A stretch of 64,000 bases of DNA from Desarmillaria ectypa (taxonomy: Eukaryota; Basidiomycota; Agaricomycetes; Agaricales; Physalacriaceae). The stretch is taken from assembly GCA_030407005.1 (NCBI GenBank), contig JAUDYN010000002.1, positions 496,001 through 560,000 on the forward strand, given 5' to 3'. Positions within the stretch are counted from its first letter, which is position 1. Each line of letters starts with the position of its first letter. Under the pieces are notes generated by a model, which was not told the origin of the DNA, made no database searches, and saw only the letters and a program-made list of their open reading frames with translations. The position numbers and the translations under genes are program-made. Positions 1 through 64,000 of this stretch are shown here, one piece after another.

Positions 1-3000
1 GAGGGCATTTTGTCAATGAGCTTCACTCCTTCCGCTGTGGCTGTGTAGATGCCCGAGTCGCAACACCGAGCCTGTGATTTCAGATAACATCATCATCCCA
101 TGGAAGAACGGAGCACTTGGAAGCTGGGCATACATAGTTTGGAAAATCAGGTGCTGTTATTGGACGATGTTGGTCCCATTTGAACCTCCACGTTGCAAGC
201 AAAAGCGAAGCGGTATCCTGTGACGAAGCCTTGAGCAAGTCTGGAATGCACTGCGGACATAGAACATCACTGCCAGTAGGATAAGCTCCTTCTGTAAAAG
301 TGGGGACTGCAATAAAATAATGAGCTGACCTTGGAGCAATGCATCAATAACTGTAGCTTTACAGAGATCAATTAAGTATTAAGCGCTGCATTATGGTTGA
401 CGTCTACGCACTTTGTTAATTCGACTTGGATAATTTGCACGTCAAAGACAGATATGAAGTCCATTGCAAATGGCAGAGTATCTCGTAGAGTGCCACAAAT
501 CTTAAGTGAGCGCCTGCGACCGAGTTTGAGCGCTAGCATTGTCGTACGTCAGCAGACCTATAAAGCAGATTGAACATTCGCAGGATGCGCCACTTGGAAT
601 ATTGAAAATTACCAAGTATGTTGCACTCTCCGTTCATCGACAATGAGACTTCTACGACGAAGAAAGGTAGCCGGGAATATCCGATGTCGGCTATCTGGTG
701 ACGGTGATTGCCGATAGCTCGGGGACGGAAAGTTTGGCCAGAGGCCACCGTTAAAAGGAGAGTTGACAATGATCCGGCTTGCCTGGCCTACCCAGATTCC
801 TCTTCCGCTCCGAATGATGCAATTGAATTTGGCAGTTGAGGTACTGCCAACGGTCAATAATGATTAGACTTGGTGGTGACACAAAAACAGGCTGAACAGC
901 ACGGGCGGCCGTAATACAACGTAGCTGTGGCGTACTAGCCACTTCAACAACACCCCCGTACAAGGACAGTCGAGCTTAAGTATGATCTACCTAGATACGA
1001 AGAAAGAAAATACATATCCTTCTTGTACGATGCATTGGCATGCTTCACTCTCTGTTATTCTTATCTGTCACAGGAGTCCTTGACTGAAAGTTCCATTGCT
1101 TCATTTAGACATGGGATTACGATTACCAATAATTATACGATAAAGCAATACTCTTGGTCCGGGACAAACAGTGCTACAAAGCGAGAAATAAATACCATCT
1201 TGCTGTGTAAATCAGATTTGTAGTACTGGCTACGTATAGAAAAATGTGGACATCAGTGGAATAAATATACTTAAATAAATACATTAGTTGGATAGAATGA
1301 TGAACGAGCGGGATTGAATATCAGAGCTCACTGATGCTGCCGAACACAAGCACATAGGAGAACCAAGCATTTATGTGTTCCCGGGAATAACATTGAACAA
1401 GTAGCACACTGATATCGTTATCCAATTCTTCATGTAAGTAATTCCCCGCTGGGAAGGAGCTAATGTTATTACAAGGCCATGGAACTTCATAGTACGAAAG
1501 CGATTTCTGGAACCCAGATACCGGGCTCCATGCTGTAGATGGACACCAAACGTGCATTGAGTACGTTTCCAATGCTGTAGCGATCATTCCGAGCATTCTT
1601 CTCCGCCTCCAGATGGTGATATATATGAGTGGACATCAAGTACGCCAACCCGTGAGTTGTGATTGAAGAATGACAACAACGCAGTTGAACCTTTTCTTGC
1701 CGACCTTTCTGTTCATTGTTATGAGCCCTAGTCTTTAAAAAGTAACAGGAAGACAAACGTATCGAAGCACCACCATGTTGCTATCGATGTCAATAGCTTT
1801 ATCACCGTCGACGATCGCGTTGTCTGCTTGCAGTATTTTCAAGATACTGACGCCCGGAACGCGGGCGTCTGGTCTGGTTGGGACGAACTCGATTCTCTGT
1901 AACATGAAAACGCCGTAGCTTTTGAGTGCTGACTCGTAGTCCACATAGGTGACATCCCAAGGATTATCTGGCCGGAGGGCACACTAAGAAGCAGATCAGG
2001 CGACCATGCTAGAGAGTGGCATCGATATACTCACCCATGGTTCATGGTTCCGCAAAATTGAATCGGGTACACAAGGTCGACACTACATAGTATTGGCGGC
2101 GGGTGAGAAATAGGAGAGGTCACGAGATACGTCGCGACTTACGGGAAAATACCCTCCATGACGTCGAGTCAATAAAGGCGTCGGGGCTGCACGAGCTTTT
2201 CCCTCGACGCAACGTTGGGGGGCGGGTTTCAGGGGGATTATGGAATGGCTATGGCCACGGACGTCCAAGCGTCCTCTGCTGGTGGGGCGACTAAGATATC
2301 TCGTAGGTGGGGGTGACGCCCCGGGGTCTAGGGGTGACGATACAAAGGCGGAGACATCCTGGTGTAAATGTCATGCCACTGGCAGTAAAAGACAAAAGAA
2401 AGATGATACCTTGTCATACCAGGCCATTCGTGAGGGCGGCTCGATCGTTGTGGAGCGTGAGCTGAGGAACGGAGACGGTGCGTCTTCCTGCAAAGTATGT
2501 CAGTACAAAAACCGGGCTTACGGAGAGCTGGTTTACTGTCGCAGTCGCAGTCGAGGCCCAGCTAAGAGAGCTTGTAGACCGTATGGGCTCCACCTCTTGA
2601 ATGGAGGGACTGTCGGGACGTGAAAGAAGGAAGGAGATCTGCGGTGGGGAGTTAAGACACGATGGCATGAAGTGGGGGATATCATACCGAATGACGAGGG
2701 TCCTGGAAGGAGGAAATTGGTATCATTCTCAGCAAAAGCAAGATATCGAGTATCAGACAAGTAGTGGAATGGACGTGGGTGGTAAAGAACTGAGGGTTCT
2801 TGGAAGTTAGCGGAAAAAGTCAAATAAAACTGCCACTGGACCGATTCTGCGTTCTAGGGAAAAGGGAGAACAAAGGATCGGAGGCACAAAGGGTGTTAAT
2901 CGAAATTGATGCGATGTGTAAGGATTTCGAAAAGAACAAAAGACAGTTGATTGTTCCTGCAAATCATCCGATGTAGGCAAAAACCGGTCCCGTAAGAGGA

Positions 3001-4073
3001 CGTCCTAGAAGTGTGTCGGGATATAATGAACTCTCGACACAGCATGCCCTCACTACAGTTGTTGTCGACCCAGCTGAACTCGGCCCTTTAATTACTGCTG
3101 GACAATAAGAGGGAGGCCTAGGGTGCATGATATCAGGTGTGTGCGCCAGGATGTGGCGTCCTGACGTCACCGAAGAAAAAACAAAGTACGTCGAAAGAAT
3201 TGAGGGACAAGACGCGGAACTCGAAGCTGTCCACATTGAAGAAAATTACTATCGTGCAGGAACTTTGTCGATCTAACTTCGAGTTGACTGGCTAGGCAGA
3301 CAAGACGTGTCGAAAGATGCTGTCCTTGGCGCATCCAGAGGATCGGCTACGTGAAAGTCCTACAGGTCAGAATGCTGAGACAGCGTTGAACTATGCGTTC
3401 TGTGCTATTTGTGTGCTAGCAGTGTTTCGCAGACATCCAGGACGGAACCGGCCCTCTAAGGTGGCTAGTGGGGTATTTTTTTAAATCATGAATTTGCTCC
3501 GCACTGGAGCACGTCCATTTCGCTGTTTGCTATTTAGAATGATGCTTACCCTACAGAAAGGAACAATCAATCAATGAGTGCGATTACCACTCGATATGAG
3601 GCAAGTTACGATGGGCTCGGGCCGCCGTTGTCATTGTTTGAACTTTTTGAGTAGGTGTGATTGAGTGTTCTAGACAAGCGTCATATCGCATCGAACTGGG
3701 TGCATTTATATACGAAACAGTATATGCGGAAACTTCGTACGCCTACACCGACAAGGGTACCGTTTCGGGGGGTGCATTAGCGCTCAACCCGTATGCGTCA
3801 CCGAATGACTCTATGGAGGTTGCTTGGAGAAGCGGCAGTAGTTAATGTACCTGAATACCTTGTACATGTTGTCCAGAGCTGGCCGTTGATATTCAGAATA
3901 TAGTATCACAAGAAAAAAACGGCGGCTAGAGCATTGTAACAATATAAGGATTTGTTTTGTTTCACAAACCCATCCAACAAGACGTAGCAACATAAGTATA
4001 TTGAGCTGTGGATATAGACAACAGTCAGTAAGGCCATCCAAGACAGATGACGCTGGTACGCGCCTTGTCATCC
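1..4073. other. No supported gene (4 kb)
   Basis: I see no reading frame with a recognisable domain, no convincing exon chain and no RNA gene here. Open frames are short and lie on both strands. The stretch at about 1487-1944 (minus) has two frames of fairly protein-like composition that could be exons of a decayed gene, but I recognise no family. A run at 2083-2810 is G-rich on the plus strand with overlapping frames on both strands, which argues for composition rather than coding. Confidence 0.5.
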
Positions 4074-4457
4074 TCATATTGATGGCCGCGCCGACCTCAT
4101 GACCTTGTATCCTCGTTTTGGCCGTCTATTCAGCGTCTGCTGCTGCTTTGTCTGGACAAGATGTTCTGGGACATTCTCCACCTCGACCAATTCCTTCACT
4201 TTCAGTATTTTCCCGGCAACGATAGGTGAGTGTAGGTGGTATACGGTCTGCATTCGTCGATGAATACCGAGCGATTCAAGTGTTCCCTTGATTCTGTCAC
4301 CAAGGGATATCGCAGAACGTCGCAGAGTGATTTTAAAATGAGTATTCGGTGCGTTCTCCGGTGCTGGCGTCGTCGATGATGTTGCTAGTGTCCTGAAAAA
4401 GGACGGGTAGGTCTTGCGACACGTTCTGCTCGCGCTGTTCAATATCCACGACGACAT
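4074..4457 (-). CDS. Mitochondrial ribosomal protein uL30m (L30 family)
   Basis: Encodes a 127-residue protein of the mitochondrial large ribosomal subunit. Residues from about 36 onward match the L30 fold: FKITLRRSAISLGDRIKGTL, then a LGIHRRMQTVYH segment and a VAGKILKVKELVEVENVP segment, typical of fungal mitochondrial L30. The first 30 or so residues (start MSSWILNSASRTC) are rich in Ser, Arg and Thr and poor in acids, like a mitochondrial import signal. The frame stays open upstream to 4574, but the Met at 4457 gives the usual length and puts the import signal at the N-terminus. No intron is needed. The gene is divergent from the RIX7-like gene, so the two share a promoter region of at most about 100-250 bp. 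Confidence 0.86.
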   Translation of the reverse strand: MSSWILNSASRTCRKTYPSFFRTLATSSTTPAPENAPNTHFKITLRRSAISLGDRIKGTLESLGIHRRMQTVYHLHSPIVAGKILKVKELVEVENVPEHLVQTKQQQTLNRRPKRGYKVMRSARPSI

Positions 4458-4541
4458 GGCGACTAGAAAGTCGGATATAATTGTCACGATAGAGCTGAAA
4501 TACAAGCGAGCACGTACCAAACGACCGCCGGACAGAAATGG

Positions 4542-7239
<2,698 letters not shown>

Positions 7240-7432
7240 ATAACGTTCAGTCGTGTGGATTCAAATAATATCATACACTTTGACGGTAAAACCGACCGCG
7301 CTTGGGTCTTTCTTAAAGCGGAGAGAATATTGGGAAGAGCTAACAACGAGTATAAGCAATGCACGGAGCGAACAGTACATGTATATACGCCTCAGTCGGG
7401 CACATTGGAGGTGAAACGACTGAGGTGTAGCG

Positions 7433-9374
7433 CTAACCTATCAAGATGGACAGGAGGTAAGGTACCAGAACGATAATAAGGAGTGTGACAGGTAAGTAAA
7501 ATATAGCGCCAGTGGGTGTATGCGAGTTCTCAACACTCTGATGTGTTACTGCCTTTAACTCCGAGGCAGCGGGTGGACACGGATCTTCAATATTTTGATG
7601 TGTTACTTTCCTTTTCGCCAACTCCTTTTTAGTGTCAGCAGGTGGATACGAGTTTTCAACATTCCGATGCATCAGTTTCTTTATCACCAACTCCTTGACG
7701 ATTTGCTGTTCTTCCTCAGCGGGAGGATCCATCTTTTTATCCCAAAAGTCCTCCCTAAGCAGATCGATATCAACACTATATTCTTTTCTCAGCTGCGTCT
7801 TTAGCTGATCCTCCGAAATGCTAGGTGGTGCGCAGGCTCGCAAGGTCGCATACATAGTGAAGACGGCATCAGGATCGCCATTTATCATCGCTACGAAGTT
7901 TCAGCAGTAGGAATCGAGCAATCGAAAGATAAGGAGTACCTCGACGCCGCATAAGGGTGAACAAAACCTTATCTTCAGGAGCCGCAATCGTGAGGATAGG
8001 TGCCCCCTCAGCAAGCTATTCCTCTCACCTTCAATATCGGGGATGTCAATCCCTATGTCGTCAAAGGGACGTGGTCGCATGTACTACATAATCGTGAGCT
8101 ATTGTCCCCCCGTCGAAAGCGCGTAATTTTGGTCTTACGACGTAATCACATGATGTGGGCTTGGTGATGAAAGAAATTTGGTGCAGGAGATCTGGGGATC
8201 GTTTGAAAGACAGGTCTGGGGGCGGAATACCACTCTCGAGCTCCGTGTCCTTTGTCCCCGAGATACTCTCGTCGGGCTTCTCTTCGTCAAGAACGTCTTT
8301 TCCGCAGATGGCTTTGTGAGGTCTGGGGAATCCCTGCTTCCAATCTTTCTTCTGGCATTCCCTACCGCAGGATGAATTAGCGTAGTGCGATTTGGCGACA
8401 AATAAACCAAAACGAACTCTGAACAGTATCTTACCGCTCGGCCTACGGTTTTACATCTGCTACACAGTCGGAAACGCTCTCCTTCAGCAGATGCATCGGC
8501 TTCCTTGCGGTTGCAGTACCAGCACAGATTTTTACGATTTTCAGCCTCTTTTCGACGACGATAGTCCTTCCGGTTCTTCGAAAACTCAGGAAGCCTTCCT
8601 TCAACCTTGTAGACTTCTTTGGCTCGGCGTAAAAAGTTTTTATTGGCCTCGTTATTGTCATGGTACAGCGGCTTTGCTGCTTGCATTTGTTCTCTGTTAC
8701 CGTACTGGTGCTACTTTTCAGTACATACTTGTTGACGCCTAAGCACAAGAACTCACAAATGCATTCAGGATGCTCCATATGACCATAGTAATAAAATAGC
8801 TTCTATACAGCCGATATCTGTCGACTAAGCGTGTGAACACAGCGTCGTCGGTCATCACCAACTCCTCGAATGCGGGATTCGACAAGAGCAGCGGAGTGCT
8901 AAGCGTTTCCTTGACTTGATCGACCGGAAGGAGCATTTTCAGAAGGTGGATGAAGTCTCTGTCGTTCGTCCCAGAAAGCGTTGCGACAGTCATTTCGGGA
9001 CACCATAACCGCCAGTTCTCCATACCGTTTGGAACACAGGCAGTTACATATAGCCCTTCGAGGACCAATTCTTCTCGTCGCTGCTGCGTCAACGATCTCC
9101 ATCTTTCCTCTAAGTTGTCGTTGCTTAATCCTGTTACGGCAGCCTGAGCCAAGTCTCGCTGAAGGATACAGATTTCCTTGGTTCGGACGTCTTTTTCCAA
9201 CTGTAATGATGGATGGGATTCAGTATCCTTGAGAAAACGAATACGCTCGGGAGGCATGGCACTGATCATATTTGGAGGTTTTTGTCCTGGGGGATATGTA
9301 TCCAAGAGGTCGTCTTCCCAGCTTTTGTTCCATGCCTGACGATATTTTTCTTTATCGGGGCGAAGTCGGGGCAT
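7433..9374 (-). CDS. MYND zinc-finger protein with C-terminal membrane tail
   Basis: Six exons join in one frame (minus: 9374-8757, 8704-8418, 8361-8139, 8083-8029, 7972-7940, 7890-7433), giving 557 residues. The N-terminal 200 residues (start MPRLRPDKEKYRQAWNKSWE) belong to a family common in Agaricomycetes. A MYND finger follows: CWYC, CSRC, YCSEEC and HKAIC ligand groups, split by the second intron. The last exon holds three imperfect repeats around THQNIEDPCPP/THQSVENSHTP and ends in a hydrophobic helix (YLPVTLLIIVLVPYLLSILI) with almost nothing after it, as in tail-anchored proteins. MYND domains usually bind proline-containing partner peptides; the target here is unknown. The tail is unusual for this family. 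It converges on the RIX7-like gene with about 190 bp between stops. Confidence 0.8.
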
Positions 9375-9599
9375 GGATTAGTATAGTGGTGGTTACAGTT
9401 TGTCGATGGCGCGAGGTTCAGGTATGTGAACAACGTTTAGAAACAGACCATTTAGTAGTAACGCTGCATACACGTGTAAACCTGAAGGCTATCCTTCTGA
9501 CACGAGGAAACATGTGGCAAAGAACGGAATAAGAAGTGTTAGTGTATAGAGTTGCGTGTTCAGGAGCCAGGAGTGAAGACAGTAATAAAAGTGAAGAAA

Positions 9600-9653
9600 G
9601 TAGGTCTTGAACCCACACCATGATGAGAAACCCCATATCAGGACAAGATTACC
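9600..9653 (-). pseudogene. tRNA-Leu fragment including intron sequence
   Basis: About 48 bp match the 3' half of the intact tRNA-Leu gene 370 bp away, including its intron (the segments AACCCACACCATGATGAGAA and CCCCATATCAGGACAAG). The 5' half and acceptor pairing are missing, so it cannot fold as a tRNA. Because intron sequence is retained, the copy came from DNA or unspliced precursor. Confidence 0.6.
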
Positions 9654-9907
9654 TGGCGGTTACCCCTCACCGAGAGCCGCGCTCCGTTTCAGAGCTGGAC
9701 GTTGTATAAAGTGCTAATTAAGCGAGGGGGAGATTGGTTGTCCCAAAGTTCTTGGTTTGTGCAACTATGGCCGTAACATGAACGTTGAAGCTTTAACCCA
9801 TGAAATGATATTACAGCGTCATCCTTATCGCTCGTCATAAATCGCAATAAAAATAAATAGACTGTTCCTTAATAAGCAAACTGATGAAAGAGCAGGGCTC
9901 GAAAAAC

Positions 9908-9938
9908 TGACGAGAAGGGGATTCGAACCCTGAATTAG
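9908..9938 (-). pseudogene. tRNA 3'-end fragment (tRNA-Ser-like)
   Basis: Read on the minus strand it ends in a T-arm-like GGGTTCGAATCCC followed by CTTCTCGTCA, resembling the 3' end of fungal tRNA-Ser genes. No D arm or anticodon arm is recognisable beyond it, so it looks like a remnant. Confidence 0.4.
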
Positions 9939-9975
9939 GCTTGTACAATGATTGCATCCAGGTGTTAATAAAAAA

Positions 9976-10105
9976 TGACAAGGGTGGGACTTGAACCCAC
10001 GCCACGATACCGTGATGAGAAACCCCTTATCAGGGCAAGATTACCGAATCGATTTTAGACCGGCTGCTCTTGAGTCACACGCCTTAACCGCTCGGCCACC
10101 TTGCC
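9976..10105 (-). tRNA. tRNA-Leu (anticodon CAA) with intron
   Basis: Read on the minus strand: acceptor GGCAAGG pairs with CCTTGTC plus discriminator A, and the D arm is TGGCCGAGCGGTTAAGGC. The anticodon stem TGTGA, loop with anticodon CAA and TCACG are interrupted after position 37 by an intron of about 52 nt (10017-10068). A long variable arm and the T arm GTGGG-TTCAAGT-CCCAC follow. The class II structure with an intron next to the anticodon is normal for fungal tRNA-Leu(CAA). Confidence 0.88.
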
Positions 10106-10879
10106 TTAAGTATATTGTTGTTAGTGTTCTAGGCAGCATGAAAATGGAGCCTGAGTTAGTTTCTCATCCTTCCTTGAAGTCCGCTATTTGCGGAATCTGT
10201 ACGTAAATCGACTAATATGTTCGAGATTACCCATACCTAATCTCCTCCAAATCGTTATCGCGTGTCAGTTTTCCCCCGGCGCGGGAATTCCGCAATCATT
10301 GTTGCGGAAATCCTGCCAATGGGGATGCCTCAAATTGAACTCTCCTAATACTCTTCCCTCCTGATGGATCGCGTGCCTTACAGCTACGCGTTTTCGCTTC
10401 GTCCTTTTAACATCGTGAGAGCCGCCGATTGGTTTATCATAATCCGTCTCGCCGCCTATTTCCGCGGTGTGTAATTCAGCCTTTGTACTTGCCATGTCTA
10501 GCCGAATTATCGATGATCCAGATTCCATCCGTTTCCATCGCTTTCAACGACCAAAATCCGCATGCTTAACTTCATACCGAACGAGCATATGCTCTCTGGG
10601 AGTCTTCTAGACTACGGGTTCAACGATATACCCGTAGACCTTAAGCGCTACTTGGGTCTGACTTCAATTATCGGGACGCCGGGTTAGCACCTGTTCAGCC
10701 GATGTCTACCATCTCTACTCCGGGTTTCTCGTAAGACTCTTTATCCGCTCTGACGTCTTTTGTTTCACAAGGTTAAATGGCCATTGGTGGAATGAAGTCA
10801 TTACAAAAAGTGACAAATCGAATTCACGAGCAGAAACCATCGGGATCAGTCGGTGGTGACTCGGGTCATGAGTAGGGTG

Positions 10880-10887
10880 TATATAAA
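10880..10887 (+). promoter_or_regulatory. TATA box of the MARVEL-like gene
   Basis: TATATAAA about 105 bp upstream of the ATG at 10990, a usual distance for a fungal core promoter. The rest of 10106-10989 holds no gene that I can support. Confidence 0.5.
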
Positions 10888-10989
10888 TGTGAACCCTGGG
10901 CTGACTTTTAGTCCGTCGTCGTTCTAGCCATCTGGCAGCTACCAGCAGTTATCTCCCCTATTCCTGTCCTGCGAAGCTGAGTCGTCGTC

Positions 10990-11741
10990 ATGCCTGGTTC
11001 GTTGTGCATTACTTTCTGCTATAATGTGTATTGACATAATACATAGAGAAGACAGAATACGTCCAGTCCCCTTTCAAGGCTTTCATTACCTCCCCAAGAC
11101 GCATGCTCTATGCCGTGGCATTTTTCCTCGTTTTTGCCTTGAGTTCGTAGCTTATTCTCCACTGTATTCACTATTCTTGATACTCAACATCTTCTATCAC
11201 TAGCTACTTCACAACTCGGTCTCGTCTCGCAGCAGCTTCATAATGGCGGTAACGACTATGCCAACTACCCCGGCATGGAATACAAGCATGATCTCGGCTT
11301 GCTTCTCTTCAGCTGTGTGTTCACCTACCTGTACCTGATTGGACATCTATACGCTCCTGGTCTCGGTTGTACGTCCTTTGGCATCTGTTCTAACGCACTT
11401 CTAACGTCCACGATAGTAATCATCTTTTTCACCTTTGTCGGCGCTGTATTCTGGGGAACCGGAGCAGGCGTTATGTTCCAAGTCAGCCCCTTCCGATCAT
11501 ACAACTGTGGCAACCCCGCGGACTCGTTCTCGCCAAACTGGGCACGGTTCGCCGATCAGTGTTCAAGGATCGTGGCCATCCAGGGTATCGCATGGGCGAA
11601 CTGTGAGTATCATTGTCTATCATCGGAACGAGCGCTTATGTTGGACTTCCAGGGGGCTTGTTCGTCTTCCTCTTCTTCGGAATGCTCATCCACAAGCTGG
11701 AATTTAAGGCTAGGCCCAACGTGTCGTTCTACGGCCCTTAG
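10990..11741 (+). CDS. MARVEL-like four-helix membrane protein
   Basis: Four exons (10990-10996, 11047-11142, 11204-11602, 11653-11741) give 196 residues. The first exon is only 7 nt (Met-Pro plus one base). Four hydrophobic helices are visible: MLYAVAFFLVFAL, LGLLLFSCVFTYLYLIGHLY, TSTIVIIFFTFVGAVFWGTG and a C-terminal LFVFLFFGMLIHKLEF. The loop before the last helix contains SYNCGNPADSFSPNWARFAD, similar to the Cys-containing loop of fungal MARVEL (membrane-associating) proteins. These sit in plasma or vesicle membranes and organise membrane domains. Two of the three introns use the less common donor GTTCGT, so the exact junctions are inferred from frame continuity. Confidence 0.72.
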
Positions 11742-12206
11742 ATATTTCCAGTCGCAAGGGCACCCAACATACAGTTCTGATACACTTGTTCAGCGATGTT
11801 AATGATTCATGCATATCATGACCTCTATCTTACTCCAATTTTGTTACTATTAGAAAAGAATTGTTATCCGCATGAAACTCATCAGTTTTAGCCTGGTTAC
11901 ATTCGTATTATAGTTGTTGTTACTGAGGGCCTTGAAGACCGAGGTTACTCTCGGTAGAACACAAAATCCAGTAACAAAAATAGACTCCGAGGTGGCTGAT
12001 TATAGAACCGATACTTTCTACGCGGTGATGCTTACGCGGCGCCTTTCCTTCACGTCGGGAGATGTCGGGACGGTGCCGCACAGATATCGTATGTGTCAAA
12101 AATAGCAGATGACGCTTTCTTCCGGCACGTTGACTCCCGAGAAACGGGATCAAGCACCAAATTAAAAGCGTCGCCTCCCAGTTCAATCACTAGATTCAAC
12201 GTTAAT
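11742..12206. other. Intergenic, no gene seen
   Basis: Spacer between the MARVEL-like gene and the OPA3-like gene. It must hold the promoter of the latter; I see no clear TATA box or repeat. Confidence 0.5.
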
Positions 12207-13073
12207 ATGGCCAGTGCAAAAGTCGCGACGTTGCTAATCCGAGTAAGTAATGGACGCCTTCTTGTTGAATTTCAAACTTATTTCGTCCACGGAGAGACCA
12301 TCGCGAAGCCAATAAGTTCCACCCTCAAGGAGCAAGCTAAACGGTCCTCTGAATGTTCATCTTGCCTTACTGAATAGGCTTACTTATCCTTTTTGCCAGG
12401 CATGACCGTTTTCGAACATTCTGTGTCTCATTGGCTCAGCGAATGTACCGCGCTGAAGTGAAGCTGAGGACTGGACTGCTGGGAGAGCCCGCGAAACACA
12501 TACGCCCACTTTCCGAACAAAAGTGTGTCCTGCTTTTGTTTCTTGATCTCTTACATGTCTGACCCTATGTACAGAGCTATAGACAATGGAGCCAATGCGT
12601 TAGCAGAAGGTTTTCTATTCAGTGTAGCAGCGCTCTTGATCATAGGAGAAACATGGCGGTCATCTCGAAGTCAATCCAAACGTAGAGACGACGTGGACGA
12701 CAAGCTAGATGAGCTGGGGACACAGGTGACGGAGCTGAAAACACGGATAAACGTGCTCACAGATCAGTTGCAACAAAGGGACCTGGAACAGCAGCTGAGG
12801 TGCGTTCGTGCCGTTCCTGTGCCCGTTCACATGGCTTACTATCGATACAGAAACGACGAGCTCACGCGAATATTGGAACGTGTAGTCGAAATTGGGCTTC
12901 GAGGTGGATGGGCCGAATTTGAGGATACTCCCCTCCAGTTTCCTCGCATATCTCTTGCGCCGACCGCTTCTTCAGTTTCGCATTCCCCCCTTTTCCCAGA
13001 CGATACCCGAATAGATGTAAATACCCCAGACAAAGATTCGAAATCCTCAAATAATAAGCCCCCCTCTTCATAG
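12207..13073 (+). CDS. OPA3-like protein
   Basis: Four exons (12207-12242, 12297-12343, 12400-12522, 12575-13073) give 234 residues. The N-terminus MASAKVATLLIR, then TIAKPISSTLKEQAKR, HDRFRTFCVSLAQRMYRAEV and AIDNGANALAEGFLFSVAAL, follows the OPA3 family along its whole conserved region. A coiled coil with heptads (VDDKLDELGTQVTELKTRIN) follows, then a Ser/Pro-rich tail. OPA3 proteins associate with mitochondria and affect mitochondrial shape and lipid balance; their biochemical activity is unknown. The C-terminal 60 residues are not conserved with what I know of the family and may be lineage specific. Confidence 0.85.
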
Positions 13074-13387
13074 TATTCACATATTATATAGAAATCTAAT
13101 GCTGCTACGTTCCAATGACTTGGATTGGCTCCGAAGGTTCATCACGCTGCAACAAATGCAGGAAACTCACAGATATATGTCTGAGATACGTGTAGAGCCG
13201 CGGATGGGACAGCCCTTTATCCAATGGTAACAGTTGTATTAGATTCTAGGGATGCCAATAAAGAAGAAAATGAATTGGAATAACAATACAAAGGGTAGAG
13301 TAACTCTACAAGTAGGGTAGCCAATATGGTATCAAGTACAATGTCCCATGGAATTAGACAGCAAATGCAGTAGAATGAAAGAAAACG

Positions 13388-16135
13388 TCACATTACACAG
13401 CACCCTTCTTGGAAAGGACATATATTATCCAGCCAAGACCACGAACGCTCCTCGCCAGCTATATCGCGTGTTGATATCGGACCTCCCGCCCTGCGAATCT
13501 CAATAACATACTCCTGATCTTCTTCTCCGTCCTGCGGTGCATCGTACCACCATCGGAGCAACTGCCCTTCAACAGACCACCGCCCCGCACTCACGGTCAC
13601 CTCTACATCAACCAAATTCCTCTCTGACAGGGTATGTAACAAGTCCTCCCCTCCCGTCAACGTCTGACTCGACCGCGAATCTGTCAAATTCGACGCCGAC
13701 GGAACACGAGATACGGAAGAGCTCGTGTCTACCGTACGATCCGAGCCGTCATCACTAAGCAGCCGGGAGTGTGCGTAATGCACCAGAGGAACGAAAATCT
13801 CCGTGCCCGGTGATTCCTCATCCACACCACCAGCTTTGAGCTTATCTTCGGCGCGCACAGTCACGATGAGCTTGAAATGCGCCTTCCGCAGGTCGAACGC
13901 GATGTCTTTCGGTCGGCCAATGACTTTATGGGGCCAGGGTCGGTTGAACGCCCGATCTGCCCTGGCCCCGTCCGTTAGGAACTGGTAGGGATTGTCCCGC
14001 CACCGCATCATGTAGAGCTCATGCCGTTGCTGCGCCCTCAGCTCCTCAAAGCTCGTCATATCGCCCATCCCTAGCGTAGCCAAAGAGAACGTCGATGCAG
14101 CCCACGCCGCTCGAACGTCGATGCCTTCGCCCGACATCTTCCGTTTCAATAAGCCCGCCTGTGACTCTGTACCTTTAAAGGGGTACTCGCAGTAGTCGTC
14201 CTCCTCCTTCCCCCTCCGCACACCCAGATCATCTGAGCTCCATAGACTCAGGTCTTCCATATTCCACCCATCGCCCCAGTCGTGACAGCTATCGGGACAA
14301 TATGTCCATACCGTCCAATTGATCGCGTTAGGGCCATCAGCGCCGTTGAGACTAGCGTCCAAGGCCCGTTCTTGTCGACTGTAGTCGCCCCTGTGCTTCC
14401 CATTGTCCGTCCAACCGTAACTCCGTTTATTATCCATGTCGAAAGGAGTACCTATCTCACCAAGAATGGTCGGATACGATCCCAGGGTAAGTGCATCTGC
14501 CTTGTACATGGAGAGTTGTTCCTGCAACGACTTCCGTATAGCAGTTTCCCCAACCTTCACAGCCTGTAGTGGAGAGGAATACTTTCCCCTCAATACTCCC
14601 AAAGCATCGGCATTAAACCAATTCCAGTGTCGTGTTATAAGCGTAAGTCCGTCGTAATAGTGGGGGGAGTACGCGGCACGGCCTTTGAGCACGCTCTCGT
14701 CGATAGGTGGCGGTGGTGCGAATACGGGGGGCTGGGCGAACATGATCGATTCCGGATGGGACTCCCTGATACGAGAGGTAAACGCCTCGAAATGGGGCTG
14801 CCAATAATCAGTAATAAACTCGACTTCGACCGGGGCGGCATCTGCACGTCGTGATGAAGGAACATATCGAAAGTAGTCGGGAAGAAGGATGTATCCTGAC
14901 TGTATGTCCCACACGCCGTGCTGCGCCCACACGCATGTTCCGAGCTGCCAGTCTTGGTGTCGCCGCCAGCCCCACTTTGGATGGATGCCTTCTGCGGTCT
15001 CGGTCTCCGGATCCGACCACATTTTGTATCCCTTGGGATCAATGGTAACACTGCCATTCCGTGACGGACCGAAGGCACCAAAGGACCAGTTATCTACTGT
15101 TTGGGCTTGGCCCATACCGAGACGGAGAGACTGGGCCGGAGAGGGATGGGTGCCTTTACGGAGGGTAGATCCCTGCTGAGTAGGGGACACATTAAGATCC
15201 TCCCAACCGCACAGGCCTTCAAAAGGCTCGTTCATGCTGTCCCAGCCAATGACGCATTCGTCCAATAGGTCGCCGGCATCCCTTATACGGTCGGCCATCT
15301 GGCCCATGGCCTCCGTAAAGTGCTCCTGGAGATAGTCCTGAATATTTTTATCATCGATGATGCATTTGGGCGCAAAGTCCCGGCCAGCGAAGTAGAGGGT
15401 GAATATGGTCTGCGATGCTAGGCGGCCGTAGTTGGTAGACCATAGCATGGCAGGTATCGAGGCAGGATCGGGATCATAAGGTGAAGGATATTCGGAGTGA
15501 ATAATGGCAGCCTGGGTCGCGGTAAAGTGCCTTGGCTCGATACCACATGCTGAAAGGGTCCAAATGGGAGCACCTGAGCCGCCCGAAAAGCGTGACCACT
15601 GGTACTCGTGAGCAAGACGGTCCGAGTCTGAAATAGGATACTCACGATATCCTGGTGTGGATCCATGTAGACTTTGAATCCGTAATCCTTGCACTTTCGT
15701 AGGACTCGCACCGTGTAGTCCATGTATTCGTAGTCGTAGAGGCCCCTGGTGGTACAAAGGTAACGCGCAGTTCGAGCACGACAGCGACGAGAATACTTAC
15801 GGTCCTTCATGCTCTAGTGCCTCCCATGTTACAGGGAAACGGAGCATATTGAAGCCCCAGCCCTTGAGGCGAGCCAAATGAACGTCGGCAGACCCGTCGT
15901 CGATGTTCAGCGGTCGTCCTATGAAGCTCTCACCTCCTTCCTCCGCTGTATCCCACAGTCCCTCAAGGATATAGGATGGCTTGCCCATGGGCGCCTTTGA
16001 AGAGCCCGAAAGATTGACTCCTCGAAGTAGTAATGTTCGACCCGCATTGTCAACGAAATTGCAATCAGTAGTGTGAATATATGATGATGAGGTGGGCTGT
16101 CCAGTTGCAGGAGATATTGAAGGGACTCTAGGCAT
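13388..16135 (-). CDS. GH5 beta-glucosidase (steryl-glucoside / glucosylceramide type)
   Basis: Three exons (minus: 16135-15801, 15745-15646, 15598-13388) give 881 residues. The start at 16135 ([13 protein letters not shown]) precedes the GH5 barrel, which opens with [15 protein letters not shown]. The [10 protein letters not shown] segment carries the acid/base Glu and GEIGTPFD the nucleophile Glu. The long insertions and C-terminal beta domain fit the fungal enzymes that cleave ergosteryl-glucoside or glucosylceramide (GH5_12 group, EGCrP2/Sgl1 type). There is no N-terminal signal peptide, consistent with a cytosolic or vacuolar catabolic role. The protein ends in CCVM, which fits a CaaX prenylation box and would tether it to membranes that hold its glycolipid substrates; this last point is inference. 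Confidence 0.87.
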
Positions 16136-19100
16136 TTTTCTATGAAGATAAAGAGGAAACAGAGTCCTCTCGTCGCTGTTGACGACGACGGGAAAAGGAG
16201 AAAGAGAAAGATGGGATAAGGAGACAATGACGCTCAATTGGTCAATATCAAGTCGTACCACAGGGTAAATCCTAATGCGGATATTTCAGATGGGGAAACA
16301 AGGGGCGATGCCGATGCCGGCAAATCGCTCTTCATCCTTCTCGGCGACGCCTCGACACTGGCCTCGCGAATTCTAGCATGTTTTTTTTTTCAAAGGATTA
16401 CCAGATAGCGTGCTAATCTCGTGTTTCGTTTCTTGGCCTACACCATCGTGGTTGTATATTTTTTGCTAGGCCTCCTTGCACCCCATCGCAAGATCGCACC
16501 AGGGCCCGCCTGATATCAAAGCCCAAAATGTTATGCCGAATTGTCATTTGCCTCACGATAGGCGCTAAATACGAATGGCCAGTAGAATCATTCTCATAAC
16601 TATGTTGATTCACCTCAAGTCCTTCTTCACCAGTATATACATTCTGTTCTTTCTTCTACACAGAATTGTAATTCAATTTGAATTCCGTTGTCGGTTTCAT
16701 GGACAGATCCATATCGTCGTTGATCATGATCCAAGTATTGGTTCACTCCGAATCGGAGAGCTGAACAGTGCTCCAAGTCCTGGTCGGGGAGTAAAGATAG
16801 TACAAAGTGTTCACCAGACCCGTGTACTGTGCGCGAAAGTATAGATGAAACAAATATCCACTCTTAAGCTTCTTCTGGGGTGCTTCGCCACTCCACTTGT
16901 ACTCCCCCCTTTTTTTGCGCCCAACTCTTCATGTTATTTCGGAGGAAGCAGTACCGTAGGCTTTCCATCTACTAGATTGTCTGATCATGTAAGTAGTACT
17001 GGTATTTCTAATTACAGTGGCCCAGGCACTTCTACACAGTGTACGGCACGCAGGTCGAAAGTATGGCACATTGTTCACTCGTCGTTTAATCATGTTAAAT
17101 AGCAATCGCTGAAAGATTACAACAGAAGAAAAACACGGACCGCGATTATTGTTCGGTATGAATGAACGTCCTGATGTTTTTTGACCTAATGAAGGAAAGC
17201 ATCCGCTCACTCCTGATAAGCAGCTATTTCGGGCCAGGCAAAAACCGGCGAAAATGGGTGGATAACATATGAAATTTTGACGAAGTCTTTTGGCCTCAGC
17301 AAGGGATTCGTTTTAATAGTAGAGCCGACAGATTTTGCTGTAGTCAGAAGACTTTGTCAAACTTTCCTCTATATTCCAATCATTTCCCTTGCATTTTGAC
17401 CGGTGAGGCACCTGTCAGGAGTGTGCTTTTTAATGCTGGTGGTGATTGCCATTTTTGGAGGGCAGACATTTGCCGTCGGCCTCTTACTTGCCGCCGGCAG
17501 CCCTGCTTTTAAACTTTTTATCGGCTCTTCGAATCTTCTTCCTACTCTCATCAATATGGTAGCCTATCTCCTGCTCCTGCTCAACTATCAAAAATTTTTG
17601 TGCTCGATATGAAGCCATCGAGAAATTTATCCAAGAATGCTATTACCAAGCATAGCTTGCTTTGTAATTTTGGTGACCGAAAAATTTTGTTGTTGTGGTA
17701 ATGCTCCACCTGATTCCTCATCGGTTACACAACTTCCGGAAAAATACAGCCACGAGGCTTCCACTATCCCCCGCCTTGACCGAAATACGCCGCATGGGGT
17801 TCGACCGCAGTCAAGTATCATAGTAAGCGACGTCCAGCCTGCGGCTGACATCACTTCCATCAGTTACGCTCTTGTAACACCAAATGAACATGAAAATGTT
17901 CAACGTGAAGCAAATAGACCCCCTTATCGGACATCGGTGCCCGCTAACGATAATCCTTGATGTCTCTCTAACGACCCTCCTTTTCTGATTCCATGACGGC
18001 AGCCGTCTCCAGCGTACTTTCTACTGGTCTCGTGGCACTTGCTTCCGAAGAAGTAGTTTTGTCACTTGAAACGCTCTTTGCTTAGCAGGAACACCGTTCT
18101 GTTGATGTTACTCCACCTCTGGTTTTATCAACCATTCCGTCGTCCCAAGTGTTTTCTAGAATTGCAACATTTTTAGATGCTCTTATTCTCAGTTTTATCG
18201 GAAGTTGACGATCTCGACGGAGCACGTATGCTCAGACCACATGTATTCGCAAAACATATTATTTATCCCCTCTCTCTTTCTCCACTTCACCGAATCGTAC
18301 TACTTTTATGTGAGTGCAAAACAAGAAATTTACCTTCCGAATTTTTGTGGTCCAATTCGTCCTACCCAACCGCTACGACACCACTTTCTTAGCCATATGT
18401 TCCAACAATAAATTGTAAGCGAGGCTGTGTTCACCGAAACATGATGCTATAACGCAGTTCAACGGAGCAACTGTTGATAAATTACAGCTCAGGCGAGAAT
18501 GAGACGTTTCATATCAGGGTATGTTTGGCGCTGATCATCCTCAAACACGCCCCGGCCGCGAATCGCATGGATAATTGGACGTCACTACACGTGAATATTG
18601 TCTAACTGAGCTTCTCTAGACCATTTAAGATGATCCCGCTGCCCGAGCCTCCCGCTAGCAACAGTTGGGCTTAGACAGCAAATTCTGATATTACACTTAT
18701 TGTGATCCTCAGATCGCCTACCTCCCGCAACAACAATTGCGTTCACGGCGTTCGACAGAGCTCCCAGAAAGCCACCTACAGCCGGAATGATTTCAATCTG
18801 CTAATTCTACAATTCGGCAACAAGACGCTATAACTCCCAAAGCTTAGACGCAAGTGCGACCGCCGAATAGCGAAATATAAGACGGCGGGTAGCGCAGAAA
18901 CGTATCTCTCCTTGACGATATTAGGCCATTGTTCAAGCGCCTTTTGCAAATCTCATTGACGTCCCCAAGCTCAGGTAGACTTCATTTTTTCGAGGCGCGC
19001 GGCTCTGTTTATAACCGCCGGGTATCCGCAATCAAATGATTTGATTGTAGATGCCCGACTCTTGCTCTGAGCATTTTGCAGAGCGCTTACGCTTGCGTTC

Positions 19101-21160
19101 TTATGACTGGATCCGCGCTCAGACCCCATGATAAATCGGCTACTCCGCGGGCGAGTCTTTTCTTTTTGTTCCATGTTCTTTCCGTTGTTCGTGTTACAGG
19201 ATAGACGACCTAATATTATGTTTGATCCCAGAATTTTTTTAATTTAAAGAAAACACGGCATCGCCACACAGAGCAATGGATAAGAGTAGGACCTTCTATT
19301 TCTCTGTACTTTTCCGAAGACACTGACCTCCCAGATGTGTCTGTATACCCTCAATCTGACTTTCGTAGGTCATCAAATGTGTTTACCTCCGTGTCTCAAA
19401 CGTATCTGAGACGTTGAACGTGAGACTGCTAGCTCTCAGGCGTCTGAAAACCACATCACACTCGTGAGTCCCTCTTCTTGTCTTTTCCCCTATTGTCACG
19501 TATCTTCACCAGGTCGAAACTCTGGGGAAATTACAGCCGCCCCAAGTCTATGTTCCCTAATATTAAGGAGTCGAAAACTCCTTTACGGAATGTACCAAAG
19601 CTGCAATCACGTCCATCAAGTACAGTCCCAAGGGAGGGATCATCATCCAAATCAGAGCCCCACGATAGTTTTAGATATATCAGACAACGCGCGCTGCGCT
19701 CATATTTATCCAGTGCTGTGGCGAATTTCAGGTAAGTTAACCTGTAAAGACCTTCACTACGCTGACTGTGGGGTTTATGGACAGTGCGAGGCCTGCATTG
19801 CCCGACCGATGGAACTTAAATGCGGCGAGCCCTGGGTCTGTACTTCTTAGCCATTTAACAATTGGCACGGCTTATGATATTTGATAGCTGGGCATCGAAA
19901 CTATGGTCTACCAAAGCAAGAGACTAACGACGCCTGAGTCTGTTCACCGTAGCCTCGAAATGATAGAATTAGCTCCTAAGGGCATCTACCCTGAATGCCC
20001 AGGTGTAAACCTGATTCAGATTCTGAAAAGGGACGATATCATTTCTGGGGGGCACCAATCCTATCACCAAACTAGGATGCGACGGGACGGAAAGACAGGT
20101 TCAACTTCACTATGTAAGGTATCACGGTTCGGGCGTTGAAAGCTCGGCTGACGCTTTGATAGGGTAACTGCAAACGAATAATTAACCTGAGCTGTTGACA
20201 TGGCCTACTCACACTCCACGCACCGACATTCTTGACTGTCACAGCGGTTTATATTAGAACTTGCTGGTGCTAATTTTCAGGTGATTCTCATTTGAGCCTC
20301 TTTAATGGCATATCTTTATCTCCTCCACAGGACCTATCGGATGACTCAGTCGAGAGGATAAGGAATACCAGGTTGTTGTGTGTGCCTAGAACAAGTTCAG
20401 GTATCTGGACAGTTGAGGCCGCATTTGTGGTTTGGATTGCTTGCTAGTCGTTGCTCACCGAGATGAGAAACTAGCAAAATCAAAATCTGCTTGTAGCACT
20501 TACGCGCATTTCTTATAGATGTCGGTCAATATCAAAGCAATAAAAGAGAAGGAAACCGGCATGTCGTAGATTCATCAACAGTTTATTGAGATCATGAGGG
20601 ACTGGTCCGAGTTTAATTGGCAAGTGTACACGCCAATACTCCAACATTTGAGCGAACTCCCTGCCCCCTGGAAAAATGGAAAAGAAATATGAAACCAGTG
20701 GGGTTTACTTACCGACACCATCTCTAAACATTTTCTAGGATCTTGCCCACGTATAGCCACTGTCAGTTAGGTATTATAGAGCTAGACTCGATGACGTCGA
20801 TCAAATATACGTTATAGTTTTATAAACTGTCATCAAGCTGCAGAAGGCTTCGCGGCCGTGCTTTTATGTCGTGATTAGCTTTTTCCAATGACCGCCACAC
20901 TGAACAGGAATCCTTCGCGTAATGTCTTGGCCACAGAAAACAACCCAGATTCGCTGCTGCCATTGAACGGGACTGGATGAGCGTTGAAGGTAGCGAATCT
21001 GCTTCGACGGCGACAAGACGCTATCCTACGAAGGTTGGGGGATCTATTATTTCTCGTGCGTGTTAACACGCCCTCTTAACGAAAATAATATCCAATGAAA
21101 GCAATTATACATTTTATAACCAGAAGATGGATATTCCGGATATAATTTCTTGCAAGCCTT
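16136..21160. other. 5 kb without a recognisable gene
   Basis: No exon chain with a known domain on either strand. Two plus-strand frames at 17403-17612 (hydrophobic) and 17637-17960 (Ser/Pro-rich) could be a small membrane protein gene, but I cannot join them convincingly. The segment 18600-19200 shows mixed short frames only. No LTR ends, tRNA or tandem arrays were seen. Confidence 0.45.
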
Positions 21161-22403
21161 TCAGGCTTCAACGCCGGACAGGAAATTGACGAGGATCTTG
21201 AAATAGCTAATGGCGAAATAGATTGAGTGATGTGCGCTAGATGATGACGACGCTAAAAGGACTCACTTATCCGGCTCCTCGTACATAGGTACGTGTGAAC
21301 TGTTTTGCAGCTCAACCCACTTACACTTGGGTATGTTCAGGAAAAACGGTCGAACAGCCGGCTCCCACATCTCATCCTGCGGCGCACTGATAAGGAGAGT
21401 GGGACAAGTCACATTATGGAGGACGTCAATGACGCTCCAGTCCTTCAGTCTCTTGCTCATAGTAAATTCGGGGTGTCCTACACAGCAAGAGTTCAGTCGT
21501 CTAGGCGGACCTTCATTATGGACTTTATGGACTCTCGGAAAGCTTACTATTATCTTTTGCATTCCCCATCGATTGCACCAGCTTCTCTGGCCAAGGTGTC
21601 AGTGTACAGAGATGGATGTTTCGATAAACGGCCAGCGTCTCTTTATATTCCTGCGATTCCGTGGTTCCTTCGGCTTCGTGCTTTCGAAGTACATCACCGA
21701 GCCCATCAGGGAGTTGATCTCTCCAATATTGAGCACCCTGAATATAGAGCTTGGACGAACAAAACGTGTTGGAAAGAATCAGGCGCTTGAGGCCGGGGTG
21801 CATACGGTTTGAGGCGTAGTCACTGCCGAAGATGCCTGTAGCGCTTGTCGGTGTATTGTTCAATTCGAGGAAACGTCAGACCACATACCTCCCCATGAAT
21901 GCCCGAGAAGATCAAAGTTATCCCTTATTCCAAGGTGCTTAAGCAAGTTGTCGAGTTCGTCGTTGAAGAGATCAACCGTCCAGAATTCGGGAGCCGAGTC
22001 AGGGTATTGACGAAGACCGATTTGGTCATAGAATACAACCGGTATGCTAGTTTTCGCCATTGTTTAAATGGCTGAAAATGGAGCCTTCAGAGGTACATAC
22101 CCAGCATCAGTGAAGAGTCTTTCATGTGGCCTGCAGAACGTCAGTTTATCGGTTGACTTTGAGTCTGGAGGAAAGTGGACTCACGTCATACTGTTTGACG
22201 ACTCGCCAGTTACCAAGAGAACCGCAAAGACGCGTGAGTACTTACTACACATGATTAAATCCTGGACCGCCGTGTAACATGACTATCGGCCTTTTCTTAC
22301 TAGTGTGGACGTCGCCCAAAATCTTGTACCATGTCTGAAATGTGCGATCTCCAACCACAAAATCGACGGTCCCGGTGCTCGTTGGTGCAGTGGATTCGGT
22401 CAT
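21161..22403 (-). CDS. Prolyl-iminopeptidase-like alpha/beta hydrolase (PIP-1)
   Basis: Family S33 type. In order on the minus strand: MTESTAPTSTGTVDFVVGDR start, HGGPGFNHV (oxyanion loop), IPVVFYDQIG, GHSWGG (nucleophile Ser), the lid segment with DVLRKHEAEGTTESQEY, SAPQDE (acid) and NSSHVP (His), and a final exon ending FLSGVEA. Introns follow HGGPG, GHSWGG and the last PDK/N. Two joins do not read in frame with standard splice sites: between HGGPG and IPVV, and near 21540 after SMGNAKDN. The copy may therefore be damaged or use small introns I cannot place. The family removes N-terminal Pro from peptides, but fungal members also act on other substrates. It is divergent from the UstYa-like gene at 22972. 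Confidence 0.7.
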
Positions 22404-22971
22404 CGTACGAGTGATAAGTGCCTCGCTTCCGTCTCTTAAAAAGATTGTTTGGGATCTGAGAACCACAAGGAATCCGTCAACAAGGGAAAAGTCCGAGCTA
22501 TCATCTCATGACCATTTGATGTGGATAGGAGCTGTGGGGATGATCATTCTACGAAAAGAGCACCGGACCGAGGGCCCCCAAGCATGTTTCGCTGGAGTTC
22601 TTCGTGATGGACTGATGGAGAAATGACATCTATGCCTGGAAATCTATCCGACTATTCTGATGTCAGTGGATCTTGCGCTATGTACAGCTGATGAACTGTC
22701 AGGTTGCGAATCGAACTGGTGCGTTTAACCGGTATAATCTGATGTCCCCAATGAAGTCCCAAATCCCCTAGACTGGGCAGAATGGTCGTCAAATCTCCGA
22801 CAACGAATCGAGCGAGGTTACAGTTTCAATACGTTTACGAAAGGCCGTCTGATCATAATTGGGATAACTTCCAGATCTCGAGCGCTTGTTCACGATCATC
22901 ATTCCGTTAGTGTCTGGAGCGAATGGGCCTGTACTCGTTTCCCTTACACATTCTATCTTTCGGTAGCAGCA

Positions 22972-23630
22972 ATGTCCGCAATATCTATGCCCTCCCAATC
23001 TCGCCTCTTCAGAATCGCCTTCGCGCTGGTGTCTGTGATCGCAGTGATTCTTGTGGGATGTGCTACCCCAGTTGCATTGAAGATATTCCTTCGTCAGCAT
23101 GCACGTACGCTTCAAGTTTGTATTCAATCTCTTCGTTGGAAATCTGATGATGTTGGCCAGATTCATCCAAGACTAACTCTCCGCTCTCCTTCTCGCCTGT
23201 ATACGCTTCCCCGGTCGCCATGCATTATGAAGGGACAACAGTGCGCTACGGCATGGAGGGACACGAGAGCGACGAAGAGTTTGCGAAACTCCTCCCGTCT
23301 GGTGGCCACACGGTGCACGTTTCTCCATCAAATTCAGTCGACGATGCCGAGACGTACACCGTGACGCTCTTCCACCAGCTCAAATGCCTCGACATCATCC
23401 GTAGGGAATACGGAGAGACGTACCCATCAACGCCAGAGTTGACACAACACTGTCTGACGTATCTTCATCAGACGATTCTCTGCAGGCCATATTTGGGGTT
23501 GGAGGTGACGAAGAACGTCGCGGCGACGGCGAAGAGGAGCCGGGAGATGGTGTGTAGAGACTGGGAGGCGATGTATGAAGAAGCGGAGAAGAACCAGGCA
23601 GCGTATAATAGTGCCATTCGCAGTGCTTAG
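22972..23630 (+). CDS. UstYa-like (DUF3328) membrane oxidase, copy a
   Basis: Two exons (22972-23115, 23172-23630; donor GTTTGT) give 200 residues. A single N-terminal helix (FRIAFALVSVIAVILVG) anchors the protein. The lumenal domain has VRYGMEGHESDEEFAKLLP, then LFHQLKCLDIIRRE and TQHCLTYLHQTILCRP. These correspond to the two HxxHC motifs of UstYa-like proteins, but both are altered: HQLKC has Lys for the second His and the second motif keeps only HC. UstYa homologues catalyse oxidative cyclisation or other oxidations in RiPP and mycotoxin pathways. The altered motifs leave open whether this copy is active. It is clearly divergent from copies b, c and d. Confidence 0.83.
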
Positions 23631-25912
23631 TATGTATTTATCCCCTCGCCAGATTTAGTTAATATGCACCTTGAACGGGGGTCAGCAAGGAAATTCCTGA
23701 CAATTTAGCACTAGTTGTGGCCATGAACGAGACTTACAAAAGCACATCTGGCCAGCCGGCCCCAGCGACAATCTTTGTCGCACCTTCTACAGGACATGCG
23801 AATACTTAGATAGGCACTATCTGAATATGCTAGTCGTCGAGCTCCCAGCGAAGCAGGAAAGCGAGTATTGTATTTGCACTAATATAATCCTTACACCCTT
23901 CGTAGCTTGAGGCGTGGCTTCTACTGGCTGACCCTTTAAAAAATGAATTTCACTATCCTCGAGCTTACAAGGCTACCGCACCTAAGTATCTGCTGCATAC
24001 ACCTCCTCTGCATCCATTCTATGAATCTTTTCGTGTGATGGTGATGAGGGTGAGCCATGATGTGAAACTCAATAGACAAAACCAGAGTTTAGCATACCCT
24101 TTGCGCAGCTTGGTTATGAATAGAGAAACAAGGGAAGTAAGAAAGACTCACACAGACGCCGTAAATCTTTCATCTTCCACCAGTCACCAATGTCGTATTG
24201 TTTTATTGCCAGTCGAATAAATCGCGGTGGTAGTTAGGATGGTCGATGCGTCGTCCTCTATCCATGAAGAACTCCTTATTGTGCCCGTCATCGCGTCGGT
24301 ACGATGTTCATCTGAGCTGCAGGGGCTACAAGAAATACAGTCAAGCGACAACGGTCGTCGTTCGTACCAAGGGTTGCCGGTAATTCCCGAAACGATGTCT
24401 GGCCAACAAAGTGGACGCTTTCCGGCAGCTGTCAGGTTCTCTCTGTCCAACTAGACACAAAACGGTTGATGAGAATGACTCTGTCAAAATCATATCAAAG
24501 CGCTAGTCCAGGCACATTACTACGCTTGAGTGGGGGGAGACCCGAAATAATAAACTGTCCCAACCTTAGCGTTCAAGGTGCGTCCGTCCTTATGAAGGTT
24601 GTGGCTATATCACTGTTCACTGTCTTCCACTGCCGTCGATAACTGCGCTCAGCCTTTACGACGCGGTACTTCCGATGTGTAAAGCCATTTGAAGATGAAG
24701 AGCGCTAGTAACCCACCAAAGGAAATGGGCTGATTACCATGTACGTTGTATGCTATCCTTTTCGGCAATTCTCTTACATGGCATCGGGCAGATTTTGGAC
24801 TCGTGGTCATCAGCAGCGAGGGCTATGAAGGATAATACACCGCGTAAATGGTCTATCATCCACATGATGCCAGTTAGGCCTTGTGTGAAGATGTTATCGA
24901 GAAGCTATGGCAGTGCATTTCTCCGTGGCTTGTTTTCCACTTGCTTCTCAGTGACATGTGCTCAACCAGCAGGTCGCAGCCTTTTCTTGCAGTTCAAGCG
25001 GTGTTCTGTCTCGTTTAAGCATCGCCATGTATACCGGTAAGAAATTAGCCACTACATCCGACATTATCACAGCCTGACCAGAATGATAGACCAAACAAAG
25101 CGCTTCTCCAGAGCTTGGCGTAACTGTTCATCATTCGAAAGCGCGTCTTTCTTAAGTGCACTCCTATCGGCATTATTGAGTCTGGATCAAGTCAATCCAA
25201 TGTAAACTTAACGTGAGGCTCGGGAGACCCACATTACAACTCTGGCCCGAGTGTGGATCACATTGCTGGACTAGACCTCGTCTCGCTTTGCCTAGACATC
25301 TGCTTTGATGCCATCTAGCCGGAAAGCCACTTCATTCAGTCCGACGAGAAGTTCAAGGCAAGTTGAAATATCTATATCAGCTCAGAATTTTTTGGTTTCT
25401 GGTGCTAATGTCAACAAAGGAACAAGCGCATGGTATTTTAACCACTCTTTCATTCTTTCGTTTTCGGGAATGTGACCTGTTTGAAGAGAGGGAAACATTC
25501 ATTACCTCAGCGACACTCACCATAGGTCATTTGAAGCCGCCGCAGTGGCTAGCTATAGTACGTGTTTAACCGTCTCGGCTTTTAGGATAAAATACAGATG
25601 TTTCTGTTTCGGCCTGCTCATATTACCCGGCGAACGATGCAAAAGCTCATCTATATGGTTTTCGCTTTGGTGCAGAGGCATTCAATTGCTGGAAGACCCA
25701 AAAGGGTTGAATACTCCCACAAAACATTCTCATACCAACATCGCCCATCAAGCATCTCACATCTCGCGATTGTAGGGTATCTCCGAGGGACATGGCGTAT
25801 CACGTACACCTCAGGATCAAATGACGAGACATGATCCATGTGAATGCCCCCATCCATTTCGAACGAAATATAGGTTTAGGGAACAACTTGACTGGGCTAC
25901 AAGATATCCACG
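23631..25912. other. 2.3 kb without a recognisable gene
   Basis: Short frames on both strands, none with a domain I recognise or a supportable exon chain. It lies between UstYa-like copy a and the first But2-like gene and contains the promoter of the latter. Confidence 0.45.
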
Positions 25913-26943
25913 ATGGTGCTCAGCTCATATCGCTACACTCGTTTCCACCGTTCGTCGAGCTCAGATGAGCTGTCCACCAAAGATTCAGATGGTCCCTCCT
26001 CCGAGCATGAACTTGGACCGCTCTGCTCTCACTGCCAGCGCGCACTATCTCATTCCAAAAACTCTGATCCTACGCTCTCGTTCTGGGCTATCATAATCTC
26101 TCTCATTTCCTTGTCTCTCAACTGCATCATCTTCCTCGCCTCATCCAAATTCTCTGACCAATGTATGGACCCCATGTTGTCCGTTACGAACGACAACATT
26201 CACCTCCTCCGCCGGCCAACACCATTCATTGGTTTCGATAATATCACACGACCCGTCCCACCTGTATACAGGGAGTTCATCAATTTCCCTCAAGTCATAC
26301 AGCAAGTCAACAAGGAACGCCCAGGTTTCGTATATGATGACGACCCGCTCAGATACATGAGCAGACGGGGCCTCGTTTCGCCTGAAGAACGCCGCGTCCA
26401 AGCGACCGACAAGGTGATCCAATTCCTTTTTTCGTTTGTTCATTGTTTTGATACATTCCTAGGTGTCCACGCTTGCCCAATTCCGCGCCATCGACTACGG
26501 AATGGAAAGATGCGAGATCCACGTCCGGTTCCCTATCAATACCACGACAGCCGCCTCGTCTGGCCGCCCTTTCTTGCTCTCCGTCAACCGTCTCGAGTCT
26601 CCCATTCCTATCAACACTAAGAAGCTTTCTTATGCGAACAAGCCAGGCTTGGTGTCGACTCTTGCTCAAATTCGTGTCGACCAGGCCAGTGCGGAAGAGG
26701 AGGTCCATTGGTGGCAACGTTTCGATTGTCGGTGGGATGAATTGTTCACGTTTGAACTTGCATGTTCTGATACTGAAAGGCTTGGAGATGGTGCTGACAA
26801 TTGTTGGATTGAGTGGTGGCAGAATAGAGAGGGGAAGGATCCGCGGTCAGGTATGAGTGATTTTTCCCTCGATAGTCGCTGCACCTGACTGACTGTCCCC
26901 TCATAATGCAGCTATATATGTGAAGCAGCATTCGACGGTTTAA
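25913..26943 (+). CDS. Type II membrane protein, But2-C-like family (set A)
   Basis: Three exons (25913-26413, 26463-26850, 26912-26943) join to 306 residues. A polar Ser-rich N-terminus with a CxxC (CSHCQR) precedes one membrane helix (FWAIIISLISLSLNCIIFLA). A lumenal domain follows with the pattern RRPTPFIGFDNI, FINFPQVIQQVN, AQFRAIDYGMERCEIHV, FELACSD and a terminal IYVKQHSTV. This order is shared by a large agaricomycete family that I believe is often labelled But2 C-terminal-domain-like; the function is unknown. It converges on the small peptide gene 345 bp downstream. Two further copies (48201-49212 and the split copy 35810-36481 plus 54566-54747) are pseudogenes, so this is the only intact one in the window. 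Confidence 0.68.
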
Positions 26944-27288
26944 AATATCCAAAAAGACACTTTCATGTATTCAACGTTCTGTATTAAACTGAACTCTGAT
27001 ACATTTCTCTTGGTCAAAATTACATTCAGTGGCGGATGGACTCTATCATGATATTGCAGTCAATATTATGTCAACGCTGAGCGCTTGAAGACTGTATATT
27101 GGACAAGTCGGTTTCGCGTATGAGTAGGTCGTGCATAGTATGATGGCATATATTTCACGACAGCATACACAATATTAACTATCCCGTTCTCTTTGGTGAA
27201 GATTCTTCCCTCTAAAGTGAACATCGTAAACATCTGTGGGAGGTCGTCAAGCCAATAAAACTCACGCAATGATTTCATTCACGGATGC

Positions 27289-27483
27289 TCAAGGACAGTC
27301 TCGTTCCTCGAACTCGCTCTTTGCACTGAGACAGTCCACTAGAAGAGTTCGTAGATTGATTAAGAGATGATGTATGGAAAAAGCCTCATGGCCCTCACCT
27401 TCTTCACTTCCTTCGGTGGAGGCAACGGCTACTGCTGCTGCACAAAAAAGGAGGAAGCAGTAGAATTTGATGGTAAATTGCAT
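27289..27483 (-). CDS. Small secreted Cys peptide, set A (candidate RiPP precursor)
   Basis: Two exons (minus 27483-27399 and 27338-27289) encode 44 residues. Exon 1 gives a signal peptide (MQFTIKFYCFLLFCAAAVAV) and the acidic spacer ASTEGSEE. A phase-1 intron (GTGAGG...CTAG) follows, and exon 2 encodes only VDCLSAKSEFEERDCP and the stop. The core has two Cys separated by 11 residues and a C-terminal Pro, the same frame as copies B and C, although only the Cys, one Phe-Glu pair and CP are shared. Without splicing the frame would continue to a different 64-residue product; the conserved intron in three copies supports the short form. No KR repeat sites as in dikaritin precursors are present. 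The product is presumably secreted; a role is not known. Confidence 0.72.
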   Translation of the reverse strand: MQFTIKFYCFLLFCAAAVAVASTEGSEEGEGHEAFSIHHLLINLRTLLVDCLSAKSEFEERDCP

Positions 27484-28536
27484 CTCGAGTGAACTGTGTA
27501 TCTGGATGGCTTTGGGGTATTATGATGAAAAGGAAGGTCTCTTATATCTCTGCGGACATGAACACAGAGTACCGTTCGCTTGGCTAAACCGAATCGGACC
27601 ATGTAAGTGGTCCGTAGGCTATCAGCTCTCAAGGCTAAACTTAGGGACCTCGATAAATGCGGCTACTGACTTCAGACAGTTTTTCACAAGACATTGCCAA
27701 GCAGCAGTAAGAGCAGGAGATTGGACGACAACAATATACTTAGTGAATAGCTCCAGCGATGTCAAATCACTCGAAGCATCAGGATGATGAACTCGAATCT
27801 ATCACGGTCTTTTTGTGGCGCTCTGATCCAAGGTCTATAGAAAGGCTTTCGCTTTGCGGAACCTTCCGTTTGGCAGGGCGGTAATGCGTACATGTTCAGT
27901 TTCTAATCCCTTACGGGTTCTGTTGTCTGTTCATCATGCAGTTTGATGTCTTGTGAGTAATATACCATGGTACCGGACGGGGATCGTCGTTCATTGGCCT
28001 GCTCAAGTGGCCGTCGAGATCGATCTAAGGCTATTGATATTTAGGCAGAATTTCATTACTTGTGCGGTGTCGCTATCATATCATGACCGTTGGATGGAAC
28101 ATCACATGAGCTAGTGATGAATGCCAAGGAGACATAAGATTTAAGACCGTGCGTACGTCCATGGCCATCCGTACCTTAATCTGATAGCGCTCATAAGCAC
28201 CTACAAGTAGTCACTCATATGCTTCGTCCGTAAAGGGGTTAAAGGTAAAACTATCGAGAATAAGTATTGGGAACGTAAGGGGAGGGGAGACGTTTCATAT
28301 TGGTTCTTTGATTCAGATGGCGATGAAACCTTAAGCATGTGGATCGTAGATTTATCAATCTCTTGTGGAGCCGATACCGTACTAAACTGACGAATTTTGA
28401 AGGACTTTTGTGGTTCTTGCGGGTCGTGGAGGGGCGGGGCTATGAATCTTGCGACGACTATGAAGAAGCAGTGCATAGCAGAGCTACATGAAACCTTAAA
28501 TTGAAGCGGTACTACTCGAGCACAATAGGGATACGG
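27484..28536. other. Peptide-A promoter region and spacer
   Basis: The 140 bp next to the peptide start match the upstream regions of the set B and C peptide genes, including a minus-strand AGATATAAGAGACC TATA-like box at about 27536-27549 and the segment just before the ATG. From 27800 to 28536 I see no gene. Confidence 0.55.
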
Positions 28537-29788
28537 TTAATCAGAAATGGTTGATGTAATGGTCTCCTGACCTCGTGGTTTATCGAAAGTCATACGCTGA
28601 GATGTGAAAGATCCTTGTGGGCGAGAATTATTTGGGAAAGAATCTTCCATGTCCTGCTGGTCCAAGTCTACATCCTGATCTTGCCGAGATCTGAAAATCT
28701 GCGTGGATGTATCCGACGTCCACGCTTGTCCTGAAGATACCCGGAATATAATGAGTAACGGCGCAATAACCTTCGAGACACATTTTAGTGCCTATGTCTA
28801 CACATCGGAAATGTAATGCGTACCTGAACTTGCGATAGTGGTTGAGGGAACAATGTTTGAACAGCACTGTTCAGCCCAAAAGGAACGATGAAAAGAAGTT
28901 GGAACGAGGTGTACAGAAATGAGGATTCGACAATCATGGAAGCGATACTCGTATACTGCCTGCCATAGCTCGGTCCCATGACTTTTGAGACCCTGTATCG
29001 GAACAGGAGGAGGCGGGACACGATAGCGAGCGTCATGGATACGTTGAGAGAAAATGATGTCCAAAAGTACGGCCGAGTGAAATTGATCGTACTAGTTGCC
29101 CATGGCGAGGATGAAGGTGCAGATACTTGGATAAGCCAGAGAAGGCCCAGGACTGTTAGAGGAACCATTAGCCTAAAGATGTTTCGTGATGACAGGGGAA
29201 ATTTCACCCCAGGTAGCCATGTAAGTTAGCCCAGGAACAAGAGCAATGAGCCACCAAGATATTCCTGTTCCTTGATATACGACTAAGCATCTACAGACCT
29301 AGAAATATGGATGATGAGCATTTTCCTTGCATCATTCAGATGACTACTTGCAACAACAGCATCCACGAACCAATTAGACAGTACGAATGCGGCGTTGCCC
29401 ATTTCTGATACTGGAAGCGAGAACATGATTTCCTCAAATGCGGCTGATAATCCATGAGTTTTGCATATGTTGGAGGTAATAGTCAATCTTACAAGGACCA
29501 CCCGGGAAAAGACGACAGTCAATGAAGCTGTACTGGGCCATTGTCGAGGATCCAGCGACGAACATTGTGGCAAATAAGAAGACAAGCGTAACATATACAA
29601 GCCAAAAGGATGCTAGCTTGAATACTCGGCGACGCTTGAGCAAGCGGCTAATGCAGACTACAGTTAGAGTCAACACTATGCCGTAGCCCACTCCCGTAAG
29701 AAAAGCAACGATGAGTCCATGTTCGTTCATCAAGAAGCGTAGCTGAGTCTTCTTCGGGTGTCCAGGAAGGATCAAGTTCAGTAGACAT
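28537..29788 (-). pseudogene. Seven-helix membrane protein, set A (frameshifted)
   Basis: Paralogue of the intact 7-TM gene at 45705. Start MSTELDPSWTPEEDSATLLD at 29788 and stop at 28537. All seven hydrophobic segments can be found across five exon-like blocks, including SRLLKRRRVFK, SSTMAQYSFIDCRLFPGGP, PLTVLGLLWLIQVSAPSSSP and VESSFLYTSFQLLFIVPFGL, plus a C-terminal tail with TSDTSTQIFRSRQDQD. Relative to the intact copy, one extra base near 29733 (within ACATGGACTCATC) breaks the frame before the first helix. An internal Met (MNEHGLIVAF) could restart translation, so a shortened product is possible. Confidence 0.7.
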
Positions 29789-31221
29789 CATTGACTAAGT
29801 CGGTGAAGAATTTGTCAGATGCAAGTCGATTTAAGTACCTCAGAGGAAGCGTATACATAAAATTGATTGGTCCAAATGGACAGTCACTGCTACGGGGGTT
29901 TACATCATTCGACACAAGTCCTTTGGCGAATCAGATGATAATTTGGACGTACAGTCATGGAATGGTTTATTTCTCCGGACAAAGAAATGTAGTTTGTATT
30001 GGCGACATCACATTCATCAATAGATTCTCCAGCGCGCATGCGCGTGCGGTAGTGGGACGATTTAGTAAAACGGACGCAAGCACTGAATAGTAGTTAGGTC
30101 GTTAAAGTTCGAGACGAGGCGGTATTCAATTAAGTTGCCGCGCTTTGTCATTTTGCTTCCACGCCACCAGCGTGGTCCGAGATTTGCTTAGCATTTCCAG
30201 CGTCTCTCATCCGCGGACGCTGCCAAGGCTACAGTTTTGTGTTGTGTGGATTGTCTATTGTCCCCAATATACTTTAATTCTGATACTTTGAAAGGAAATC
30301 ACCATTGCCTATTCCCCCGAATCTGTATCTCCAGCTCAGGAATAACCAGGAACTTGGATGCTCGCCGCGCGTTTAGTTTTACAGTGTCTAGACCAGCCTT
30401 TGAACTTTCCATCATTCTGTCTGTTTTTAGCTTCCTCCGAGTCGCTTGTCTTGTCGTTCTAGAATCCTCTTATCGATTTCCATGCGCCTGTATGTGGGAC
30501 AGATGTGTTTCCTTCTCTTCCTACGTTTTCAATGTGCTCTCGCATTGTCATAGTCACTGGTACCATATTAATCATTCTACCAGGTTTTTTCTTCCTCTGA
30601 ATGGTGTCATGGCTGCATTCCAAGTAAGGTGGCAATCCCACAGATAGTTACAGCAAACAGGAAAAAGCAATGCTTTGACATGGGCCAGAATTAAATTTAC
30701 GAAAAGTTTCGTTGATACCCTTTTGAGGTGCTTTATTCATTCTAGCTTTGGTAGCGGAAGTTCCGTAAGGTGCCCTTGCGCCGTGCCATTGATGCGTTGA
30801 GATTAGAGACATGGTTAGGTATGACCTGGTTCTCCTTCGGCCGCTCAAAAAAAGGTCTCTGGGCCGCTAATCCATTCCTCAAGTGTATGTTCTAGGTATA
30901 TGTTGGGAGCCCATTTTCGGCGCGCGCGAGATCAATTCACTTTATATGAAACTTCATATAAGTTGACCAAATAACCTAGTTGCTTTGAGCCACACCCTCT
31001 GAGGCACGATGATACCAGGATTAAGCTCAAAGACGCACGAAACGCAATTTAGAGTGCTCTGAGCTATCACTGGATTCTTCGTACGGGGTGTTGCTGTGGT
31101 CTCTCTCACAGCTTGCGTAGCAGGCCATCACCAAACTATAGTCCACAGAAAGACACCAATGTCAACTCGAACCTGCCACAAAAAAAAGAAGCAAAAGTCG
31201 GCCTTTATTCAGCATTGGTCT
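29789..31221. other. 1.4 kb spacer within set A
   Basis: Lies between the 7-TM paralogue and UstYa-like copy b. Short frames only; no recognisable domain, RNA gene or LTR end. Confidence 0.45.
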
Positions 31222-31894
31222 TTATCCAATATTGGTACCGCTCATCTTCCAGCCTTGGAACTCCCTCCGTTCCGCATCCAAGGTTGCTAAGGCCTGTTCC
31301 CAGTCATAGCACATCAAGTCATTTCCAATTCTATCCACGGTGAAATTGCGCTTCAAAAAATCACCCTTTTCCAACATATCTGATGCGCCACACAGAAGGG
31401 TCTGTCGGAGATATTGCAAGCAATGGGAAAAATGTCCGGGAGTGGCAACTGCATCATCGTGGTTGATCAGCGCGGCGCGGATTTGCCCAATGCAGTGAAT
31501 GTTATGGAACCATGACAAGATGGTCATGCGGTGGTTCGGACCAAGGTATGAAAGAGAAGGGTAGTCGAGCAATGTCTCGAACTCGGCGCGAGTACTGTTG
31601 TCAGGTGAGTTCCAAGAAAAATGGGTAGACTCTTGGAGCGTGAGGGATACCAGTGGAAGATCCTCAGTCATTGGATGAAGTAAGGGAATGGAACTTCCTG
31701 TGTATGTGTAAGATACTGGAACAATGAGCGAAAGATTGTTTGTGGATAAATGATCTTCAACACGTACTTTGGTCAATGAGTTTGCGTCTTCCGAAGGCCA
31801 CACATTGTAAGAGAACTATACAGACATTTAATGCGGCGAGGATGACAGTCAAAGATCGAGCTCTGGTAAGGCTGGTTATACGTGACTTAAGCAT
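31222..31894 (-). CDS. UstYa-like (DUF3328) oxidase, copy b (set A)
   Basis: Two exons (minus 31894-31768, 31715-31222) give 206 residues. The N-terminal helix is SLTVILAALNVCIVLLQCVA. The lumenal domain has YTYTGSSIPLLHP, LQESTHFSW and both complete HxxHC motifs: FHNIHCIGQIRAAL and HFSHCLQYLRQTLLC, then CYDWEQA near the end. These motifs are thought to bind the metal used for oxidation or cyclisation in UstYa-type enzymes. The phase-1 intron right after the membrane segment is conserved in copy c. This is the only member of the b/c/d group that is intact in the window. The start at 31894 is chosen because it precedes the membrane helix and joins in frame. Confidence 0.86.
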
Positions 31895-32341
31895 AGGTGA
31901 GCGATCTAGAAGTTATCAGGTAGTAGATAATACAGCATTCATTCATAGAGTTTGCTAATATAGCTCATTGAAGAATCACAGAGCAAAGTGAACCGCGAAC
32001 CAACAGTTATTTTCGGCAGATTTCGGCATCGGAAGGATGAGTGGGTACCAAGGGTCGGCGGCAATCAGGATCTTACAAAACAACGTGGCCTTCGCTGTCC
32101 TGCTCCTGAATGATGAGTCCCTCCATTGAAATGAAGTTCTGACATCTTCTAATACACAGCTTCGAGCAGTTACTATATTCCTCCGTAACTCCGTTTCCAA
32201 CTTCAAATAGACTCCAATTGATGCGTCAAAAATATCCCAGGCAAGGCGTCTCCATTTTTATATCCCCATCGGAATCTGTTCTCATGGCAAGCACCGAGCA
32301 TCACTCGACATCGTGCATATCATGATCAGAAGTTCAGCTCC
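31895..32341. other. Spacer between UstYa-b and PIP-2
   Basis: Divergent promoter region of the two genes; no gene or repeat recognised. Confidence 0.45.
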
Positions 32342-33615
32342 ATGCTCATAAAGGGCGGTCTCACCGCCCGAGTTGCACCCTCAAACCACGAACCAGTCAT
32401 GTCTAGCACTGTTGGTACAGCTGACTTTGTTGTCGATGGAAAGACTTATCAGACATGGTACATGGTTGTCGGCGACCTCGAGACCTCAGATAAGACGCCT
32501 CTAGTCGCCCTACACGGTGGACCCGGAATGACCCATCACTAGTACGTTCTCGTACCAATATCCCGTACCATCCAGTTACCAACCTTGAAATTATTAGCAT
32601 GTTGTGCGTATTTTCTGTTGCGTAATCTCGGATGAAAGAAGACTGAATGGCATCCCAGACCTAACACGACTCTTTATGAGAAAGCGGGGTGAGCTTTTCT
32701 CTAGACCCATACAAATTTGGCACCGATTTTTTGTAGTATACCTGTTGTGCTATACGACCAGATTGGTAATGGTGCCTCGAGTCATGTAAAGGACGTCCCC
32801 AAGGAATTTTGGAAGCCAGAACTGTTCATGGACGAGTTAGACAACCTCCTTGCACGTTTGGGCATCTCCGACCAGTTTGACTTGCTAGGCCATTCCTGGG
32901 GAGGTATAACTGCTTGGTTTTTGACATTAATCCGTTGATATATCGTCGTCCAGGAATGCTAGCAGGCCATTATGCAGCCGCCCGCACTCCTAAAGGATTG
33001 AAACGGCTGATTATCACTAATGCTCCAGCATCGTTGGAGCTGTTTGAGCAATGTACCAACGCATTGCTTGAACAGTTTCCAGGCAATTTGGCCAAGATTC
33101 TTCGAAAGCACGAGGCCGACGGGACGACCAACTCACCCGAGTACCAAGAGGCAATGATGAAGTTTAATAAGAAACACATCTGCGACATGGATCCATGGCC
33201 GCCGGAGCTGATGCAGAGTTTCGGAGAAGTAATGAGCAACCCAATGGTTTATTCCACCATGTTTGCACTTCGTCTCATACCAGTAGCGGCAACTAATGAG
33301 TCTATAGGTGGGGCACTTCGGACTTTAATTTGACTGGGACTCTGAAAGGCTGGAGTGTAATCGATATTGTGCATAACATCAAAGTACCCTCACTGTTGCT
33401 GAGCGCACCTCTTGATGAGGTTCAACCAGCCGCTTGCTTGCCTTGGTTCATTGGAATTCCTAAAATTAAGTGGGTAGAGTTGCAGCACAGCACTCACTTG
33501 GCGCAGTTCGAAGAACCTGAGAGGTAGAACGAGTTTCATCCTGAAGCAGAGCTTGTGCTGACATTGTTATAGATACTTCGAGGTCGTCTTGGAATTTTTG
33601 AATGCTGCGGCGTAA
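32342..33615 (+). CDS. Prolyl-iminopeptidase-like alpha/beta hydrolase (PIP-2)
   Basis: S33-type hydrolase, paralogue of PIP-1. Visible in order: [67 protein letters not shown] (nucleophile Ser), [42 protein letters not shown] (acid), [13 protein letters not shown] (His) and the last exon [13 protein letters not shown]. The Met at 32399 aligns with the PIP-1 start; 32342 is an in-frame alternative. Introns after HGGPG, after GHSWGG (32904/32955) and before YFEVV are clear. The small exon between HGGPG and IPVV (around 32661-32691) and the join near 33261-33310 each miss the frame by one base with standard splice sites, as in PIP-1, so integrity is uncertain. Confidence 0.72.
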
Positions 33616-35809
33616 TGGGCGAGTCTAAATGCGAGTTTCTCACCACTTAGTGACACAACATCTGTACCAACATCAGCATCATATTAAACTTTGAAATGGA
33701 CATCTTGCTTTCACCAATCCTTACCGAATGTTGTGAACAGTGGTGCCGGCCACCGTTCTCACCATCTGACATGCGAATAAGCAGCCTGAGCGCTTCCCAT
33801 CGACGGATCACTGAGATCCCTCCGTTTCTGAGCAATCTGTACTGAAACCAGAGTGCCGAGCGGCAATGAATAGACGCGGCCACTTACTGCATTAAGTGCC
33901 GACTTCCTGAATCCATCTTGACCTACGACACAGCCCATTCACATCGTACTTTTCTGGCTTTTAAAGGGCGAAGTCTAGTCTCATGAAGAAGGCTTCTGGC
34001 AGGGATGGTTGGACTGTAACTCGAAGGACAGATTGATCGAGGGTAAACAATTCGCAAATTCAGTTGCTGGCTGTTTATGAATTGACACTACTGCACTAGA
34101 CGGCGGCAGTGCTTGAACGAGGATCTCACTACGACTAGGCCGGCGACAGGACCATGCTGATTGATAGATATATAGCCCTCGATATGATTGCCCAGGACCG
34201 TACATGCCATGGGTGAAGATCTGTGAAAGTACCATGCGCTCTGGAAAGTACAGCAATTAGGAAAGCGTTGGCCTCACCCTAGAGTGACCTGATTGGATGC
34301 TATTGAGAAGGCATTTATTCTGGATCTTTCCACCCTAGGAAGAACAGAACGTGTTAAGAAGATGCTGAACTTGAAACTCAAGTCGAAGTATTGTCACTGC
34401 CTAAGGTCCGGTTCCTGAGAAGTTCGTCGGTGTGCTTCTGATTCGAATGACGTTCTACTGCACAACCACCATGTAACTTGACTAACGGCCTGTTCTCAGT
34501 GCTAACTGGAGGCATCGATAACATATCATTTAGAACCTGAACTTAGGAATCACCAAGATAGGCTGTACTGAATTCAAGACGCAGAAGCGGGGATCTTGCT
34601 CCAGGAAGGATAGGTCCGTTGACACCCGCAGAAATAATGACAGTAGAACACGATATGATTTCGATGGATAGAATATTTTATATTGATCACTACCCTGTCT
34701 TGCGGTGACATTCCTTTCATCCACTTGCGGTCTTCCAGTCGCCGTACTACCGCCAAATCCTTCATCATAACCCAGGGTTATCAGACTTCTTCAAGTTCCA
34801 GAACGAGGAGATTGTCAAGTCGAAAACATCCGTGGAACAGTAAAACAGAATCAGGACATCCTCCACATGGAGCCAAGCGAATTCATTCGATTATTATCAT
34901 CGTCGTCCAACTCGCACTAATTTTGGAGTACCCGGCTCCTCTGCTGAGATGTAGAACACAGATGATCTTTCACCAAGCTAATGACTATTCCTCGGATCCA
35001 AGTGGGAACATAGCACGAGGAGGAACGAGACTACGATTATTGAGCGCTTGAGCTACACAATTGAATTTATACCGGCCCACCGGCGAGGTAAGTGACAACA
35101 ATCTGAGATTTAGCCACCACAAGACGATATTGACATTGGAGTCGATGAGCACTCAAGCGGCACACATTGTCAGGTGTTTGCTCGCCACAGGCCTCACGGA
35201 GTAAATGTTCGAGTCTCAGGTCAGTATAACATCGATATCATGCGATTTTTGATAACTATTCAAGACACGGAGCCTGTTCCTTGACAGTTGACCACCGTTG
35301 TGGGTTTGTCGCTTGGATTGGTTTGAGCTATCTTGCGAAATGATGTCAGTGAAGAAAATGAGTTTCTAAAGGCCATGTCCAAGACTGACAGCAGCAAATC
35401 GCAGTTCCCCTTTCCGGATTGCCAACTGTGACAGTGACAAAGCATGCATTTAGCCGGGCCGATGGCATGCATCATGATTATTTGCATCGCGCACCCGTAC
35501 GGCCCGGCGGCTTGATAAAACTTTGTCTAACAAGCTGAGCCGACTGGCGTTCGTGTATATGCTCTCATCTTTGACGCATTTTCTTGCGCCATGATAGTCC
35601 TTCCTCCCCAATGACTCCGACATCGATGGTAATTTTCCAAATATATGGCTATATTGTATTGACCAAAGGAGGCGACAATTGTGAGGGTTGAAGGCACATC
35701 TTGCGAATTGCAGTACCACTATCAACATAAATTGAGAAAGGTGCTTCATCTGCAGGACAGCGATGTTGTCTGAGGCACTTGTCCATTATCTCCCCATTTC
35801 TGACTTAGC
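33616..35809. other. 2.2 kb spacer with one duplicated segment
   Basis: No recognisable gene. The part 35045-35430 is repeated in inverted orientation at 50800-51165 (separate entry). Confidence 0.45.
35045..35430 (+). repeat. Cassette-flank repeat, copy upstream of But2-C
   Basis: Shares a long stretch with the reverse complement of 50800-51165: for example GAGCTACACAATTGAAT, CTGAGATTTAGC, ATATTGACATTGGAGT and GCCATG.CCAAGACTGACAGC. Both copies lie on the upstream side of a But2-like gene, so they probably mark the edge of the duplicated unit. One frame in the 50.7 kb copy looks weakly protein-like; I do not recognise it. Confidence 0.7.
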
Positions 35810-36481
35810 ATGTTCTCCTTTCCTTCAATTGCATCATCTTCCTCATTTCATCCAAACACTCCCCCCCAGTGTACAGACCTCAAACTGTCCATTATGAGTG
35901 AGAACATCTACCTCCTCTGCTGGCCAATGCAATTTACCGGCTTCAATAATATCACCCGACCTATCCCAAATGTACACTGGGAGATAATCAAATTTCCTAG
36001 ATCGTACAGCAGGTCAACAAAGAACACCAAAATTTGTATACAATGACGATCTGCTGAGGTGCATGAGCAGACGCGGCTCATATCTCCTGAAGAAAGACTT
36101 GTCCAGATAATGGACAAGGTACCTCAATCCTTTCTTTGTTCATAAATTCGCTGTATTGGATATCTTTCATCACATTTCCAGGTGTCCATGCTTGCTCAAT
36201 TCTGCACCATCAACTACGGAATGGAAAGGTGGGATCCACATTCCGTTCCCTATAATACTCAATACCACGACAGCCGCCTCATCTGGCTGTCCCTTCTTGC
36301 TCTCTGTCAACTGCCTTAAGTCTCGCATCCCTATCAACACTAAGTCGATTTCATATGTGAACAAGCTAGGCTTGGTGTCGATTCTTGCTCAAACTCATGT
36401 CGACCCGGGAAGTACAGAAGAGGATGTGTATTGGTGGCAATGGTCCAATTGTCGGTAGGTTGAATTGTGTATGTTTGAACT
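35810..36481 (+). pseudogene. But2-like membrane protein, 5' part (set C)
   Basis: Matches the set A gene from the membrane helix (LNCIIF) through FNNITRP, VSMLAQF-like and TTAASSG blocks to the codons for FEL, where the sequence runs into the copia LTR at 36482 after the 5-bp duplication GAACT. Several frameshifts are present. The missing 3' part (from the same GAACT) is at 54566-54747 on the other strand. Confidence 0.82.
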
Positions 36482-36728
36482 TGTTGAAGATGCACTCAGC
36501 CGCATATGGCAATCTGGCAATCGGAGCAACATTGAAGCACCCAAACCTTTGTGCACCTTCTCCTTGACTCGATCGCCTGTCTGCTCACTCAGCAATGAGT
36601 CAGACATGGACACTAGTAGATGATAGTATATTCTAGAAGTACTCACCTTGTAGTATATATACTGGGCAGACCAGCCCACAAATAATAACAGATTCATACT
36701 CTCACTCTCACCCACATCTCTTATACGG

Positions 36729-38187
36729 TGATATGCCGTCTATGCATTCACACCTAGATTTTGCGATTTTGTAACAATACTATTGCACATCTATCCTATA
36801 CCAGTGATACATAGAGGACTATAGCTGAGGCTTCGAGCTGATAGTTAAAAGCAGTAAGCAACTGGTAGAGCCAGGACTTAGATGCAACACCATTAGTGGG
36901 TTAAATCTACCAGCCGGCCAGACTAGTAACTCGAATGCTAGCAGGACTAAGTGAAATACAGCCACTAGCAAACGAAGGATGCTACTAGCACACAAAAACC
37001 AGGAGCAGAGTACACAGATCTCGTCAAGTTCTGTCACTAGCAGCCCAGACTGGGCATAAACGCCTAAGTCAGGATAACTAGTCACATGGCAATCTTGAAA
37101 CAGGACTTAGAAATAAATTAGGAATGGATTAACCTTGAGCCCAGATCCGACTATTTCGATATAGATCTCTTATGATCGATGCTAGTGGAGCCGGACTGCA
37201 CCCTCGATCATGATCGGATAGCTGTTACAGGCACCAATATCCGGATATCCATATAACCGCGTTACTAGGGCATGTAGTTGTGCCAAGGGTGCGGAAAGAC
37301 CAACTGTGGAGTCTCTAGACCGAATATTTGAAAAGAAAACAGACTAGACCGACTATTGTGTGATTATTCACCATTATTCGTGACTAGCCAAGAAATCCTT
37401 ACCAATATACCCTATACCCAGATAATATTTATAGTTTTGCCTCAGTAGTATATAAGTAGTGGGATGGGCACTCGTGCAAAGCAGGCAAGCCATCCCCACA
37501 GTTGAGCCCTCACTGGTAGTAACTGGTGTCCCCAATTAAAGGCTTTTGTGCTTGACCTCGACGAAGTGATTAATAGTCGCTAAGTCACCCATAGAATTGC
37601 ATTGAATTGAAGTCCATTAGAGTCACTGTTGTGTCCTGCAAAGGTCCGGAGTGTTTTGAAGTTAGTTCAAGCAAAGTTCTCGGAGTTATAGTTTATTCTT
37701 AGGCCAAGAGTGCCACTAGTTAGCCAAGAGTGCGGCTAGTCAAGTGTTTATCACTTGTAGGAAGCAGTATAGGGCCAAGAGTGCCATCAGTTTATTCTTA
37801 GGCCAAGAGTGCCACTAGTCAGCCAAGAGTGCGACTGGTCAAGTGTTTATCACTTGTAGGAAGCAGTATAGGGCCAAGAGCGCCACCAGCCTGAAGCCGT
37901 TTCAGTCAGAACGAGCGCAGTAGCTCAAACCAAGTCACTCTTATCTAATTGTGTCTTACCCACCCCACTAGTACGAGTAGTACTTTGTATAAACTCACTA
38001 GTAACGAATAAAACGTCTTAAAGACAATTGTACTTGATTATTGAAGTCTGCAGAGTGCTTCCATCGTACCCGAAACCGCCCGAATTCAATATTGGTGATT
38101 AAGTGTAGAGTAGTAAGAGGTTTAGTGTGATTGGTGTTCATTGCCATTCCCTAATTCTTTTGTCACTCGCTGTTACCAAGCACATCA
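36729..38187 (+). mobile_element. Solo LTR inserted in the copia 5' LTR
   Basis: About 1.46 kb with ends TGAT...ATCA, flanked by the direct repeat ACGG (36725-36728 and 38188-38191; extendable to ACGGT if the ends are placed one base later). It contains a TATA-like GTATATAAGTAG near 37449 and no coding frame, as expected for a large solo LTR of a different family. The parent element is not in the window. Confidence 0.75.
37691..37889 (+). repeat. 99-bp tandem duplication inside the solo LTR
   Basis: Two copies of a 99-bp unit starting GTTTATTCTTAGGCCAAGAG, with only a few differences; inside each unit the short motif GCCAAGAGTGCC recurs. Probably an LTR-internal repeat. Confidence 0.8.
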
Positions 38188-38249
38188 ACGGTCAAATCTC
38201 GTAGTTTACCACTGCACTCATAACCACTGTTACACACTCTTTTACAACA

Positions 38250-38261
38250 GGTTATGGGCCC
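38250..38261 (+). other. Copia primer-binding site (initiator tRNA-Met half)
   Basis: GGTTATGGGCCC directly after the LTR end is one mismatch from the complement of the anticodon stem-loop of initiator tRNA-Met, the half-tRNA priming mode known for several copia elements. Confidence 0.65.
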
Positions 38262-38334
38262 CGGCCCTAACTAATCTACAGAAGACTCACCATAATTAAT
38301 TACCTCACTGAACTACAATCCACCCCCATATATC

Positions 38335-39152
38335 ATGTCCGACACCGCACCCTCATCATTATTCTGCATTGAGCTACTCCAGGAGCACAACTGGGTTCTG
38401 TGGAAGCATCGTGTCACTGCAATCCTGTGAGAATGAGCCCTGTTGAAGTACGCCAATGGAACATTGAATAAACTGGTTCCGACAGACCCAAATTCGCTAA
38501 CTAAGGAAGAAATGGATGAAATCACAAAGTGGAAAGAGGGAGATGGACAAGCGCAGACCCAAATTGAGCTCACGTTAAGTGATTTGCAGATGATACACAT
38601 CATGAGGGCAAAAACATCGGCTGAAATGTGGACGCAGCTTAAATTAGTAAAAGAAGCTAGAGGAAAATTGGGAATACTCACACACCAACGCTGTCTTTAC
38701 TGCACTGTGACTGACGAGTCCACAGACATTGTTGAGCACACCACAGAAATGCACTGAATCTAGGAAGAGCTTGGCATGCTGGGGAGTATCATCACTGATG
38801 AAGACTTCCTAATGCTGCTCATATCATCACTACCAGAATCCTGGGACCAGTTCACATTAGCATATCTAGGATCCACTGGAAATAACCCAACAGTCACATC
38901 GCATGAGTTCATTGCCATCATTCTGGAAGAGAACCATCAACAGATCGAAAAATCTGGTGGAAGTGAAGCCACTATGTATGGGCACAATAACAGAAAGACA
39001 GGCAGTGGAAGTAGCCAAGGGAACTCCACAAATGAGGCCACACATCAGCACAGTGTTGGTCCAAGAGCGGCGGCCAAGAAGGGAAAGGTCCAGGAAGAAA
39101 GCAGGGAAAGAAGAAGAAGAAAAGGTCTAATCAGGCAAAAGATTCAGGAAAT
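38335..39152 (+). pseudogene. Copia gag remnant
   Basis: Starts MSDTAPSSLFCIELLQEHNW, followed by a TGA-interrupted Gag domain (TLSDLQMIHIMRAKTSAEMW, then DFLMLLISSLPESWDQFTLA). Near 39036 the next frame carries GHTSAQCWSKSGGQEGKGP, the second half of a CCHC knuckle whose first Cys codons are lost. Gag and pol therefore sit in different frames (pol is -1 relative to gag), through either a real frameshift site or a small deletion. Confidence 0.75.
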
Positions 39153-42100
39153 GTGAAGGATGATGTTGTTGAAGCCACTTACAATGTAGAGTCTAAGCCC
39201 CAATTTGACTCACATTTCTCCACTTACAGCTGGCTATCTGACTCTGGAACAACCTCACATATCTCCAATCGCCGAGAAACCTTCATAGACTTCAAGCTGC
39301 TCAAGGCCATGACCATCGCAGGCATTGGAAATACGTCCATTCGGGCACTAGGCTGAGGAACAGTCCTGTTAGACTGCAAAGTCAATGGGAAAACCATCAC
39401 TCACAAACTGAAAGATACACTCTATGCACCAAATGCTGTAAACAACCTAATCTCCATCAGCAGGCTCGATGATGCTGGTATAGAAGCTTCATTCAAGAAT
39501 GGCATAGTCCAGTTTCTCCAAAAGGATGGGAAAATCCTGGCAGAAGGAAAGAAGACATGCCATTTGTATTTGATGAATGCTCGAGCACGTGACACTGTAC
39601 AAGAACAGTCAAACATTGCCAACACCAAAAATACAAACACATGGGATGCTTGGCACAAATGCATGGGACATCTAGGGAAGTCAGGGTTAGAGTGATTGAA
39701 GAGGAAAGGATTGGTGGAAGGATTCATAGTTGATGACAACTCACCTCCACTCAGTCAATGCAAAGCTTGCATCCAAGCCAAGATGACTCTTCGCCCATTC
39801 CCACAAGAAGCAAAACATCGAAGTGAGAAACCAGGGGAAACCACACATGGTGACATCTGGGGACCAGCCCGAGTTGAGTCCCTGCAGAAGTCAAAATACA
39901 ATATTACGCTCACGGATGATGCAACCCAGCAATGTACACCTGAATTTATGAAATCGAAGTCAGAAGCATTCCAGAAGATTAAAGAATATGTCACCTTCAT
40001 CGAAACACAGCATGGATTCACACTAAAGACACTACATGTCGACAATGTAAAGGAACTCACTAGTGGGGAGGTCAAACAATGGTTGAAGAAGAAAGGAATA
40101 CGACTACTCATACCAGCACCATACACACACTCATCTAATGGTGTAGCTGAACACTTTAATTGCACACTAGTGGAGCTAGCATGAGCCATGATGATAGCCA
40201 ACAACGTACCATCATTCCTGTGGGAGACAGCAATAGAATACGCAGCATACATCAGAAACCGTGCACCAACATGAGCTCTTGACAGGAAAACACCTGAAGA
40301 AGCATGGACAGGAAGAAAACCCGATGTCTCGCACCTACAAGAGTTTGGTTGTGCAGTCTGGATCAAATGGGAAGGAATCAGTCTTTCAAAGCTGGGCAGA
40401 AACTCAGGAAAAGCAAAGAAACATACCTTTGTGGGATTCACAGAGGATGCAACAGTTATCAAATACTACGATGCAGAACTTCACACAATCCGAGAATCCC
40501 GGAACTACAAGTTTATTGAGCCCATGGCTATAGAACAAAGCACAGACAATGTGCGGCTTGAGGGGGAGGCAGCAGAGATGAACAACCTGCCATTGCCAAA
40601 GGGAGCTGAAGAAGGAAGTCAGCAAACCACATCACTACAGCCTGAAACCAAAGAAACCCCTGAGCCAACACCAGAAGCAATACAACGCACCTCACGTATT
40701 ACTAGTAATCATGACTACCACAAGCTCAACAACCCCAATGCATGGAAAGCAGCACCATCACGAACTCCATTGGCCCTATCCAAACATCCCCCAGAATCAA
40801 CAAATGTTGCAATGAATCAAAGCTATATTGTCAGTAATGGCGAGCACATTAATCATGACAACTTCCCACAAAGCCTTGCAGAGGCACAAGAATCAGCAGA
40901 ATGGCCTGAATGAAAGAAGGCTATGGATGAGGAAATGTCAATGATTAGAGAAATGGGGACTTACAAGCTTGAGGATCTACCAGAGGGACGTGAAACTATA
41001 GGCTGCAGATGGACCTACGTGAAGAAATATGATGAGCATGGAAAAGTTCTACGCTACAAAGCCCGCCTCGTAGCACAAGGCTACTCACAGATTCCAGGAG
41101 TCGATTTTATGGAAACATTTGCACCAGTCGTCCGTCTCGAATCTGTTCATGCTGCACTAGGTATAGCTGCCATCAAAAACCTCGAAATCGGTCAAATGGA
41201 CATTAGAGGAGCTTATCTAAATGGAGAACTTGAGGAAGAAATATACATGCGCCAGCCTCCAGGCTACAATGATGAATCGGGACGCATCTGCAAATTATAC
41301 AAGACCCTCTATGGGTTAAAACAGTCAGGACGCGAGTGGAACCGTGAATTCAATAGGAAACTCACCTCCATTAGATTCTCAAAGCTCGAAGTCGACCATT
41401 GCATCTATAAATGCGTCCAAAACAGCAGGACAGTATTCCTGACTGTATGGGTTGATGACCTGCTGATTTTCGCAGAAATACCTGAGGATCTAGACAGAGT
41501 AAAAAAGGAGTTAGCAGGGCTATTCAACATCAAAGATATGGGAGAGCCAAAAAAAATCATTGGGATTGAAATAGAGAGGAACCGCGACCACAACACCATC
41601 TCATTATCCCAGCAACAATACATCAAGGGAATACTCACCCATTTCGGCCTCCACAATGCATCACCCATTACCACTCCACTTGATCCTAATGTCATCCTGC
41701 GAAAGTGACCAGCCAATAAACATGTCGAGCCTACCATCCAAGGCAGATATCAGTCTGCTATTGGCTCATTGATGTATGCCGCAATTTGCACATGGCCCGA
41801 CATCGCATATGCTGTACAGTTGTTAAGCCAGTTCTCAAATAACCCAGGTCCCGAACACTGGTCAGCTGTAAAGTGAGTGTTTAGGTATCTATCTGGAACT
41901 AAGAACTTAAAGCTCACCTTCCGAGCCAATAAAGAACACAAGGTTCTCAGTGCCGGTTACACAGATGCAGATTACGCATCCAACCCAGATGACCAAAAGT
42001 CAGTCTCAGGCTACACCTACCTGTTGGGAGGTGGAGCATTCGCATGGTCATCCAAGAAACAGTCGACTGTTGTCTTATCATCCACAGAAGCAGAATACAT

Positions 42101-42416
42101 GGCTCTAGCACATGCAACACATCAAGCAATCTGGAATTGCAATTTCTTAGCTGAATTGGGTTACATTCAAGAAGAACCTACTCTGGTATTTGAAGACAAC
42201 CAATCCACGATCACCATCACCAGAGATCCACAATATCACGCATGGTCGAAGCATTTTGATGTGCAGAATCATTTTGTCTGCGAAAAAGTAGAATCTGGGG
42301 TTATTGAACTATTGTATTGCCCCATCGATGAAATGGTTGCCGACATTTTTACGAAAGCATTGCCGAGACCCAAGCATGAGAAGTTCGTTTGCGAATTAGG
42401 CCTATTGCCGTCTTGA
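39153..42416 (+). pseudogene. Copia pol (protease, integrase, RT, RNase H) with seven TGA stops
   Basis: One frame runs through YSWLSDSGTTSHIS (protease), WHKCMGHLGKSG and HGDIWGPARV (integrase), GCRWTYVKKYDEHG, GAYLNGELEEEIYM and VWVDDLLIF (reverse transcriptase active site) and ADYASNPDDQKSVSGY with SSTEAEYMAL (RNase H), ending at 42416. Stops at 39354, 39693, 40182, 40272, 40911, 41706 and 41874 are all TGA, mostly at positions where the family has Arg. The copy at 55060-58153 shares all seven. Confidence 0.93.
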
Positions 42417-42423
42417 GGGGGAG

Positions 42424-42728
42424 TGTTGAAGATGCGCTCAGCCGCATATGGCAATCTGGCAATCGAAGCAACGTTGAAGTGCCCGAACCTTCGCGCACCT
42501 TCTCCTTGACTTGATCGCCTGTCTGCTCACTCAGCAATGAGTCAGACATGGACACTAGTAGATGATAGTATATTCTAGAAGTACCCACCTTGTAGTATAT
42601 ATACCGGGCAGACCAGCCCACAAATAATAAGGGATTCATATTCTTACTCTCACCCACATCTCTCACACAGTCAAGTCTCATAGTTTACCACTGCACTCAT
42701 AACCTCCATTACACACTCTTTTACAACA
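42424..42728 (+). repeat. Copia 3' LTR, copy 1
   Basis: 305 bp, TGTTGAAG...ACAACA, preceded by the purine tract TTGAGGGGGAG. Near identical to 54748-55052 (reverse strand). Confidence 0.92.
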
Positions 42729-43177
42729 GTTGTTTGTCGGCTGACAACGGCGTACGTATTCGGTGAAAAAGTGGAGATGTTTATACTTCAGAAGCGCTGA
42801 AAAGGTACCACCATCTCATGAGGACCATTGATGATAGCATTGTATATTCGCCAACAAAGATCGGAGCAAGTTTGAACAAAGTCCGAGTCCCGAGAAACTC
42901 CGTAAGAAAGTATAGTCAAGCTCCGCTTGCCATACAGGATGATGCCGGCATGGATTCTGACTCCGTGCCACGAATCTGATGATGCTGCATTTACTTCCTG
43001 GTTCTTTCGAAATACCCATACCTGTCTCGGTATTTTTAGTATTTTTTTAGTATGACTATTGGCTCCTAATTCTCAGTTCGATATCAGCTCTAGTGGTTGC
43101 CTAACTTGGTGCTCTACTTACATCTCCACTTTGAGTCCAGTTCTCCTTGACATAGTGATTCATTCTCTCTCTTAATC
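42729..43177. other. Unassigned flank; inversion breakpoint side
   Basis: Sequence right of the copia 3' LTR does not continue the But2-like gene found on the left. It also contains the promoter of UstYa-like copy c. No gene seen. Confidence 0.5.
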
Positions 43178-44485
43178 ATGGCAAAGATGCGTGTCAACCT
43201 AGTTGCACGGTTACTAACTCTCACCCTTCTTCTGTTTAATCTTTGCATTGTTTTATGGCAAGGCATGGCGTTCCAAAAACGCAGAGTGTTAGGAATCTGC
43301 CGAAATCAGGATATGAGAGTGAGGGGCGACAAGTGATGATCGAAGCGAGGTAGGATATGTTATAGAGATGTATGTCGTTAGGGAATAGAATAGATTCCAG
43401 CAAGGGTTCATGAGGAGACCTGAGAGGTCCAGTTTGCGAGGTAAAGGGGTCAGTAAGTGCAAAGCAGTTACTGTAGGAAGCAGCCGGTGAGCGCGGAGCT
43501 ATTATGGGCTGTAGATGAAGACAAGCGCTAGGCATAGTCTTCGGATTGGTGTTGGAAAGTGCTTGGCATATCCAACGAGTTGTTCAGCAAGCGCTAGGCA
43601 TAACTGATGAGGTTTCTGACAAGCGCTAGGTGTAGTCAGGAAGCGAGGAGATTGGCAAGCGCTAGGCGTAACCGATCAGATGCTTAGTTCACACAATGAA
43701 GTGGACTTGAAGATGAGTAGCTTGATTTCTTTTTTCTACAAGGTTACAGATGGTATTTATATACTAAAAGGCTCGAGTCATGAATATTCTACAATGTTCT
43801 ATTATATTCTAGTATGAGCAAGAAGAATAGAGAAAGTAAAAGAAAATTATGTGTGAGTCACTGCTAGGACCGAGAAGGCCGAGTGTAGGCATGCGTTGAC
43901 TCATGCACCGAGTTTACAGATACTCAAGATCCATGACACAGAGCCGCTAATAAAAGTGAATAAGTTTCGATTATCTCCAAGGTAATAAACGGACTCACGA
44001 TTTCAGCCTCAGTATCATACACCTATACAGGAAGCTCGATTCCTCTGCTTCATCCGGCGACGGGAAACCTCCCACTCGTCTCTCTTACGCTCCAAGAGTC
44101 CACCCATTTTGCTTGGGACTCTCCTGACAACAGCACCCGCGCAGAATTCGGATCTCTCCTCCACTATCCTTCTCTTTCACACCTCGGACCCAACCATCGA
44201 ATGACTATCCTCTCGTGGTTCCATAACATCCATTGTATTGCCCAAATACGCGCTGCATTGATCAACCACGACGACAAGGTGGCCACACCCGGTCATTTTG
44301 CTCATTGCTTGCAGTATCTGCGGCAGACACTTCTGTGTGGCGCGTCGGACATGCTTGAGAAAGGCGACTTTATAAAACGTGATTTTGCGGCGGATAGGGT
44401 CGGGAGCGATTTAGTGTGCTATGACTGGGAACAGGCTTTAACGACTCTGAATACAGAACGTAAGGAATTCGAGAATGGAGTATGA
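43178..44485 (+). pseudogene. UstYa-like (DUF3328) oxidase, copy c, split by solo LTR (set B)
   Basis: Exon 1 starts MAKMRVNLVARLLTLTLLLF (membrane anchor) and is interrupted at codon 36-37 by a 652-bp solo LTR (43287-43938) with CAGAG duplicated. After the LTR the exon resumes to 43955; the intron runs to 44012, and exon 2 (44013-44485) is fully open with FHNIHCIAQIRAAL and HFAHCLQYLRQTLLC, both HxxHC motifs complete. Apart from the insertion no lesion is seen, so loss is probably recent. The exon/intron layout is identical to copy b. A transcript from inside the LTR could in principle express exon 2 without its anchor. Confidence 0.88.
43287..43938 (+). mobile_element. 652-bp solo LTR in UstYa-c
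   Basis: Ends TGTTAGG...CATGACA, flanked by the 5-bp duplication CAGAG (43282-43286 and 43939-43943). It contains a TATA-like TATTTATATAC near 43755 and five spaced copies of AAGCGCTAGGCATAG-like sequence between about 43520 and 43675. No coding frame. Its parent element is not in the window. Confidence 0.88.
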
Positions 44486-44595
44486 GCAGCAAGAGTGCAT
44501 GAATTTTTTTTGCTAGTTTTTGTATCGCTTTTTCGTGGCATGTCATCGATTCATGACTCTTGCTTGGTGGAAAGCACTTCTCAGTTCTAGAATTC

Positions 44596-44674
44596 TGTAC
44601 TGAAGTCTATCTCTCGCTCCTCGCTATAGTGACGACTGTAACTGCCGCTCACGATACCGAAGGGGGTGAAGAAG
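44596..44674 (+). pseudogene. Peptide leader relic, set B
   Basis: VYLSLLAIVTTVTAAHDTEG followed by GEE and a possible donor (GAAGAAG/GTTGGC) resembles the leader exon of the peptide at 51585 (VYLILFFALVASITG...EEGSEE). The start codon is lost and no core exon is visible downstream. Confidence 0.5.
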
Positions 44675-45704
44675 GTTGGCTCTGCTTAATATATTGTAAC
44701 GTTGACCTTGCTCTGTTATTGACGGTACATACCTTGAGAAAGACCAATGTATCTTGGATGACAGGCATAGATTCGATTTCAAAACTAGATGGCTGAAACA
44801 GTCCGAGGAACATATACGCCACATAGCTGGCATCTTTGGAAAGGCCCAGCGAACGGGAGATCATAGAAAGTCCAACTAGAAGAGGCAAGAAGCAGAATCA
44901 AAAAAAGTCATCCGTAGATGTCGGCGCTCCTGAGCCTAGTCCTGGGATAAGGTTCATCTGAAGTTGATACATTGCCCTTCAGAAATTGTGCGGCGGAAAG
45001 GTACAAGAGGGGAGCCAAACAGAACGAAAACTCGCAGAAACTGACAGAGCATCTGCTTCTTCAGATGGCTACAAACATTGCATCATGATGAGGTTTTCGA
45101 GAAGATACTTCACGGCTCTCTGAATCCTGGCCACGATTATGAGACCATGCGTGCTACGAAGAAAGTCAGAGAAGATTGGAAACCTGCTGTTCAGAATACT
45201 TACAGTTAACGACGAGTCAGGCTACATAAGAAGGGCCGAGAGCGGAGAATGCTGCAGATCTGAATAGGCACTGACTCGGATCAGAAAGATTTGGAACCAT
45301 CTTTTCAGCAAACCCTGCCTAACAATGCCTCCACCAATTCTACACCTTTGCTTCGCCAGCTCGTATGCACAAAATGTATAGATCAATTGGCGATATCAAC
45401 AATGCCCCTACATGCCATTGATCCAAGCCGGCCGGGCCTTCGAAACTCCACCGGAACAGATTCTAGAGTTGAGTTCTTTCTATTGGATGTCATGTTACCG
45501 TAATACTGCCAGTCATGTGTGTACTATCACTTTATCTGGGGTTCCCTCAGAATATCACTGTTGTGCATCTAATTCAGCGTCGTATCATGCTTTTTCTGGC
45601 CTGAAACGAGGTGACCGTCCATCCGGACCCGGCGTAGTCTGCGTGCAAGTACTTAAAGAAAATCATATTTTGCCACGCAGTGTACCTACTACTCGTCGAC
45701 TACC
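44675..45704. other. Spacer in set B
   Basis: Contains a minus-strand hydrophobic frame at 44649-44888 (LLVGLSMISRSLGLSKDASY) that might be an exon of a decayed membrane protein; I cannot assign it. The remainder holds the promoter of the 7-TM gene. Confidence 0.4.
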
Positions 45705-46965
45705 ATGTCCACTTACCTCGACCCCACTTGGACGCCCGACGAAGATGGAGCGACGCTTCTGGCTGAGAGGACATGGCTCATCGGGGCAATTCTTACGGGA
45801 GTGGGCTACGGAGTAGTCCTGACTCTAACCTTGATCTGCATTAGCCGCTTGCTCAAGCGGCGTCAAAGGTCCAGTACCAAGCAGACGTACTTTTGGCTTG
45901 GATATGTCGCTCTCGTCTTTTTGTTCGCTACGATCTTCATTGCTGGGTCCTCGACGATGGCTCAGTACAGCTTCATTGACTACCGACTTTTCCCTGGGGG
46001 TCCCGGTAAGAACGGAGGCTTTTCTACTGTCAGTTGTGTGTGACTTGTGGATCTTCTAGCGCAATTTGAGAACCTCATGTTCTCGATACCCGTATCGGAG
46101 ATGGGAAATGTTGCCTTTGTGCTGTCCAACTGGTTTGCGGATGCTGTTGTTGTGAGTACCTCCTTCGTAATGACGTAGAAAAATGCTTACAGTCGGGGTT
46201 TTAAGATCTGGAGATGTTTGGTTATCTACAAAGGAACAAGATTCTCTTGGTGGCTGGTTGCTCTGGTTCCATGTTTGACATACATGGCCTCTTGGGGTGA
46301 GTTTCGGCTTTAGTTACCTTGCGCCCCTGGCTCACCGCTTCTCTGACAGTACTTGGTCTCCTTTGGCTCATCCAAGTATCCGCACCCGCATCCTCACCGT
46401 GGGCAACGAGTTCAATTAATTTCACTCAACCATACTTTTGGACGTCGTTCTCCCTGAATGTGTCCATGACGCTCGCCATTGTCTCGCGTCTCCTGGTTTA
46501 TCGATACCGGATATCCAGCGTAATGGGATCTAGCTACGGCAAACAGTACACGAGTATCGCCTCCATGATTGTCGAATCCTCCCTGCTGTACACCTCATTC
46601 CAACTTCTCTTCATCGTTCCATTCGGACTGAACAGCCCTGTTCAAACAATATTCATCCAGCCACTATCGCAGGTCCAGGTCTGTCGATGTATATTATCTA
46701 GGCTAGATCTATTTTACTGAGATACGTTGGAAAGGTCATCGCGCCGCTGCTCATTATTTTCCGAGTATCTTCAGGCCGAGCGTGGACATCGGATACTTCT
46801 ACCCAGATTTTCAGATCGCAAAAGGAGAGTGATATAGAGATGGCACGACAGAATGTGAAGGTTTCGTTCCCGGGTGATTCCAATGCTGGGAGCTCCTTGA
46901 CATCCCGGCCTATGGAATTTTCCAAAGCTCAAGGACAGGAGACCTTTACATCGACCATTCCTTAA
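45705..46965 (+). CDS. Seven-helix membrane protein, set B (intact)
   Basis: Five exons (45705-46005, 46060-46151, 46206-46296, 46350-46678, 46735-46965) join to 347 residues. Seven hydrophobic segments: LIGAILTGVGYGVVLTLTLI, FWLGYVALVFLFATIFIAG, an AFVLSNWFADAVVIWRC block, WWLVALVPCLTYMASW with LGLLWLIQV, FWTSFSLNVSMTLAIVSRLL, YTSFQLLFIVPFG and VIAPLLIIFRV. The signature SSTMAQYSFIDYRLFPGGP lies in the loop after helix 2, and a polar 65-residue tail ends TFTSTIP. This is a family I know only as uncharacterised agaricomycete membrane proteins. The topology is receptor-like, but there is no match that I recognise to the STE3 or cAMP-receptor types. It sits between the UstYa-like and peptide genes in all three sets. 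Confidence 0.82.
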
Positions 46966-47624
46966 TTCTAACTGCTTTGGTACTATTTTTGACTCGACGT
47001 TCTCGCCAGCTTCCTCACTGCGTCCCTCTATGCACTATCCTTTCGTTTGCAGTCATTCTACTACCACTTGAATATGGGAGTTTATAAGTAGAGAGAAACC
47101 AGTTGTCGCGTTGACCCAAGATTTATAAGACAGTTTTTCGCCTCGGCTTTTCTCGCACTGTTACCGGCCTTGTGGAACATTAAAGATAAATTCGTCGAAA
47201 TCCAGCTCACATGCTGAATAAGAGCGACTTTTGCTTCTTTTTCTGAACATGCTCGAGTCGGCCTTCTCTATCTTTATGTGGGCTGGTGCTTGGTGCTGCT
47301 TCCTCTCGTATGTAAGCTACTACAGAAACTATAGAGATCGCATTTACTCGTGCATGAAGGACCTGACGATAGCTCAGAACACTCTTGTGTCTCCCGCATC
47401 TTCGAGCTTAATTCCGATGTTGTCATACCTCAGAGCGCCTGGCTCAGAAGTCAAAAGGACACAGGATTCTCTAGCTAGTTTATTGAAGCTTCTTTACAAA
47501 ACGAGTCGCGCACGCACCAATGACCCACCTTAGCACGAGAAGATTCTGTAGAGCGAAAGACTTCCTAAGGATCTTGCATCAGAGCGCCACAAAAAGACTG
47601 TGATGTATTTCATTCATTATCCTC
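46966..47624. other. Spacer in set B
   Basis: No gene supported between the 7-TM stop and the duplicated upstream region of peptide B. Confidence 0.45.
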
Positions 47625-47857
47625 GAGTATTGATGCCTTGACTCCACTAGAACTGCGTGCTATACTGTTGTGGTCCAATCTCCCGTTATCACCGCTGCTT
47701 CGTGTTCTCTTGTCGGAACTCCGTCGAAACTTTGAAGTCAGCAGCCGTGTTCCTCGAGGTTGCTAAGTTTGATATTGTGAGTTGTAGGAAAAACATGGCC
47801 TGTTATGGTCTGATTCGACTTCATCCAGTGAACCGTGCCATATATTCACTCTACAGA

Positions 47858-47866
47858 GATATAAGA
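47858..47866 (+). promoter_or_regulatory. TATA-like box of the peptide genes
   Basis: GATATAAGA about 60 bp before the ATG. The same box and the following stretch down to CACACAGTTCACTCGAG just before the ATG are conserved in sets A and C, which supports a common transcription start. Confidence 0.55.
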
Positions 47867-47923
47867 GACCTTCTCTTTCATCATAATACTCCAGAACTCA
47901 CCCAGACACACAGTTCACTCGAG

Positions 47924-48119
47924 ATGCAATTTACCATCAAACTCTACTGCTTCCTCCTCCTTTGCGCAGTAGCAGCAGCAGCCCCCGCCTCCACCGAAGG
48001 AAGTGAAGAATGTAAGGTCAACATTTTTCCATATATCATCTCTTTTGACCAATTTACAAACTCTTTTAGCGGTCTGTGTGAGAAACGGCGTGTTCGAGGG
48101 AGGAGGGCAGTGTCCTTGA
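47924..48119 (+). CDS. Small secreted Cys peptide, set B (candidate RiPP precursor)
   Basis: Exons 47924-48011 and 48070-48119 encode 45 residues: signal peptide MQFTIKLYCFLLLCAVAAAA, spacer PASTEGSEE, then the exon-2 core SVCVRNGVFEGGGQCP. The intron is phase 1 as in set A. The two core Cys are 11 residues apart and Pro is last. The frame is open far upstream, but the ATG at 47924 is the one conserved in all copies and starts a good signal peptide. It faces the But2-like pseudogene and follows the 7-TM gene. Confidence 0.75.
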
Positions 48120-48200
48120 TAACTACCATAATTTTGACCAAAGGAAACGGATCGTTTTAATACGAAGCGTTAAATGCATTAATGCGTCCTTTGCGATATT

Positions 48201-49212
48201 TCAAACTGTCGAGTGCTGCTTCACATATATAGCTGCATTATGAGGAGTCAGGTAGTAAAAGATGGCAGATATCGAGGGAAAAATGATTCATACCTGACCA
48301 CGGATCCTTCCCCTCTCTGTTCTGCCACCACTCAACCCAGAAATCGTCAGCACCATCTCCAAGCCTTTCAGTATCAAAACATGCAAGTTCAAACGTGCAC
48401 AATTCATCCCACCGACAATCGAACCGTTGTCACCAATGAACCTCCTCTTTCGTACTTCCCGGGTCAACACGAATTTGAGCAAGAGTCGACACCAAGCCTG
48501 GCTTGTTCGCATATGAAATCGACTTAGTGTTGATAGGGATGCGAGACTCGAGGCGGTTGACGGAGAGCAAGAACGGCCAGACGAGGCGGCTGTCGTGGTA
48601 TTGATAGGGAACGGAACGTGGATCTCACCTTTCCATTCCGTAGTTGATGGTGCGGAATTGGGCAAGCGCGGACACCTGGAAATGTATCAAAACAATGTGT
48701 AATTGAAAAAAAAAGGAACTGGGCTACCTTGTTGGTCACCTGGATGCGGCATTCTTCAGGCGAAACGAGGCCTCATCTGTTTATGTATCTGAGCGGATCA
48801 TCGTCATATACGAAGCCTGGTTGATCCTTGTTGACTTACTGTATGACTTGAGGGAAGCCGATGAGCTCCCCTGTATACAGGTGGAACGGATCGCGATATT
48901 CTCGACATCAATGAATGGTGTCGGCCGGCGGAGGAGGTGAATATTGTCATTCGTAGCGGACAACATGGCGTCCGTACGTTAGTCAGAGAATTTGGATGAG
49001 GCGAGGAAGATGATACAGTTAAGAGACAGAGATAGAAGGGGAACTATGATGGACCAGAAAGACAAGGTGGAATAAGAGCCGGATAGCGGACGTTGACAGT
49101 GAGCGCAGAGCGGTTCGGGCGAAGATATAGTATCCGAAACTTCCGCGGACAGCTCATCTGAGCTTGAGGAAGGTTGCAGGAGACGGTAGCTAAATGAACT
49201 GAGCACGATCAC
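48201..49212 (-). pseudogene. But2-like membrane protein, set B (decayed)
   Basis: Same layout as the set A gene, but the start codon reads ATC, a TAA follows SSKFSD (CAA to TAA), there is at least one frameshift after FIDVENI, and a TGA lies before GLVSPEE. The C-terminal exons (QFRTINYGMER-like, FELACFD, WWQNREG) are still well conserved, so decay is moderate. Confidence 0.85.
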
Positions 49213-51584
49213 AGAACCCCTTGGTATTAGTCAAGCCTGGGTTCGAGCGAGGAGGTTCAATTCTCCATCGATTGATGTTCATGTGCCCTAAATGCCATGT
49301 CTCCTCCGAGATGTCATTGTGAGGGTGTTGGGGCGCTAGATGTATTATAACGGTCGAAGAATCTTGTGACAGCAGAGAATCCTTTCGTGTCCTACACTGT
49401 GGACCTTTGTTAAATGTCAGTGCCAACAACCCGAAGAATGCCATTATGTTGGCATACCTTGATAAAACAGAAGTATTACTCAAGTTTCTTCTGACCAGAT
49501 AGCATCACGGTAAATACTTGAACTGAGTATAGAACGGGCTAGCTCAGAGCCAGTGTATTGATAGGACTATCACCGTGCCAGTGAAAGTCAGTGAACACTT
49601 TCCTGGACCAAGGAATATGTTTACCGGCACTGAACTGATATGTTAGATGACCGTCAGGATGACGATGCTCTCTATAAACGAGTCGAACTTCAGTAGAAAA
49701 CTCGGAACACAGCGAATTCAATTGTACTGCGAGTCGGCCTGGGCACCTCAATCGCTATGCCCGAGAGAAGGTAAGATCATCTTATCGTAGTAGCTGAAAG
49801 GAACCACATAAAACTGCTGATTGAGCACATGCTGCCGCAGAGCACCGATGACGGGATAATAATACCTATTTATAAGTGATGCTCCATGAGACCTTAAGGT
49901 CGACATTGGCGGTATCCTGTCAAGGATGGGCAATTCATGTAACATTGCTATTTCTTTAGTAAGGTATTCTTCACTCCTCGCATCAGGCATAAAGAGATTG
50001 CCAAGCTTCACTGATTGGGAAAGCACCTGTCACTATGTAAGAAACAATATTGAAGCAAGGAGAGCCTACACGGACCTGTCATTGTTTCTGAGCCCAGTTC
50101 CTCATGCCTCTCTTTTCAAAGTAACAAACTTCCACTTTTCGACTGCCCCACCTTCTAATGACGGTGCATAACATGTCGAGCATGCACGGCGGCAACTGTC
50201 CAACTTGAGATTATTGATATTGTTGAAATACCAGGTGTTGCGCAGGGTAGACTCTAGCTGATAAAGCCAGACATAAAGAACTTGTTATTCTATGGCTCCT
50301 ACAGAGCTCATATTTATACTACTTCGCACTAGAATCTAGAATGTACTACAACTTTCTACTCCTCTCCTGCTTACTCATCAACTCTCGGCATGATGCCGGA
50401 TCGCTCCTTCTAGAACTTTCCAGCAAAATCCCAACAGATATACGAGTTGGAGCTGGATCGAAACACGATAAACACGATATCTGCAGCTAGAAAGAATTTT
50501 CCTTTCCTTGAAACAGTGATCTGAGAAAAACCAGTGTAGAAGTGGTCATTCAAGCTGGTAGAGCAAGTCCTTGACACTAGGGCTGGCTGTATGCATCCGA
50601 ATGATGCAAGAGGAGATGCATTGCTCGAAGGAATGGTGTAGTAAGGCTGGTTACAAATGAGATTTGGTGTTGCCACATTACTCGGTGAATAAGAGAAGCA
50701 ATATACATCTTATGGAATCCAGGTGTGGGCATGGATGAAAAAACATCTGTTAGGAGGCATTCGAGACCCAGATCTCATTGACGTTGCATATGATCAGACG
50801 GCTTCCAGGGTCTTACAGGAACCACAATTCGCTGCTGTCAGTCTTGGGCATGGCCTTTGGGAACTCGTTTTCCTTACTGACATCATTTCACTACATAAGC
50901 TTGCACCAATCCAAGTGACAAATCCACAATGATGGTTAACTGTCAATGGATTCAGATTATTTCCTGAAGATTTTCCGGATATCGATGATATGCTGACCTG
51001 CAGCTCAAACACTTATTCCCTGGTGAACAAACACCTAACGTAGTGTGCCATCGCTTGGACACTCATCAACTCCAATGTCAATATTGTCTTGTGGGGGCTA
51101 AATCTCAGATCATTATCACTGAGCTGACATGTATTCAATTGTGTAGCTCACATCCTCGATAACTATAGTGTCATTCCACTCTGTATCATGTTCTAGTTTC
51201 CCTGGGATCCAAGCAGCTTAGCGAAAGACCACCTGGACCCTACATTTCAGCAAAGAAACGGAGTACTCCAAATTAGTGCGACTCAGAGTTGAACGATGAT
51301 GATAATAATCAACTGAGTGCTCTCGGCTCTGGAGGACATACTAATTCTTGTTTTTCTATCTTATGGACACCTTCAATTGGGCAGTGTCCTTGTCCCGGAA
51401 CTTGAAAGAGTTTGATAATTGTGAGTCAGGATGAAGGACTTGGCAGTAGAATGGCGATTGAAAGACCACAAGCGGATGAAAGAAACATAACCTCAAGATA
51501 GGGTGGTGAGTGAACAATATAAAGTCTTCTATCTGCCCTTCACCTACTCCCAACTCGAGCAGTTCTGATTACCAGCACTTCAAG
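49213..51584. other. Region between set B and set C, no gene assigned
   Basis: Short minus frames at 49539-50026 and 50410-50676 and a plus frame at 50723-50932 look partly protein-like, but I recognise none. Includes the flank repeat 50800-51165. CpG is scarce from about 50 kb onward. Confidence 0.45.
50800..51165 (-). repeat. Cassette-flank repeat, copy upstream of But2-B
   Basis: Reverse complement of the segment at 35045-35430, retaining long matches such as TTGTGTAGCTC and ACTCCAATGTCAATATTGTC. It marks the upstream edge of the duplicated unit. Confidence 0.7.
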
Positions 51585-51755
51585 ATGCAACCAGTCTACC
51601 TCATCCTCTTCTTTGCTCTTGTGGCTTCCATCACTGGCACCCCGATTCCATCTGAGGAAGGGAGTGAAGAAGGTTAGCCTGTCTCTGTAGCTCCTCACAT
51701 CCCAATCAGTGATATACATTATGTTATAGGGTTATGCCCAGTCAAAAACCAATGA
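51585..51755 (+). pseudogene. Second-type peptide gene, set C (core truncated)
   Basis: Exon 1 (51585-51672, 88 bp, the same length as in peptides B and C) gives MQPVYLILFFALVASITGTP then IPSEEGSEE. A phase-1 intron ends TTATAG, and exon 2 gives only GLCPVKNQ before a stop. The leader differs in sequence from the main peptides but keeps length, signal character, EGSEE and intron phase. The core has a single Cys, so it is either a relic or a shorter variant. Confidence 0.55.
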
Positions 51756-52153
51756 TGCTCTTAATACCAATACACCGAAGCCAAGTCTATATCAACACCT
51801 TCATGAGTCTCTTTTTTCAATGCACTGCCACCTCTAATAATCTTGAAGAGAAAGTTTCGTTATGACAAAGGGATAGAATTTATGCTGCCTCTGTATCGTG
51901 ACTCAGAAATCATACTGTGTTCTACTGTCGACATATGTGTCCTTCCTGTGCGAATATACCTTTCCTTGAACAAAATACAGTCTTCTGTGTCTTCAAGTCA
52001 ATGTAAGTAGTTGGTCTTTGTGTTCCGAGGCTCAAGCTCCAAATGACATGTTATCAATGCCTCCTGATAGCACTGAGAACAAAGTTACACGAAGGTTAAA
52101 TGCATAGTTGTATGCCTTTCAAACCAGAAGCATGCTGATAAATTTCACAGGAA
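51756..52153. other. Spacer, nothing recognised
   Basis: CpG-poor sequence between the second-type peptide and the UstYa relic; the N-terminal exon expected for UstYa-d is not recognisable here. Confidence 0.45.
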
Positions 52154-52435
52154 TTGGACCTTATCATTTATTGCATTGCACAGATCCACGCTGCCTTGAT
52201 CAGCCACAATGACACAGTTGCCACTCCCGAACACTTTTCCCATTGCTTGCAATATCTCCAACAGACCCTTCTGTATGGCACATCGAATATGTTGAAAAGG
52301 GGTGATTTTTTGAAGCACGATTTAACTGTGGATAAAAGTGACTTGGTTGCACTATGTCTGGGAACAGGCTTTAGCTTGGACGTGGAATGGAGGGAGTTCC
52401 AAGGCTGGAAGATGAGCAGTGCCAATAGTGGATAA
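52154..52435 (+). pseudogene. UstYa-like oxidase relic, copy d (set C)
   Basis: Matches exon 2 of copies b and c from IHCIGQIRAAL onward: IYCIAQIHAALISH, HFSHCLQYLQQTLLYGTS, EFQGWKMSSANSG at the end. The first HxxHC is damaged, a Cys near the second is Tyr, and the upstream 60 percent of the exon plus exon 1 are missing. Confidence 0.8.
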
Positions 52436-53054
52436 AGACGAATGCTGAACAAAAGCTGAGTTTTGCTTGTTTTTTCATAATATGTGAAAGTCAGCTTTCT
52501 TAAATGCTTTAGCGCAGGCTGTAGTTTGGTGATGGTTGGTTGGGTCCTCCATACAAGCGGTCGCAGAGACCACAGAGATCATAGTAACCTCTTGCTTGGA
52601 GAATACGGTGATTGCTCAGAACTCTCTTAATTGCGTCTCGTATGTCTTTGACTTTAATCCCAATATCATCATGGCTCAAAAAGCAGCTAAATTCTCCGGT
52701 CAACTGATGTGAAGCTTCGTACGAAGTTAGTTGATCTTATGCACACCGAACATGGACCTAGGGGAGACTAGCATTGATGTATATCGAAGACAATCCACAC
52801 CACACAAAACCTTCACATCATCCATGGATGAGTGGAAAGGTAGGCTTGAGTAAACGTCAGTTGGACCGTGCCAGTGGCATTGAAGTAACAAAGCATGGCA
52901 ACTTGAATACCATGTTTCACCTACGTTCAAGATCTTTCTTGCTTGGGTCCGTAGGCTATGCTTTCATGGCTGTCACATACAGATCATCGTCTGATTCATC
53001 AACGGACTTGTGTCAAATGGTGTGAACACCTGTAGCAACGTGACTGTCTATTTA
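52436..53054. other. Spacer in set C
   Basis: Where the body of a 7-TM gene would be expected by analogy with set B; no helix-coding block is recognisable. Confidence 0.45.
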
Positions 53055-53230
53055 GATCATCCACACAGATTTTCAGATCTCGGCAAGATCAGGATGTAGA
53101 GTTGGACTAGCAGGACATGCAAGTTTCTTTCCCAAATAATTCTCACACACAAAGCTATTTCACATCTCAGTGTATGACTTTTGCTAAACCACGAGGTCAG
53201 GAGACTATTACATTGATCACTTCTGATTAA
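53055..53230 (+). pseudogene. 7-TM protein relic, last exon only (set C)
   Basis: The stretch CAGATTTTCAGATCTCGGCA through GGTCAGGAGACTATTACATT to the stop at 53228-53230 matches the last exon of the set A 7-TM gene. Upstream exons are gone. Confidence 0.75.
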
Positions 53231-54015
53231 ATATGTTCCTATGTTTCTTGAGTAGGTCTCAATCTAAGGCACCCTCCAGGCCATATATCACTAATTGCAA
53301 CCTTAATTGCTGTGCCCCTCAACCTGCAATATCTAAGAACATCTTAAAATCTCATCGCTATCTGAGTCAATGAACCAGTATGAAGCCTTCTAGTTTCTAC
53401 GCCCCAATACATATTCCCAGATATAGGTTCAAAACATTTTTTTTGACTTTCTTGATATGGTGTCAGAATCAATGGACAAAGTAAATACAAGTAAGGGACT
53501 ACATGACAACACTTATATGTCTGTTGTCCAGTTAAAGTCACTACAGATAGCGATGGATGTATGCATGGTCAGGCATCAGAAGTCGCAAGGAAACAGAAGC
53601 TGAATCTGCGTGTATCACCGACTGAGCATGGGAAGGTACCGCAGAGTGAACATCAAAAATGAGGCTTTCTATGGATCTTGAATCAGAAAAACATTAATAG
53701 ACTGATAGATTTCAGTTCATCATCCTCAAGTATTGATGCCTTGACTCCACTAGAACTGCATGCTATACTGTTGTGGTCCAATCTCCCGTTATCACCGCTG
53801 CTTCATGTTCTCTTGTTGGAACTTTGAAGTCAGCAGCCATGTTCCTCGAGGTTGCTAAGTTTGATATTGTGAGTTGTAGGAAAAACATGGCCTGTTATGG
53901 TCTGATTCGACTTCATCCAGTGAACCGTGCCATACATTCACTCTACAGAGATATAAGAGACCTTCTCTTTCATCATAATACTCCAGAACTCACCCAGACA
54001 CACAGTTCACTCGAG
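53231..54015. other. Spacer and peptide-C promoter
   Basis: From about 53720 it matches the upstream region of peptide B with many CG-to-TG/CA changes and a 10-bp deletion; the TATA-like GATATAAGA lies near 53950. Confidence 0.55.
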
Positions 54016-54211
54016 ATGCAATTTACCATCAAACTCTACTGCTTCCTCCTCCTTTGCACAGTAGCAGCAGCAGCCCCCGCCTCCACCAAAGGAAGTGAAG
54101 AATGTAAGGTCAACATTTTTCCATATATCATCTCTTTTGACCAATTTACAAACTCTTTTAGCGGTCTGTGTGAGAAATGGCGTGTTCGAGGGAGAAGGGC
54201 AGTGTCCTTGA
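54016..54211 (+). CDS. Small secreted Cys peptide, set C (candidate RiPP precursor)
   Basis: Exons 54016-54103 and 54162-54211 encode 45 residues. Leader MQFTIKLYCFLLLCTVAAAA, spacer PASTKGSEE, core SVCVRNGVFEGEGQCP. Relative to peptide B: Ala to Thr in the leader, Glu to Lys in the spacer, Gly to Glu in the core. Start, splice sites, both Cys and the terminal CP are kept although every other gene of set C is destroyed. Either decay is too recent to have hit this short target, or the peptide is still used. Confidence 0.72.
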
Positions 54212-54565
54212 ATAGAGCATGAATAAAATTATTGCGCAAGTTTCATTCGACTTGATGACCTCCCACCAATGTTCACAATGTTTATTTTGTAGGGAAGAAT
54301 CTTCACTAAACAGAATGGAATGTGTCTTGTAGCTAATTTTGTTTATCACGTCGTGAAATATATACTGTTATATCATGTGCATCCTATGTAAAAGTGATTC
54401 GTCAAGGATATAGTCTTCTAGCACTCGTCATTGACACAATATTGACTGCCAGATCGTACAAGTCAGGAGATTGAGTCCAGTTGCTAAATACCATAATTTT
54501 GACCAAATAAAACGGATCGTTTTAATATGAAGTGTTAAATGCATTAATGCGTCCTTTGCGATATT

Positions 54566-54747
54566 TCAAACTGTTGAGTGCTGCCTCACATATATAGCTG
54601 CATTATGAGGAGTCAGTTAGTAGGAGGCGGCAGATATTGAGAATTCATACCTGACTGTGGACCCTTCCCCTCTCTGTTCTGCCACCACTCAACCCAGAAA
54701 TCGTCAGCTCCATCTCCAAGCCTTTCAGTATCAAAACATGCCAGTTC
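54566..54747 (-). pseudogene. But2-like membrane protein, 3' part (set C)
   Basis: Read on the minus strand it begins GAACT directly at the copia LTR, continues GGCATGTTTTGATACTGAAA, encodes ERLGDGADDFWVEWWQNREG, and ends IYVRQHSTV-like after the last intron. It is the continuation of the 5' part at 35810-36481; both halves have the GAACT target duplication next to the LTR end. Confidence 0.85.
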
Positions 54748-55052
54748 TATTGTAAAAGAGTGTGTAACGGAGGTTATGAGTGCAGTGGTAAACTACGAGA
54801 CTTGACCATGTGAGAGATGTGGGTGAGAGTAAGAATATGAATCCCTTATTATTTGTGGGCTGGTCTGCCCGGTATATATACTACAAGGTGGGTACTTCTA
54901 GAATATACTATCATCTACTAGTGTCCATGTCTGACTCATTGCTGAGTGAGCAGACAGGCGATCAAGTCAAGGAGAAGGTGCGCGAAGGTTCGGGCACTTC
55001 AACGTTGCTTCGATTGCCAGATTGCCATATGCGGCTGAGCGCATCTTCAACA
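54748..55052 (-). repeat. Copia 3' LTR, copy 2
   Basis: 305 bp, nearly identical to 42424-42728 and clearly different from the 36.5 kb 5' LTR. Confidence 0.9.
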
Positions 55053-55059
55053 CTCCCCC

Positions 55060-58000
55060 TCAAGACGGCAATAGGCCTAATTCGCAAACGAACTTCTCAT
55101 GCTTGGGTCTCGGCAATGCTTTCGTAAAAATGTCGGCAACCATTTCATCGATGGGGCAATACAATAGTTCAATAACCCCAGATTCTACTTTTTCGCAGAC
55201 AAAATGATTCTGCACATCAAAATGCTTCGACCATGCGTGATATTGTGGATCTCTGGTGATGGTGATCGTGGATTGGTTGTCTTCAAATACCAGAGTAGGT
55301 TCTTCTTGAATGTAACCCAATTCAGCTAAGAAATTGCAATTCCAGATTGCTTGATGTGTTGCATGTGCTAGAGCCATGTATTCTGCTTCTGTGGATGATA
55401 AGACAACAGTCGACTGTTTCTTGGATGACCATGCGAATGCTCCACCTCCCAACAGGTAGGTGTAGCCTGAGACTGACTTTTGGTCATCTGGGTTGGATGC
55501 GTAATCTGCATCTGTGTAACCGGCACTGAGAACCTTGTGTTCTTTATTGGCTCGGAAGGTGAGCTTTAAGTTCTTAGTTCCAGATAGATACCTAAACACT
55601 CACTTTACAGCTGACCAGTGTTCGGGACCTGGGTTATTTGAGAACTGGCTTAACAACTGTACAGCATATGCGATGTCGGGCCATGTGCAAATTGCGGCAT
55701 ACATCAATGAGCCAATAGCAGACTGATATCTGCCTTGGATGGTAGGCTCGACATGTTTATTGGCTGGTCACTTTCGCAGGATGACATTAGGATCAAGTGG
55801 AGTGGTAATGGGTGATGCATTGTGGAGGCCGAAATGGGTGAGTATTCCCTTGATGTATTGTTGCTGGGATAATGAGATGGTGTTGTGGTCGCGGTTCCTC
55901 TCTATTTCAATCCCAATGATTTTTTTTGGCTCTCCCATATCTTTGATGTTGAATAGCCCTGCTAACTCCTTTTTTACTCTGTCTAGATCCTCAGGTATTT
56001 CTGCGAAAATCAGCAGGTCATCAACCCATACAGTCAGGAATACTGTCCTGCTGTTTTGGACGCATTTATAGATGCAATGGTCGACTTCGAGCTTTGAGAA
56101 TCTAATGGAGGTGAGTTTCCTATTGAATTCACGGTTCCACTCGCGTCCTGACTGTTTTAACCCATAGAGGGTCTTGTATAATTTGCAGATGCGTCCCGAT
56201 TCATCATTGTAGCCTGGAGGCTGGCGCATGTATATTTCTTCCTCAAGTTCTCCATTTAGATAAGCTCCTCTAATGTCCATTTGACCGATTTCGAGGTTTT
56301 TGATGGCAGCTATACCTAGTGCAGCATGAACAGATTCGAGACGGACGACTGGTGCAAATGTTTCCATAAAATCGACTCCTGGAATCTGTGAGTAGCCTTG
56401 TGCTACGAGGCGGGCTTTGTAGCGTAGAACTTTTCCATGCTCATCATATTTCTTCACGTAGGTCCATCTGCAGCCTATAGTTTCACGTCCCTCTGGTAGA
56501 TCCTCAAGCTTGTAAGTCCCCATTTCTCTAATCATTGACATTTCCTCATCCATAGCCTTCTTTCATTCAGGCCATTCTGCTGATTCTTGTGCCTCTGCAA
56601 GGCTTTGTGGGAAGTTGTCATGATTAATGTGCTCGCCATTACTGACAATATAGCTTTGATTCATTGCAACATTTGTTGATTCTGGGGGATGTTTGGATAG
56701 GGCCAATGGAGTTCGTGATGGTGCTGCTTTCCATGCATTGGGGTTGTTGAGCTTGTGGTAGTCATGATTACTAGTAATACGTGAGGTGCGTTGTATTGCT
56801 TCTGGTGTTGGCTCAGGGGTTTCTTTGGTTTCAGGCTGTAGTGATGTGGTTTGCTGACTTCCTTCTTCAGCTCCCTTTGGCAATGGCAGGTTGTTCATCT
56901 CTGCTGCCTCCCCCTCAAGCCGCACATTGTCTGTGCTTTGTTCTATAGCCATGGGCTCAATAAACTTGTAGTTCCGGGATTCTCGGATTGTGTGAAGTTC
57001 TGCATCGTAGTATTTGATAACTGTTGCATCCTCTGTGAATCCCACAAAGGTATGTTTCTTTGCTTTTCCTGAGTTTCTGCCCAGCTTTGAAAGACTGATT
57101 CCTTCCCATTTGATCCAGACTGCACAACCAAACTCTTGTAGGTGCGAGACATCGGGTTTTCTTCCTGTCCATGCTTCTTCAGGTGTTTTCCTGTCAAGAG
57201 CTCATGTTGGTGCACGGTTTCTGATGTATGCTGCGTATTCTATTGCTGTCTCCCACAGGAATGATGGTACGTTGTTGGCTATCATCATGGCTCATGCTAG
57301 CTCCACTAGTGTGCAATTAAAGTGTTCAGCTACACCATTAGATGAGTGTGTGTATGGTGCTGGTATGAGTAGTCGTATTCCTTTCTTCTTCAACCATTGT
57401 TTGACCTCCCCACTAGTGAGTTCCTTTACATTGTCGACATGTAGTGTCTTTAGTGTGAATCCATGCTGTGTTTCGATGAAGGTGACATATTCTTTAATCT
57501 TCTGGAATGCTTCTGACTTCGATTTCATAAATTCAGGTGTACATTGCTGGGTTGCATCATCCGTGAGCGTAATATTGTATTTTGACTTCTGCAGGGACTC
57601 AACTCGGGCTGGTCCCCAGATGTCACCATGTGTGGTTTCCCCTGGTTTCTCACTTCGATGTTTTGCTTCTTGTGGGAATGGGCGAAGAGTCATCTTGGCT
57701 TGGATGCAAGCTTTGCATTGACTGAGTGGAGGTGAGTTGTCATCAACTATGAATCCTTCCACCAATCCTTTCCTCTTCAATCACTCTAACCCTGACTTCC
57801 CTAGATGTCCCATGCATTTGTGCCAAGCATCCCATGTGTTTGTATTTTTGGTGTTGGCAATGTTTGACTGTTCTTGTACAGTGTCACGTGCTCGAGCATT
57901 CATCAAATACAAATGGCATGTCTTCTTTCCTTCTGCCAGGATTTTCCCATCCTTTTGGAGAAACTGGACTATGCCATTCTTGAATGAAGCTTCTATACCA

Positions 58001-58153
58001 GCATCATCGAGCCTGCTGATGGAGATTAGGTTGTTTACAGCATTTGGTGCATAGAGTGTATCTTTCAGTTTGTGAGTGATGGTTTTCCCATTGACTTTGC
58101 AGTCTAACAGGACTGTTCCTCAGCCTAGTGCCCGAACGGACGTATTTCCAATG
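55060..58153 (-). pseudogene. Copia pol, copy 2
   Basis: Same integrase, reverse transcriptase and RNase H blocks as copy 1, read on the minus strand, with identical stop positions; the protease end is cut off at 58153 by the gypsy insertion. Confidence 0.92.
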
Positions 58154-58519
58154 TGTTACGATTTTTCCGTTATCTTATCTTATCCAAGTCATATCCATGA
58201 CTCATCCATCTAATCTAGCCCAGAAACCGACTCGTATCCAGCTATTCGCCGGCTACCACCCTCATTCTCACCGTCTGTCACCCCAGACGACTACCATTGG
58301 TTCTATGATCCTCCCGGATCGTCCTCTTTCGACACCATTTGTGCATGGACTGTAGCGTTTCATCTAAATATAACACCGTAGGAATACTATATAAACAGAG
58401 TACATTAGACCATTGTACTCTATCTCTTGTTTTAATTAACACTATAAACCTCTTACTCGCACTACACTAAAGACTATTAGCGTAGTTCTCTCAATTGGGT
58501 GATCGTTCGAACACGTAAC
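58154..58519 (+). repeat. Gypsy 5' LTR
   Basis: Starts TGTTACG; the 3' edge is placed at CGTAAC (about 58514-58519), complementary to the start. A TATATAAA box lies near 58388. The edge cannot be confirmed without the other LTR. Confidence 0.65.
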
Positions 58520-58636
58520 GGCCCAGAGAGAATCAGCTGACTGTCCCAAGTCACGTGCCCAAGTCGGTGCATAACATAAAACAAGAGATTATTCCATTCA
58601 CTTCTATTACGCTAGCCGTATAGAAGAACTTCCTTC

Positions 58637-61357
58637 ATGTCCGGAGAAGACAGAAACTCTCAAGAACCCCGAACTGTTTCTCTCGGCATCGCCATCGGCG
58701 GCGCCATACTATTGTCATTTTTTATGGTCCTTGCCGTACTAATTTACGAGGAAGAAATCCGGGCTCTGCTAAGAAGGCAGCCCCGACAACGCGAACCAGA
58801 ACCCTGCCCCACCCCACCCACCATCAATGACCTTCCCAGGGGGATACCCCCCACAAGACTGGGAGGACGAGAGGAAGTTCCACTCGTTCGCCCCCAGACC
58901 CACTTCATCGTCGGTCCTTCCTCCTCCTCCTCCGAGGAGAGCAATAATTCGAGACCCCTATCTACGGGGATCAATGAACTTCAGGCCCAGATCGCCCAAT
59001 CCACTCGCACCTACAATGCAAGAGCAGTCCTCCTCCGGTACTGGATGGAACAACCCACCGTCGCAATGGAGCAACCAACAGTTGGCCTTACAGAGGCCGA
59101 AGAATACGCGAGGGACATTCGGGCTGAGGATGATGAACCCCCGCCCCCATACCCCGGCCCCCCCCCTCGTCCTCAAACCCCCGGCCCCTGCATATCACAG
59201 CGGAGGTCAGATTCCTCGCCGTCTAACAGCGGCGACAGTAGCCGGTCCGGCCATTCCGGACCACGACACCCTGATGATCCCGGCATGGATCGAAACCACC
59301 CCTACGGCCCTTGGGGCCGTGAGTGATGGCCAGACGAGAGAGAGCAAGACTCTCTCTCCTCTCTCCCTATCATCGAAATCTCCGATGATGAGTCCAAGAC
59401 GACATCGTCAGAGACAATGCCCCAATCCCGTCCGCTCCCTGTGCCAATGACGATCCCTTCAACGCAGATGGGGGAAACTATACCTGGCCCGACCTCTCCG
59501 AGGTCAACCGGAGATTATTCAGTCCATTTCGGACCACAGCATGGGAGATTCGATGAAGGGACGTCGAATCCCGAGACCTCTGGGACGAACCCAGAGCCAA
59601 TATGGATGAGTGGCTTGCCCTTAACAGGGGTGACCCCATCCGAGTTCCATTCGATGGGCCCAGTAACTACCAGGCCAACATCGTCAACCACTGGATCCAT
59701 GCAAACCGGGACCAGTCAATTTTCCGCCCCGCTGCAGGGGATCCATTTCCAGGGTTATTACCCCAGACCCCCCAGGAGCAGTGAGAGTTGGAGAGGACCC
59801 TCCAACACTTATGGAGGCTGAAGGTGGCAAGAGAGGATTGAGGAGGGGCAAGAGCCCCAATACAATATGTTTACCTACGATACAGGTTACTACGGAGGGA
59901 TGGGATACCACCACCCTCAATACAAAATTTATCCGGATCACCCACCGGATACCCCGGTCGTAAGCCCACGACCACTTCCCGACTCGCCCCCTCATCATAG
60001 AGCGCGTCACCAAGGATGCCACCCCTATCAGGGTGGTAGTCTTCTCTTCGCAGGGGCAGGAGAAGAAATGGAAGCAGAAGGAGCCCCTGCAGGAAATACC
60101 GCCGCAGGGGCGTCAAGAACCCCTGCCACGGCAGAAGAAACTCGGCAGCAGATGCAAACCGAGTTACAGGAGAAAGAGCGATGCATAGCAGAAATGCGTA
60201 ATGAGCTCGACAAGGAGGACGCCACCCACAAGACATTGGCGGACTACCTCTGAGTCCAAGAGCGTGAGAAGGAGCCGGAGAGGGGGAGACCACCAGGGCC
60301 ACCAAGAGGTCACCCGGGGTACAGGCCGGATCAATTCTCAATCCCAAGACTGCCCCCTGGTCAGGGACCACCTGACCCAATCCCGAACCCGGTCGGGAAT
60401 GCCGCCGCCGATGCCCCATATCTGGGCATCAAACCAACTCTTGTCAAGATCCCTGCCCCATTTAAGGGGGACCATGATGACATAGAACGCTTCATAGGTG
60501 ATTGCATCGCCTACTTCGAAGTGTTTAGACACTATTTCCAGGTGCCGTCGCACCTGGTATTATTTGCGATGTCCCACTTTGAGGGCGCCACCAAGGACTG
60601 GTGGGTCTACAAGAGACCCGAATACTGGGTAGGGGATGCCTTTGACAGCACCACCGCCCACTTCCGATACACCGACTGGGCCGACTTCGTCGACCTGGTC
60701 ACACGACAATTCCGAGATCCCGCGATCGAGGAAATACACGAAAAGCACATGTTCGACTTGCGCATGGGAGCACAGCCCGCCTCCCATTACTTCCAGAAGC
60801 TGGAAGAAGAAGCCAAATTGGCGGGCCAGAGATCTGATGAGGCAGAGCACGGCACGATGGTGAAGGCGGTACAGCTAGGAGTGCCTAGCTCGTATACCAC
60901 CTTTATCTCGAATATGGGTGTGAGCATTCTGCGCTCGTACCCAGAATGGAAGAAACGCATCTTAAGGATGTATGAAGAGCATCAGCGGAAGTGGGTCTTT
61001 GACCAGACCACAAGTACGCCTCGGGACGGCCAGAAGCAGGGCCCGCGTCCCCAGCAACAACAACTCAGCGGTAAGAACACCGCTGGGGCGACAAGTTCCT
61101 CGGCTCCAAAGCCAAGTGCTGGGAGTGGAGGAGCCGGTCGTGATGTTGGAACTGGTAAGTGGACGACATACGGGGGGGTGGGGAAGCCCATGGATATAGA
61201 CCGGCAACGAGCTGAGGGGTGCTGTTTCAGGTGCGACCAAAAGGGTCACCTGAGCAGGGATTGCCCTACAAGAAAAGAGAAGAACATGGTGAGATACGTG
61301 GGGCCCACTGATGCAGTGGTGCCAAGCACCTCCAAGATCAAGGAGGTAAAAGAGTAG
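58637..61357 (+). pseudogene. Gypsy gag with N-terminal membrane segment, three TGA stops
   Basis: A single frame from ATG 58637 (MSGEDRNSQEPRTVSLG) to TAG 61355, interrupted by TGA at 59324, 59819 and 60251. In order: a 20-residue hydrophobic helix (IAIGGAILLSFFMVLAVLIY), a Pro/Ser-rich region with DEPPPPYPGPPP (a PPxY motif), a coiled coil near 60130-60250, the retrotransposon Gag domain (HYFQVPSHLVLFAMSHFEGA, EIHEKHMFDLRMGAQPASHY), and a CCHC knuckle CFRCDQKGHLSRDC. The total of about 906 codons is long for a fungal Gag. The membrane helix at the N-terminus is unusual. Confidence 0.87.
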
Positions 61358-61386
61358 GGTGTCAAGGGTTCGATTCCCCTTGCATG
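61312..61386 (+). promoter_or_regulatory. Gag/pol overlap with hairpin (possible -1 frameshift site)
   Basis: The pol frame opens at 61312 after its last stop and overlaps gag until the TAG at 61355; pol is -1 relative to gag. At the end of gag the codons GAG GTA AAA GAG TAG offer a partial slip (AAA can re-pair on AAAA), and CAAGGG-TTCGATTC-CCCTTG forms a perfect 6-bp hairpin about 11 nt further on. The loop and stem also look like a tRNA T arm. Confidence 0.45.
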
Positions 61387-64000
61387 CCCAAGTCTCAAGG
61401 TGTGTCCTCGGCTTCCGCGGGTCAGACTAATTACTATGAAAACAGAAAATTACATATGAAAAATATATCTATGACTTCACCAAAGCCAAAGACAAAGAAA
61501 GAATCATCAAAAACAAACAGGTACATCATACTGCTAGAAGACGCTGACACTAGTATCTGTAGTGACAAATCCCGAACCTCCGACGAACTGGAGCGGGACT
61601 TGCCAAGTGGTGTTGGCGCTGCAACAAAGTCCAATGAGCAGTGCTCACCAGATATGCCGCTGAGCGCACAGCGACGAGCAGGGACCAGTAGGCGGGACTC
61701 CTTCGGGCCTTCCAGAAGTCAGACCGTCCCAGTACCCGCTTCGAGCAGCGGGGCAAGCTCACCAGTTCAGCCAGGGTCAGCAGAGGACCAGGACAGTGCC
61801 TCTAACCAAGGCCAGGCTCTACCTGGACGAACCGGTCCAGGGAGTGGAAAACTTGACAAAGCTGAGTACCAAACTGGGCCGGCAAGTCACAGGGTCAACA
61901 ACCATGTGAAGGTTGCCTTAGGCACTAGCTGGGAGTCAATGACCAAGGAACTTCAAACTCCGTCACGAGTGGTGCCGGCCGAGGAAAAGGGACAGGATCC
62001 CGCTAGTGCCCAGGCGGTAAAAAGGGGGCATTTCAGCAGAACTACCATCGTTGAAGTACCCAACAAAGAAGATGATATGGCTTTTAGGATGTGGCAAGTC
62101 AGCCAATCCAAAGCCAGTACCCCGATATGCAGAACACCGGAAAAACAGAACTTTGACCTTCCAAATGTACGGGGAAGCGTCAAACCCGATATCTATCCTA
62201 ACAAGGGGGTATCAATTGCTTCCGAATGCATGGGGAAGCAGGAAAAGTCTTCCGAATGTACAGAGAAGTGGGACAGATTCCAATGGTTCAAACCATTCGG
62301 AATTGACTGGATGATGCGTGCCATACGCAACTCCAAGAACTTGGCAAATGCCAAAGCAGTTCTCTCCATTTGGGTACACCCCAAACGACTTGGAGAAATC
62401 GATGACGAGCTCATTCGAAGCTTACAGACGGGAAAGAACATTGCCTGGGAATGGCTCTATGAATTACATGAACCTATTCGTTACATTCGAGGCACCAAGA
62501 GTTCCGGATGGGACTTCCTGGTAGATATCCAACTTTCCCCATGTACCGGGAAAAAGATATTAACAACCCGAGCGTTGTTGGATAGTGGCTGCACGGGCAG
62601 TTCTATCAATCGAACATACGTTCAACAACACCAGTTGGACACCAGGAAGGCCGCATCCCCTATACCAGTCTATAATGCCAATGGAATGCGCAATAAGGCA
62701 GGGGATGTCACTGAGTTCATAGAACTCCGAATGACGATTGGAGGACATAGTGAGCGCATCGACCTAGCAGTCACAGACCTTGGTTCCAAAACAGTATACT
62801 TGGGCCACAACTGGCTGAAACGCCATAACCCTTTCGTCAACTGGAAGGCGGGGACCCTGACATTCGGACGATGTCATTGCATCCAGAATTACTTCACCTT
62901 GCCTGACGCAGATGAAGAAGATCGATGGGACGAAGAACTCGAGGAAGGAGAAAGTATTCTTGCTGTCAATATGCAAGAAGAAATCATACTTCGCGCCATC
63001 CATCATGCAAATGAATTGACCACTGCAGCCAACGCTGAAAAACCAAAGCAGACGTTTGAGGAGCTCGTGCCTCCTCAGTATCAAAGCTTTAGAGATTTAT
63101 TCTCTAAAGAAAGCTTTGACGAGTTACCAGAATGAAGACCCTGGGACCACGCAATCGAGCTGATCCCCAACGCAAAATCAACCTTGGATTGCAAGGTGTA
63201 CCCACTCAACCACAATGAGCAGGAACAGTTGGACAAGTTCTTGGATGAGAACTTAGACTTGGGACAAATCCATCCCTCGAAATCTCCATTTGCCTCCCCC
63301 TTCTTCTTCGTTAAGAAAAAGGACGGCTCCCTATGTCCAGTTCAAGATTACCGAAAGCTGAACAAAATGACGATCAAAAATCGTTATCCCCTCCCACTCA
63401 TCTCTGAGCTAATCGACAAACTACGAGGAGCCAAATACTTCTCCAAGCTGAATGTGTGATGGGGTTACAACAATGTCCGTATTCGAGATGGAGACGAAGA
63501 GAAAGCCATGTTCAGAACTAACCGAGGGCTCTTTGAACCTACGGTAATGTTCTTCAGGCTCACAAATTCACCAGCCACATTCCAGTGGATGATGAACGAC
63601 ATATTCAAGGATTTGATCACTGGAGGAAAGGTCATCATTTACCTTGACGACATACTCATTTTCACGAAATCCTTGACAGAACACCGGAACATAGTACAAC
63701 AAGTACTCCAGCGACTTCAAGAAAACAAATTGTTCCTCAAAGCCGAGAAATGCGAGTTTGAGGTACTCGAGACTGAATACCTTGGGGTTATCATCAGTGA
63801 AGATGCCATTCGCATGGACCCAGTCAAGATAGCAGGAATAGCGGAATGGCCAACCCTGACAAAGAAGAAGGAACTACAATCCTTCTTAGGATTCACGAAC
63901 TTCTACCAAAAGTTCATCAAGGACTATTCCAAAATAGTCCATCCCCTCACCCAGTTGACCAGAAAAGTAGACTGGACCTGGGGATCAGAACAAGAACAAG
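61312..64000 (+). pseudogene. Gypsy pol (protease, RT), two TGA stops, cut by window end
   Basis: After a Ser/Pro/Lys-rich region of about 400 residues comes an aspartic protease (ALLDSGCTGSSINRTYV, then LGHNWLKRHNPFVNWK). The reverse transcriptase follows with [31 protein letters not shown] and the catalytic YLDDILIF, ending inside the RNase H linker (LQSFLGFTNFYQKFI). TGA at 63133 (after FDELPE) and 63457 (before WGYNNVRI) replace residues expected to be Arg or similar. Confidence 0.92.

Follow-up and report, generated by a model that had tools for sequence, protein, structure and literature searches.

Dikaritins are RiPPs of the ustiloxin, phomopsin, asperipin-2a and victorin type. In Basidiomycota, according to the accessible text of a survey by Umemura, only 103 of 1680 Kex2-processed repeat proteins (KEPs) have DUF3328 neighbours (PMC7329392), and we infer that a repeat-based KEP search would miss one-core precursors such as those of the present locus. 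UstYa clusters without a recognised precursor have been reported in lichens, and the accessible part of that report names a single-core precursor as a possible reason for the missing repeats (PMC12048977). Further, the portion available of PMC8893723 gives Pleurotus 16 UstYa genes, with developmental expression of 6. No description of a UstYa/7TM/But2 cluster was found in the literature searched, which took in few subscription papers. Here we describe such a cluster in a stretch of 64,000 nucleotides, called the window, from the 40.6-Mb genome of Desarmillaria ectypa. From its sequence, we consider it probable that the window belongs to a family of UstYa-type (dikaritin-like) RiPP clusters, and that the window version has a one-core, two-cysteine precursor. 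The cluster family appears to recur at several places in the genome and to extend, in part, to related Agaricomycetes.

The four gene families proposed in the initial annotation (a small peptide, a UstYa protein, a 7TM protein and a But2-like membrane protein) are real and linked, UstYa being identified through PF11807, the peptides splicing in frame and the 7TM genes being located, and all four are present and linked in sets A and B only. In set A, the But2-like gene (25913..26940, plus strand) is open, with about three exons and one N-terminal hydrophobic stretch. It is followed on the minus strand by peptide precursor A (27289..27483), in which a signal exon and a 60-nt phase-1 intron precede an exon 2 that yields (V)DCLSAKSEFEERDCP; by the 7TM gene (28546..29788), the frame of which is broken near the start, with public model P0013 starting inside; and by a type 1 UstYa gene (31222..31894) with exons 31894-31768 and 31715-31222, the intron bounds having been read by eye. 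Two prolyl-iminopeptidase-like hydrolase genes, at 21266..22385 (minus strand, matched exons) and 32405..33524 (plus strand, matched exons), flank set A, as had been annotated. The main exon of a type 2 UstYa gene (23151..23630, plus strand), absent from the original finding, carries HQLKC and a degenerate first motif. Set B consists of a type 1 UstYa gene (43178..44485, plus strand), probably disrupted, with about 0.7 kb separating its two coding parts; a 7TM gene (45705..46962, plus strand) that is open, with five exons by the splicing model; peptide precursor B (47924..48119, plus strand; ...STEGSEE-SVCVRNGVFEGGGQCP); and a But2-like pseudogene with several stops (48204..49209, minus strand). 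An Rfam scan of window positions 20-60 kb gave no match.

The UstYa proteins of sets A and B match PF11807 (39.6 bits, cut-off 25), the set A model behind the score still holding intron residues. UstYa A has the motifs HNIHC and HFSHC, and UstYa B has HNIHC and HFAHC. A canonical UstYa gene (two HXXHC motifs) and a degenerate one (HXXK/RC) share a cluster in the window, on C23 (two pairs), C28, C31 and C1; the second HXXHC is replaced by YVHHC in the canonical protein of C31, and no second motif was seen in that of C1. The name But2-like, also from the initial annotation, draws on homologues: while the Pfam scan of the window protein gave no PF09792 match, seven of nine homologues (P0072-P0080) match PF09792, the best at 1.3e-8, and the Armillaria ostoyae homologue scores 21.5 bits against a cut-off of 24.2. 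A PF09792 profile search of the genome gave no match, and none in its controls either. For the iminopeptidase-like exons, which are partial, the best family is TIGR01250, below cut-off.

The 7TM protein would act as a receptor or in self-protection, and an N-out/C-in, GPCR-like topology is predicted for it. There is close to an even chance, however, that this is a working UstYa RiPP cluster in which the 7TM protein is a scaffold, an exporter partner or an enzyme instead of a receptor. Such a role fits the Pfam comparison of 40 homologues, in which the only matches were weak, with one or two members each and a single Srg chemoreceptor match at chance level (E 1.1), and it fits the comparison with PDB by sequence, which gave no match to any receptor family. 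A receptor is favored by seven hydrophobic peaks with positive charge alternating as in GPCRs, seen by hydropathy and positive-inside count across 40 homologues. Receptor-like automatic UniRef names of homologues, including 'Taste receptor type 2' and 'Fungal pheromone mating factor', point the same way as weak evidence.

All four peptide precursors (A, B, C3 and C2) keep the reading frame when spliced at a phase-1 GT..AG intron. Peptide A lies 3.7 kb from UstYa A, and its signal peptide was judged by hydropathy only. When the window was scanned for a signal exon, a phase-1 intron and a short exon with exactly two Cys, the matches were exactly A, B and C3; with the same settings, which were picked after the peptides had been seen, 60 kb of control loci gave 0 matches and ten shuffled 64-kb windows together gave 1. 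The window peptides have a single core and lack a dibasic site (KR, RR or KK), and the cores of A, B and C3 lack Tyr. Basidiomycete mating pheromones follow a C-terminal CaaX rule; peptides A, B and C3 end in CP and C2 in NQ, with no CaaX. At nonsynonymous sites the core exon changes faster than the signal exon (p=0.0006). Positive selection on the core was considered and set aside: the ratio was 2.09 with only 2 synonymous and 13 nonsynonymous changes, and the comparison with synonymous sites was not significant (p=0.46). It is unlikely that the peptide lies in the cluster by chance, as a secreted effector or antimicrobial with a plain disulfide bond, and that the UstYa pair acts on another precursor. 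Such a reading would draw on the rapid evolution of the core, on the missing Tyr and Kex2 site, and on two Cys at a spacing (11 residues in A and B, 12 in the A. ostoyae homologue) that permits one disulfide. Yet a repeat scan recognised no repeat-type coding precursor in the window on which the UstYa pair might act; the repeats at 37690-37887, considered as such a precursor, look non-coding. Further, UstYa genes on C23 and C28 also adjoin precursor-like genes that have a signal exon followed by a phase-1 intron. Beside one UstYa pair of the C23 sister cluster is a precursor with five cores and Kex2 sites, one core per exon, and beside the second C23 pair is a diverged relative of it; the C28 region has two homologous two-Cys precursors, and no convincing precursor was found on C31. 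The earlier description of the system as single-core and RiPP-like fits the window peptides; the precursor of the sister cluster is multi-core with Kex2 sites. The precursor gene appears to be modular: the signal exon is followed by a single short exon or by several, with phase-1 introns at the joins.

The cassette had been described as threefold, which overstates the case: sets A and B are complete, and the third set is in fragments, broken by a copia insertion and a proposed inversion. What is left of it is peptide precursor C2 (51585..51755, plus strand; ...SEEGSEE-GLCPVKNQ), diverged and with one Cys; a partial UstYa fragment (52166..52432, plus strand); a partial 7TM 3' fragment of about 50 aa (53057..53212, plus strand); peptide precursor C3 (54016..54211, plus strand; ...STKGSEE-SVCVRNGVFEGEGQCP), the intron of which is left in by public model P0083; and two halves of a But2-like gene, each abutting a copia-type element flanked on either side by GAACT. 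The 5' part of this gene (35812..36483, plus strand) stops at the element and the 3' part (54569..54756, minus strand; 54747-54569 as the half that abuts the element) has its boundary there. Part of the element (39323..42729, plus strand) matches 54747-58153 in inverted orientation with 6 mismatches in 3407, and marks the proposed inversion. We read the third But2-like gene as having taken a single copia insertion, its halves probably being parted later by inversion between the inverted element copies. The sets appear to be related duplications of mixed age and so are not independent repeats; the use of the three sets as independent evidence was rejected for this reason and because the copia insertion and inversion explain the third. 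The A and B copies of 7TM and UstYa are older than the A and B peptide copies, which suggests partly separate histories for the peptide and its neighbours. That the window sets are decaying relics, with the working system elsewhere in the genome, is improbable. Decay is plain in the stops of But2 B, the broken frame of 7TM A, the interrupted UstYa B and the fragments of the third set, and the transposon insertion and proposed inversion are in keeping with it. But one copy of each family remains open by reading (But2 A, UstYa A, 7TM B, the type 2 UstYa exon and the peptides), and the A and B copies of UstYa and 7TM, with dN 0.096 at saturated dS and dN/dS 0.05 over 110 codons, appear to be under strong purifying selection.

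Linkage of the families was also found elsewhere in the genome. In a tree built on about 116 columns and including 11 of the 71 homologues, the linked 7TM subfamily separated with support 0.998 from the 22 control 7TM loci. Outside the window, a UstYa gene lies within 5 kb at 5 of the 7 subfamily loci and at none of the 44 other 7TM loci (Fisher 8.9e-6); a manual count by region gives 4 of 5. The 44 generic loci are the 49 exon rows minus 5 that belong to the linked subfamily or to the window. Half of them are in the tree (20 fetched, plus C28:236k and C1:1.25M), and the other 22 were called generic because the window 7TM query did not find them. Three of those 22 (two on C30, and C23:3544k) are weakly found by the 7TM query from contig C3 and match the C28:236k query better. 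The 7TM gene at C28:236k, which has a UstYa gene 8 kb away, groups with the control loci in the tree and was scored as one of them (1/44 within 10 kb). Diverged relatives are clustered as UstYa, 7TM and But2 on C23 and C31, and as UstYa and 7TM on C27, where no But2-like match was better than E 0.45. On C28, UstYa, 7TM, iminopeptidase and peptide genes are together, with a second group of 7TM, But2 and peptide about 27 kb off. The subfamily 7TM gene of contig C3 has no UstYa match on the same contig, and no subfamily 7TM was present in the stretches examined around 3 of 8 UstYa regions (C12:392k, C28:227k and C1), C1 and C12:392k having been covered in 10-kb stretches only; C1 gave only a weak 31-position 7TM match (E 0.007). 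The But2-like genes found are in four regions: the window, inside the C23 cluster, C31 (2 kb from UstYa) and C28 (next to the second copy of the 7TM gene and 28 kb away from UstYa). Genes of the iminopeptidase type number four: the window has two, the C28 cluster contains one and another lies 24 kb beyond the set B UstYa gene, with one further weak match elsewhere. All four But2-like regions and all four iminopeptidase-type genes are thus in or near UstYa/7TM clusters, these family counts being lower bounds, since the genome searches score best candidates only.

In related species, the neighbourhood expected from the initial annotation held for 7TM and But2 in A. ostoyae (tags 08359 and 08354, five apart), in Paramarasmius palmivorus (adjacent tags 011457 and 011456), and in A. 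solidipes and A. borealis, where the homologues are on contigs equal in size and hence taken as the same contig, the A. borealis But2 match covering only 26% of the query. In Tetrapyrgos nigripes the two homologues are on different contigs; in Marasmius tenuissimus the 7TM and But2 matches come from different assemblies. The annotated A. ostoyae peptide homologue has the same spliced form and is 27 locus tags away from the 7TM gene, on a contig of equal size taken as the same. Although the 7TM superfamily is large (49 exon matches), a chance neighbourhood of large gene families is extremely improbable and was ruled out by the generic 7TM control (0/44 within 5 kb), the linkage being limited to one 7TM subfamily, that of 7TM and But2 being found in other species too, and the But2-like and iminopeptidase genes found, as lower bounds, being nearly confined to clusters.

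The reading we prefer, a UstYa-type RiPP cluster family, may be put as follows. A typical cluster would comprise a precursor gene, a canonical and a degenerate UstYa gene, a 7TM gene of one subfamily and often a But2-like gene, and the iminopeptidase-like hydrolase appears to be part of two clusters. Every biochemical step is put forward conditionally, and so is what the 7TM and But2-like proteins would do. The precursor would enter the secretory pathway, where the membrane-bound UstYa pair would oxidise the core; proteases would release the core, which would then be secreted; and the 7TM protein may sense the product or protect the producer. Weighing against this reading are the window cores A, B and C3 that lack Tyr and a dibasic site, the lack of a convincing precursor on C31 and of a But2-like match better than E 0.45 on C27, the UstYa regions and the C3 7TM gene for which the respective partner was not found, the departing second motifs of the canonical UstYa on C31 and C1, the broken state of much of the window set, the differing ages of the peptide copies and their neighbours, and the 27 locus tags between peptide and 7TM in A. 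ostoyae. A broader proposal, tentative and rather doubtful, is that Agaricomycetes have self-contained peptide-signalling cassettes made up of an oxidised ribosomal peptide, paired UstYa proteins and their own 7TM receptor, with exon-modular precursors letting the core diversify while enzymes and receptor are conserved. Should the 7TM protein prove to be the cognate receptor, mushroom peptide communication would be open to direct test. The number of UstYa-linked precursors counted in Basidiomycota is low, although Pleurotus alone has 16 UstYa genes, and one-core and exon-split precursors could account for part of this gap. They might be sought by a simple rule: a UstYa pair, a linked 7TM of the subfamily, and a short signal exon with a phase-1 intron.

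Compared with fungal peptide pheromone/GPCR pairs, the window likewise encodes a small secreted peptide near a 7TM protein of GPCR-like topology, but it differs in the lack of a sequence match to receptor families and of a CaaX, and in the presence of oxidase genes. With the KEPs of Agaricomycetes, as presented in the accessible parts of PMC7329392, PMC6339444 and PMC9769878, the window peptides share a signal peptide and the character of short secreted peptides; the C23 precursor follows the KEP plan of repeats with Kex2 sites, whereas the window peptides do not. The likeness to dikaritins lies in UstYa (DUF3328) proteins that have HXXHC motifs and are encoded close to a secreted precursor, and, in the C23 sister cluster, in core repeats separated by Kex2 sites. 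Unlike dikaritins, the window precursor has one core and two Cys, with no dibasic site and no Tyr, the C23 precursor has one core per exon, and the clusters add a 7TM subfamily, a degenerate UstYa partner and often a But2-like protein. Finally, in contrast to the lichen UstYa clusters as described in the accessible text of PMC12048977, the present locus offers concrete candidates for a single-core precursor, which have a homologue in another species.

Linkage of the gene families across the 40.6-Mb Desarmillaria ectypa genome gives good support to a family of UstYa-type RiPP clusters. A genome search for UstYa matched 18 exons, spread over 8 regions with the window included, and five of these eight (the window, C23, C28:2.81 Mb, C31 and C27; C numbers here are contigs) also contain a 7TM gene of the window's type, or subfamily 7TM. 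Outside the window, subfamily loci lie less than 5 kb from UstYa in 5/7 cases and less than 30 kb in 6/7, versus 0/44 and 1/44 for the other 7TM loci of the genome; the two C23 loci are a related pair, as are the two C28 loci, hence the count by region, made by hand, is 4/5. In a tree the subfamily was split from 22 control 7TM loci with support of 0.998. But2-like genes were found by search in four regions only (the window, C23, C28 and C31), the C28 gene adjoining the second 7TM copy, 28 kb from UstYa. Four genes of the iminopeptidase type were found: three on C12, the contig whose positions 496001-560000 form the window, in and beyond the window, the third (about C12:564327-565465) past its right end after another retroelement, and one in the C28 cluster, where it has 7TM on one side and UstYa on the other; there was one further weak match at C27:1.90 Mb. 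Canonical UstYa (two HXXHC motifs) and degenerate UstYa (HXXK/RC) occur together in the window, C23 (twice), C28, C31 and C1, the canonical genes of C31 and C1 missing a perfect second motif.

The initial annotation described a threefold cassette. Sets A and B do share one order, set A (25.9 to 31.9 kb) being But2-like (+), peptide (-), 7TM (-) and UstYa (-) and set B (49.2 to 43.2 kb) its mirror image; the third set is disrupted: 18 kb separates the two pieces of its But2 gene, each piece stopping at a copia-type element, with the same pentamer, GAACT, present on either side. The UstYa-like oxidase of that annotation was confirmed (PF11807, score over the Pfam cut-off), and its But2-like label holds through homologues, 7/9 of which match PF09792. 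The element copies splitting the But2-like gene (window 36483-42729 and 54747-58153) are inverted and differ at 6/3407 positions. The block between them is probably inverted; the simplest history is insertion of the element followed by inversion between its copies, flipping the set-B block. When the inversion is undone on paper, all three sets share one orientation. The window also contains a 99-nt tandem repeat (37690-37887), a repeated CAAGCGCTAGGC motif inside the long gap of UstYa B (43520-43670), and large ORFs with a zinc knuckle (58616-63135), a gypsy-like retroelement by look.

The four short peptide genes are built alike: all have a signal exon and a GSEE end, and all splice at phase 1. 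Exon 2 gives the cores (V)DCLSAKSEFEERDCP for peptide A, (S)VCVRNGVFEGGGQCP for B, nearly the B core for C3, and (G)LCPVKNQ for C2. The two-Cys peptide is the likely substrate of UstYa. A peptide profile search with E up to 10 found two proteins, the C3 copy of D. ectypa itself, where the public model retains the intron, and A. ostoyae ARMOST_08386, annotated by others as MQFTVKLYCFLLLCTAAAAVAVDSTEGSDE-VRCLADELAGLEGRDCP (dash ours). Because this independently annotated protein has the same leader and Cys/CP frame with a different core, it supports the splice model. It is 27 locus tags from the A. ostoyae 7TM homologue (08359), and we take it to be on the contig of that gene and the But2 homologue (08354).

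Between sets A and B, UstYa has nonsynonymous change at 32.7/362.7 sites with synonymous sites saturated, and 7TM has a dN/dS of 0.05 (110 codons). The peptide genes, with dS about 0.2, are far younger at silent sites than their neighbours, and were therefore exchanged or duplicated after them. Nonsynonymous change in the peptides is 13/35.3 sites in the core exon versus 5/65.3 in the signal exon (p=0.0006); the two exons do not differ in synonymous change. In raw identity, the core exon (37/47) is near the intron (46/56), and the signal exon is higher (76/85). At the DNA level the But2/peptide part of the sets (25.9-27.5 and 47.9-49.2 kb) is closer than the 7TM/UstYa part (28.5-31.9 and 43.2-47.0 kb). 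Sets A and B are thus a mosaic of ages, perhaps through gene conversion.

Given the sister precursors at C23, C28 and C27, the peptides of the window appear to be a one-core version of a precursor plan present in several clusters. A gene at C23:3356355-3357080, adjoining a UstYa pair, encodes MKLSLINVILFAAFVHAVPG and then five cores, each of ~20 residues (VDVPASMEGLTGASPDTAF or a variant of it), separated by the Kex2 sites RR or KR; each of the four inner cores is exactly one 66-nt phase-1 exon, with GT...AG introns. A diverged relative, ending in KREIDMDVPAAMAKLSDGAIAYSFK and in frame under the splicing proposed here, accompanies the second UstYa pair of C23. Between the two pairs (5300-6576 of L011, a stretch read from C23) are ORFs that we take to be P450-like; an NCBIfam scan of one matched no family. 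C28 has two homologous two-Cys precursors with a phase-1 intron, at 2809479 (-) adjoining the UstYa cluster and at 2843734 (+) adjoining the second 7TM/But2 group. A candidate Tyr/Trp-bearing multi-core precursor near a UstYa gene at C28:229.3-230.5k has a signal peptide followed by repeated short SYANGPDTYWVRD segments. On C27, a tandem pair of small signal-peptide genes (3691895 and 3693338) has two UstYa genes and one diverged 7TM gene as neighbours.

The 7TM protein of the window and its first homologue matched no Pfam family, and no sequence link between the homologues and known receptors was found in Pfam or PDB. Hydropathy over 40 homologues gives seven hydrophobic peaks, and mean Lys+Arg in alternating loops is 3.6, 1.1, 3.8 and 6.8 inside and 1.2, 1.6, 0.3 and 0.2 outside. 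The topology predicted from hydropathy and loop charge is that of a GPCR, and the protein is possibly a receptor.

In sum, the window cluster departs from the textbook dikaritin in its number of cores, in a precursor with neither Kex2 sites nor Tyr, and in the recurring membrane partners of the present clusters, and for these reasons it is best read as a variant of the known UstYa RiPP type.
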